Below, piece by piece: positions 1 through 64,000 of a stretch of 64,000 nucleotides of DNA. Location: assembly GCA_947179485.1 (NCBI GenBank), contig OX359245.1, forward strand, positions 40,845,067 through 40,909,066, read 5' to 3'. Source of the stretch: Allacma fusca. Taxonomy: Eukaryota > Arthropoda > Collembola > Symphypleona > Sminthuridae. Both the position numbers and the translations under genes were made by a program. The notes beneath the pieces are model-generated. The model had not been told where the DNA came from, did no database searches, and was given only the letters and a program-made list of their open reading frames with translations. How positions within the stretch are numbered: position 1 is the stretch's first letter; every line of letters begins with the position of its first letter.

Positions 1-451
1 GCCTCTGGTGCCATTTTATTTACCTCAACATTTTGAACTTAAATTTTTCCAGTATGCTTTCTCTTCTCTGACATTGTAGTGTCTGCCCTGCGATACTCAA
101 TTCGCCTGAAAATTGCATCCGCTTAGCTCCTTGTTTGAGTCGGTCAATTTGTTTACTTTATCTTAAGTATGCGCGAGAATTGCCTGCTGTGGTCCAGATT
201 GACTTCCTAACTGGGAACACTAAATTAATAGATTGGTACAAATAATTATGGGCTGAGTTTGAAGATTATAAATGCTCCATTATTTTTTCATTTTAGTTTC
301 AGAGCAATGACGGGACATTATGGGGAAAGTAATCCAAATTAGGTTTTTCGGGTAGTTTCAATATTGCAGAGCATGGGAGCTAATTTAGACAGATTTTATC
401 AAAAATTGTCTTTGATGATTTCACTTCCCGTCTCCAGGCTTCTGTTCCTCT

Positions 452-1432
452 TAGAGCTTCCTTCGGGTTTCCGAAATCCCGAAGTTCCGTGTTCGGAAAC
501 GGAACGAAACACTTTCGGAACATTCTCTTTGGTTCCGTCATTGAATCGGGACAAAACCGGAACATGAGCACTTGTACCGATAATATTGGGACCGGGACGG
601 TTCAGAGCATCGGTACGAAATCTGTCCCATATAATTTATGTCATCGGAAAGCGGAATTGTTCTGTTCCGTTCCGAACCGATCCCGGCACAATTTCTGAAG
701 CGTCGCGCCATCGTTCAACTAGAATGGAAACACATTTCTTATCGCACTGGCTTGTAAGCAGTTTTTTGCCAAAATAACGAAATTGGATGAACACAGATTT
801 AATTTGCGCAAATGCTTATATGTAATGCGAGTATCGTTTTCCATGAAAATCAACAGAATAACTAATTTTGTTTAATAAACATGGGCATGGGCGATTTTTC
901 TCGAAATGAAAATTCTGATATCGAAATTATTAGCAGTAATGAAGCAAGCTTGCAGGAAATTAACACTGTTAGGCCATTGAAATATACATGCTACAAATAT
1001 TTATTACTAAAAAATAATTAATAATAATTATATAATACTGCACAGTAGTTCTTTTTATATGGCATAATTATTATTAAATATTATTTTATATAATTAAATA
1101 ATAGCATTCCCTAGCATCCAATCTATTAAAAGTATATCATGTATATGTATTAAGTTGCCAGTAATTTGTACACGCATTTCACGTATATGTTGTGAACAAT
1201 TCCGGGATATTTCGGAACGGAACGGGTTCGGAACGGAAAAACTAGCATAATACGGAACGGAACACAACCTGTAACGGAAAAAATACTTTACTTCTGTGTT
1301 CCGAACGGTGTCAGTTCAAATGTTCCGATGTCCCGACAGCCGGAACGGAACCGGGACCAATATTATTTGTAGGTTTCGGAACGAAACGGAATTTCCTACG
1401 GAACAGAAATGTTGAACACATTGGAAGCTCTA
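452..1432. mobile_element. hAT-type MITE with CGGAAC subterminal repeats
   Basis: The ends form short inverted repeats (tagagcttcc at the left, its complement ggaagctcta at the right). They are flanked by an 8-bp direct repeat matching at 7 of 8 positions (gttcctct at 444-451, gttcctgt at 1433-1440), which is the target-site length of hAT transposons. About 250 bp inside each end is dense in degenerate copies of CGGAAC / GTTCCG. The AT-rich centre has no transposase, so this is a non-autonomous copy. Family name unknown; the hAT assignment rests on target-site length and end structure. Confidence 0.75.
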
Positions 1433-2234
1433 GTTCCTGTCAGCTTGTCATACTAAACATTTTAAGAATCGTTAAATTAAACAGTAGTTTAAGTAAAAAT
1501 ACGTTAAATTCATATTAAATTAAATTTTATTTTTAACTGTATCTTGTCATAAGATATTTGGTAGGTACTGTAGCAATTGTTGCTTTTGTTTACGTAGATG
1601 GTAGTTGTACCCCGCTCGGGAATTATCTATAGTATTTTATAGTTGAAAACGATAGAAATTTGAGAAGAGTAAAGACGATGCAAAACCGGTAGCTTGAATG
1701 ACTCAGCAAAAATTCTCATATAGGCTTGATGCGCTTGAGCGCATCCTAGGGTTTTTAATATTATATGCACATATAGTATTAAATTATTTATATGCTGCAT
1801 GTGAAAACTGTATATACGATATGACATGTGGGTTTCAATTAATTGATTTAAAATGTCCAGTAATTTATTTATGAAATGAGTGCAAGTAACAAACTAATTT
1901 AATTTCAATGGCGATTTTATTAATTTTAGCACTATTAATATCATTTAGTATTTGAAAATACTAATTATTCAGTCATGAAATTGATGTAACAAACTTGTGT
2001 TTAGTCTATCTGTTACTGTTCAGAAAAAAATTGAGATCCCAATAAATTTAAAATTATTTGAGCACAATATTAGGTTAGACTTATCAATCACATACTATTT
2101 TCGTTGTAGATAGTACCATTTTGCACCTTTGAAAACACATCAGTCTTAGAAAATAATAAAAACACTACTTTGAGTTGCCCTATTCATCATTCCTGTTCCC
2201 CAGACATCTTCCATTCTGAACAGTGCTCGGACTG
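1433..2234. other. Non-coding stretch with a dispersed repeat
   Basis: I see no credible coding exon. Positions about 1640-1800 match, in inverted orientation, the stretch at about 9335-9490 (shared words such as ttttgcatcgtctttactctt), so this part is a dispersed interspersed repeat. The rest is AT-rich sequence without recognisable structure. Confidence 0.5.
1640..1800 (-). repeat. Dispersed repeat, copy 1
   Basis: The reverse complement of this stretch aligns with 9335-9490: both run from an AT-rich part (atgcag(c/t)atata) through a GAAGCGCA/CAAGCGCA block to gagtcattcaa and ttttgcatcgtctttactctt. I recognise no coding sequence or terminal inverted repeat. It may be a SINE or a fragment of a longer element; the class is unknown. 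Confidence 0.6.
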
Positions 2235-2480
2235 GGTACAGAAACCGTGTACCCGTACCCATACCCGTACCCGAATATCGGGTACTACAAAATGCTGTAC
2301 CTATACCCGTACCCATACCCGAGTACCCGGGTAAATTATTTCAGTACCCGTACCCGTACCTGAAAATACAATGTAGTACCTGTACCCACAATTTACCCGT
2401 ACCCGTAATGTACCCAAAACCTGTACCCGTACCCGAGTATCTATTGTGTGTACCCGGGTATTACTCGGGTACTGGATGTT
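2235..2480. repeat. GTACCC-rich degenerate array
   Basis: About 245 bp made largely of variants of GTACCC / GGGTAC, spaced irregularly rather than in a fixed-period tandem. It looks like the subterminal repeat zones of the hAT elements in this window, but I could not find matching inverted ends or a target duplication. It may be a truncated element end. The left border near cagtgctcgg could be a terminal sequence. Confidence 0.6.
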
Positions 2481-3385
2481 AGGGCGATTTAAAATCCCCG
2501 ACGGCATTAGCCTGCCCAGCTGAAAAATTTTAATTTGTAAAATTTTTTTACCTCCATTAAAAGTGTCCGGGATTTTGGGAATTTTCCCAAGGCGTTAAAT
2601 ACATCCTATTTGAATTTAAAAAAATTATTTAAGGCATTTTTGGATTTTTTTAATAAACACTGACGAAATTCAAATCATACTACCCCAAAATAATAACTTG
2701 CTGAATGAAATGAAATGTGTTCTCGCTAATTGGAATTGGGACGGATTCTTTAATACTAAACTCTCCATAATTTGCTTTTCAACTTGGAGAACAAGAAAAA
2801 TTTTTTTTCCGGCTAATCGAACTCTGTGTATAGAAAATGTTATACAGAAAAATTGAGTTGATCATAATTTTTCCAAGTCAAATATTGCGGTTTCAGGAAA
2901 TAAATGTGGGAGGCAATATTGAATATTCATTTTATATTACAGCTTAATAAAACAAACATTCGTAAAATGTCTCTCACATTTATAAAGCCCGAGACGGAGA
3001 TTTTCGAAAAATGCAGGCAAAATAGAACTAAAATGCAACCCCATGGAAGTAATATTGGTGTGTTTTTGATAGAATTTTTAAACTGCAGTTGACAAATAAT
3101 CGCTTCTATATTACCACCACCAGCACTGCCACCAAAATGATTGTGGCGAAAGAATTTTAAAATAGGTTTTGTATCAGTGGAACTGGCTTCATAACTGCCA
3201 GCATTCCCCCCTCATTATCGTCTAATACTACGTATAAAACTCGTCCCAAGACTGGTAATCCCATGGTACTCGGTGGCTAAACAGTTTTTTTGTGCTACTG
3301 ATGTTTGTGAATTCGGCATTAGAAAATTTACAATTAGTTACGCTTTCAAAATCTATTAACTGTTCAAGAGTAGGTCTTCTAAACG
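2481..3385. other. Non-coding, nothing recognised
   Basis: AT-rich sequence without a supported exon, RNA gene or repeat structure that I can define. Short reading frames here have no domain features. Confidence 0.4.
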
Positions 3386-3783
3386 CAGGAGTCGGATTTA
3401 TGTGGGACGACGGGAAGAATCTTCCCAGGGGAAAAATTTTCCAGCAGAGAAATTTTCAAACGGGATTGCAAACTGGGATTTTCAAATCTGTTGACCTTTT
3501 TTTGGGCACGGATTTTCGAAATTGTTGAGGTGTTTTACTGCAAATGATTTTTCGACCGGAATTTTTGAAATCGTTGAGGTGGTTTACGAAAATGATATTT
3601 TGTCAGCAGTGATTTTCAAATTTATTGACCGTTTTTTCAGCAGGGATTTTTGAATTTATTGGGGTGTTTCACGAAAATTATTGTGTCAACAGGGAGTTTT
3701 AAACTTGCTTCGAACAGGGAAATCATGACCAGCAAGGAAAACGAAAAAATCTTCCAGGGAGATTTACAAAAATCCGACCCCTG
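3386..3783. mobile_element. hAT-type MITE, CAGGGGTCGGATTT family
   Basis: The left end caggagtcggattt and the right end (complement caggggtcggattt) are near-identical inverted repeats. They are flanked by 8-bp direct repeats tctaaacg (3378-3385) and tataaacg (3784-3791), 7 of 8 identical. The interior repeats phrases such as gggattttcaaa and ttgttgacc. Related but incomplete copies lie at 23932-24151 and about 24950-25120. No coding capacity. Confidence 0.7.
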
Positions 3784-3791
3784 TATAAACG

Positions 3792-4741
3792 TATCTGTAT
3801 TGCTTATCTCTGTCAAACGTTCCTTCACCCAATAAAAAATACGTAAAAATTATTCAATGATACCCAATTAGGATTAATGATTTTCAACTGCAGTATTACT
3901 GGTATTTTTAATTTCAGTGCCCGCATTCATTGCGTCTTTCCGCACAATGACAAAGGAGTAACCATTTAATTTTGATTCCTTTGACCATCTGCTATTCCTC
4001 CTGCTGTGACTGTCGACTTGTACGCATTTCCGTTGGCGTATTCAGAATGTTGGAAGGACACATAGATGACAACGAAACTATGTGTCCATAAACTGAAGTG
4101 TCAAATCGCGCCAATTCAACTTTATCTTTGTTCCTTTGAACATGGCATTTTCAACCGGCTTGTCAATTATGCATCGTGTATTTCAAAATAAATCATTTGC
4201 TAATGTCATTTTTGTCTCCCATGTATTATTTTTGGTTAATTTGGTTCTGATACAATGAAATGCAAGATACAATTGCTCCACACAAAGTGTGCATGCTTGC
4301 CTACCCTATGATGGTTTAAGAATATGTTGTTTAAATCGCGTATTAAAACAATATGAAATTTGACGGATTCTGGGTCAACAGTGGCTTTTCTTTGAATAAG
4401 AAATAATCTAATTTTAGTTGAAAACGAGAAGGAGCTCATACGGGCTAAACAAACTTGTTTGTTTTTATGAGACAATATATTAATGCTTACAACATTATTT
4501 TTTCGAACGTGCTAATGCTTTCATATATGCCTGAAGGACCATCGCGATCCGTACACACGCCTAAAAAATTAAGTCTTGAGTAATACGCGCCAGGTACTGC
4601 AATTTATCAGGTTTCTTCTCTTGTATTTGGGGAGGAGCTTATTTGTGTCTTTCCAATAGCTGACACGGCAGTTTTAAAACAGTCTATGATTGTTTTAAAA
4701 TTTACTATGCCTTGGGCACTTATCAGCATTTTTAGGAATTG
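3792..4741. other. Non-coding, nothing recognised
   Basis: No supported exon or structured element up to the target duplication of the LINE that follows (ggaattg at 4735-4741). Confidence 0.4.
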
Positions 4742-4939
4742 TAATGTAATGTAATGTAATGTAATGGCTTTATTACGTCGAATCAACACAGTGCAAAGCA
4801 CTGATTTCCAGTGACAGACAAAAATAAAACTAAGTCATAGATACTATTCTACATATAATATTATAAATAAGTAAGAGAAGCTTATTATAACTAGTTACGC
4901 TTAGATATTAGCCATTTGTTAAGTTCGAACTGAAAATCT

Positions 4940-6540
4940 TTAATACATGTCAAGAATCTTGAGGAAGTATTTGTGCCTGGAGGATCTCTCAAGGGAGGTA
5001 CGAATTGTTTCTAATAGGCATTCCAGCTGATCAGGCTGATTTAATAGTAGTCTAGTGGTGGATACTGTTATATAAGTATGTCTTTCAAAAATAGAGAGAA
5101 TGGAATACGATTCATATAATTTAGACATACAAATATGTATCTTCCTCTGTCTTTTGTTAGTTTGTATAGTAGGAAAGGTTTTACGAGGGAACATATTAAA
5201 ATGGTATCCCTTGAGTTGAATGGCTTTTAGGAAATGGTCAATGCTATTTTGACATTTCAATAGTTCAGTGTTTGAGGCTGCACCCCAAACTGGGAGTCCG
5301 TAATCTACATGAGAAAAAATTAGAGATTTAAATACAATGGACATCATATCCGAGGGAATTAGTCGTTTATAACGAGTGAGTTGGGAGCATTTAAAGGAAA
5401 TCGTTTTATGTACATAGTTGGCATGAATAGCAAAGGTAAGATTGTTATCAAGGAATACGCCCAGGTACTTAAAACTATCAGTTCGGCATACAACATTACC
5501 TTTGTACATAATATTATCGAATGAACATTTTGCTCTAGATCTTATTTTACGGAAAATTACAAAGTAAGTTTTTGAGAAATTGATTTACATATCATTAGCT
5601 TCACACCATTTAGCTATTTTAGATAGTGTACTTTCTAGTTCAGCTTTAAGTAGAGCCGGTTGAGTGGATGTACAAATAGCACCTATGTCATCTGCATATA
5701 AGGAGGCATAGTGTAATGTATCACAAATATCATTGAAATATAAAATAAATAAAATAGGCCCAAGGACACTACCTTGTGGTACACCGCCATTTAAATCAAA
5801 GGATTTAGATATAAATTTGCCTAGTCGAATATTAAATGTTCTATTGGAAAGATAGTTACATAGTATGCAAATTAGGTATTTTGGAAGTTTATATTTGAGT
5901 AGAAGCTTATTGATTAGCTTATGGTATTTAATGCTATCAAATGCTTTTTTAAGTCAACAAGTAGTACAGCAGTGAATAAGTTATTAACAAGTGCATTGTA
6001 AATATTGTGGGTCAACTCAATAAGAGCATGTTGAGTAGATTTTTGTTTTCTGAATCCATATTGCCATTTAGATAGAAGCTTATTATATTCAACGAAAGTT
6101 ATTAACCGAGAGGCAATAATAGATTCAAGGATTTTGGATATGAAAGGCAATATGGAGATTGGTCTATAGGACGTAGGTTTGCTTTTATCAGTGGTAGGTT
6201 TGAGAAGAGGAGTTATAATTGCATTCTTCCACTCAGATGGAAAAGAGCCTGTACTTAGGGCAAAGTTAAATAGGGATGTAAGTAACGTTGCAAATACAGA
6301 GGGGAAAAGTTTGATGATTTTAGGAGGAATACCTTTAATACCCGTAGAACTACTTCCCTTCGTCTTTTTAATTAGCATTTCAGTTTCAGAAATGCTTACA
6401 GGTACAAAATTCAATGGTTGATGCAAAATATTTTTACATATATCATTCAACAATGTGTCATCATCAGCGTGGTTTACAACAAAAGCAGAGGCTAAATGGT
6501 TACAAATAGATTCATTATCATTGTATACATTATCATTCAC
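4940..6540 (-). pseudogene. LINE ORF, C-terminal half: reverse transcriptase (frame-disrupted)
   Basis: The reverse transcriptase is split over frames. The first segment (6540 to about 5914) has SSSTGIKGIPPKI, SYRPISILPFISKILE and YGFRKQKST, and ends inside VDLKK, where the downstream FDS-type block shifts frame. The catalytic LYADD motif is readable at about 5690-5704. The last segment (5509-4940) is the thumb/C-terminal region with YLGVFLDNNLTF and VDYGLPVWG. Two or more frameshifts or stops lie between these parts, so no intact polymerase is encoded. Confidence 0.8.
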
Positions 6541-6566
6541 TTTGAGTTCAGGAATTGACGTACTGC

Positions 6567-8000
6567 TCAGATTACGTCCAGTGAGAATTTTGAAGTGTCC
6601 CAGGATTCCTTGGAGGATTTACATTTAGAGAATTTGGTTTTAAAGTACATGGATTTAGCATTACGTACCTCCCTGGTTACAGTATTACGTGTTTGTTTGT
6701 ATAAATTCCAGGCTTCAGTAGTTTTGACTTTTAAAGCAATTTTCTTAAGATGATGTTTCCTGTGAATAAGCTTTTTAACAGAAGCAGATAACCATACAGC
6801 TGGCTTGGACTTAATACGTCTAGTGATAATGGGAACGTTGTCATCGATTATACATTGAGTTAGGTTGATAAATGTAGAAACTTTGTCGTCAATGTTATCG
6901 AAAGAGTCAATGATTCCCCATTTAGCATTTTCCAGTGCAGAACTTAATTTATGTGTATTCAATTTACTATAGCTTCTGCACGAAATGGTTTTACTTCTAT
7001 ATGAAATCCTTGGCTTTTTTCTAACTACATATATCATATCATGATCCGATATACCACACGGAATAACACCAGAGCAGTTAGCATTCTCGGGGGTATTAGT
7101 GTAGATATGATCAATTAACGTACTACTATTCTGACATGAACGTGTAGGCGTCGTTATTAGTTGCGTAAGGTTTACGCTTTTAGCCCAGTAATTCATATAT
7201 TTAGTAGCATTGCATGGTTTCAGTAAATCTACATTCATATCCGCTAGAATGTACACTTCCGATGACTTACATAGTAACATTTTAATATAATCAGATAACT
7301 CAAAGAAAATATTATCGTTTTCACATATATGGCCTGGAGGACGATAAATATTGACTACTGCAAAAGGCTTAGTCTTAGGTAGTTTAACTATTATGCTGAT
7401 AATTTCAGCTGATAGAAATTCAGAGTCAACAGGTTCAAATATGTAGATAGACTTAATGTAGATAACAATACCACCGCCTTTAGTAATTCTATCCTTCCTG
7501 CAAAGAGAATATCCTTCAACCTGAATCTCATAATCATGTATGCATGAGTTGAGCCAGGTTTCGGAGACACACATTATATCTACGTTATGTTCATGCATAA
7601 AGATAGAGAGTTCATCCAATTTCAGTCTTAGACTACAAATATTAATATACATAATGGAAAGTCCTTTTGGTAATTTAAAGTTTGTATTAGTAGATTCTCT
7701 AACAGCTTCTATAAGGGAGTTATCAAGGTTAGGTAAAAAGAATGAATCGTTATTATTAGCGAGATTATGTAGATATGAGAGTTCAGGGGATTCCAGATTT
7801 TCATGGGTTAGACAGAAATTACAAGACCATGTGTTTAATGCTGCTAGATTTCGGAATTCAGGAATAGATAGAGGTAATTTGAGACAATCAGTGTTATGGT
7901 AAAGAGATTTGCAAATATTACATAAGATAGCAGCCTTTCTTCCGTTGGCTTTACAGCAAATTTTACAAATTTCCTTACTACCTGCTTTATAGTATGCCAT
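6567..8000 (-). pseudogene. LINE ORF, N-terminal half: PHD finger plus APE endonuclease
   Basis: Reads from an ATG at 8000. Residues about 10-65 form a Cys/His cluster (C-x2-C, C-x2-C, H, then WSCNFC) typical of a PHD finger. Residues about 115-340 contain APE-type endonuclease blocks: INICSLRLKLDEL, VSETWLN, IYRPPGH, ILADMNVD and the SDHDMIY end motif. The endonuclease would nick target DNA to prime reverse transcription. The frame is lost after about residue 470, just before the RT part, so the polyprotein is broken and the copy is probably dead. Confidence 0.8.
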
Positions 8001-8426
8001 AGTGATAAAGGAGAATATAATTAGTTTTTACGTACTCACAGGATAATAATAAGTAATCGATTGTCAGTCTTGAAGCTAAGATGAGTGTTGGGTAAAGTTG
8101 TTGAAGGAGTAGGATGCTAACACTGACACAAAGCGTGGATCCTGGTGGCGATGTTTTATTTGCGACGTGGACAGCTCACGACTGGAATTGGATACCTGGT
8201 AGTCCAGATGACAGGGATCAAACTAAGAATATTCGGTCCGTATTTCAACTAATTGACATTAGAGGCTGTCAGGATGCCTAGCGCCAATTACAGCTGGGGA
8301 ATCCCATTCACCGTGGCTTAAAAAGGGAGCCAGGAACCCAGATTGTACAGTGCACTCGTCAGTGCTAGGCTACGGGAGCCATAACTTTAGCGACTACTCT
8401 GCACAACAGTCAGAGTAGGGGAATTG

Positions 8427-9334
8427 CTTAATTCGAACATTTGCTAATGGCCTATATTCACCAACTTTAATTTCCATTGGTTTTAATTTGATAATACGGA
8501 AGTTACTGACATTTTCAATAAAAAGCTTTTTGGTATCTATTTCGTCAGCACAGCTTATAGTCATATTTAAAATATTTTCCTTGCTAAATAAAACGTGGTG
8601 TTCACTTTTCTTTGATAATTTTAATATGCCTCGGAAGTCTCACGTGCGGATCAGTTTGAATATTTTGACCATAGGAGTCAAAGTAGTAGCCGTTATCCGC
8701 AGTTTTTATATATACTATCCAGTAGATATCCAGTGTTTACCTTCATATCTCATATGAAAAAACATACCATCAACCATCAATAGTAACCTTGGGGTAGTTT
8801 TATAAAAAGTAGGCATAAAATGTAGCATACGCGTTAAACTTTACCTAAATCAAAGCCTCTGGACGTAATAATTACCAAGGCCAGAGGGAATTTTCCAGAC
8901 GTTAAAAATTCATTTGGTATACAGTAGAATTCAGTCAACTGTGACAAGCCTGTTTTTGTCAAACTCACTGCTGACCCAGATTGTACATATAACAAAACAA
9001 ATTAGGTTACAAGAGAATAATTTAAGTGTCTACGAAGAAGCAACATACATAGAAGAAGTGGGCATAGAAAAATGAAGTCAAGCGAAACGTTAACAACGCA
9101 AAACGATCAAGTTACGACATTACAGTACCTTTGTGAGGGCCAATAAACGCCCGTCTTCATTCCCGTTCCATAAGGCCCCAGGCAGAGCCAATCCGAACGC
9201 ACCCTCAACATAACCATAACGTTTACCTGCAACTTGATGCTTCGTAACTACTATTTTAGTATTTTAAAAATTGTCAATTATAACCTTAATATATCATGCT
9301 CACATATGTCATATCGCATATGCCATTTTAATAT
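8427..9334. other. Non-coding, nothing recognised
   Basis: No convincing exon, RNA gene or element ends between the LINE and the dispersed repeat that begins near 9335. Confidence 0.4.
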
Positions 9335-9490
9335 GCAGTATATACATAATTGAATTGCATAATACTATATATGTATGTAGTATTAAAAACAATAGGATAC
9401 GCTGAAGCGCACTAAGTCTATACGAGATTTTTGCAGAGTCATTCAAACTATCAGTTTTGCATCGTCTTTACTCTTCTTATTTGTATCGGA
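9335..9490 (+). repeat. Dispersed repeat, copy 2
   Basis: Aligns with the reverse complement of about 1640-1800 over roughly 150 bp, with scattered mismatches and small gaps. It ends close to the target duplication of the 7-kb hAT element, which has inserted beside or into the repeat. Confidence 0.6.
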
Positions 9491-9651
9491 ATTGGGGACT
9501 TATAACCAAGCTAAGGTGCTCAACGAGTCGGATAAAATTGGATATCCGCGGGCCGGATATCCGAAAATACGGATCGGATGGGAGGTCAATCCGATCCGAT
9601 GTAATTTTCCTAAATTTCGCTTTTATCTGAATGGTGTAAACATTTGACAGC

Positions 9652-12140
9652 ATGACGGCCTACGGTAATAGTGATTTGATTGACTATGACGAATCAGAGT
9701 CAGAAGCTGAAGATGACAATAATTCCTTACCTCAAGAACCTGCAGGGAAAAAATTCACGAGTGGAGTATGGAATCATTTTGAAATTGTAGACGACGGCCA
9801 ACGGACAAAATTTAAATACTGCAAAACGTAAGTATTTTCAAGAATCGGTACTTTCTGTAATTTTCAAAATATTGTAGAGTATAAAATTGAATCTGCTGAA
9901 TTGTAATACCCGAAATGCTGCTGATGCAAACAATGATGTTGTTACTATATTAACTTTGAATTGATTTGTCCGTATTTTCAATGCATGTATAACATGCATG
10001 TTAACCGTATAGTTTGTGTACCGTACTACATAGGAAATGCAATATCAATATTAATTAAATTATTTCCCTCTTTTTCACAGAAAATATAAAAGAATAAAAG
10101 AAGGGGGCAGTACTACAAACATGCGGAATCATTTAAAGAATCACCACCGTGGAAAGTTGAACGATGATCCTACCGAAAGTGCAACAAACAGCGCCTCCAA
10201 ACCATTGCTGGATTTTTTTCAAAGAGAGGTTATTTGACTTGATAGATATAGGATTTAAATTGATTGAAAGATGTACATTTTATAAGTTGATCAAATACAG
10301 TTACGGTATTATGCATTATGGTGGGCAGTAATCCCGCGACTACTTCCCCGTTGTCGTTGCTTCCACGACATTTCTACGATAGTGTTTTATTCCCACAGAC
10401 AAATGTACGCCACATGAATATCATGCATCCTTAATTCTTTGCCCATTCTATATAACCCATTCTGAAAAGTACACTCCCAATTATTTGTCCCAAGTTTTAC
10501 TTAAAATCGAAATAAACTTTAAATAATTCTTCAAATTATACAGAAAATAATTCCAAATTCAATGCCCCTTCAAACCCCAATGGTTCCTAATATCAATTTT
10601 TTGACAAAATTAAACATTAAATTTACAACATTTAAAATTTGAAATTAAATCCTTTTATCCAATGATAATATCATAGCAATAGCTTCTTATAATGATTATC
10701 TATCCTCGGGCAATGTTAATCAAAATGGCCTTTCGTCTGCTTCAACTTGATTATTTGAAGTACCCTTGGTTATTATTAACCGTTCAAAATGTATATGAAA
10801 ATATTGGTTAAGGTTCGAAAATATACTAACCATACAAGTGTAAAAAATGATTAAAACTCCAACAGGGGTTTCAAGAATCAAATTTTCGTAAGCTCCTGAG
10901 CAAATGGATAGTGACATCTAATCAACCTTTCCTGGAAGCCGAATCACCAGAATTTCGGGATCTCGTATTGTACCTGAATAAAAATGCTTCGGTTCCTTGT
11001 GCAAATACTGTCCGCAATGATATTATGAATGAATACAAACAGTTAAAAACTCTGAAACAGTTGGAGTTGCAGGTATTTATAGCCTTTCATTATATTTAAA
11101 TATTCTAGATAAACATGCACACACGTGCGTTGAGCATACCATGACAATGTTTTTACTTGCAAATAACTCGACTTTCCAGAATCTGAAGGGAAAATACAGT
11201 CTCGGACTGGATACGTGGACCGCCCCAAATCCGTTGCCGTTCCTGGGAGTGACCATTCATTTTCTTGACGAGAATTGGAAATGCAAGTCAATGTTATTGG
11301 AATTCAAGCTTTTGCCACGAAGTCACACTGAACAGCTGCTTTGCGACACGCTAGTTAATATATTGAGGGATTACGGACTTCAAATAAATAATTTAATGCC
11401 AATAAGTTGTGACAACGATACAAACAACGATGCAATGTTCGTTGTTTAAATGATTATTGTGTGAAGAATGATATTCAACTGAAACCAACGGAGTGCCAGG
11501 TTCGCTGTTTAGGACATGTTATTAACCTGTGTGTGCAAGAAATTTTAAAATATTTGGATGCTGCCCCACCTGATGACCAGATACCTTCATTTGAACAAGA
11601 TTTAAATACAGAAATTGTGAATCCTGACACTGCAATCGGGAAAAAGATCTCTCAGTTGCGGCGAGAAAGTGAAATATTCTAATTCCCTGAGTGAATCGCT
11701 ACATACACTCTGCAAACAGTTTGGGATTAAAGAGTTGCGCCCTGCAGTTGATGTAAAACACAGGTGGAATTCCACGTTCTATATGATTGAAAGGGCTAAA
11801 ACTAAAAATGCCACTTAATTCACTGTGTGCGAGTGAAAAGTCTTTGGGGAAACTGATAATAACTGAGTCTCAGTGGGACGAACTGATGGATTTGAAGGAT
11901 ATTTTGAAGACGTTTTTAAGTGCTACCCGTCGTGCCAGCTGTGAAAATGCGACCACCTCTATGTATATACCACTGTATTTGTGGTTACGTGACAGTTTGA
12001 AGAGTGTTGAAAACCGACACACAGGATCTTTGAAACAAGCTCTGAAAAGTGCTCTGATGAAACTAGAAAAATATCGCCCAATGATTGAATCATCGCCACT
12101 GCTGTTTGTGGCAACTGCTCTTGACCCCAAATATAATATT
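9652..12140 (+). pseudogene. ZBED-type hAT transposase pseudogene
   Basis: Exon 1 is 9652-9827 and exon 2 is 10081-10228. They join in frame and encode a BED-finger region (GVWNHFEI, KYKRIKEGGSTTNMRNHL), but the first zinc Cys appears replaced (TKFKYCKT). Exon 3 (about 10870-11072) reads LLSKWIVTSNQPFLEAESPEF. Exon 4 starts at 11180 with YSLGLDTWTAPN and SCDNDTNNDAMF, typical of the hAT catalytic region. Single-base frameshifts near 11439, 11675 and 11796 break the frame. After ATALDPKYN the LINE begins, and I did not find the hAT C-terminal dimerisation region on the far side. The protein cannot be functional. Confidence 0.85.
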
Positions 12141-12281
12141 GTATGTATGTATGTATGTTTATTGTGTTTCTGAGTATGCTCATACACAAAAGTACACTAA
12201 TAGTTTTACAATAATTTGCGATTACTATAATTATTTGATATACAAGTTGTCACAATTTTTCCTTTGCCGTATCCTTTTCAG

Positions 12282-12716
12282 TTATTTCTTGAGATTTTTG
12301 TAATTACAGCACTGATTTCCAGACACATGATATAGATTGCTTAGTATAATTGGGTTCGAGCTGCTCAACAGATTTCCGAGAGTTCTTTCTGAGGTTTGAT
12401 GTTCTTGCCTTAAATTATGCTTGACCCTTAAGTTTTGAAGTTTGGAACAATCTAAAATTAAATGTTGTATCGAGACTTGGGCATGATTACATAGTAAGCA
12501 TGCCTTATTCGGTACAATTTCTATTGTATTATGTTTAAAAATAAATTTAGCTTCTAATGGGTTTGATAATCGTAATTGAGCAATTAGTCTTATTTTGTAC
12601 ATAGGTAGGTTACACGTGAGATACCCTGGAACTGATGAACCCTTTAACAGATATTTATACCGCGGGTTCTGTTGAGATATCATTATTTTATCTAGGTCAT
12701 CTAGGTAGGATTTCAT
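12282..12716 (-). pseudogene. LINE C-terminal zinc-knuckle segment
   Basis: About 145 codons continuing the LINE downstream of the RT in another frame. They include CLLCNHAQVSIQHLILDC, a C-x2-C-x8-H-x4-C arrangement common at the C terminus of non-LTR retrotransposon polyproteins. A noncoding 3' end of about 140 bp follows. Confidence 0.7.
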
Positions 12717-12833
12717 AATTGCAGCCTGAATAATGGAGTCATATTTTTTCTCAATCCAATCTGTTGTAATTTCTTCCCAGTTTACACTAAAGTCTAGTTC
12801 TTCTAACTTTTCTTTTACCTTACTAGCCCAGTT

Positions 12834-14111
12834 CTATACAGGTCGAAGTTGTGACTCCTTGTCCATAGCGATGAGTTTCTGTAGAGTTATATATGGATAT
12901 CTATCAGGACTCATTTGCAATATTTTATATAAGTACATTAACGCAAGTTTGAGAATAGTACATCCTATTTTACACCTTCCTGCCTCTATGCGTAGGGAGT
13001 GGTTGGATGTTTTGGGATTAACTCTTAAAACTTGCCTCAAAAATTTAGTATTTAAGGACTCTACCGTACCCTCTTGACCCAATCCCCACACTCCAGCTGC
13101 ATAGAGAAGGTTTGACATACACATTGACTCAAACAATTTGCAGATTGATTCCCATGAGTTGCATCCGGAGGAGTTAATAATAGCAAGTATTGCACCTTGT
13201 GCCCCTATAGCTTTTCTCTTAAAAACGTTTGCTGTCAGCCTAAAAGAACCAGTCGAATGAAAGGGGACGCCGAGATATATATATTCCCTCACCACTTCCA
13301 ACGCTTTGCTTCCAATATAAAACTCTGGTATCTTTCTGGGTTGCACTTTGCCGAATATTAGAACCTTCGTTTTGGTGTCGTTAACCTGTAATTGGTTTAA
13401 CTTACAATATTGCTGCAATAGACCAATTTTTCTTCTTAAGTCACCGGGACTGTTAGCAAGAATGACAGTATCGTCTGCATACATTAATGTCAGAATAGTG
13501 ACTCTGTGAATAATGCTTATACCCTGCGCTTGGTTGACATTGAAAAACATTTCCATGTCAGCAATGAAAAGTGAGAATAGAAGTGGTGATAGAATCTCCC
13601 CCTGTAGTACCCCCTCATTTATATCCTGATACTTAGTATAACCTTCGAATGTTCGTACTCTGAGTCTAGCCTGGGAGTATATACTTTTTAGAACTTGGAT
13701 TATTTTCCCACTTAAGCCTATTGAATGGAGCTTTCTCCATTGGAGCTTGTGACAAATGGAGTCAAAGGCTCTGCGGTAGTCTACAAATAAGGCATATATC
13801 TTTCTTTTTGGGTATCTCAGATGATGGTGGATTATGCCTGCAAGTGTAAAAATTTGATCCATGCATGAACGTTGTTTCCGAAAACCTGCCTGGGATTCAG
13901 GAATAATACCACAGTTGTCCGCCCAATGAGCTATTCTAGTCAGTAATATCTGGGTAAATAGTTTTGTTACACAGCTTATTAAGGATATGCCCCTATAGTT
14001 TCCTGGGTCATCCCTGTCACCATTTTTAAAAAGTATTATAATTTCTATTTCGGTAAGTGCATTTGGACATTTTTCAGTATTAAATGTTTGATTAAGTAGT
14101 CCTAGAAACAT
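12834..14111 (-). pseudogene. LINE reverse transcriptase segment
   Basis: A 425-codon open stretch with the RT blocks in order: NYRGISLISCVTKLF, QAGFRKQRSCMDQIF, LFVDYRRAFDSI, LQGEILSPLLFSLF and the catalytic LMYADDTVILA. Fingers, palm and thumb look complete within this segment. It is open at both ends and out of frame with the endonuclease upstream and the C-terminal segment downstream, so the copy is not coding-competent as a whole. Confidence 0.85.
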
Positions 14112-14185
14112 TTGTAGCCAATTGTCAGGGAGTGCCTTTAGACATTCATTCGTAATACCGTCTGTGCCTGGGGTTTTCCCGGAAC

Positions 14186-15640
14186 TTACTTTTTTATAGC
14201 TTCTTTAAGCTCTACCATTGTTATGACCCTGTTTAGAAAGTCCTGCCCTACGTTGCTAAAATATTCTGTTTCTAGGTCTTTTGATGGCATAATTTCCTTA
14301 TAAACTTTTTCCCACCTGGTTTTACCTACTCCATCCCTTTGCGTGGCAATCGGCTTAAATCTACGTACTGAGTCCCAGAACTCTTTAGAGTTTCTACTGT
14401 TACTAATATTTTCTCTCAGCAATTCAAAATATACTCTTTTTTTGGAATAGCATAAATCTTTAAATTCTTTTCTAACCTGAATAATTTTTGAACGCAATGC
14501 CTGCAACCTCACCGCCCTGGAATTATTTAATAACGATCTAAGTTTTCTTTTCAGTTCCCTACATTCTGTATTGAACCATGGCTTTTCTTTCCAGGATCGA
14601 TTTGAAATTCTTTGTTTCAGACATTTGGCCTGCTCCGCAACTCCTCGTAAAGATTCTATCAGAGCATCTAGAGATACTTCGGCGTCCCCCCTCATTTCAG
14701 GTGGTTCTCTTCTGCTAAGCTGCTTGGTGAACTCTGCTATAGATTGAGCGTTTATTTTAATGCTTGTTTGATGCTTATATTCAATGGGAGTTTCAGTGTC
14801 ACAATATGTATTTCCAATTTTTAGGACAATAGGGAGATTGGGTGTGGAACCAATACTTACGACTTCAAAGCGGTTTACCTCCTTTACTAGGTTGTAACTG
14901 ACCAGGCAGAAGTCAATGGTGCTATAGGCATTGTGCCCCACGAATGTGCACTTTCCTCCTAAGTCTCCGTTGGTTCTGCCATTCAGTAGTATAAGCCCAT
15001 TATTATCAAAAATTCGAATAGTTTCTTAGCTTTACCATGTGCTATTTTATCACAAGAATTTCTGATGCAACTAAGATTTGAGCCAACTATCATCTCCTCC
15101 GGAATTAAGTCCTGTTCTCCAATTCTGCAATAATTGCAATAATTTATTAAAATCTCCTCCAATAATTACTTTCATGCCTGTGTCGATATTCCTTATTTGC
15201 TTATTTAATTCTGTCATGCATTCCTGCCATTCTTTATGTTCTATGGGCATATACACAATTCCCACAACAAAATATTTAGAGGCTTGTTTACACAAAAATT
15301 GTACAAGTACTAGGTTTTGCTTACAATATAAGATATTTACCAACTTAATTTTTTGAGATTTGAATAAAATTCCAGTCCCACCTGAAGCTCTACCACTACT
15401 ATACGTGCGTGTGCCAGGGAAGTGTATATACTGATAATTTGAAAAGTTTATTCCTAAATTTAAAGTTTCGGAATCGACCCACGTTTCACATACTCCTATA
15501 ATATCGAGTCCATTTATAATATGTCCTTCTGTCGTGTCTAAGTTTACCAAATTTTTTGAACCATGTACGTTCGAAAAGCCAATACTGATATCTAAAGTTA
15601 CTTTTGCATATGAGCACCTGTCCTAAATTAGTTTCACTAT
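14186..15640 (-). pseudogene. LINE endonuclease region (broken)
   Basis: Two reading-frame segments. The first (15550-15071, continuous upstream to about 15640) contains VCETWVDSETLNLG, FPGTRTYSSGRASGGTGILF and VIIGGDFNKLL, the conserved blocks of an APE-like endonuclease. The second (14941-14186) starts with STIDFCLVS, the end of the endonuclease, and runs into a basic linker before the RT. A frameshift near 15000-15070 separates them. Confidence 0.75.
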
Positions 15641-15984
15641 TGAAGTCCCGTCACTGGTATACTTCTCATTATCCGCGATTATCACTGTAGGGAAAATAAA
15701 TTTTGCTACTTTTCCCGGGTTTCCCAGTTTGAACCGTTTGAGTTCTTCGTATAGCACTTTATTAATTATTCTCTTTCTGTGTGAGAGCCCTGTTTATGAA
15801 AACATTTGGCAGCTGCCCTTTTAGTGATGCCTTGTTTTTTAGAATTGCCATTAAATCAAATCGGTCTTTCAGTTGTACCATCAGCGGCCGGATCTTAGAT
15901 TTTGCGTTTTTTCCGAAGCACCAATGATATCTTCATGTATGACGCTGAAAAGTTGGTGGAAGTCGGAACTAAGCTCTTGAATTA

Positions 15985-16163
15985 CAGTAAAATCTGTTTA
16001 TAACGTAATCGGAAATGTTTTTTGGCAGGTATACATAGTATTCCGTTATGTGATTATAACAGATATTATAAGCTTACTCAGCTAGTTTTTGTATGGATGA
16101 ACGAATTTGTAAGGTATAATGAGAATTTCGTTAACAAGCTGCCGTTACAAGGAGATTTTACTG
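15985..16163. mobile_element. Small pogo/Tigger-type MITE
   Basis: 179 bp bounded by inverted ends (cagtaaaatctg... and its complement ...agattttactg), flanked by TA on both sides (15983-15984 and 16164-16165). The ends resemble the CAGTAAAACCTG termini of the element at 18358-22146 and of pogo/Tigger transposons generally. It lies at the 5' border of the LINE inside the hAT element. Confidence 0.7.
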
Positions 16164-16479
16164 TACTGCTATTTTTAATGAATACATGTTTCTACATATT
16201 TTATCAGAATAAAATTTAAAAAATGCTTTCCTGCGTTTTTTGACCGACGTAATAATTTAAATCATATTGGTGTCGAATGCCGGATATCCGCGGATCGGAT
16301 CGGTTTATAAGACAATCCGGTCCGTTTTCTTACGGATCGGATCGGTTTAGCAACAATTTTCATACGAGTAACACGGATCGGATCGACTAAGCATAATATT
16401 TCATCCGATAATTTCGGTTCGGATCGGTTTCGGATCGGATGAACAATTTATCCGACTCGTTGAGAACCTTAAACCAAGC

Positions 16480-17004
16480 TAATTCCTATAATCAAACCAT
16501 AGGATCTCATAGGCTGACCATGGAAACCTGTAGCTGGTCTTCTATAGGAACACTGGTACCATTTTCCTAGTTCGTTAAAAATGTTTGGTAAATTATTCAA
16601 TTGCTGAATGAAATAAGAAAATGATTTCAAAAATATGCAAAGAAGGAAGCAAATTATTGATGTATGTATCCAACATCGATGGTTTATTCTGATTTAGTTG
16701 CATACAGCCTCAGTGCAAATGTTGGCCACCCGTTTATCAAAGCGCATAATTTTGAGGGTTGGTAATATAGTTTACACAATGGTGAAACCTATAGAAATAA
16801 TAATAGAAATGAGGTTAATGAAACTGTTAACAATTGAGTAAGAAATTATTTATGTAGGTATTCGTAGTGGATATTCGGTAATCAATTTGAGTAATTAAAT
16901 TATACTTGAATCATTGAATTTCCCAAAATCGAGCCTTGGTCTCTGTAATTCGTCTCGGTATCGCTGGTCAGTAACAGAGAACTTGCTATCACATCCATCA
17001 AAAT
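16480..17004. other. Non-coding, nothing recognised
   Basis: Sequence between two hAT-type elements. No supported exon or structured repeat. Confidence 0.4.
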
Positions 17005-17899
17005 CAGAGGTGTGGAAAATACATGAAATTTATTATTAAAATACAAAATACAAATACATTTCCAGAAGCATTAAAATACAAACATAAAATACAGATACTA
17101 GGAACAACTTCGTTAAGATACAAAATAAAATACAAATATCCGTAGGAATTTTTCTAAGATTCAAGATAAAATACTTTGCTTAAACAAAAACGAAAATACA
17201 AAATGAAAATACAGTATTTGAAATGCAAAATACATATTGAAAATACTTTCAAATTTATCTCAAAGTATTCGTCTGAGATGTAGCTGTATTCTCTCAAGCA
17301 CGGTATCTTGGACAATTTAAAGAAATAATTAGGTATCCGAAAATTATTCAGGAAACTTATGGTAACTGGCACGTTATTAGAGTTTAGAACTGTTCATCTG
17401 TGTAGATCAAAAAAATACCATGTCCCTAGATACAGATATTTTTCCTTAAAACGAATAATCTTGTAACTCCGGGGTAACTTATCAGCTTTTATGTTGGTGT
17501 CACTAATTTTTTAATGACCCCACATACATACATACCATGAATATAATGTATTTATCCAATAAGTAATTATTGCAACAAACCAAGACAGTTGAAGAATTGG
17601 TTTCAAAATGTATCAAAACAAACTTCTATCTTTGAAATATTTATTTCAACATGTGATGGTGATAACTTTGGCAGTTGCCGGGGCTATGTATTTTGAAATT
17701 GTATTTTGTATTTGGAATACGACATGGATAACGTTACAAGATAAATAAATACAAAATATCATAACTTTCGTTGATCTTGAAAATACGAAATACAAAATAT
17801 CTTGAAACATTTACGGCGAGCAAAATACCAAATACAAGATATGGAATGTATTTAAAATATTATGTTAGATACAATATTTCAAAATATTCCACACCTCTG
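17005..17899. mobile_element. hAT-type MITE with AAATAC subterminal repeats
   Basis: Inverted ends cagaggtgtgga and its complement tccacacctctg, flanked by 8-bp repeats atcaaaat (16997-17004) and atcaaatt (17900-17907), 7 of 8 identical. About 200 bp inside each end is filled with variants of AAAATACAAAATAC. There is no transposase. Confidence 0.8.
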
Positions 17900-18934
17900 A
17901 TCAAATTTAGTCCTGATCGTTTCATTAACTCTCGAAGGAAAGTGCAGGGATGATAATCCGTTTTAAATTCAGCTACAGGTTTCTTCAAAATCCTAATACC
18001 TTCACCAATATCGACAATTTCTTCCTGCTGCTCCAGCTAAGTTTACTGCAAAACATGGTTTTTGAAATAATAATTGTTATTGTTTCGTAATCATTGAGTA
18101 CTTTGAACTGGAATATTCTCCTATAATACGAGAGTACACGGCATGGCAAATTACATAATTTAAAATTGACAAACAATTGATTCTTTTAATATCGGTGTTG
18201 AGATTTTCGTAATCCGTTCTTGGACCACTGGACGTTGATTCTGTGAAATTTAAACTACAAAATATATAAATGTCCTAATTTCATTTCAGTAAAGCACGTA
18301 TTAATTGCAAACATAATTATGTACGACAACCTATGAAGTAGGAATATAAACGTAATACAGTAAAACCTGTATATAATGGCCGTTCATATAATGGTTTCCT
18401 GTCAGAAAAGTGGTCAAGTTTTGCTTCCCGGTCCCAGCTCCTATCCTTTATCATGGGGAATTCCCTCTATATAATGGTTTTCTATCAGTGATGCGACCGA
18501 TTACGATTATAATCGAAATGTTCGATTTCGAATACGAGCCGAATCGATTAGCCAAGAGCTATCGGTTCGGTTGTGTTAATCCGAACATAATTCGAATGGA
18601 ATGAACAATCGAAGTTGGTTTATCAAACCGATTAAAGTTCGAATCGATTAGTTAAACTACAAATCCAATTTCGATACCGATTCTGTTTTTAATCGCTTTG
18701 TATTCGAAATTGGTTTTTCGAACAATCGAATTCCCGCCACAGTTTAAATTCCACTAACGAATCATACACCCCACGGCATTTTTATCACGAGGAGAGTAAC
18801 CACTTAGCTTATGAGGAATGTAGTGAGGAAGTAGAGTCTCAACCTCAACACTTTGAACGTCTTGAAAATTAATTTTCAGACAATATCATTGATATTGTTA
18901 CCAGTGACGCTGAAAGCTGTGAGAATACTCCGCA

Positions 18935-19012
18935 CCGCCGAAAAAACCTATCCGTTGCCCACAATCATTTTACGTTAAAAGAAAATCGGCATCATTGCAA
19001 ATACTTCAAGTA
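18935..19012 (+). pseudogene. Fossil BED-finger exon of a hAT transposase
   Basis: Reads RKNLSVAHNHFTLKENRHH then CKYF, matching the first coding exon of ZBED-type hAT transposases (compare WNHFEI...KYC in the element at 9652) and ending at a gtaag splice donor. Upstream acidic residues fit the usual exon start but contain in-frame stops. Only this exon survives. Confidence 0.5.
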
Positions 19013-19088
19013 AGATTTTAGTGCAAATAAGCTTCCTAAATATTTTGAAATTACTTAATAGACATATACTTATACTGTAACCCTCCAC

Positions 19089-19276
19089 TAGGGTTTCTAC
19101 TGGCACAATTTTTTGTCCCGCTGACAATTCTGTCCAGTCCCGAAATCCTCAGGACAAAAACGTTCGTCGCCATTCAGTCCCGAAATAAAATGGGGACAAC
19201 GATTTTGTCCCGAAACTGTCCCGATCCTGGTCCCGTCCTGAAAACCTCGAGACGTCAAGTCCCGAAAGAAGCCCTA
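19089..19276. mobile_element. Possible small hAT-like MITE with GTCCCGAAA words
   Basis: 188 bp rich in GTCCCGAAA / GTCCTGA words. The left end tagggtttct and the complement of the right end tagggcttct match at 9 of 10 positions. The flanking octamers match only 6 of 8 (ccctccac versus acctcctc), so the boundaries are tentative. Confidence 0.45.
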
Positions 19277-19527
19277 ACCTCCTCCATAGTATTCTCATGG
19301 TGTCTAACGTTTAATGGTAGGTATTACTTTTATTTATACATAGATCAAGCTTTGTTAAATTGTCATCCGGGACCACGAGCAACTTTATGATTCGTTTAAG
19401 AAATAAATGCCCAAAAGCAATTAGTACTTAGTCAATTGTATCAGACAATTGACGCTACAGTTCGGGCCGAAAAAACACTTCTTACGGACTTCTGACTTTT
19501 TTATCTAAATAAATTGAGGAATGGATA

Positions 19528-21205
19528 TCGTCGGTGAAGAGGCAAAATGATCTAGGTGCATAATCGATTAGAATCAAAATGATCTACATAACTTTTTCCC
19601 TAAAGGCAAAATGAACTGGGTGCAAGCCTCTTTAAAAGCAAACTGATCTACATACAATTTTCCTTAAAAGCAAAATGATCTAAGTGCTGGTCTAATTTTT
19701 TTTGTGAGAAAACTAGCATCTGTAAGGAGGACACGTGGCTTATAAGGGCTAACCATGACTGTAATTGACCTAGGGCTGTGGCTTAATATTCTCTAAAGGG
19801 TTTGCTATTACTAAGGATCATTCCGGCAACTAAAGTTAATTTCACTTATTGCATCTAATACATTTTTAGTTACGAAAACTGCAACATTCATTTATTTTAA
19901 AATCAACGAATTAAAACACGATTCAAAATCACAGTAAGCTCATGTGTTAGTGTGCACATTGAATTGGTTTTTCCTTTAATAATTCTCAACGTGGAGTTTT
20001 TTCAAATCGTATTATCCAATCATCACCATTATCATAACATTCGGAATCATTTTCAAATGTTAAATCATAATTGACAACTTTTTTTTTCAATGTTACTGAA
20101 AGAAAGAAATGGAGGCATTGGGGAATTAAATGCATATATAAAAGATTTTGAATACCTCGCATTTTTGTACACCGGCATTAGAATGTGTTTACCAAAGGTG
20201 TCCAAATGACTCAGCCTATCCTTCCTATTTATAAAATTTGAACCGAGCCTACATATATGCCTACATTTTAACCGCCGAATAGGCCAGCCTATCCTACATC
20301 CTTCCTATATGGGGAGCACCAAGCCTACATATTTGCCTACATTTCATTGACAAATTAGATCAACCAATTGTACACCTTTCCTACATTTTATGTTTTTCGT
20401 TACTGACAGACGATTTAAGGGCATTCCCCTCTGATTAAAAACAATGTCTCAAGTCAATGGAATCGGAATAAAATAGTTTAGTCGCCTTGGCCAAAGTCCC
20501 TAAGAGCGGAACAGCGTCGATCTCGCTTTGGATTGCGCCGGAAATAGTGCCAAAATTTTACAACGTTGGTCAAAAGGGATGTCATACTTAAGATTTCAAA
20601 AATTAAATTATACCGCAAGAAACATTTCCAAAGTCAGCTGAACAATAAGACAATTATGACAACGGAAATCTATAAGCTGACTGACAACATATCTCAGTAA
20701 ATCGTGTTTGAAATTTGAATTGTGTTCAAACGCAATTATTTATTTCAGTGGTAAACAACCTGCAAGTACCAGTCGCGGATTATTCTTTAATTTTCATTTT
20801 GCATGTTCCATATACCATTAAATGAAAATGATGTGCTTCAATAGCCTACATATATGCCTATAAATCTATGAAGGCTGAGCCTACCTATTTTGTAGGCTAG
20901 GTTTTAAGTGTATATTCTTGCACCCTATTTTGCCTACAAGCCTCTTTAATAAAATCCTCGCACCCTATAAATAGCCTATAAATAGGCCTATATGTAGGAT
21001 AGGCGGACACCTTTGGTGTTTACTTATATTGTTTTTATTATAATTTGTATCTAGATCATTTTGCTTTTAGGAGAAGCTGCATCTAGATCATTTTGATTTT
21101 AAAATTCAATGCAAGTAGATCATTTTGCCTTTAGTGAAACTGCAAGTAGATCATTTTGATTCTAATCGATCATGCACCTAGATCATTTTGCCTCTTCACC
21201 GACGA
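19528..21205. mobile_element. TA-flanked inverted-repeat element with CAAAATGATCTA repeats (nest level 3)
   Basis: Ends tcgtcggtgaagaggcaaaa and the exact complement, flanked by TA (19526-19527 and 21206-21207). Subterminal arms repeat phrases such as aaaatgatctacata. The TA target suggests a Tc1/mariner-like origin, but other assignments are possible because the bases around TA are also shared (atat). A second copy lies at 27787-28147. No coding sequence was recognised; the interior holds another insertion. Confidence 0.8.
20193..21015. mobile_element. hAT-type MITE with GCCTACAT repeats (nest level 4, innermost)
   Basis: Ends caaaggtgtcc and its complement, with perfect 8-bp target duplications gtgtttac at 20185-20192 and 21016-21023. 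The arms (20200-20400 and 20845-21010) repeat CCTACATATATGCCTA-type words. 823 bp, with no transposase. It is the youngest insertion of the nest by position. Confidence 0.88.
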
Positions 21206-22148
21206 TATACTTAACCGATTAATCGAAAAAACCGATTCGATACCAACTTCGAACCGAATAACTCGAAGGAAATAACAATCGATACCTTGTTTTGATATTC
21301 GATTCGAATAAATTGTTCGAATTCTTGATTTATTCGATTTCGTTTTGTAAAACCAACTTCGATTTGAAGGCATACTTCGAATCGGTAATCCGAATTCGAA
21401 TACGAACCAACATCGAGTTTTGAAATAATCGGTTCGATCGCATCACTGTTTTCTATATAGTGGTAACCTGCTCATAATGGTCTAATGAGCAATCTCCTTC
21501 AGTTAGAAATACAGCTTGAAGTACCTGTATATAAAGGGTCAACTAGTCAAAACGAAGGGATGCAACTCGCGCAAGCCCAAACCAATGACAAAGCTGCTTG
21601 AGTGTAGTTCAATTAAGTATTTGAGCCACGTTTTTATTTGCAGCGGTTTTATATTGTATATATGTATTAATTGCTAATTCATTGATTACATTATATTTAA
21701 GTACTAAGCGTCTGGTTGGTGCATTGAAGTATTTTCAATTAATTATTCTTTTAATTTATATGCTTTTAATCATCTAAAAAAATACTTTTTTTTTTGCTTT
21801 CGAACAATTTAGTAAAGATTAGACCGAAGTTGTGGTCCTCACACAGTCTCAAGACACGGTGTGCTATTAATGTCACTGCAGAGTTTGTCAATTGCAATAT
21901 TTATTGAAAAAATTCAACTTCAAAGTCCGAAGTAGAAAAATATCAGTGATTATTTTAAAGAAGTATTCAATTACTGATTTTCAATAACGTATGCAATTAA
22001 AACTTGCACGGATTCGTGCTGGTATGCCTGTAAATGCATGTGTTTATATAGTGACTTCTGGCCAATATATGCTTATACAGTGGTCCCTGTCTACAGTTGT
22101 CAAATTTTGGAGTCCCCAGGAAAACCATTATATGCAGGTTTTACTGTA

Positions 22149-23931
22149 TATATAATTATTAATTAATAACGTAATTATATGATCGGTAAATACAAAAACT
22201 TGCCAATTTAAAGAACGTTTCTTGCACTTGTTTCATCAGTTAATTTATCCAAGTAAATATCAAATATTTGATTCAGCAGGTGAGAATCCTCGTTAATAAT
22301 TAAATAGTCGTAATTGGTATTTGTTACTTTTACTAAAGAATAATTGTTTGACTCAATTGCCCACTAATTTGCAACGTACTTTTTCTTCATCCTTACTCTT
22401 AGAATTCTGATATTCCGTTAAAGATTTCCAGAGCTAAGTGAATGAGAGTTAAATGATGAGTCCACAAACACTTAATTGTCCACAGTTTACGCTTAGCTGC
22501 TTCTGTAGTGGTTTGCGTGCATTGAAAATTACTTTCGCACTGCGTTTGTGATTCTCTGTAGAATAGCTTTATTAAATTCAGATGTGTACTGTTTGACTGC
22601 GCCTGGTAAGGTACAGTTTGGAAGCGGGAATACGGTCACAACGACCGCTGAAGAAAATATGTAACAATGATGATTATTGTCATAAAGTATGCACTCATAT
22701 TGATTGAATCATATTCAACCTGTACATACGAGATATTTTTCAAATGTGCGCCACCTACTGTGTTCCTGAAATTATATATTCGGCTAAATCGGTTGTTATT
22801 GGAGGAAACTTATTTAGAAGTAAAGAAACTACAAAAGAGTTCATTGCTATTTTCGAATTAGCAATACTAGGTTGGGGACGATTCTTTTGGGCAAGCTGAA
22901 ACATTCTGAATTCACGTATCAATATAGTGCGTCCATAGTAAAAGTAAAAAAAACTCGATTATGCAAATCAGGTTGTTAAAGGTTTTTTTAAAATTGAGCT
23001 TGATGAAAATAGTTTCTTTTTAAGCGTGTGCAATTCATTTTAAATAGTTTAGATTTACTACATCAGTTTCATTGATTTAATATTACGTATGTGGTAAGGG
23101 TGGTTGGTCAAACTTTAATAAAAATATTGTTGTTCTGAAAATACTAGTAGATATAACAATTTTTCCGATTTATAATTTATTTACAAAGCTTTAGGTCAGA
23201 ATATGTAAGATATAATGATGTTTGGAATTAATGTTACGTTACAACAACAATGTCACCCATATTTGAAAAGTCAAAATAATTTATTATGCACCTATATTTA
23301 TTCAAATTTAATTCAATTAGTCAAGTGTATAAAAAATAAATTGAATTACAATCTTTGGGATGGAATCCTATGCCTTTGGGACGTGAAACTCTAAGTGCAG
23401 ATCGTCACCTATAGAAAAAGTTAGACAAATTCCGAACGAACAAGTATCCTATAGTATCCTAAGCTGGATTTCCGGGCGGGCAACCGTTTTACGAGGCTCA
23501 AGGCAGATTTATTACGGGTATAGATGGGCATTACACCGTCCTTTGGCTCTATGTAAGAGGTTCTGTACTGCTCTGTATCAAATCCACTACATTGTACGCA
23601 TTGACGCTGGCGAGGTTTTTCGCAAATATTTTCATATTATTTCTGTCTGCTCATATGCTATTATAAAGGATTTTTTACCGTGAGAAAGTAAAATACCAGC
23701 TCTTACATTGAAAATGTTCATATAAACGGTGCTCCTATAGGAAACATTTACGGTAATACAATCCCATTGGGAGCACCTGGGATTGCTCTTATATAAAACA
23801 TGTTATTATGTCTTAAAGCGAGAGTGCACTGTAATCGTCCCGATTTTGTAAATTGATGCTTGAATGAAACAAATTTGTCTGTAACGTGAAAAAAATATTA
23901 TCTTTCTTAACATTGCAGCATACCAAGACAC
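22149..23931. other. Non-coding, nothing recognised
   Basis: AT-rich sequence with no supported exon. Short reading frames (for example near 22667-22861) lack domain or splice support. Confidence 0.4.
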
Positions 23932-24151
23932 CAGGTGTCAGATTTTTGTAAATCTCCCTGGACGATCATTTCTAAATTTCCCTGCTGAATCAAATGTCCC
24001 TACACGGAGTTTCTCACTGATTTAAAAACCCCTACTGAAAAAAGGTCAACGATTTTCAAAATCCCTGTCGACAAAAATAAATTCCCTAAAAGAGGACAAC
24101 CCCCTGCCAAATTATCCACCAATCTAAAAATCCCTGTTTATGGTAGCCCTG
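23932..24151. repeat. Diverged copy of the CAGGxGTCGGATTT family
   Basis: The left end caggtgtcagattt and internal phrases (ggtcaacgattttcaaaatccctg) match the MITE at 3386-3783. The right end reads tggtagccctg, so the termini differ and no target duplication is visible. Probably an old or recombined copy. Confidence 0.5.
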
Positions 24152-25632
24152 ACTTAAGTATATAGAATCCTTTTGAAGACTTTAGATGTATATGTATGTA
24201 TGTGACAGGTAACTGATAATTTAGAAGTACGTTGGTATGTGTGCACAAGTGAATATAACAAGTGAAGTAAACTGGTCAGGCAGAGAAAATGTTTCCTGTT
24301 TGACTAATGAGTTTAATGGAATTAATTTATTCTTAAAAATTGAAAGCAAAATAAAGACTGAATGTTAATTAACGTTGTTAATTTCAGGATGGAAAGTTCA
24401 GGATCTGACTGCTGGAAACTGTAGCTAAATAGACTGCACGGCACTTCTAGTCCACACTGGAGAAATGAAGGAACGATCAATGGTTCTGTAAGGACGGAGA
24501 GAATTATTACACCTTAAAACAAAATGCCTAAACTGTGATTGAGAACTCAGATTACGAAGTCAATAAAAATTAGAATTTTTAATGGAGAGATCGATCTGTT
24601 CACCTGTGTGTGTAGATTGACTCTAGTATTTTTAGGATGTAGATTCTCCTGCATTCTCCTAGGGTACCTGGACATTGGTAGTTGCTGATTAGCAGGTCAT
24701 GTCAAATTAGTCATCTTAGTAAAAGTAGGAGTCAAGACGTGCTCATCGTCAGGGCGCAGACCATAAAAGCTGCTCTTGATTGAGCCTAGTTCAGATGAAG
24801 GGTGTTCTCTACTAGTCGAATTAGGAAAACCTCCTAGGAACATGATATGCTAGGTACGATCAGGTGCATAATTTAAAATGCAAAGGAATTTGCTGTGCAA
24901 AAGAACCTTCCCTTAAACAGAATAATATTTAACTCATGAATAGCCAAAATGCTGATTCAAATCACGGAATTTGAATACCCTGTTTAAATAAAAAACATAA
25001 AACCCCTGCCAAAAAAAGATCAGCAAATTTTTAAATTCCTGATGGCAAAATGGAATCCCTTCTCTTTGAAATATTCCCTGGGAAGAATCTTCCCGTCTCA
25101 CCACAAAAATCCGACCCCTGCAAGGCACCTTTATACAAAATTGCTTACGACTTACGATTACATAGTTAATGGTGTGCTAATGAACAACCAAAGATGGGTA
25201 ACCAAAAAATTGGGTTTACGTTAACTACTCAAACATGACAGTCCACCGTTAGCAGTTTGATTCAATATCGTTATTCGGTTAATAACGGTTAATATTAACA
25301 TTAATGAATACAGTTGATGAAAAGAATTTTTCTGAATGTTTTCACTGCAATCTAAAGCGTCATTAAGTATAGTTAATAGTTAAAATTATTAGTACTAGCA
25401 TTACTTTTTTAAATTCCCGATAAGTCTTCGTAACGTTTGTATCCATCAAACAATATTATGACTTCATGCAAGTTTTGAAAAATCGGGAAAAGCATTTGCT
25501 TGAAAATTGGGGAATCAGATATTTTGTCCCTTCTAAGGGCTAGGAGGTTAAAACAATGATATGGAAACCCTGTGTAAAAAATTAATTCTCATTTCAATTG
25601 TTTTATTAAAGAATGTCGTCAATTTTGTTCAG
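24152..25632. other. Non-coding, with a partial MITE copy
   Basis: About 24950-25120 resembles the right half of the CAGGGGTCGGATTT family and ends in aaaatccgacccctg. Nothing else was recognised: no exon with splice and domain support. Confidence 0.4.
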
Positions 25633-25723
25633 CCGGATAATTTAGATCTCTTAGAATGGATACCACCTGACAAATTTAAATATTCTTCCTATCGGAGCGA
25701 CTTTCACAGCAACAACCTCTCTG
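25633..25723 (+). pseudogene. Orphan CRAL-TRIO exon, duplicate of exon 2 of the downstream gene
   Basis: Reads PDNLDLLEWIPPDKFKY then SSYRSDFHSNNLS, clearly related to DEPDNSDLLEWMPPENIRN in exon 2 of the gene at 26785-28364. It has a ttgttcag acceptor, a gtaatt donor and the same intron phases (in 0, out 1). It is 91 nt against 103. I found no matching first, third or later exons between it and the intact gene. It is either a remnant of a tandem duplicate or an alternative 5' exon of the same locus. Confidence 0.6.
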
Positions 25724-26784
25724 GTAATTAAGAAAAGTCTCATTAAGGTAATACTTGAATTAAACACATTTGACTGTACAAAACCTTTGTAAAATATAAG
25801 CATTTTTGTAATGTTTTTCCAATTAATTGTGACCGGAAAAAATGAAGTTCTTCGTCTGTACCTTCTACCTCATGACAAATACAACCAATGACAATTTAGC
25901 AGATAATTTTGGAATTATTCGCTCACACGCTCACTCAAAGAGTTGACACTTACGTAAATTAACACTGCTTGGAGTAGCCGCCTTCGGAGTGGAAGTCATA
26001 TTCTACTAATATATATATATATATATAATTATTGTATATATCATATCCTTTATACTTGAGTCTTATAATTCCAGCAACGTGACTCTTGGACCTCTTGATG
26101 GAAATTCGGGAAAAAAACGTAGATTAATTGAAAAGGTGAACACAATGTCAAAGACTCAAATAATTACTATACTGAACCGAATAAAACGCATGGATTCAAA
26201 GGATAAATAATACCAACTTTGAGTAACAAATGTATATGCACAGTATTCATACGTACTCTCAAATGATTAATGCTCCTGAGACCCACTACCGTAAAATTGA
26301 TTTAATACAACTGATAACCATGCAAATTTGGAGTTTATCTTCACATGTGTTATCCTCCCTTGTAAATTATTTTGATTTCTATTTTAGAAATGTAACCAAG
26401 TTGTTTTTACAGAATATGAATTTTCTAATTTTTCTGTCGGATGAGTGATGATACCCCTCAACTTATCTGTAGATTACGTCCTTCTTACGGAAGCTGCTTA
26501 CAGCAACGATTAAAGCCCTAATGTAGGCAAAAAGCACGTGCTCACGTGTAATTCAAACTGATTGTTCAGATATTTTTCGTAATTTTGATACACACTGCTG
26601 CTGTCGTTAAATTTAAGGTCGGAAAAGCAAAATGAGAGTACAAATTCGGAGAGCTCCTCAGTGTCAAACCATTTCTGAGTCGTTAACGTGTACTTATCAA
26701 AGATGCTTTAAATTACACAAAAAATAGTTCAAAAATATCACTTCTTTCCCCTTTCATAGTTTTCATATCCTCTTTATTTTGATC
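25724..26784. other. Intergenic, no CRAL-TRIO exon found
   Basis: Contains a short (AT)n run near 26009-26027 and no recognisable exon. I looked specifically for a GKWD-type CRAL-TRIO exon that would complete the orphan exon upstream and saw none. Confidence 0.4.
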
Positions 26785-28364
26785 ATGTTGTCCCGTCATT
26801 TTCTAATCACCATTCCAGCCCTGCTTTCATTTAATTTCGTGGTCACAGGAAATAAACTAGGATTGATTTCTAGCCCTGAAGTAAGTTTTGGGATGAGCTC
26901 TTATACACCGTTTATACATTGTAATTATTATTTATGCTGTTTTTTTTAATTTCTACTTTTTGTTTATAGGATGAACCGGACAATTCAGATCTCTTGGAAT
27001 GGATGCCACCTGAAAACATTAGAAATGCGTTCCCATTTTATCTGAGCGGCTATGACTACAACAATCGGCCAAGTGGGTATAAAGTTTTTTATCATAATTA
27101 TTATTATTTCCTTTCCTGCGTACAAATAGCACACACACATGTTAAAAATACACGGACTCTCCAGTCTTCAACAGCATTGTGTTGGAGATTTTAAATAAAT
27201 GGAAGGAATGACTATACTTATTATATGGTCTTATTCGAAATATGAATATAACCTTGACAATTAAATTGGTTCATGCAGTTATAGTTCTTTTATGGGGCAA
27301 ATGGGACATGCGTCGTGTTACCGAAAAAGGAGGACAAGAACTGATATATTTGATCCGAAGAAATGATCAATTCATTGAAAGAATTAAAAAAAGCTACTAT
27401 CAAAGGCGGATCAACGAGAGCGAGATGGGGTCTGTTGATGATGAAGTTGTATTACTTATTGACTACGATGGATTCGAACTCAAACAAATCCAATCCCAAG
27501 AAAGTAAGAACAGTGAATGCATTAATTTATATAAATTATTATTATTCTTCCTCAACCTCTCCAGCATCCCAGCTTGAATGACTTGGAGAAACGAGGGATT
27601 AAATTAAGAATAAAATGCAAATTTCCAGACATGCGAACGATCATGAACTTTTTTGAGAAGCTGGAATCCTGCTATGAAAAAATTGCTTATGGTTATATTG
27701 TGAATGGTGAGCCTCTTCAATTTTTTTTCTATTGTAGATTGTACTGTCCTTGTTTTAAATGTTGGATATACGATAGAGTATTGATATCGTCGCTGAAGAG
27801 GCAAAATGGACTAAGTGCAATTTCGACTAGAAGCAAAATGGCCTACATGCCTTTTTCCTTAAAGGCAAAACGGAATAGTTGCAAGCTTTCCTGAAAGCAA
27901 AATGAACTACATGCAGTTTTCACTAAAAGCAAAATGGTCTACATGCGTGTATACTTTCATAATGGCAATTCTGCTTTAAAACGAAATTGTATGTAGACCA
28001 TTTTGCTTTTAGACGAAATTGTAAGGTGACCATATTGCTTTTAAAACTTGCTGTATCTATTCCATTTTTCATTTAGTAAAACTGCATGTAGACCATTTTG
28101 ATTTTAATCGAAAATGCATGCATTCCATTTTGCCTCTTCAGCGACGATATGCACATGTGAATTGAAATTGTAGCAAACAGTTTGGTGGATGAAATCCTAA
28201 ACCTTGGTAAAGTCATCATGGGACGGTTCCTGGAACGGATGGAGATCCATGGAACAAATTCTAAACAATTTATCCCACATTTGCTCAAGACTTTGCCTCG
28301 AAGTCAATTAAGCCCAGCTTATGGGGGTTATAAGGATTTTAAACCTGTCGAATTTTATGGTTGA
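26785..28364 (+). CDS. Short secreted CRAL-TRIO (SEC14-like) lipid-binding protein
   Basis: Five exons: 26785-26880, 26970-27072, 27279-27503, 27629-27706 and 28174-28364, all joining in frame (693 nt, 230 aa). Residues 1 to about 22 look like a signal peptide (MLSRHFLITIPALLSFNFVV). The rest is a CRAL-TRIO lipid-binding fold: IVLLWGKWDMRRV (about 67-79), VVLLIDYDGFELKQI near 130-145, AYGYIVNANSL near 163-173 and the end block LSPAYGGYKDFKPVEFYG. The N-terminal CRAL-TRIO-N helices and any GOLD domain are absent, and 230 aa is short for the family. A hydrophobic ligand (tocopherol-, retinoid- or phospholipid-like) is inferred from the family. An AATAAA lies at 28437. The exon 4 start at 27629 was chosen because it alone keeps frame with a good tttccag acceptor. 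Intron 4 holds a MITE. Confidence 0.82.
27787..28147. mobile_element. TA-flanked inverted-repeat MITE in intron 4 of the CRAL-TRIO gene
   Basis: 361 bp with ends tcgtcgctgaagaggcaaaa and the complement, flanked by TA (27785-27786 and 28148-28149). The arms repeat gcaaaatggnctacatgc. It is the same family as the element at 19528-21205, with a consistent G/C difference inside the terminal repeat. It ends only 26 bp before the exon 5 acceptor. Confidence 0.85.
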
Positions 28365-29420
28365 CAGAAGCAACTGAGGACTTTATAGATGTTTATTATT
28401 ATTATTCTATCTACTACGGACAGGAAGTAATCTCAAAATAAAATTTACTTAAATTGTGCTGTAACAATTCCTGTTGCTCTTATAATTCAAAGACAAAGAA
28501 ACGCGAGTGCCATCAGTGTTTAGCTGAGACATACATATGAGCCTTTTCCATTATAATTTATTCCTCTTATTTTCCCATGTTCATTTTGGGAGGAAATGTT
28601 TAAATAAAAAATAAGGCACTGAATCATAAATGCTTATAAACGTTCACTACTACATTGTGAATGCATTACGTTCGTGCTGAGAGAACCTGAAAATGTCTAG
28701 CAATAAAATGTAATTGATACCAAAACTTTTTTATTAGGAAATAAGCCGGAGAATGGTTTGAAATGCTTCAAAAAATTAGGATATTTTTGTAAGGAAACCT
28801 TTCAGGTGAAAATTACTAAGAAATTAATCTGTCAACATTTTAAAAAGCTGGAAAGCGTAATTTACTCCAAAACATTTGGTGGAATATTATTAATTACAGC
28901 TGCCTCTTTTAGTTGGAGGCCTCAACTGTAATAATAATATCATTTTATTTCAGAAATAATTTCAATACATTAAATTCCTGGATTGCTTCTGATCCTATAA
29001 TTATATATGTGACGAACAAGAGCTACTATTTTGAAAAGTAAAAACAATGTGTGGCTAACACTAACAATTAATTGCAATTTAGTGATATTACTTCGTCCCG
29101 AAGATCAAGACTCAAAATAAAATAGAAATGCTGTGCATACATTCAAACAAATTTGACAATTTTAATTGTTTAAAACATACATGAAATATTAGTAGCATCT
29201 CCCCTTGAATGAACAGACAGAATTATTATTTGCATTTTTCGGAAAATAGAACAAAAAAAAACAATAGGATTACTGAATATGCGGGTAATTTTTGTGCGAT
29301 TGAGATCAGACTATAAATCATCATTAAATTAATTCGAAAAAGAAAAGGGATTTGATTGCTGAACTCTTGAGGCATATCTGAATAAAGTATTATGCTTATT
29401 ACGACGATTCGTATAGTCTG
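28365..29420. other. Intergenic, nothing recognised
   Basis: Contains the 3' untranslated region of the CRAL-TRIO gene (AATAAA at 28437-28442) and then AT-rich sequence. No further feature is supported. Confidence 0.4.
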
Positions 29421-30370
29421 CTAGACTTGGGAGGAAAGTGCATCTTTTTTGGGATGTGCTACCACTGTTGATGAAATGAACGCTTCTGACGGGTACTTGG
29501 TAATCATGAATTCAACAATGTTGGTGTCATCACTTCATCAAACATTGATTATTTATCAGCGTGTGTAGAACTGCATAAAATAACCGTTCAACAGTAATGG
29601 TTTACTTACCAACGCCTGGACCCTTAAGACCTGCTCCTTCCGGGAGCAATTGACCGCCACAGGTTGTCACGAAGACAGCTGTAGAGTAAAATAGATGCAT
29701 CAAATATTAATTTAAGTGGTACTAGCTCCTCTCCGGTTATTTACACTAGGAAAGGAGTCGGGAAATATTTAGAGGTCTAGGTATAAATCAACTTCTGTCA
29801 TACAAAAATAATCCCTCAAAGTGAGAAGGATTTCATGGTTTAACATAATTACTAAATAAAATACTGTAATGCTTCTGAGTGAGCCTCAGTTCAATGAGCA
29901 TGTTCAATACGCACTAATGCCCCCTGGGAGTTGTGTCGCCATCGATTGAGACATGCCTTTCTGGCATTCAGGCGAAGCCATTCTGATTGTTCTTATTTTA
30001 CTTGAGGCATCTAACACTCTAATGGGAGTGGGGTGTCTTGGTCCTCTAGCTATAAAAATAAATAAATCAAAACTTATAAAACCAATGAGTTGATCATTGA
30101 ATACTGACTCAGCAGGAGTTTGTTTAATGTCCAGGGTAACTTTATAAAATATAGGAAATAATTATTAAAAAATACTGCACCGCGAACAATAACTTCATTT
30201 CTATTCATACCTGCAAAAACTGTCTCTTGTCGAATAGGCCCACTAGCGTGAATCCTTTTAAACTCCATGTTTTTCTTTGTCGTAGGAACTCCATCCCGGC
30301 CTGAGCTCACTCCATGGGAAATATCAACAATAATAAGGGAAATTACCACTATTAAACGTATTTGTATCAT
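29421..30370 (-). CDS. Predicted small secreted protein (106 aa), function unknown
   Basis: I do not recognise this protein. Four exons on the minus strand keep frame with good splice sites: 30370-30211, 30049-30002, 29678-29610 and 29464-29421 (321 nt). The product starts MIQIRLIVVISLIIVDISHG, a strong signal peptide. A basic, Thr/Pro-rich middle follows (RGPRHPTPIRVLDAS), then VFVTTCGGQLLPEGAGLKGP, ending AHPKKDALSSQV. Every internal intron is phase 1, a common pattern in secreted-protein genes. It has a single Cys and possible basic cleavage sites (TTKK), so a peptide precursor or cuticular/secretory product is conceivable. Exon 2 could instead read through its weak donor to a stop near 29925, giving a shorter tail. 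Confidence 0.45.
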
Positions 30371-31973
30371 GTTTAGTAAGAGTTTTAATTGTATGTACTA
30401 TTTTTGCAAGTCCAGTGGTAATCACTTAAGCTGAAGCTTCGCTTTGCAAAATGTGATTCCAATACTGACAGGCCTTTGCTATTTAGTTTGATACTCGTTT
30501 TTAAAAGTCCGTGTAAACGGACGAGAAAAAAAAACAGGTAGATTGGGACATTCTGCAAATGTAGGTAAAATTAAATATGCAAATTCTTAGGGGTGCATAA
30601 ACTCTCTTTAGTGTATATTTCTGGATTTCCCGTTATTTGCTCATTGGGTCGAATGAACTTTAGAGAGGGCTATGAAAGGTTTATTAGCACCCAGCACATC
30701 ACCCTAAATTCCTGGATAGAAAGGTACTCTGAATCCTAAGTCTGGACTCTGGGTCTGCACTGTAATTTATTGAGAAAACATGCCGCGTAATACTCAGCAT
30801 ATTTTTCTAATCCAAATATCTCAAGGACAGAAAACTTTAGATAATTATTTGAATTATTCACATTAGTTTCATACCCATACGCGAGTGTTTCAAAGAAATG
30901 GAAATTAATGTCGACAGCAGCTGGGTCCAATTGTAAGATTCAAAAGGGAGTGGATGTATGTAATTACTTTTTATCCTTGTGAGTGCGATAAGACAACTAA
31001 AAACTACCATAGTTGTTTGCCTTTGCTTCTTACCTGAAATACTTACTTGTGTGCCTGAAAGTAGAAACTTTCTGCATCTTCATATGAGGTAACAAGCATT
31101 GGTTTCGAATTAATAATGATTGTATTTATTATCACCGATAATTTATTGCAAGCAATTTATATGGAGAAAATTTTGAAAAACAAAATTTCGAATAACTTTT
31201 TAATTTTAAAACCCAACTCCTACCATAGGCGTAATACTTGCAGTAGACAACACTGCATTTAGTAGTAGCAATGTCAATCATGACAATTAGTCATTTTTAT
31301 ATCTAATTTTGAAATAGCTGAAAAACTGCAAAATAGAAAACATCACAACAACAATAATTATTCTGCATTGAAAACAAAGCTTTTGCTTCCGAGGCATTAC
31401 AAAGTTTAAATCTCAACGCTAAACATTTTTACTTGCTCATTCATACATTTGTAGAATGTATACCTACATTGAAATTGTATATAACTTTTGTGTACAGGTG
31501 AAGCACAAATAGCACCATTCTAAGACGATAATCTCCATATTGTCAAATTTTATTCCCCTACTTATCAACGTGAACAATGTGGTGTCATGTGCTTCACAGT
31601 GAATGTATTCCAAAACCAACAAGAAGCAGAAGAGATAACCCCAAAAAACCGGAACTTCCGGAACCTCCTGTATCTTGCAAGCACCGAGTTTTGAAAAATT
31701 CAGTACGAAACGAACTGAGGGTGTAACGTCACCGGAACAAATGGTTGATTTTGGAACATTCCACCAGGAAAGACGACATAGACACGCACACGGTTAGAGG
31801 GCGAAGGGAAGAAAATAAATATGGCAATGCTCGGCTTATATGTACTCATGGACTTACACACAATAAACTATTAATCGTAAAGCTAACATGCGGAAATGTG
31901 AAGTTGAACGAAGAATGAAGTTCATATTAAAATTGCACTATTCATTACAGTTGATTAGAATTGACTAATTATT
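30371..31973. other. Intergenic, nothing recognised
   Basis: AT-rich sequence between the small secreted-protein gene and the 3' end of the GGPPS gene. One minus-strand reading frame (30930-30736, FHFFETLAYGYETN) looks faintly protein-like but lacks splice and family support. Confidence 0.4.
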
Positions 31974-33698
31974 TTAAACGGCAGTTTTCAAAACTGACGA
32001 GGAAAGTTCATCCAGCAATGTCACTAAGTACGGGTTCCCGCCAAGAGCTTGAATCTCATCCCGGATTTCAACCTCAAGTCTTTGAAGTGCCTGCAGCGTG
32101 TACGCAAAAGATCCAAATTTTTCCAGCAACGACACAAAGTAGCGTTTTAAGTCATTATTTTTCGTTCGTTGCTTTAAAATACAAGAAATCTGCGTATCCT
32201 CGGGGTATTTATGTATGGCATGTATTACAGGAAAACTGAACTTCCCTTCTGTGAGATCCTCGCAGTAACTCTTGTTTTCACAATACTGTAAAACAAAAAT
32301 AACATCAACACAATGAGCTTTTTTCAGTCCCCTCACAACGTTAAGAATACAGCAGTACATAATTACTAAAACCAAATAACATTCTCACCTCAGCGAGTTT
32401 TAAGTTGGCGTAATCATCTCGAATTTGAAAAAAGAGACCCAGCAGTGAAACGAGTTGCTTCAAGTCTCTCTGATCGTCACTAAAAAGTTGGAGTAACCGT
32501 ATGGCTAGCATAAACAGTCCTCCAGTTTCTATAAACAAAAAAAAACAATCCAAGAAAAACTTATTAGGATCACCCCTCCAACCTCACCATCATCTAAAAA
32601 AACAAATCTCCCCCAAAATTCCTACAACTTACTTTTCACAATTGTCTTTCTGTATTGCTCCTCCGTCGGACATTGGAAAGTATCTCGCCAGTAAATCTCC
32701 ATCCCCTGCCCTCGGTGCAATTCCAAAAGTTGAGCCGAAAAGACGTCCACTGCCTAATCAAAAACAAAACAATAATCCCCGTTCAAAGATCAGTCTCTAG
32801 AATTCCTCTCATCCCTCCTAAAACCATTTCACATTCAATTCAACAAACTTACCCTTGCATGATTCAAAGACAGCACACGCTCAAGTGCTATAAAGTAAAC
32901 GTAATTGGCAGCATTTATTGTCTGCGGAATGCCATAAATAGCATGGGCAACCGGCTGCCCTCGTCTTAACTCACTACCATCTTCTATATCGTCAATTCTG
33001 CAATACAAAATAAAATAATCATGTCCCAATAATACTTTTTTTAAACTATCTCAACCAAAATCATCACAAACAACCACAACAAAATTCTTCCAATTAAGGA
33101 TCAATGCCCCATGCAAGTTACAAGTCTATCACTAAAAATATTTAAATTCCATGCACTATTTTAATTCTTCACGTGCACTGTAATATCACTATACACTATC
33201 AAATACAAATGCTTGATTTCAATTTCGAACAGAATTTTGCACAAGTGTCAAACGAATTCAGCATCATTAAATGTATTGCAATTTGATCTGTCAACGAGTG
33301 CAAGTTACTAGAAGCTTCATAACAATACTTATTTTAACTAATAATTATTATATTATTATTACTATTTACAGATTTTGGGAAAAAAAAGCAAAGCAGTGTT
33401 TTTTTTTTGTGACTTACAGCAAAGAAGAATTATGAAGTAATTCGACCACATCACAAACTTTGTTGAGAGTTTCAGGTGTTACTTTGAGCCAGTGATTAAA
33501 GGCGATAGCTAATTTGGAACGTACGTTTTTCCCTGGAAGAGATCTAATGTAGTCAAAGGGTTGAAGAAGGATCTTGTCATCCACATCTCCACTAGCACTT
33601 CCAGTCCCTGTTGAATTATTATTGGGTCGATTTGCAGCCACCACGGCAGCCTCCATCACCTCTTTCACTTCCTTCGGGGCCAATGAGGCTTCCTCCAT
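31974..33698 (-). CDS. GGPS1: Geranylgeranyl diphosphate synthase
   Basis: Five coding exons: 33698-33418, 32997-32853, 32753-32633, 32528-32389 and 32285-31974 (999 nt, 332 aa). A cytosolic type-III trans-prenyltransferase that condenses farnesyl diphosphate with isopentenyl diphosphate to GGPP, used for protein geranylgeranylation. The first Asp-rich motif DDIED is at residues 96-100, split from HNSSLL by an intron; [15 protein letters not shown] follows. The second motif is [11 protein letters not shown] (DDYAN at 220-224). [14 protein letters not shown] gives the usual C-terminal block. The first ATG in the exon (33698, [11 protein letters not shown]) was chosen; nothing upstream in frame starts with ATG. 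A Ser/Thr/Asn-rich insert (residues about 22-34) makes the N terminus longer than in vertebrates, as in the ~338-aa fly enzyme. A 5' untranslated part extends at least to 33789. Confidence 0.93.
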
Positions 33699-34309
33699 AT
33701 CCCAACTTCCCAACAGAATTATCAATAATTTCAAAAACTTTAATTAATCTAAACGTCCCTACTACTATTATAAGTACTCACTATAGCTTCTAAAAAAATA
33801 ATTTATAAAAAGGGAGGATATTATGACTAGCCTCTTGACAGGAACTAGTCAAAGGCTTTGCCGCCTCGTACGTTACGCCAAGTACACTAAAGTAGATTCT
33901 GTGAATCCATGGATTCACATAGGAGCCATGTCACAGCATATAGGAGAGGAGTGAGTGAGTATTAATGGAATGAGATAGGGAAATCATACACACACGAACA
34001 CTAGTGCTATTAAACTGCTGATGCTGCTGCTGCTGCTCCTGGCTCCTATGGAATGGCTCTGGCTATGAGGCTCCAGCTCTGTGACTTTATACTTATACTC
34101 ACACACCTGCAAAACAGACAACACCCTATTTTGAACCAAACCCGCCAAGAACCTCTCCAAGAATTTCGTGTAGGAAGAACGGTTATGGGCGTTACAAGGT
34201 GTATGACCTGGGAGAAGGACCTGGAAGGAAATATGGATGTTTCTGGGGGCAACAGGATTTGTGGGAATAAAATATGATAAATATGAGTAGAGGTTAGTGA
34301 TGGGAGTGT

Positions 34310-35230
34310 TCCGGTCCGGATTTTGACCCGGTTTGCTTTTTTGGGTAGCCAGATCTGGTATTCGGTCTGTTCCTGTCTGGGTTATAGTCTTGTCTGGTTT
34401 TCGGTATGGTAAGGTTTTTGGAGTGGTTCGGTCTGGTTTTGGGTCTGGTCCGGTTTTTGGAGTGGTCCGGTCTGGTCTGGTTTTTGGAGTGGTCATGTCT
34501 GGTATGGTTTTGGGTCTGGTTCGGTTTTTGGAGTGGTCCGGTCTGGTAAGGTTTTGGGTCTGGTCTGGTTTTTGGAGTGGTCATGTCTGGTCCGGTTTTT
34601 GGAGTGGTCCGGTCTGGTAAGGTTTTGGGTCTGGCTCGGTTTTTGGTGTGGTCATGTCTGGTAAGGTTTTGGGTCTGGCCCGGTTTTTGGTGTGGTCATG
34701 TCTGGTATGGTTTTGGGTCTGGTCCGGTTTTTGGTGTGGTCATGTCTGATATGGTTTTGGGTCTGGTCCGGTTTTTGGAGTGATCCGGTCTGGTCAGGTC
34801 TGGGTTATAGTGGTCTGGTTTTTGGAGTGGTCCGTTCTGGTCTTGTTTTTTGGTCCGGTCTGGGTTATAGACTGCTCTTTGGATTTTGTGGTGGCCCGGC
34901 CTTGTCTATTTTCGGGTTTGGTCCGGCCTGGGTTATATTCGGGTCTGGCCTGGTCTGGTCTAGGTTATAATGTGGTGTGGTTTTTGGAGTGGTCCGGTCT
35001 GGTGTGGTTTTTTGAGTCTTGTGGTCGGGTTTCCAGTCTGTTCTCATCTCATTTTTGGAGTGTTCCGGTCTGCTTTTTAGGTTGATCAGGTCTTGGTTTT
35101 TGTCTTGTCTGGTTTTGGTTCTGGCCTTGCTTTTTAAGTGGTTTCTGGAGTGTTCCGGTCTGGTCTTTTGTCTGGTCCGGTATAGTTTTCGGTCTGGTTC
35201 GATCTGGTCTTTGGCCTTGTTAGGTCTGGT
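34310..35230. repeat. GGTCTGG-rich array upstream of the GGPPS gene
   Basis: Nearly 1 kb of imperfect repeats combining GGTCTGGT, GGTCCGGT and TTTTTGGAGTGGTC, with a higher-order unit of roughly 50-60 bp in the middle. The left border tagtgatgggagtgttccgg resembles a hAT end (compare cagtgatg at 18486), but I found no right end or target duplication. It lies about 0.6 kb upstream of the GGPPS start codon. Frames open across it are repeat translations, not genes. Confidence 0.75.
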
Positions 35231-37346
35231 GCAAACTGCAAAGGTTTGTACCATTTGAAAGGGTCTGTTCAAAATATACCAAACCAGTGAATCTGTTTGA
35301 AAATTTTGGACCAAACTATGAGACCGTTCCTGTAAAAAGGGACCATTTGGATGAAATCAAATTATAAACTAATGGGATATTGCTCGTCGATCCTTTTGAA
35401 AATAATGCATAATAACGCTAGGGAGTAGTATCTCCTTTTTTAAAATCCTCGTTTATCTCGTTATCATTTTTGGGGGAATAAGAGAACAAAATATTTTGAA
35501 AGCGAGAGGAACAAGAGCCAACAATAAACGAGAGAAACGGGACTAGACAAAAATATGAGTGTTTATTAAAATATACATTATTATATACTTTATGGTATGT
35601 AATATTCACAAAATCTGTTGAATACTAAACAATTTTATTCACTAATCAAAACAATAAAAAACACGAAATGCTTATTTGTAGGTATAGAATACAGTATTAA
35701 ATTGTACAACAAATGAGGATCTTGAAAAATATAAAAATGAAAGCCTCCTACAATAGATATTAAGACCAAGAGTTGGAAAAATCCCTTAATTGGCCCAAAG
35801 GTAAAGCATAACATCTGAATTTGTAATATTCTTAAACGTTTTAAAATTTTAATTTCTAAATACAAACACGGTGTGCATTTGCTACATATGTACATATTTA
35901 GCCTCATGACGCCCTTGTGAGAGTGTGGTCTGAAAATAAGGGCAAAGATATTTACTTAACTCCTCATCTACGAGAGTGCTACATATTTGCAACTAAAAGG
36001 CTTATTTTATTTAGAGTAGAGTTTTTTCCGAGTTGGAATAACTCGTTATGCACAACATTTTTGATGCTTCCAGGAATCACCACTTTTATAGCGAGTTCCT
36101 GGTATAACTTATCCGTTAAGGAAGTCAATTGCATTAAATTTTTATCAATTATTATTCTGATTGTGTTGAGTACTGTAGATTTCTGCAGCTTGGATAATGG
36201 GGTTTGTGTATGTATTTTATACTATTTATTATTTATTTATGATTACATTTTACCGACCCTTCAAGGATGTCAAAAACCGAGCAATTTCTATTAGAAAAAT
36301 ACTTTCTGTATTCCTCTCTCTCTCTCTCTCTCTCTCTTTATTAGTTGGTTTCTTGTCTTTACCTCTCCCTCTGGTCGTTGTTTCCGGAGGAAGTTGTTGG
36401 CTGGATTCTGTAGAGTTCTAGCAAATCCAATTATTTATCATCGGTCGAATGATTCAAATAATACAATGTATTACTAAATATTGTTATGGGCGCGACCTTA
36501 TTGAAATGAATAATTGAATTGAATAAAATGTTCTAATGTTAGGGGTACACTCTAGCACACTATGTACATCTAACGATAATATTTAAAAGAAAGCAGTATT
36601 ATCAATTCAATTCACTTACTTTTTTGCTTCTCAAGAATTATGTTTCATATGTGTAGTTATTTGCTGATGTCAGAGCAAATTTCTGTAGGTATACTTTTGA
36701 TGATGTAAAGGGAAGTGGTACAATTACAGCGGTAACATGTAAAGGGAAAAGGGAAAATTGTATTCTGAGAACTGAGAGGACACTACACGTGGTATGAAAT
36801 TGTAAAAGCATATATAGTATGGAGTTCACATTAATGAAATGGTTTCGTCATAAAATATATTTTTTATATAATGGATGATTTATTGCAAGCGGTTTACGTG
36901 GATAGAATTTCGAGAAACCAAACAGCCGAATAAAATATCCAAACGGAACTCGATTTAAAGGGAACTGTCACAATAAACATGGCATGTAGTAGCACTAACT
37001 TATATTCAATCGCCGGTAATCCACGTTCGCATTTAATTTTTTAAATGGCAGTAAAACATTGTTTATACATAGAATATTGTATATAATTATAGCAAACATG
37101 GGAATAAGTGGATTAAAATCAAAAGCTTTTGCTCATTACATGTAATTAATTACATTGCGAAAATGTAGACGGTATAGACGTCACTAGATATGGTGGTAAC
37201 AGTAACTTGTTCCAGTTGTCAATTTAAATATAATAGGACTTTGTTTTCTTTAGCTGTCAGCAAAAAGTTAATAAATGTTTTAAAAGTAACAATAATATAT
37301 ATGAACTATTTGGTAATAAGCCTATTAGCTATTAACTAAGGTGACA
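35231..37346. other. Intergenic, nothing recognised
   Basis: Spans from the GGTCTGG array to the 3' end of alpha-spectrin. It contains a short (CT)n run at 36315-36338. No supported exon on either strand; the last part must include the spectrin 3' untranslated region. Confidence 0.4.
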
Positions 37347-40300
37347 CTAGTTGGAAAAGAGTTGACGTGTGAAATCCACGTAGTCCAGGGCTCCGGGGAT
37401 ATTGTGACCGGTTTTGGGATCTACGAAAGGTTTCATCCGCGAAACGCAGTAGTCCGCCATTTCCTTGGTGAGGTTCTAGAAAGGAATAGAAAGAATTATT
37501 GTAATGATGGTATTATCCAACTTAAAACTAACTAAAAATAAAATCAGGATAAGGAAATATAAACAAATAAATATACATAAATATATAAATAAATAAGGAT
37601 CATTTTCAGGATATTAGATTCTTAAGTGTGTATATACACTTTAAAATGACTTACAGCATACAGTTCCTCCTTCGTAACGTAAGGTCTCTCCCCGGAGGTA
37701 ATTGCACGGAAGGCGTTCTCAATCTCTTCCGAAGACTGGACATTCTCCGTCTCCTTGGAAATCATGAAGGCCATGTACTCTTGTAGGGACACGTGCCCAT
37801 CACGGTTCGGGTCCACCACATCTAAAAACAAATTGAGCACTTAGTTCACGATTTGAGTCATAGACATTAATAAAATGTAATTAGGTTGACTAAATCTTTA
37901 TGATTAAAGTTTTTATTATAGAAGTATAAAATGCACTGGATTTTGAACTTACAATTAATTTACGAATAAATACACTATATATGTGAAATACTATACGCAT
38001 TATTATTATCTATAAACATGCAACGAATATGTTAAACTTTTTACCAAGAATGGCTTCAAATTCAGGGTCAGGTTGTCCTTCTTCAACCATAGGAAGGTCG
38101 TAACCCAAGGCTCGAAGGCAGGACTTGAATTCTTGTTGGTTGAGGCGACCGGATTTGTCTTTGTCGAAGTGCCTGAATAAAAATAGGTACAATTAAAACC
38201 ACTTTCTAACATGGTGTTGGAAACATGATGCTTTTAAAAGCAGTACGGGAGCATACTTGAACATCATGGAGAACTCCTTGAGGGCATCTTCGGAAACACC
38301 GGATTGGTTCCTGGCTTGAATCTGTTGCTCGAGATTATGCTGCATGCGCATACCCAATTGATCCAACTGGTCCCACGCCTGAGCCAATCCTACTGTCGAG
38401 TGCTCTGTGTAACGGTTGTCCAAAATTAAATGTTCCTCCAACACCGCACCTAAATCTTCGATCTTCTTTAAGTCCGAGCGACGTGCTCGTACTTCTGCAG
38501 CTTTTCTCTAAAATTTGAGAAAAAAAGGTCAAAATTAAACAAACGCAAAACAAGTTGTTCGAATTTCAGTAAGTGATTTGAAAGAATATCTAAAATTAAA
38601 GAATGCATTTATAAAGAAAATTTTAGACATACCTTGGTAGCTTCCAACTGTTGTTCTAGAGTTCCCGAACCTTCCATCATGGATGATCTAAAAAAAGTGC
38701 AAGGTCGGATTAAACTCACATTTAAAAATGCGATAAAAAATAACGCACACTCAAATCCAAATCTATAACTCTGCTACTTCAATTTCTGTCAAAATTATGT
38801 ATCTAAAAAGACCTAAAATTAGTGTTAGACTGCTTACAAAACGAGCGGATTTGTTTTTAATGAGTATTAAAATTGCACAACGTTCAAATAAGATTAATTT
38901 TCAAGTATTAATTGCTTTGGCACACAAACACTTATCACATCTAGGGAACACCTGAATAAATTCATTTACCCATCCCAACCCAATAGTCGGAACCTAAGCC
39001 AAATAAGTACAAATAATTTTAAAGATTCATAACAACGTTTTCAGCTCAAAGCTCAATATTTCAGAATTTTGATAATTTACAGCGCAAATTATTATTTCCT
39101 TTCCAAGAAACTGATTTGGATTGTAAAACTTAAAAATTTCAGCGTCAAATTCTTTCAAACCTTACCTCGTTTCAGTCAACCAACTGTGGAAAGCATTGGC
39201 AATCTTCGCAAACTCTTTCCTTAACTTGTCATTCTCCTCCTGCCTAGTCAGCTCCTTAGCTAAGTCTACATCCCTTTCTTTGATGATCTTCTGAAGGTTC
39301 TTCCATGTATCCTCCAAGGCCTCCATCGTGAACCAAGTGTAAGGATTCGGCCCAACGTTGAAACTCTTGATTTGCTTATCCAACGCTCCCAAAGAAGCGA
39401 AGTCTGCCTCGGCGGAGCTCAAGCTAGCCTGGAACTGTGCATGCGCTTCCCTCAACGCCCGAATCTCCTCAATAGAATTGCATCTGACCGGATCTGTCAA
39501 GTCTTCTTCCGCATTTTCGAACCAAGAATTGAAAGCAGAGGCTTTCTTTGCAAAAGTAAGATAAAGTTCTTCAATTTGTCGGAATTGTTCTTGCATATGC
39601 AAAAGCCTGGACTTGCGGGCATCCGAAGCGTCCAAAAGGTTCTTCCAACGTGACAGGACATCTTCGAATCTTCGTCGGATGTGTTCGGATTGAATGTGGT
39701 TCGATTGGATAAGTTGATCTTTCAAATTCCGGATATTCGCAATTCCTTCTTGCTCAAAAGCTGAAAGTCCCGCGTCGAAGGTATCTTGTTTTGTTAGCAA
39801 TGTTTGAACAGTTGACAAATCACGGCCAAACTCTTCACTTCGGACGTGTGCTTCTTTGTCCGCGATCCAAGACTCAACAACATCAGCCTTCCACATGAAT
39901 TGGAGATAAGCTGAGTTATCAACTAAGCCTTGTTTACGTTTGGCTGCAAGAGAGGCCAAACTATCGATCTTCGATTGGAGCCCTTTGCAGCGCGCCGCAA
40001 TAGCATCTGCATGATGATTCTCTTCGGAGATAAGTTTCTCTCCAGCGCGGCAGACATCGGCACAATTCTCGCGATGGACGGCAAGATCGGTCTCGAAAGC
40101 ATCGTGCTTTTTCAACAAGCCCTACAAAAGACATCAAATTAATTACTAACAATAAGTCACACTTCCCACGAATGTTGATACTCTAACTGAAATGGGACCA
40201 ACTAGATCAAATCTTATATCCCATCATTTTTGTTTTCAAAGCCTAACTTGCTGAAAATACCAAATACGTTCGACTATTGTAATTCTATCAGTAAATTAAA

Positions 40301-43300
40301 AAGTATAATTTGGATTGTCAAAAACACACATGTTAAATGGGACAAAAGAAAATATAAAACTCAGATAAGGTTGCAGAATTATTTTTTTCAAATTATTCCC
40401 TTATTTTTCCAAACAAACTTTTTACCTGCACGGCCGCCATAGAGTCTCCCAAATCATCCACAACCAGAAGCTGTTGTTTCTCACTGATCCAGGCTTCCTC
40501 TTCCTCCACCTTGGCTAGGAACTGCTGATAGGTCAAACTTTGATCCAACTTTTCACCCCTGTTGGCGCTCAGCTGCTTCAGTTCAACCCAAGCTTGGTTC
40601 AAGGCTTTCAGCCTCTGGTCAATCTCTGGTACTCCGATGTTGGCGACATCCATTAACTTCTGCCCGGCATCCTGGACTGCTTGAATGGCTGGTTCATGAC
40701 TTGCCAGCTCAGCTTCCAAACGTTTATGCTTCTTTTTCAGATTTTGAACCCCGGTCAAATCGCGTCCATAGTCTCCACTTCCAACCAATAGTTTCTTCTC
40801 CTTAATCCAACTCTCTTGATCCGCAATGTCGCGGAAAAATTGATGCAACGTAAACGCCTCGTTGAGTCGGCTCTGGCGGTGCGCTCCCAAATTTTTGACA
40901 CGCTCAAATCTGGAATTGATACTCTGCCGTTTTTCTTGGATTGCAGCAGCATCGAACTGTTCTGATTCAATGAGGCTATCGGCCTGACTATTCATATCGC
41001 GGATACGCTCATCATGCGCGTTGATATCAGCCTCAACTAATTGTTGTTTTTTCATTAAATTTTGAACGGAGGCCAAATCTTTTCCAGCATCTTCGCTTGT
41101 AAGAAGGCTTTCAACTTCTCCGAGCCAAAAGTCCAGATCTTTGACAGCGGCGATATACGTACGCTGTTTGTTGGCTTCTTTAAGTTTCAAGCTTTTCTCG
41201 GATGTCTTGTGTGTTAACGTTTCCCACTGTTGTGCAATAGAGTCCAACCGAGTTTCAACAGCATCTTCACTTCCCGCGCATTGGCGCTTGTCTATCAAAT
41301 TATGACCCATGGCCAATACAGCTTGGATCCTATCAGCGTTCGCCGCCAGTTCAGCCTCAAAGGCCTGATGTTTCTGATGCTTACTTTGAATATTCGCTGG
41401 ATCTTTGTATGATTCTTCAGTGGCGAACTGGAGTTTTTCTGCGATCCAATTCTCAATTTCATCTGCATCCCGAGAGAACTGCTGCAATGTTTGGGATTCA
41501 CCCAGTTTGGATCGCTTTTCAATAAGCGCATCTTTCAATTTCTCCCAACGTGCCAAAACTTGATTTTTCTTTTCATCGATTCGGCCAGAGGCGTAGTGAC
41601 CAGAACTAACCAATTGATCGGCGAATGCCTGGAGTTGTGCCATCTTTTCTTCTTGGCCACCAATAGCCTTATCGAAGTCCTCGTGTTTCTTAATAAGAGC
41701 TTCCACATTATCGGAAGATGACTCTCTATCTTCAGAGAGGAATGCTTCACGAGATGCCATCCAGTTCTCGGCTTGTTCGCAGTCACGATAGAAGAGCTGG
41801 AGCTCAAGACATTGATCTAGTTGCATGCGCCTTGCAATCCATTGTTTTTCAAGCTCCTGGCGTGCTTCAGCCATAGATTCGAGCTTTTCTCCGATCTCTA
41901 CAGAAGCATAGTGGCGAGATTCAAGAAGTTGCTTGCCGAACATTTCGAAAGTGGTGAAGGTGCCGGAGCGGGCGTCCATCTCTGTACGGTGTTCTTGATG
42001 GCGCTCAAGAAGCGCTTCAGCGCCAGTAACGTCGGTGGCGAGCTCATCTGAAGAGACGAGGGACATCATGGAGTTAATCCAGCCCATTAGGTCCCTGTTT
42101 GCGTAAAAATATAAAAAAATTAAAATCGGCAAAATACCCCCTCATAGCATGACAAATATTATTGCATATTAAATCACCTGTAATCACTAAGGAACCTTTG
42201 CAGGTCATAAGAATCAAGCAGCTTCTCCTTTCTTGCATTAGCCTTTGCTTGCAACTGAGTCCATTCAGAGTTGATTTCCTTCTGTTTGGAATAAATGGTT
42301 TCTGCGCTTTCGGGATGAGTATTCATTAGTTTCGTCGCGGTCTCATCCAACTGTCTAATTTTGTCACCTAGAGCGGCCAGATCTCTTTCCAGACCTTCGT
42401 GCTTCCTTTGCAAGGCTTGAACAGTCCTCAAATCCTTGCCTAAATCATCCTTGCTCAAAGCTTCATCCTTCTCCGAAATCCAATCCTTCGTCTCATCCAC
42501 ATCCCTGTGGAACCGCTGAACTTGATGAGCGCTTCCAAGCTTCTCGGCCTTTTCTTGTGTAACTTGTTGAAGAGAATTCCATTTTGTGTTCAAATCTTCC
42601 AATTGAGTTTGGATCTTAACGGCAGCTTCGGTTTGGCCCAAGCTCATCAATTGCATGGCAATGACATTCATCTCAGCCAAGCGCACTTCATTGGCTTTCA
42701 AGTCGGACTGGAAGTCATCAAACTTCTTTTGCATTACTTCCACTTGCTCCAAATCTACGTCCGCTCCAACATCGGCCACTTGAACTTGAGCATACTGCTC
42801 TTTGTCCTTGATCCACTGGGCGAGCTCGGCAGCCTCGCGCACTAAAACGTAAGCCTTGCAGGCTTCGTTGAGTTTCTCTTGACGCTCCTTTCCAGTGTTA
42901 AGTAACTGGTTGTACTGACTCTCAATTTGATTCTGACGAGCAGAGATACTCGATTTATCCGCGAGGTTCTGTTGGGAAGCACTAAGTCCTGCATCGATAC
43001 GCTTCACATAGGCTGCAGGAACGAATCCTTGGCGGTCGTTTACCTCAACCTTCCACCAGTCCTGCAGGCATAAAAATGTTATTATTAATAATTTAATTCA
43101 AATACGGTCATGATTTTGATTATTACGATTACAACACGGAACATATAAAAATCTGCTATGATTGAAACGTACTGATGTATTGTATACCTTGTTGTTCGAA
43201 TTAAGTAATGTAAGCACATCACCCTTTTTCATGCTAACCTCCCTAGGGCTTTTCTCCGTGTAATCATAAAGTGCCATAACTACTTCCTTGCCTCCAAAAT

Positions 43301-46300
43301 CTCCCTGTGGAGCCTGCTTGCAAGCTTGAGCTTGCTCCCTAAGCCCTTCAATAGTGCTCTTGAATGCATCCAAATCACTCATAAGTGCTTCATGTTTCTT
43401 CAATAGTGCTTCGCTACTATCCTCATCCTTGCCCACATCCGTACTCAAAACTAACGGTTCCTTTTCTCTCATCCAACTCTCAGCCTCATTTGCATCCGCA
43501 AAGTATTGATGGGCCAGGAGCGCATCGTCCAAATCTTGTTTTCTTTTCTCAGACTTCTCTTTAAGGGCTATCCAATGTTCTTTCAGCTTCCCAACGCGAG
43601 AGAATACCTCTTCACTCAAAAACTGGCCATTCTCACTCAGGGCTGTTCCATTTTCGCAAACAGCGTTGACGCGAGGTTCATGGTTGGAGATTTCAGATAA
43701 AACTGCTTGGTGCTTCTTGATTAAGTTCTGTACACCAATGAGATCCCGACCTCTATTGTTGCTGCCCGCGATTGGCTCCTTCTCTCTGATCCAAGCTTCT
43801 TCATCTTCAATGTCTCTGAAGAGTTGTTGAACTCTTAATGAATCGCCTAACTTCTTCTTGCGAGCTTCCATCGGACCCATCAGTGCGCTGTAGCGAGCTT
43901 CGACGACATCAGCTTTGCGCTTGATCGAGTCTTTATCAAAATGACCGTGGTCTAAAAATTCTCGGGCAGAGTTGCGTACTAAATCAATGCGTTCTTGGTG
44001 GCTTCCTATGTCGCTTTCCAAAAGTGCATGTTTCTTTTGCAAATTTTGAACTGACGTCAAATCTTTGCCGTAGTCTTCTGAACTAAGGGCACCTTCAACT
44101 TCGCTCAACCATAGTTCAATATCTTCGACAGTTCTGTTGAAACTTTGTTGCTGTGCAGCTTCCGCTAAGCGAGACTCTTTTTTATCTGCCGCTTCTTCTA
44201 GGGCTTGCCACAAACTCAAGATTTCTTCTAATCGCGCCGCTACGCGTTCTCCCCCATAATGGCTAGAATCAATTAGCGTTTGACCAGCATTGATAACTTC
44301 GTCAATTCGCTGTTTGTTTGCTTGAAGTTCTTTTTGGAAGTTAGCATGTTTCTGAACTTTCCCGTTTAAGTTTGTAGGATCCAAGTAGGAATCGTCATTG
44401 GCGAATTTGAGTTTTCCACGTATCCAGCCATTTGTTTCATCGCAGTCACGCTCAAATTGCATCAGTTTGAATGCAGCTTCAAGAGTTGCACGACGCATGG
44501 CAGACTTTTCGAGAAGAGCGTTACGTCTTTGGAGAAGGAGAGCCCGGCGTTGAGAAACGTCTTCAGCGGCATAATGCTGGCCTTCGATTAATTTTGAGGC
44601 AAACTCATCCAGAGCTTTGATTTTTTCTTCCTGTGCAGCGAGTGATTTTTCAAAGTCCTCATGCTTTTTAATGAGAGCTTCCACTGAGTCAAGAGAATCG
44701 CCAAGGTCTTGGTTTTCTAGGAAGGCTTCTTGTTTTGCCATCCAAGTATCGGCTTGTTCAGTATCACGATAGAATAACTGAAGGTCCATGCATTGTTCAT
44801 ACAGGATTCGTCGGTCTTCCCACAAGTTTAGAAGTGAGAGCTTCTCTTCAGACAGATTCTGGAGTTTTTCAGCGACTTCTGGAGCGGCAAAGTGTTCCTT
44901 TTGCAAAAGGAGGTTGCCGGAGTCGTGGATTAGCTTGAAAGAGTCTTCACGGGCGTCAATTTCACCCTTATGCTCTTGATGGCGCTCAAGGAGGGCTTCC
45001 GCACCGGCAACATCTTTTGCCAGCTCATCCGCTGAAATTATGCATTTCATATCGTTTATCCAGTTGATAAGATCACGGTACTCAGCAAGGAATCGGTGGA
45101 GCGAATAGGAATCGTCGAGCTTTGATTTGCGTGATTTTGCCTTGTCCACAAGCATCTCCCAGTTCTGCACAATTTCTTCATGCTTTTGTCGGATCTGAAC
45201 GGCGTGGTCACCGTGAATTCCACAGAGACGGTCAGCTTCCGCACCAAGGGTGTTCACTTTATCCTGGAAAGTTTTATAAATTGCATTTTACAATTGTACC
45301 CGTTGGAAATTTAAAACAAAACAAGATACAATTAAAATTTGAAACCATCGAATGTCATAAGTAGATATCATACAATAAGACGTCATTTTATTTGAAAAAT
45401 ATTAAACTTTAAATTCGAGAATAAAAATGTGAACAAACCAAATTTTAATATCAATATTATTCTAAACCACAATGTTGAACAAAAGTATTTTATTTAGTAA
45501 TTGTATCTGACTTGTATGAACTAAGAGCAATGAATCACCTGTAACGCAGCCAAGTCCCTTTCTACACCCTCGTGTTTCCTCTGTAACGCCTGAATGCTGG
45601 CCAAATCTCTTCCGTATTCATCAGCACTGAGAATAACATCCTTTTCGGAAATCCAAGCAATAGCTTCATCAGCATCGCGGTTGAACCTCTGGATTTCATG
45701 AGCTCCAAAAAGTTTTTCTTGACGCATAACTGCCAATTGTTTAAGACGCTGCCAAGCATCATTCAAATCCTCTCTCTTCCTCACAATAGTATCCCTCTCC
45801 GGATGACCGTCCCCAATTAGTTTTTCTGCTTGAATATTAACATCAGAAACTCGGTACTCTTGAGAGGCCATGTCCTTTTGGAACTCATCAAACTTTCTCT
45901 GAAGTACTTCCACATGTTCCAAGTCCGTGCCGAATTCGTCAGCAGTAACGAAAGCTTCCTTATCCGAGATCCAGAGCAAGACTTCGTCGCAAGAGCGAAG
46001 GAACTGTACTAGGACTAGAGCCTGTTGCAATTTCAATCCTTTCTCAGCCAATCGGGATAACAGCAGTTCCCAAAGACGGTGAAGCTCTTCCAAACGCTTG
46101 CGAATTGTTTCAGAAGCATAATGACCTTGCTGGATCATCTCCTGACCGGTATTGTCCAAGGAGACAATTGCATTCGAGTGGGCGCTCACTTCTGCCTCAA
46201 ATGCCTGCAATTGAAAAAGTAATACAATTTTTCACCCCCAAATATAAATAAATCAGTCCTGTGTGTGAACCAATTCACAAAAAATTTAACAATGGATTAA

Positions 46301-47311
46301 AAAATTAAAGTGTACATAAAATAAGCAATCGAAACACTATTTAAATCCAAATGCTACGTTTTCAAGCTCAAAATTCGATTCTCCAAATTCGAAACCAAAC
46401 TAAAAAGATTGTTTTTCCGCACAACAATCTCAAATGATATTAAAATTCATACTATAAATGCACTTTTAAATTTAAAATCACAGCTCAACCCGTAGGTAAT
46501 TATAAATTCAAGATAGTTTAGATTAACATAATGAAATAAAATTTCGAAAGTGCTCAAACAAATCAAACAAAATTGTACAAGTGTGAAGTAGAATTTGACA
46601 CGACACGCCCAATACGATTCCAGAATAAATTCTCAACCTGCCCCTTAAACTCATAATTACCATCATGTACTCCTATACACTAAATCCTTAATTCTTCATT
46701 TCAAATCTCAAATATCAGGTATGTACATAATTATATATCCCCTTCAAAATTACATCCTCATGAACAAAAAAAAACCCTTAAAATAATATTTCTCAAACCT
46801 GATGTTTCTGAATCTTCGCCTGTAAATTAGTAGCATCCTTAAAAGTCTCATCCGATGCGGCTTGCAACTTCTCATAAATCCAACTCTCAAGTTCATCCGC
46901 ATCTCTTTTAAAGTACTGGAACCTCCTTGAATCCTCCAGTTTCTCTCTCTTCAACTTAGCCTCCGTCTTGAAAGCCGCATATCTCCCTAGAACTTGCTCC
47001 CTTCTATCTTGAATATCCTCAGCTGTCTCCAAAATCTTCACTTCTTTCGACACCACCGGGCCTTGCTGGGCTTGCTGATGATTGAACTCATCCTCCAAAT
47101 CCTGCTGTAACTGCCCATCCTGAAATTGCCCATCCTGAAATTGTCCATCCTGATATTGACCCTCCTGCTGGAACTCTTGCTGGTACTGACCCTCGGGCTG
47201 ATACTGTTGTTCCTCTTCATAAACATACTGTTCATCCTCCGGCTGACCCCGTCTCTGCTGGGGTTGACCTACAGCCTCGTACTCATCATCTGGGCGGAGT
47301 TCTTGCTCCAT
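37347..47311 (-). CDS. alpha-Spec: Alpha-spectrin, with a Gln-rich N-terminal extension
   Basis: Eleven coding exons: 47311-46799, 46204-45539, 45263-43188, 43061-42178, 42094-40426, 40121-39166, 38687-38633, 38507-38257, 38172-38045, 37821-37655 and 37475-37347. All join in frame (7,494 nt, 2,497 aa). It pairs with beta-spectrin to build the submembrane actin-linked skeleton. After residue 88 ([20 protein letters not shown]) it follows the insect protein almost block for block. Triple-helical spectrin repeats fill most of the length. An SH3 domain spans about 1052-1105 ([20 protein letters not shown] ... [19 protein letters not shown]), split by an intron at residue 1085/1086. The C terminus has calmodulin-like EF hands (DKDKSGRL near 2360, DPNRDGHV near 2403) and ends RQLFSN. 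Insect alpha-spectrin is about 2,415 aa; the excess is the first ~88 residues, rich in Gln, Glu and Tyr with a QDGQF tandem. No other Met lies between 1 and the conserved region. No break was found. Confidence 0.96.
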
Positions 47312-47324
47312 TTCACAATTATTT
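47312..47324 (-). other. 5' untranslated segment of the first coding exon of alpha-spectrin
   Basis: A tttttgtag acceptor lies at 47325-47333 on the minus strand, 13 nt before the start codon. Together with a donor at 47837-47836 after a candidate noncoding exon ending at 47838 (gcttgacag|gtaaag), this suggests a spliced leader region with the first exon near 47838 to about 48000. The transcription start was not identified. Confidence 0.5.
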
Positions 47325-47838
47325 CTACAAAAAACCACAAAAATCATAATAATTATTCCAATCAATTCCAATCAATTTCAAACTCCATTCCTCTTTTAAA
47401 TCCCAAAATAACCTCCACACCTACATAACATTCTCATACACTTCTAATTTGTATTGACATTCTCAACTCAGCTCCTTCCAAAATTCCTCCTTCCCATCCC
47501 ATCTCACACACCTACTCAAAAATTAAAATCCCCTTTAAAAACAAATATTTTTTATTACAACAAATTTTTCCCCATTCAAGGACACAAGCCGCAATGACAC
47601 AAGAAATGCCTCTAATTTACTCCCAAACCTCAAAACTTCCACAAAATTATTCCAGCATTAGAACAACGAATTTAAAATCCTACTTTTAAAAAACTACCTT
47701 TCCTTTACAATTACCAACGGTTTAAATCATTATTAAATTCACACCCAATTTTGTATTTCTAGACAGTAGCCCTATTTGTACACAAGGAATGGTGAGGCAA
47801 TCATTTAAATTACATTAAAAACAATTTAATTCTTTACC

Positions 47839-50800
47839 TGTCAAGCCTTCCAAAGGCTTCTCATGCAGCTCGTTTTCGTTCGGACACTTCTGAATAGTTT
47901 TTGGGAGTGAATTGACGTAAAAGCAGGTCAGGGTTTTGGAAATAACGGGTGTTCACTTTCGGTCTAGTCACACAACTCACTCGCCTCTGTATCAGATTTT
48001 AATATTGGGAAATGCAAGTCCTTATGTGCCCTTGTGTGTGTGTATGTGTGAATGTGAATGAAGCGGATTTTGAGTTGGAGTTGAAATGTATTACAAAAAA
48101 GTACTTATACATGGAAAGTCCTATGGGGAATTTAGTAGGACTTTTGTATATGTACGTCCCAAGTGTGGAAATGTAGAAGTGGATGAGTCCAAATGGATCG
48201 ATATATCTTGTAAACCGCACCCAATGCCTTGCGCCGGCGTCGGCTTCATTGACAAGGCAAGAGCTATATGCTGCGAGTGTGACTGTGACTGTCTGTATTC
48301 TGTATGTGTGTGTGTGTATTGCAGATGTGGAATGTGAATGTTGTAGGGCTGAAGGGCTGATAGTGAGTCGGCTGTCAGGCAGGATAGACCAGTCTTAGAC
48401 TGATGCTGAAGTACTGACTGCAACATTGAGTGAGTGACTGATGACTGACTGAGACTGCGACTGATAAATCTAACTACAGCTGAAGACTTTGACTGACTTA
48501 GACTTATTTCTGGTTCAGGGGACTGACTGAGACTGAGACGAACGCTTAAACCAATGTAGGAATCAAGAAAAATCATAAAGCGTACATACCGTATCTAGCG
48601 GAGCAAAAATCTACATTGAAAATATTTGAGTTTTTCGTAGTATTTTACAAAAGCAGATTAAAGGTCATCAATCGTATTGAAATGCAGCACAAGAAAATTA
48701 CAAAAAGTATGTATTTTTGAAAATTACACGCTGCCCTCTGGGACTGAGACTGATTCCAGTGACTCTTATAATGACTGTGACTGACTGAGACTCATAGGAA
48801 ACGGCAAACAGACTTAAGGACTGACTGACTGATCAGAAACTTAAGACTGATTTTGACTTGGACTGAAAAAGGTAGGGACTGGTGGATCCTGCTGTCAGGC
48901 CGTTATCTTTTGAGGTATTTTGTACGTTATGTGTTATGGTATAGGTAGATTTGTGCCTTGCTTCTACTTCTATCAGTAGTGGTTGAAGCTGTGCATATTT
49001 TAGGGATAGCACCAACAGCAATAGCAAGAGCAAGCAGCACTATTAACCGTAATGTATGGTTAACTCCATGCTGTGTTTACTGTGTTATTCAAAGGGTGTG
49101 TGATAAAGCAAGGCTATGCAGGAGCAGGAGCGCGTCATGTACGGTTTTAGATTCTATGCGTTTGTATATAGCGGATGATGACGGCACACGTTAAAAAGCG
49201 GCAGCTACCACTCGGAACCAGAGTTGGGCAAGTTGGAGTCTGAGATGTAAATTTTAGAAAAAGGGATTTCGTAGGGGAAGGGTACGATGGATTCGGAAGT
49301 GGTATTAAAAGTATTTAGCGAATAAATAATAATTTAAATGTAGTGTTTTAAGCGTTTGGGAGGTATGAGAATTTTTGATGGGGTATAGTGATACGGGGAA
49401 GACTGATGGCTGAAAGGAATAGTTTTGGGGGCTGGAGTTGAAAGACCTGAATTTCGAGGTGTGGGGTTGATAGCTTGTTTTTATGTAGAACATTGTACCC
49501 GTGAAAATATTTTTAAAAAATTGAGAGCATTTTTAAAGGATTTACTGGGCGGGACTAATAAGGTTGTGTATGAAAAAATATTTTTGGGTGATTATCAGAG
49601 TAAGTTAATGGGGACAAATTTTTGGTTATGCCGGAAAATTTGGCTTAAATGAGGGATTGCTTTGGGTGTGGAGTTTTAATAGTTTTTTAATGTCGTTTTT
49701 AATGAGGATTGATTAAAAATGATCTGTGGAAGGTGTGCTGGAGAGTTTTAGAAGAATGTGAATGGGGTTGGGGGATGGCATGGGGTATCAGGTCTGGAGT
49801 GGATGCAATTATTTTAACGAGGGATCCGTTGTTTTCTGTTCTGTGGTGACGGGGTTTTAATGGGTGAGCTGTAATAATCCGTTTTGGGGAGATTTATCTG
49901 TTAGTTTTAGCAGTGGTAGTAATTATTACATTAGGTACATATATAGTGCTCTCGGTAGGAGCATCACTTAAAGGATCTGTTAAATGGCAATTGTAAAATT
50001 TCTTGGAGAGAGGGATTACTGTGATTAGAAATGTCTTAATGTTTTCGGTTTTGCCTCAAATCGAGCAGTTGTAAGTTTCTAGCCCAGTTTTTATTTTTAT
50101 TTCTGGTTCGACTAAAATTTTATAAATCCGTATTGAGTCCGTATTCTTTGGAGGAGAGGACCCAGTTCCTAGCCAATTAGTTACTACGCAGGTCTTATAT
50201 GTAGTCCATAGTCCTTATTGATTAGCTATCTGATGATGTTTTTAAAACTTTGCTAGCTAAAACTGTTTGTGTTCAAGAAACCTTACGGAGTAAGCAGTAG
50301 GTGGGTATTTTAAGGAAAGTAGTTTTCATTTAAAATACAAAATTTTATATTTTGTATTTTAAATTATCTATCATGTATTGTATTTTTATCTGTATTTTAT
50401 TAATACAACCTAAGGGATGTTGCTTTGTACTCTCCATATTTAACTTCAGGTATTTTATTTTGAATTTTATCATCGAAGACTATTATTTTGCATAGCTCTG
50501 CCTACTTACCACATAACCCTATGTTTGGAAACGACGTGTTACATTATGTAAAACTAAAAATATATCCAATCCAAAAGCAAACTGTGCACACTCTGAATAC
50601 GGTCATTTTCTCTTCAGCGTCAAAAGCTTTCCCACATTTTTCCGTTTACCACCATTTAATTTCCTCCTGCATAGTTACGTTATAAGAGTAAGTTATTACT
50701 TAGAAGCCAAAGTGTGCTATTTTCCCAGATGCTTCTGTAATAGTACATAGAATGAACCGTCCTATCCTCACAAAATAATTTCACCCCGGGACTCATGCTG

Positions 50801-52401
50801 TAATTTAAATATTTGATGAGTTGATTATGAATTTAAAAGCAATTTACGCTTGTATGTAATTTTTTAATCCAATCTATTTCAAAATATTTTATGACTGCTG
50901 TATAAACCAAGTACAATAATATACTAACAACAACATCTACTAGCCAAAACTCTCGGGACTCTGCCCAGCACTGCTCAACTGGGGTAAATCGAGACTGAGA
51001 CACTCCTTCCTGCCTCTGCCTATATGCCCTAATCAACTTCGCTATTTCTCACTCTCCCCGTCCTTGCCATTAAAGTTCGGGTGTTTCCATTATTCATATC
51101 CTTCATTTCCTGCCCCATCCTCCCTAAAAAACCCCATCTTAAAGTTAAAATCTCCCGAAATAGTAAATCTCCCTATCCTGATGCAAATCTCTGAACTGTC
51201 TGGATTTATGTCTTGTAACGAGTCCTGGAGCAATTAGCTAATAGTATTTCTGTATTTGATCGACCTGATATTAAAACCATCTTACAAGGAAGCAAAACCA
51301 GGTCGTAAAGTCTAAAAGTTATTTCACGGGTCAATCGCTACTGTTATGAATGTTTCAAGCCTCATTGACCACTCTCAAAACCAGTTGGATCTGGATTTTA
51401 AATTGGAACTAATAAAAAAAACCTTGTCTACACAATCATCCCAGCATGAGCAACATTCCTACAGTATAACATCCAAAAATGACTCACTTTGGCCCAGAAC
51501 CGACAATTCCAACTAAAAGTCCAATGGTAGTTTTGTTGGATAAACTTTTTTGTGCATCATAACCTAATGGGAAATTAATTGTGGGAGAATTAGTGTGCGG
51601 ATGTGTGCTTGCATGGGCGCTGATTCTGTGCGAGCACAGAACACATTGCAACTCTTATTCTGAGTATTGTGACCTTGCTAGGCTAATCCTAACTTCGCTT
51701 TATTCATATTCCAATGTACACACACTCGAGACCGAATTCTTTTTTGCTTATCATGTAAAAAAACTGTCCCTGCATTATACATGAGCATGTATACGTTTTA
51801 CAAGTACTCCAACCCACGTCCTTGCCCGCATTAAAAATAAGAATGACTTCATATGCCGTGTCCTCAGTCCTCTGCAATTTTGAAGCACCTTTTAATCCAA
51901 GCTGATTCAGCAGCGCGAGTTATTTTAAAATCCTAAAAAAATTACTTCTGGGAATTATTTTTCAAATCCCATTTTTACAAATTAATATGACCCCGGAAAT
52001 GTGAAAGTTTGTTCAAGTTGTCAATAAAAAAATTTAATTAAAATTTATTTTATGTGTATGTATGTATGGCAAGGTCATTAAAATTTAAGGGGAATAAAAA
52101 GTTTATGAAATATACGCGGGGGGGGGGGGGGTTTAAGGCATTTGTGTGGGGAATGAAGCTAATGGGGTACTGTGAGACTGAAATATTATAACGTGTAGTT
52201 CAATAATAGACCATGGTATTGTGGAATTTATATAGGAAACTGTTTTTACATATTACAAGTTTTTATTAACACATAAAAATTGACAAAAAAAAATCTATTG
52301 GTTAATGTATGTACTTTACAGCTTTGGGTTTATTACAAATATAATTAAAATAGGTTTTTTTTGTGTACGGTACTGAATGTGATCACGGGGATTAATAGTA
52401 A
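47839..52401. other. Intergenic region between alpha-spectrin and the PAN gene
   Basis: It holds the presumed alpha-spectrin promoter and noncoding first exon, imperfect GACTGA repeats (48370-48890), a G(14)-like run near 52113-52131 and otherwise featureless sequence. No exon with splice and domain support was seen. A poly(A) signal for the PAN gene (tttatt on the plus strand, AATAAA on the minus) lies at 52329-52334. Confidence 0.45.
48370..48890. repeat. Imperfect GACTGA/CTGACT repeats upstream of alpha-spectrin
   Basis: Two clusters (48390-48545 and 48740-48880) where GACTGA, GACTGACT and GAGACTG words recur with changing spacing, separated by ordinary sequence. It looks like a decayed tetranucleotide-derived satellite. 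It sits 1-1.6 kb upstream of the spectrin start codon, near the expected promoter. Confidence 0.65.
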
Positions 52402-55400
52402 TTACTGAGATGCTACACTGCTAGGTGGGGGGTTGGGATTAGCATTGGGGCTTGTATTACTACTGGGATTTAGTCTCTTAGTGACCTTCACAATCCTCAC
52501 GGGCTTCCTCGGTGTCCTCCGATTGACCCGAGTGGCATTCTCGGCAAATACTCCCTCATCCTCAAGAATATTCCCGAATTTGACGGGCTCATGGGGATGT
52601 GTTTGGATGGATTGGGCAATGTGAGCTGGGGCGGTGGTATTTGTGGGGAAGTCCTCACTGGAGGAGCTGGAAGTGTCTAGCTTGAAATCCGCAGGGGATC
52701 CTTTGAACAGGAGCAGGGCATTGTCTTTGGTAAGGTTGGCCACTTCAGAGTTGGTCAAGGAATTGATTGTAGGGGGAGGGCGGTCATGGAGGTAAGACAC
52801 GGTCGGACTGTAGTCATTTCGATCATGTAGAGCTCGATGATTGCAGGAACGCCAGATATTATGAGAAGGCCCTGAACCCACGTAGCACCTGCAAATATTA
52901 CAATGATACATTGTATATCCCAACGCGGGAAGGAAATTCAAAAAAATACAAGTACGTTTCGTATTTTTTACCAAGGAACAGCTAATCCCCGAGAGTAACC
53001 ACAAAAGTGATCCGGTCGGCAGCAGAAATCCCAAGACCCGGCCTCATCCACTTGACAGTAATAAAACCCGGCTTCACGATTCTGACGACAGGATCGTAGA
53101 CACCTTTCCCCATTGACAGTCTTGTCATCCGTTCCTACAAAAACAATCAAAAAATAAATTACAAATTTTCAGAGTAAATATACTGCAAAATAAAGGAATG
53201 GAATCATAATAAAATTGCCCAAAGTTTGAAACTACCTGTAAAATTTTAATTTGAATGTTTTGCATTTGAATTTAAAATTTAAGGCTCTTTGAGTAATTAT
53301 GTGACATATTAGTTGGGAACTTACGCGGGTAGTAGGTACCGCCACTGGAACCGCCACCTCCACCGATGCCCATGCCCCCGCCCCCGCCACTGGAACCGCC
53401 CCAACCTCCGCCTCCTCCTCCGCCTGAAACCCGGTACCCTCCGCCACCTCCTGACCCACCGCTACCTCCAGCTACTCCGCCACCACTGCTGGGATGGTAG
53501 TACCCGTAGCGGTTGTAGTCATCGACCCTTCTATCATCATAAAAGCCTTTCGTATTAGGAGAGTACCTATCGGCATGCCCGTACCTCGGAGGGTAGTCTT
53601 GAGTCATGGGCCGACTGGCGTAGCGATCATCATACCGCCCAGTGTCGTAGTACCTGTTCGAGCCGCCCTCATAGTACCGGTTGCTGGTACTACTAGGAGG
53701 GGTGTATTGGGAGCCGGTGTCATAGCGGCGGTTGTTGTCAAAGTATGTGGTGGAGCCTCCGGCATAGCGGTTGTTGTTGCTGTTACTGTTGTAGTCATAC
53801 CTGCGGTTGTCCATGGGGTAACGGTTATCAGCAGGGTAACGGTTATCAACAGGGTGACGGTTATCAACGGGGTGACGATTGTCAACGGGGTGACGGTTGT
53901 CGACCGGGTAACGGTTATCAGGGTAGCGATTATCTTCCCGCCGGCAACTTGGGTCCGCCCTTTCGTCATAGTAGTAGATCACGGCATTTTCGTAGCGGTC
54001 TCTGGAAGGGACGAAATCTCTCTCTCGGAGATCCCTCTCTTCAAAATCTGAGAGTTGGCAACTCCCGCCCGTTGAGGAGGTCAGACGGAAGGACATTGTT
54101 TTGCAGGGGAACCGGAGGACGTCCATACTTCTTAAGCATTCTACCCGACATTCCTCGACTGTCTTTACTGGGAATGTGGCACGGGACTGCTCTGGGGCAA
54201 GGTAGCTATCTTGCTTTAGCTTGACGAGACAGGCTGAAATTTGAATGAAAACGGAGTTTGTCTGGTTCTCATTTTAAAGGGATTAAGTACTGTAATTTCC
54301 AATTTTAAGTGCCATGCTAAATTTTGTAAGGCTGGCATAATTATTTTATGGTTTTCGACACTAAAGGCGACTAGCCATTTAAGCTCTAGGAATGCTTGGA
54401 AATTGTTAAAAGCAGCAGTCGAATTCTTCGTGTTAATTTTGTTTTTGTCCGGGTCAAATACAGACAAACAATCAGGAGTTGGACTTATTAATTTTAAATG
54501 TTAATGCTGGCGTCAAGTTGACGATTACTGATCTACAATAATTTTTCTGTGCATAAAATCCAACGAAACCATGTTCATATTTTTTTCAAGCTAATGATAC
54601 TATAATTGTACCCGGTCCACATTTCGGGTCAAACTTTTCATTCAAGTCGATTAAAGTAGAGTTATGAAAACATCTGCGTCCTGTTCTGGTCTTAAATAGA
54701 TTTCTGAACCTGAACTTGACATTCCATTAATATTACTAGTAATAAGAGGTTAAGGGGGTAGAAAATAGATTATACATTTAATTACTTGAACCTTCAAGTC
54801 TGGTTTAGATTCCAGTTTGGGACTTGTTAATTCCGCTACCCAAACACAACTCTATGGGGCTAGTCATGTCACACAAATTTACTAAGGTGGTCCAAGTCGT
54901 AACTAAATAGGGTAGTGCATATCTGCAGAAGCTACGATTTTGTCGATTGGTGAAGGTTATAGACTACGACCTGTAGAACTGGCAAAGTGCAATAAAGCCA
55001 TGCTGAAATTTCAATATGGAGACTATATTTTTTTCCGGATGAACTAAAAAGCTGGTAATCCTTACGTGAAACTTTGTCAGCAACAAGACATAACTACCCA
55101 GAAGCTACAGAAAGCGAGGAAAACACAGACCTTCCTTCCGCTTGTCATAATATGGAGGATCAGTCGTAGTGACCCGTCGGTCATCAGAGACGGTACTACT
55201 AGTAGGATGAATAACCTGGCCGACGCCCGTGCTTGAGACAGTACTAACACCCACAGGGTCCCGCCCCCCTTGGACCCTGTCCCGATCCCTGTCATTACTT
55301 GGAATTCTATCCCGATCCCTGTCATTGCTTGGGATTCTATCCCGATCCCTGTCATTGCTTGGGATCCTATCCCGATCCCTGTCATTGACTGGGACCCTAT

Positions 55401-58400
55401 CCCGCTCCCTGTCATTGATGGGTACCCTATCCCGTTCCCTGTCTTGACTTGGAATTCTATCCCGATCCCTGTCATTGATGGGTACCCTATCCCTGTCATT
55501 GCTGGGTACTCTATCCCGATCACGCTCTCTTTCCCTCTCCCTCTCGCGCTCTCTCTCCCGCTCCCGACCCATCAAGTCCTGGTGACGGTCGTACTGGGAG
55601 GATTGGGGGGGTGGTGCATATGAAGGAGGTAGCCTTGTATACGCAGGCGGTTTGGGTAAGTAGTCGCCTCCACCAAAACCAACCCCTACACTCACGTCCG
55701 TAATGGGTGAGAGTGGTCCATTGTTCGGTCCATGTGATGGGATCTTAAGATTACCCCCTACAGCATTACTACTGTCTACCGTACCTGGTCGGGGTGGGTA
55801 CGGGTCATTTCGATCTTGAGGCCGGTCATAGTAACTCCCGGGTCGACGACTGTGGTAATCATACCGGTCTCGATCCCTATCTCGGTCCCTGTCCCGGTCA
55901 ACGTATCCGCCGCCCCCTGTTGCAGGTCTGTACTGATCATTGTACCGGTTGTCCTCCGGCCTCTTGTTCAAATACTGGTCATACAAGACACAGTCCGCCC
56001 CCATGAGTCGGCCCATCTCAAAAAGGTCATAATCCGGGTCACTCAGGATGTTCTGGGTCGGGAGTCTCGTGATATCAACATCATGCAACAGGCAATTGTC
56101 CAGGTCATTCTGGTCCCGGCGGTGGAACGGGTCACGCTCACGACCTCTTTCGGTGTGTCTAAAATTTATGAAACATTTTCCCGGTCACTCGAACGCTTCC
56201 TATAATTTCCAATCCCTATACAGCAAGGCTTCATTACAGCAATAGAGTCTAAGCACATTCCACCTCTGCTCTCATAATTGAGCCCAATCCCCAAAATGGC
56301 AATACATACATATAATTTAAAGTAGATACCTATAAAAGTGTATATACCCTCTTTTCAAGTCTGAGTCTGGAGTGCGCACTCAAGTGTCAAGTTCGCATTA
56401 TATATTTTCCAAAACCCTGACCCGTTAAGGAGCTTTAAACTCTATGGCTTCAAAATCCCATTTAAAACTATGAGTGATCTTTATACACCCGGCCATTAAA
56501 CTTTGACTTCAGGAATTATAAAATTCCTTGAAAAAGATCCTGAGATGTTCCGCACGCAATCCCTTCCTCCCTGTCATAAAAATGTGGAGAAAAATCCAAG
56601 TTGTGGACTTACCGGAAGCTAAAGGCACGGCAGCGGAACAGAGCCGTCGTACACAAATGTTCACACTGACTGGGCGTTGACACAGCATGGGCGGACTTGA
56701 CCAATTGATTCAGTTTTGCTCCTCGCCGGGATACCAAAGCACACACTGTAAATAAATATAACGATCATACCAAAATCCATCAAACAAAATTGCAATAATT
56801 GAAATTGAAAGCCTGAAAGCTTTATTTAAAAAAAAAACTCCTCTAAAAATTTATTTCCCCACTAAAAAAGGCTTCTTCAAATCCTTACATAAATTATCAT
56901 TTACCATCAAAATATCACAGGATCTCATCCATGATCAAAGGGAGACATTATTGTGGGAGCTCTAACGGAGGATTAAATTCCAAAAGAGTAATATACGCCT
57001 CACTCAGTGTGAGGACAAAAGTATAAACAAACATCCGATTACAAAACACACGCTCAACAAATACCTTTTTCAATTAAATGTTAACCTTGAAGGATTTTTT
57101 CCAAAATGAGTCTAACGGAGGTCCCAATCAATACACAATGAGAGGTGTGGCTAGGATTCCCATTGTATCAGGCCAGACTCTCTGAATGGACTGGGGTAAA
57201 CTGTATCTTTCTTTTTTTTTATGTAATATCCTAATAAATGGGAGTTACACATGAGACTCAATTTCTGTCTCCCATGCCCAAAAAATCCCACACACAGGAG
57301 CTAACAATAATTGTACGGATGGGGAACGAAACCTGGAAATCATTTTGTGTAGATAAATCCTACTACAGTGGCGGCAGAGTTGATAAAAATGATAAAGGAG
57401 TCGTAATTTGTTTTGGGAACCATAAATTAAATCCAACCTCGGCAAGAAAAAAATTACCTCCAAAATGTGCCCCAATACTGGAAGTAGTTTTGCAATGGGG
57501 CTCCCGTTGGAAGAAATCGTAGTCATAGTCATCCACAAAATCGTACTTTGTTCGGGACGTATCATCCAAGTTAACCAAATAGAACGGGGAGAGTTCGCAG
57601 TTGGCCACGTTATAGGTATAGCCTGATGGCATGTATCTACAGACAGTGTCCATTCCAAATATAAGCGTCTCATGTATCTACATATGTACCTCTAAAACTA
57701 AGAGAATTTTTTCTCTCAAGAAAATCCATGTAAAAAGCCAAAATCCCCAACCCTGGTCCTCTGACATAAACAATAAAAACTGGGAATGTTTTTAAACTTA
57801 ACGGTTTCTTAAAATTTTGTTTAAATTCTGAAGAAATTAAATTGAGTAGGAATTTTATTCGGACCAAAACTGTGGGGTTTTTGTAGCAATTAACGTTTGA
57901 CTTTTTAACGGATGTGATGCAAATAAAGGGTTTTTTTAAAAAAAAAATGGTTTAAGACCTGTAACTAATTGCCCGGCAAATGAAGCCCTTCTCACTTATG
58001 CAAGCCTCTTGACAGTCCTGAAGATTATTCACACTCACGGCCTTGAGGACATGATTCTTCGCCAAGCGCTTCCCGCTCATCAGGCGGTAGAAGCAGTCTG
58101 TCGTTAAAAATCCATTAGGACATCTTCACAGTGTGATTGTGCATCTTGTCATAATTTACAATTTACTCTATAACTATACATACATAGGAAATCCCTCAAC
58201 CCCTACCGAGAGAATTTCCTCTACTGTGAGGCAAACAGTGATATTTTTAAGACTTATCATTTCCATGAATTTTTTCTTTAAAATTTGGGTGCAAAATAAT
58301 ATTCGCAAAAATAACTCAAGTTTGGCAAAATTGTTACAGTATTTCTGGGTGTGCATGAAACTAATTACGTGTGTTCATATAATTATTATGCATGTACAGA

Positions 58401-60494
58401 CGACTGGTCTTGTAATGCTCTGCTGGTAGCTGTGTAATAATTAAAGCTATTTGATTGTGGTTTAGGAAAAGATTTGAAGTTTGAAGTCGTTTTGTGGTTA
58501 TGGTTTTTAGCATAGGATTTCAATTTAATTTTTTTTGTTGAGGTGTTTAAGATTTTTTGAGGTCTGGTGATTTTTTTTGTGGTACTATTTTAAGCTTCCT
58601 TTTCATTAATGCTTGTGTAGTAGGACTGACATGGGCGGTATGTTGTTTGTTGTGAGATTACACTTGAAGATAGACTCATGGGTGCTGCATATTGGAAGAA
58701 GTTTGTATGCAAAGGAAATGCATTAATTTTTTTTTTTTTTTTTTTTTTTTTGAGTGGGAAAGATATAAAAATCTTATGAGGAACAACATGTTTGGGATGT
58801 TGAAGTGTATCCTATGTATATGTAGAGTATGTATCTATTATATATGAGGATGGGCTATAGCAAATACTATTACAGTATAGCTTTGTTTTTTCCCAAGGAA
58901 GAGCTCACCTATGGGGATGCCTTGATTGTGGAGGTGATTAGATGGGGCTTGGAAGAGCGGACTTGTTGGAAGACACTTATCTGTCCTTGACTCAATGTAC
59001 ACATCATAGGCATGATCTTTGTTCACGTCGTCGTACGTTAACGTCACGTTGGTCACACTTCGCGAGTCTCGAAGGGTGCGCGTGGCCAGTTCGCACGTTC
59101 CGTTCGACTGGGAGGAGATACTGGAATAGGCATAGAAAAGCAACGTGGGATTTGCAATTAACATTATTTTGTCGGAGGAAGACGATATCCCCTCCTTCGG
59201 TTTGTTAATGTACCCGTATGCAAAGGCAGCGCAGCCCCTTGTACGGAGACACTCCTCCTCACACTGGGTCAGAGAGACGGAGTTGAGGACCTTCGTGGGA
59301 CGCCCGGTCGCTAGTTTGTAGCCCGTCAGCCATTTTGTATAACATTGGTCTGAAAATCCACCCGAAATAAATTTTTCTGAGGTTATAACCATTAATAATA
59401 ATTTTCTTCCTTAAAAAATATTTGCGGATGATGGCGTCCAATAATAAACCATTTCTAAAAATATTTGGACATTTCATAATGCATGTGCAGCCCCCCCCCC
59501 GAAAAACAAGACATTAATTTTGGGGTCGAAAAATATACCTGGTTTCGAATCATTTTAGAGTCGCAAGAATGAATTTGTTCAAAACATTTTAGGGCGAAAA
59601 GGTTACAGACGCAAAATTTTTAAAACATGAAATAAAAATAGTTTTATTTTAGAAATTTTGAAGGAAATAATTTCCGTTCTAATGTTTTCAGAAGAAATGA
59701 AGTCAGGATTCCAATTTTGAGAACGTATTAAAAATATAGACTATTTTTTGAAGAAGAAAGATCCTTTTTTAAAAAATCGAGGGAATAAAAATGAAGCGTA
59801 TATTCTTTGATTAAAATTTTGTAATTAGCTTTAGACGTAGTTTTTACGTGTTCATGTTTTCAAAGACCTTGGATTTGCGGCTTTAAAGTTTCAAAGATTT
59901 TTTTATTTGTTTGTTTATTTGTTTGTTTGCTTCTTGTGTCTTAAACACTTTTGAGCACGTCCGTTATTCCTCCCTTAAAACGTTTCCATGTTCAAATGTG
60001 AGCAATTGTTTTGTGGAAGACTTCCGGGACTCATATGTTTGCTTCTCAGCAATTTTACGACACTATATTTGTAATCTTGTTCCTGTTTTTACAACTTGTA
60101 CATTCCGGTGTTTAAAATCTACTCAGGGTTATAAGAGAAGTTGATATATTGTGACGAGTCTGTCAAAATTGTAAAGGGTCAAAGGAGGAAATATTTTCCT
60201 GGGAAAAATGAGAATTTTAAACTCGAGTATCTATTTAATAGATTCTTTTAAAAATTTAACTTTTAAAATGCTCCAAACTTTCTTGAACAAATTCACTCCC
60301 CCTTTTCCTAACCAACTTCATCATCCCCCTTCACCCGCCAAAGATTATTTTGACAAAAATAAATCCAATGGTATAAAAGCGTATTTCAGAACCAAATAGG
60401 GCTTACCATGTATTAAGCGCGTGGCGGTCGAGCCTTGGGCCCAAGCAATTATTGTAAAAGCCAGGGAGGCTAGTAATTTGAGGTAAGTCCCCAT
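52402..60494 (-). CDS. Secreted multi-PAN-domain protein with RD-rich and Gly-rich repeats
   Basis: Exons in frame: 60494-60407, 59349-58909 (probably split by an intron at 59213-59121), 58097-57959, 57636-57458, 56745-56613, 56158-55131, 54233-53325, 53134-52972 and 52888-52402. Length is 1,157 aa, or 1,188 if the 93-nt segment is coding. A signal peptide (MGTYLKLLASLAFTIIAWAQ) shows secretion. Four PAN/Apple-like modules follow: about 30-145 (DQCYTKW, CEEECLRTRGCAAF), 146-251 (DCFYRLMSGKRL, CQEACISEKGFICRAI), 252-390 (CEHLCTTALFRCRAFSF) and 639-745 (CRVECLRSMDVLRFPC). Between PAN3 and PAN4 is a DRDR/RERE-rich stretch ending in 10-residue DRDRDRIPSN repeats. After PAN4 come DNRHPV repeats and a Gly/Tyr/Asn-rich segment. 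The C terminus has a Cys-rich module (CLRSCRQN, YYCQVD, WDFCC, PWCYVG) and a basic tail. PAN modules bind proteins or glycans; an extracellular matrix or cuticle role is inferred. I do not recognise the orthologue. Confidence 0.85.
53810..53930 (-). repeat. 18-nt coding tandem repeat (DNRHPV)
   Basis: Six to seven units of 18 nt in the seventh exon of the PAN gene encode DNRYPV, DNRHPV, DNRYPA and DNRYPM. They are followed by a Tyr/Asn/Arg-rich segment and then a Gly-rich one. Extracellular low-complexity Tyr/Gly sequence is common in cuticle and matrix proteins. Confidence 0.8.
55250..55520 (-). repeat. 30-nt coding tandem repeat (DRDRDRIPSN)
   Basis: Inside the sixth exon of the PAN gene, about nine imperfect units of 30 nt (some shortened) encode DRDRDRIPSN, with variants VPIND and VPVND. 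The DNA units stay very similar (tcattgcttgggatcctatc on the plus strand), which suggests recent unit gain and likely length polymorphism. An RERERE tract lies just 5' in the coding direction. Confidence 0.85.
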
Positions 60495-63400
60495 TATTAA
60501 AAAAAACTAGGTCCAATTATATTAATCCTACGGTTATATTTGTACGTTTTTCCCCCAAAAAATAATCAAAACCGTTCAAATTTCCTCCACACTTATGAAC
60601 GGAACCGTAAAATCGTATCACATTTGAATCTCATAATTACTAATGAGCTTTACAAGCAGAGATTTATTGTCATTAAGGAAACCTCCACAAAATTCCTTTT
60701 AAGTGTCTTCTCCAAAAAAAAAATTAAACGTTCCTTTGTTTTCAAAAAAACAAAAAATTCTGCACAATTTCAAAAATGTTTGACTGTATATTTAGATATA
60801 TGTATGTGTGTGTTTGTAAACACTGACAGTAGCACCCCGGATTTTGTTAAACTTCACTGGAGGGATTTTATAAAATGTGGACGGTATTTTTGAGAGGTAC
60901 GTCTTGACCTGAAGCTGGAGATGAAGTGCTTCCACGATAATTATTTTTGAGCACCTTAAAATATGATTTTTAATAATTGGGTGCTCTCCGTGAGGAAAAT
61001 TTTGGGCTGGCTTTTACTGGAGTTAATTGCACAAGAGGAGTAGCAGTTGCTAATCCCTTGTTCCAACTGCGACTGGTTCGAATCTAAATTGTTACCGGAG
61101 GTTAAACAATCCTACGAGAGACATTGTTGCTGATTTTTCCTCCCGTGAGTAAGTATATACCCAAAGAGGATGAGACCATGTTGTTGATTTAATCCTGATA
61201 GAGTCTCCCATGTCTCTGATGGATGTACATAATTACGTATATACATATGTCGAGTGCATATGTTATGTGCCTGTCTGTCTGTCTCTGTGTGTGTTATGAT
61301 GGTATGGTGAGGATGATACGGAATTCTTTCCGCAACAAACCCTTTTTTTTTTATTTTAGTGCTATTACTTACTATGCACAAGTCCTGTAATGTTGAGACT
61401 ATAGATAGATAGGATGCTCATCCTACCGGAATAAGGGGGGTTTTTGAGTATATATTTGGCAAAAGTACATGCCTTTAGGTACCTTCTCATATTTTAATGA
61501 TTTTCATATCCATGGGATTTAGAAGCGAATTTTTGCATTCAATCCTCTCCCCAAACAGAATCTACTTTAGCATTGATAAGGCTCTCCTTTTAATATAGGC
61601 TCAGGGAAAGGCTAGTACTTATTCCTATATGGAACATTCCTGCGGTTGATTGTGAGTCAAAACTCTGACCGGATGTCTCCTCTTCACGCAATCTTCACTC
61701 GTATGAATTTCCCGATCTTCAATTATGATTAGGGCTTAATGAAATACGTCTGCTCGGAGAGAGACGAAAATATATACACATTCCATATATATAGAAAGTG
61801 TATATGCATAAGGTTATGTTTATATTTATAAAAAGGTGTTTTTATATATCTATGCATAATTATGCTATGCATGTATGTTAAGATTGTACCTGGATTTTAT
61901 TTGGGTTCTTACAGCCTCAAAGTCCTCAGATGAGCCAGGCTCTACACACCCGCTTTATCTCCTTCAAATCAACACAGATCACTTATGTCCAGTAAAAATA
62001 CGGTCCAGTTGAAGGCTTCGTCTCGCTGTAAAAATTTATGAGGAGTGCAAAAGAGATGAAGATATATCTATCCCAGGGATTTTTTTTCTATACGCTCCTT
62101 GGATAATGGTAGTAATTATCATTACAACTAATTCACAATTTTGCATTATTCTTTTAGATTGTATCGTGGATTTCGGGGCTGTTGCATTTTTTTTTATATT
62201 TTTTTGTGTACTTCAGGAATTTTTGGGGCCTATAGTTTTAGCGCAATGGGATTTCTTCATGGGGATTTATTTGTTTGCTTAAGGGTTAGTAATAATTACT
62301 GGATTTCCTTTGTCTGGAGTATAATTTTGGGAGAATTTTCTAATTATTGCTTAGATTTTATATATACAGTGTTTATAATGTTGGATTTTTTTTTAAAGTG
62401 GTACATTTTTAGGGGCTGGTGAGAGGAAGCATTCAGGGACGTTTTGGAATATTATTTGACTCTTAATCATTATAGATGGGATCATTATACGCAGCAAGTA
62501 TCATTGGGTTATAGGCATTTTATATATTGACAGCATTTGATTAAAATTCTTTCCTTAATTTCCCTTGGAATATTTGGCCTGTCCAGATATGTCCATAGGC
62601 AATGCAGGAGTCAACTCTTTTGCTTGAGTATAAATTTTATCCCTTCTTTTTAAAATACAAACAAATTTTAAGGGATTTTGTTTTCTCGTAAGATTGAAGT
62701 GCAATTTGATGATAAATCACCTGTAAAATATTTTTGCAGGATTTTAAACGTTTTCTTCTAAAAGGTTAATAAATTTGGGTTAAATTTGAGATAAAATTGG
62801 GCCAGATGTCACAATTATGAGGGGAAGTTTGTGATTTTGTAATTTTTTGGCAAAATTGGAACAACCCTTGGAATTGATGTAATTTTCATTTGAATTGTGA
62901 AACATTGGAAGGAAACATAAAAATAATAATTTCCTAACAAAAATTTCCGGTAGCATTTACAAACTCAGGATTTTAACTGGACCCAAAAAATATAAACGTG
63001 TTTTGAATCGTCCCCTCATCCCTTTGAAGTAAAAAAAATGCAATTCAAATGAATGACTCTGTGAACATATGGCCGTCTGCCCTGTAAATATATTGGAGTA
63101 ATGTTTTTTTGAGAGTTGAAGAATTATTAAAGTTGTAGTTAAAAAAAATAGGATTTTGTAACCCTTGCTGATTAAAAGTGTCTATGACTCGGGCCGTAAT
63201 TGCAATGAACTTTAATAATTGCGGTAAATGATCCTTTCCTGTCGATTCCGTTATATCTTCATGACATTTGATAATAGTCCGCACTCAGACCGCACGCTGG
63301 AGTACTTACATATGTATAGTAATGAGTAGGTAGTAGTGTTGAAAACCCCATGAAGATACTGTATCTGAAAATCCGAGCGTATAACGTTCTAGAGTATTAA

Positions 63401-63846
63401 ATTTCATTTTGCATGTTTGTGCAAAAATATTTTTTTTGTGTGTCACTCACGCTATTTTATATCTATCCAAAACCATCCAAATAATAATAATAATAATAAT
63501 GGTAACTCTCATCACAGGTAAACTCTCAAGTGAGCATTAATTTTTGCAAGGTTGAACTCTTCATCAAGAGTTCAGCGTCGTAATCATAATATCCTCGTCC
63601 GTCAAAACTTGTTCCCGTTTTATGGGCAATTGTCATTTTTCAAAAGGGAACATTGTCAACTCTTAGATATATGCTATTGAAGCCCTATATAAGCCTAGGA
63701 ATATTTTATGATTGAATGACATGTGTCCGTGCGGGATAGATACATATATTTTATCACGTACTGTTTTTTTTATTTCTGATTTTTATAAGGCCCATATTTT
63801 TTTTAGAGACTAGATTTTATCAAAGAAATTATCGCACTTACGGGAG

Positions 63847-63883
<37 letters not shown>

Positions 63884-64000
63884 TTTGTACATATGGGCAC
63901 AAAAGTGGCCCTAACATCCGAGTCAAGCTCGATAGTGTGAATGTAGGCTCTGTAATTAAATCATTATTTTAATCGTCCCGTGCTAAAATTACTGCAATTA
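60495..64000. other. Region upstream of the PAN gene, nothing recognised
   Basis: Presumed promoter side of the PAN gene, then AT-rich sequence with simple repeats: (AAT)n at 63480-63500 and (CA)n at 63850-63878. No exon with domain or splice support was seen on either strand. Confidence 0.45.

Follow-up and report, generated by a model that had tools for sequence, protein, structure and literature searches.

The stretch of Allacma fusca DNA analysed here (64,000 nucleotides of contig OX359245.1, hereafter the window) contains several hAT-like transposable elements with short words repeated beside their inverted ends, the largest of which carries the remains of a transposase gene and has itself received a retrotransposon (Table 1). 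Eight hAT-like items had been claimed in the first-pass annotation, which proved mostly correct. For each, the best end score within ±40 bases was compared with 60 random placements, a null that omitted pairs with fewer than 7 of 11 matching end bases and whose highest score across the eight items was 16.6. Five of the eight (F1, F3, F4, F5 and F6) scored 18.4-20.6 at precisely the coordinates of Table 1 and, having inverted ends, 8-bp duplications and above-chance word arrays, are hAT-like insertions.

Table 1. Features of the window (positions as numbered from its first letter; TIR, terminal inverted repeat; duplication, 8-bp target duplication).
Feature	Position	Strand	Characteristics
F1, hAT-like element	452..1432	.	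TIR TAGAGCTTCC; duplication GTTCCTCT/GTTCCTGT, 7/8; CGGAAC arrays ~480-675 and ~1213-1405
GTACCC array	2235..2480	.	No hAT ends found
F2, hAT-like element	3386..3783	.	Ends CAGGAGTCGGA/CAGGGGTCGGA; duplication TCTAAACG/TATAAACG, 7/8; word GGATTTTC/GATTTT
F3, hAT element	9512..16471	+	TIR TAAGGTKCTCAACGAGTCGGATAA, 23/24; duplication AACCAAGC, 8/8; CGGATC words ~9570-9600 (few) and 16291-16440
BED zinc finger of F3 transposase, two exons	9652..10237 (9652-9828; ~10082-10237)	+	PF02892 zf-BED, E 5.3e-8
Remainder of F3 hAT transposase	10884..12143	+	Stops and frameshifts; RNase-H-like part 11799-12143
Non-LTR retrotransposon in F3	12282..15622	-	Inserted; reverse transcriptase, endonuclease
F4, hAT-like element	17005..17899	.	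TIR CAGAGGTGTGG, 11/11; duplication ATCAAAAT/ATCAAATT, 7/8; AAATAC arrays at both ends
F5, hAT-like element	18486..21448	+	TIR CAGTGATGCGA, 11/11; duplication TTTTCTAT, 8/8; ATTCGA/AATCGA arrays
G, probable 188-bp element	19089..19276	.	Ends TAGGGTTTCTA/TAGGGCTTCTT; duplication 6/8 only; GTCCCG ladder 19137/19177/19218/19259
F6, hAT-like element	20193..21015	.	TIR CAAAGGTGTCC, 11/11; duplication GTGTTTAC, 8/8; CCTACA array left, thinner right
GGTCTGG tandem array	34310..35230	+	Period of 44 bp, single orientation; no hAT ends found

A sixth element, F2, was absent from that annotation and was detected by a blind scan of the window, from which rows with low-complexity ends were dropped uncounted. 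Three other rows of the scan (31871-37969, 45776-52651 and 23309-30856) have ends unlike those of hAT elements and were put down to chance. G (GTCCCGAAA) is borderline as a seventh element: its end score of 16.2 is best at the claimed position but lies below the maximum of its own null (16.4), and its target duplication is the least complete of the set. A YARNG-type tip is the rule for hAT termini; of the 14 ends of these seven (F1-F6 and G), 13 conform, the exception being F2 on its left. F6 is the innermost element of a nest, while F5 is interrupted by later insertions and shows by eye a coding relic near 18798-19010.

F3 carries a broken BED-finger hAT transposase. The finger was recognised by PF02892 above the cut-off with both exons spliced, exon 1 by itself giving no match, and PF14372 (hAT-like_RNase-H) was found in one of the four F3 pieces scanned at E 1.3e-4 and 22.6 bits, below the curated cut-off of 27. 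By eye, a phenylalanine stands at one expected zinc-binding cysteine of the finger. The Pfam scan covered F3 and F5 and recognised a BED finger in F3 only, with no Pfam match for the F5 relic; the remaining elements (F1, F2, F4, F6 and G) have no open frame of at least 120 aa. A search of solved structures with the sequence of the F3 BED region yielded two entries with E of 1 or below: ZBED1, weakly (E 0.66), and a kinesin, which is unrelated. Relatives of the F3 transposase were sought in viral contigs with one 115-aa fragment, which gave nine pattern matches and none confirmed, and an Rfam search of the window gave nothing at or above a family's gathering score.

The enrichment of words was assessed by taking, for each item, the most frequent 6-mer within 250 bp of its two ends and comparing its count with those in 2,000 segment pairs from outside the eight claimed items, in which the mean count was 3.9, the 99th percentile 7 and the maximum 10. 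The counts for F1 (CGGAAC, 18), F3 (ATCCGA, 13; CGGATC, 10), F4 (AAATAC, 22) and F5 (ATTCGA, 12) were matched by none of the control pairs, and that for F6 (CCTACA, 10) by a fraction of 0.0005. Against 300 shuffles of their own ends, F1, F3, F4 and F6 stood clearly above the shuffle maxima (6-7), whereas F5 was less extreme (12 against a maximum of 11). In G the commonest 6-mer occurred 7 times (control fraction 0.0235), though this count comes from only 2 x 94 bp of sequence. The arrays had been described as lying at both ends of every family, which is clear for F1, F4 and F5 but weaker on the left of F3 (two exact CGGATC) and the right of F6 (top 6-mer 4). Similarly, the long words first given for F5 and F6 were overstated, given that exact CGATTCGAA and CCTACATATATGCC occur three times and twice, respectively, in the whole window, the workable core words being ATTCGA/AATCGA for F5 and CCTACA for F6.

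The privacy of the words, by comparison, was borne out. A table of words by arrays is near diagonal, each of nine words occurring 7-22 times in its own array and 70 of the 72 off-diagonal cells holding 0 or 1 (the exceptions being 4 CGGGAC in F1 and 2 CGGAAC in the GGTCTGG array), which contradicts random sharing between families. The first-pass annotation had gone further and suggested rapid co-evolution of BED-finger transposases with their words, which in its strong form would mean that a change in finger or word is answered by a change in the other. In keeping with this, the words differ among all seven elements (F1-F6 and G), and elements with more similar inverted ends weakly tend to have more similar words (post hoc Mantel test on seven elements, r 0.44, P 0.026). 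However, the window holds one recognised BED finger only, on a broken copy, which leaves nothing to co-vary within it, and long divergence together with separate arrivals of the families would yield the same picture; we therefore regard so strong a form as possible but doubtful.

Beyond the words themselves, several elements with different words have a common repeat pitch of about 41 bp. We consider this to be new here, a literature search having listed no published report of a common pitch. In the right array of F3 (plus strand), CGGATCGGATC doublets at 16291, 16333 and 16374 and a variant at 16415 form a ladder of 41-42 bp, and comparable ladders are seen in F4 (17046/17087/17128/17169 and 17747/17788/17830). 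Same-strand word pairs at 40-42 bp number 14 against 4.3 expected (lag-corrected P 0.0033); none comes from either end of F5 or F6 or from the left of F3, so that this test rests on F1, F3 and F4. A word-agnostic test likewise returned 40-42 bp as the strongest repeat lag (P = 0.0004, with the element as unit and correction for the choice of lag), with P 0.0003-0.009 when elements were left out one at a time and a lag of 41 in all 24 of 24 overlapping settings (P 0.0005-0.0085). Five termini supply 22 of its 30 events, F2 and F5 contributing one event per end. For the words GTCCCG and GTACCC, which stood outside the main word-pair test and whose distances were known beforehand, P was 0.012 and 0.075 (not significant), respectively. 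The pitch is carried by four or five of the seven elements within one window and, as it was noticed post hoc, should be interpreted with caution.

Such a pitch could also be debris of slippage: the arrays would be degenerate minisatellites that expanded at the ends of transposons and have no role in binding, with the word a remnant of the repeat unit and 41 bp the ancestral unit length. In favour of this, tandem-repeat detection picks out the right array of F3 with a 41-bp unit (2.4 copies, 75% matches), and with the words masked the spacers of that array agree somewhat more than expected at lag 41 (identity 0.43; background mean 0.32, sd 0.08). There and in the left array of F6 the exact words share a single orientation, and nearly so on the left of F4, as slippage would also produce, which counts against a selected pitch; GGTCTGG, moreover, is a plain tandem repeat. 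In F1, F4, F5, F6 and G, however, masked spacers are hardly more alike at lag 41 than the background, albeit measured on few bases (45-104 per array), and this leans to selected spacing over simple duplication. Slippage is further contradicted by the mixed orientation of exact words in the left array of F1, the right array of F4 and both arrays of F5 (orientation is mixed on the right of F6 as well), and by the presence of arrays at the two ends of several distinct elements; we consider it unlikely.

Published work on Ac, Herves, Hermes and the hAT-19/CGGBP family already shows that the subterminal word recognised varies from one hAT transposase to another. In Ac/Ds of maize, AAACGG hexamer repeats occupy the terminal ~200 bp and are bound cooperatively by the transposase (PMC3260210); a short hexamer repeated near the ends is shared with the elements described here, but the word differs, and the available part of that report mentions no regular pitch. 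Herves of Anopheles gambiae has a private subterminal word, CG/AATTCAT, at both ends that is sufficient for transposase binding (PMC3143072); it is resembled by the CGATTCGAA of F5 but is repeated several times rather than in a long array, with no pitch given in the sections at hand. The BED finger of Hermes binds subterminal AAG(T/C) repeats in a multimeric transpososome in which exact phasing is called crucial, with S66, N67 and R70 as base-contacting residues, although its word has four bases and its arrangement differs between the two ends (PMC10368747). Proteins of the hAT-19/CGGBP family combine BED and Hermes-type domains and have widely differing, often CGG-containing specificities, and for each of the four hAT proteins that yielded a motif, it matched the subterminal regions of the protein's own element (PMC8097297); CGG words also occur in F1, F3 and G.

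We suggest, with a probability of roughly 0.7, that each array is a subterminal cluster of sites bound by the BED zinc finger of the family's own hAT transposase. This candidate reading is based on the hAT-type insertions, the private end words, the BED/hAT relic in F3 and the pitch common to several elements, with Hermes, Herves and Ac as precedents. The transposase would assemble as a multimer, several of whose BED fingers could hold consecutive word copies about four helical turns apart, and in gripping these copies they would bring the element's two termini together in the cutting complex. Each transposase would be confined to its own family by its word, and words may shift from family to family, CGGAAC, CGGATC and CGGGAC resembling neighbours on a CGGNNC theme, while the pitch might be preserved through the transposases' common shape. 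Against this stands the fact that the only recognised BED finger lies in a broken copy. In addition, the important sites of Hermes are few and near the tip, its right-end sites are reported not to engage the BED domains, and the binding of auxiliary transposases at inner sites is called unlikely (PMC10368747), so that long regular arrays are evidently not a general need of hAT elements.

It is very improbable, in our view, that the words instead bind another protein, whether TE-encoded or a host regulator, with an effect on silencing or expression rather than cutting: the VANC targets in Arabidopsis VANDAL, where a TE-encoded protein reads private, tandem and changing short-motif arrays, are a close formal match (PMC5735166), but there the element is Mutator-like, the protein anti-silencing and the described arrays in introns and upstream regions, whereas here the arrays adjoin the inverted ends even in elements below 1 kb without a 120-aa frame (F1, F2, F4 and F6), on which it is the transposase that has to act (for F3, the search for a second gene covered the list of open frames only).

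Returning to the BED-site reading, we tentatively extend it, with considerable doubt, to an end code of two layers: (i) a fixed geometry of word copies, often doublets, about 41 bp apart and set by the transposase multimer, and (ii) an exchangeable family word read by the BED finger, so that new families could arise by a change of word and finger with the scaffold kept. If true, this would explain how related transposons can share one nucleus, and many families inhabit one genome, without cross-mobilisation, and the matching of words would offer a sequence-only route for pairing small gene-free elements with their transposase. How a finger and its site change together is a long-standing question in protein-DNA recognition, and should words prove exchangeable on a fixed pitch, a genome with many hAT families would be a natural experiment on such change without loss of function.

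The two remaining items, GTACCC and GGTCTGG, had been put forward as probable hAT families, an assignment that failed on inverted ends and 8-bp duplication: their end scores of 15.2 and 14.2 fall within the null (maximum 15.4 for each). Both are nevertheless strong arrays, with commonest 6-mer counts of 15 and 16, respectively, and in the GGTCTGG array, a 44-bp tandem repeat instead, 23 of 23 exact copies inside the array lie on the same strand.

The first-pass annotation had proposed eight hAT-like families (three of them as probable), each with a private short-word array at its ends, and had suggested rapid co-evolution of finger and word. Ends were scored by the inverted repeat over the first 11 bases together with 8-bp direct flanks (tolerance of ±40 bases; null of 60 random placements per item, pairs with fewer than 7/11 matching end bases skipped). 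Five of the eight items, the CGGAAC, CGGATC, AAATAC, ATTCGA/AATCGA and CCTACA elements, scored best exactly where they had been placed, at 18.4-20.6 against a maximum of 16.6 in the null of all items. The GTCCCGAAA item (GTCCCG/CGGGAC word) likewise peaks at its claimed coordinates, but with an end score of just 16.2, and the GTACCC and GGTCTGG items, at 15.2 and 14.2, also lie under the null maximum and are not retained as hAT elements. When the full 64 kb was scanned blind (inverted ends of at least 10/11, duplication of at least 7/8, length 100-8000, low-complexity-end rows removed uncounted), nine rows were returned: the five confirmed elements, one new element and three long rows, which were rejected as hAT elements, their ends being without hAT likeness.

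Features of the window, with word ladders and counts at 40-42 bp (L, R: left, right terminus; word-agnostic events at every other terminus number 0-1)
Feature	Position	Ladder (word positions)	Word pairs	Word-agnostic events
CGGAAC element	452-1432		L 1, R 2	R 4
GTACCC array	2235-2480			
New element	3386-3783			
Second non-LTR retrotransposon (reverse strand)	4740-8027			
TGTAA repeats	4740-4766			
CGGATC element	9512-16471	R 16291/16333/16374, variant 16415	L 0, R 5	R 4
Small palindromic element	15985-16175			
AAATAC element	17005-17899	L 17046/17087/17128/17169; R 17747/17788/17830	L 3, R 3	L 5, R 5
Four-deep nest	18355-22149			
ATTCGA/AATCGA element	18486-21448		0	
GTCCCG/CGGGAC element (probable)	19089-19276	19137/19177/19218/19259		
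TA-bordered element	19525-21208			
CCTACA element	20193-21015		0	R 4
Relative of TA-bordered element	27784-28150			
GGTCTGG tandem array	34295-35230			
Host gene (minus strand)	39162-47371			

Judged by eye, the inverted ends form two sets: the first (TAGAGCTTCC / TAAGGTTCTC / TAGGGCTTCT) belongs to the CGGAAC, CGGATC and GTCCCG/CGGGAC elements, whose words (CGGAAC, CGGATC, CGGGAC) have a CGGNNC theme in common, and the second, of CARNG types, to the AAATAC, ATTCGA, CCTACA and new elements, the left end of the last excepted. Likeness of ends and likeness of words are weakly correlated (Mantel r 0.44, P 0.026, 5,040 permutations), a relation noticed post hoc. A decayed transposase gene is present in the CGGATC element, with a BED finger in two exons (PF02892, E 5.3e-8 in Pfam, exons joined by hand) and a hAT RNase-H segment under the curated cut-off (PF14372, E 1.3e-4), matched by one of four further pieces that were scanned; a reverse-strand non-LTR element interrupts the CGGATC element (reverse transcriptase PF00078, E 5.9e-32; endonuclease PF03372, E 2.2e-6). 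The coding relic of the ATTCGA element shows, by eye, a BED-like half-motif followed by GTAAG where the CGGATC element has its intron, and gave no match in a Pfam scan. Open frames of at least 120 aa were sought in the CGGAAC, AAATAC, CCTACA, GTCCCG and new elements, and none is present.

The arrays themselves were borne out at the ends of the five confirmed elements, where the top 6-mer reaches 10-22 copies per terminal 250-bp pair, as against a mean of 3.87 (99th percentile 7, maximum 10) in 2,000 segment pairs outside the eight claimed items; when each element is set against shuffled versions of its own termini, the ATTCGA element stands out least (12 vs a maximum of 11 in 300 shuffles). 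The words are also private, as had been claimed: each matches the array it belongs to 7-22 times, whereas all 72 off-diagonal cells of the word-by-array table are 0 or 1, save four CGGGAC in the CGGAAC element and two CGGAAC in the GGTCTGG array. As the words were picked from the arrays, a high diagonal is inevitable, and the information lies in the empty off-diagonal. For the proposed nine- and fourteen-letter words, the arrays stand and the exact forms mostly do not, with three and two exact copies in the window.

Within these layouts, word copies form ladders 40-42 bp apart. In the pooled arrays of the five confirmed elements, with doublets kept together, there are 14 same-strand word pairs at this distance vs 4.3 expected (P 0.0033, corrected for the choice of lag). 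When events of any repeated 6-mer were counted by lag (15-100) in the 14 termini of all six elements and the GTCCCG element, the top 3-bp bin was again 40-42, with 30/248 events; P was 0.0001 when the lag spectrum of each terminus was rotated at random, 0.0004 when both ends of an element were rotated jointly, and 0.0003-0.009 with any single element left out. Among 300 control sets of 14 segments outside the elements, the top bin never exceeded 14 and the best lag was 40-42 in six; these sets are poorer in repeat events (mean 58 vs 248), so that the fair comparison is one of lag, not bin height. A centre of 41 was best in 24 of 24 settings (terminal length 150-300, word length 5-7, seven or five elements; P 0.0005-0.0085), which overlap in data. 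Arrays outside the pooled pair test gave P 0.012 (GTCCCG) and 0.075 (GTACCC), their distances having been inspected beforehand. All the evidence for the pitch is drawn from a single window in a single genome.

Once the words are masked, the spacers' identity at lag 41 (45-104 bases per array) is near the all-lag mean everywhere except in the right array of the CGGATC element (0.43 vs 0.32, sd 0.08). This array may thus be an old tandem repeat, while in the remaining ladders the spacing seems to be kept with no homology between the spacers.

The simplest reading of the spacing is a Hermes-like grip on longer arrays, in which copies of the word, separated by about four turns of the helix, would be offered in succession to the fingers of successive protomers. 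According to the Hermes paper (PMC10368747), the BED fingers of three protomers, out of three dimers of the octamer, hold the subterminal repeats, and shifting the first two sites by even one base severely impairs cleavage. Against a Hermes-like grip count two of its headings, by which right-end repeats are not engaged by BED domains and auxiliary transposases at inner sites are unlikely to support transposition in cells. A figure legend there names S66, N67 and R70 as base-contact residues; the CGGATC element's finger has STTNMRNHLKNHH in the matching stretch (alignment by eye).

In published work, subterminal words are bound by the transposases of Ac (AAACGG; PMC3260210), Herves (CG/AATTCAT; PMC3143072) and Hermes (AAG(T/C); PMC10368747), and the repeated hexamer AATTCA of Kat1 is a suspected transposase-bound word (PMC4763223). 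BED proteins of hAT-19 type are described as having widely different, mostly CGG-containing specificities, the motifs of four hAT proteins matching the subterminal regions of their own elements (PMC8097297). VANDAL/VANC offers a precedent for co-evolving private tandem motif arrays (PMC5735166). In view of this literature, the general idea of the first-pass annotation is not new. Searches of open papers listed no report of a pitch that families share while their words differ, subscription journals being mostly outside the search.

The inverted ends of the TA-bordered element are 63 bp long (98% complementary), and its subterminal repeats, around GCAAAATGATCTACATGC, recur at 32 bp, a pitch of its own; subterminal arrays here are therefore not limited to hAT elements; its relative carries similar repeats. 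It is part of the four-deep nest, in which a pogo/Tigger-like element (ends ACAGTAAAACCTGTATATAATGG) encloses the CGATTCGAA hAT (the ATTCGA element), this the TA-bordered element, and this the CCTACA hAT, which gives the relative order of insertions. The palindromic element inside the CGGATC element has ends (ACAGTAAAATCTG...GATTTTACTGT) that by eye resemble those of the pogo-like one. The GGTCTGG array, with periods of 44 bp and 115 bp, starts beside a hAT-like tip, TAGTGATGGGA, at ~34295 (by eye), and is possibly a hAT end with an expanded array. The second non-LTR retrotransposon, in which the TGTAA repeats lie, has a reverse transcriptase, an endonuclease and a PHD-finger match under cut-off, and the host gene encodes spectrin repeats (Pfam match in the single frame scanned, 42174-43097).
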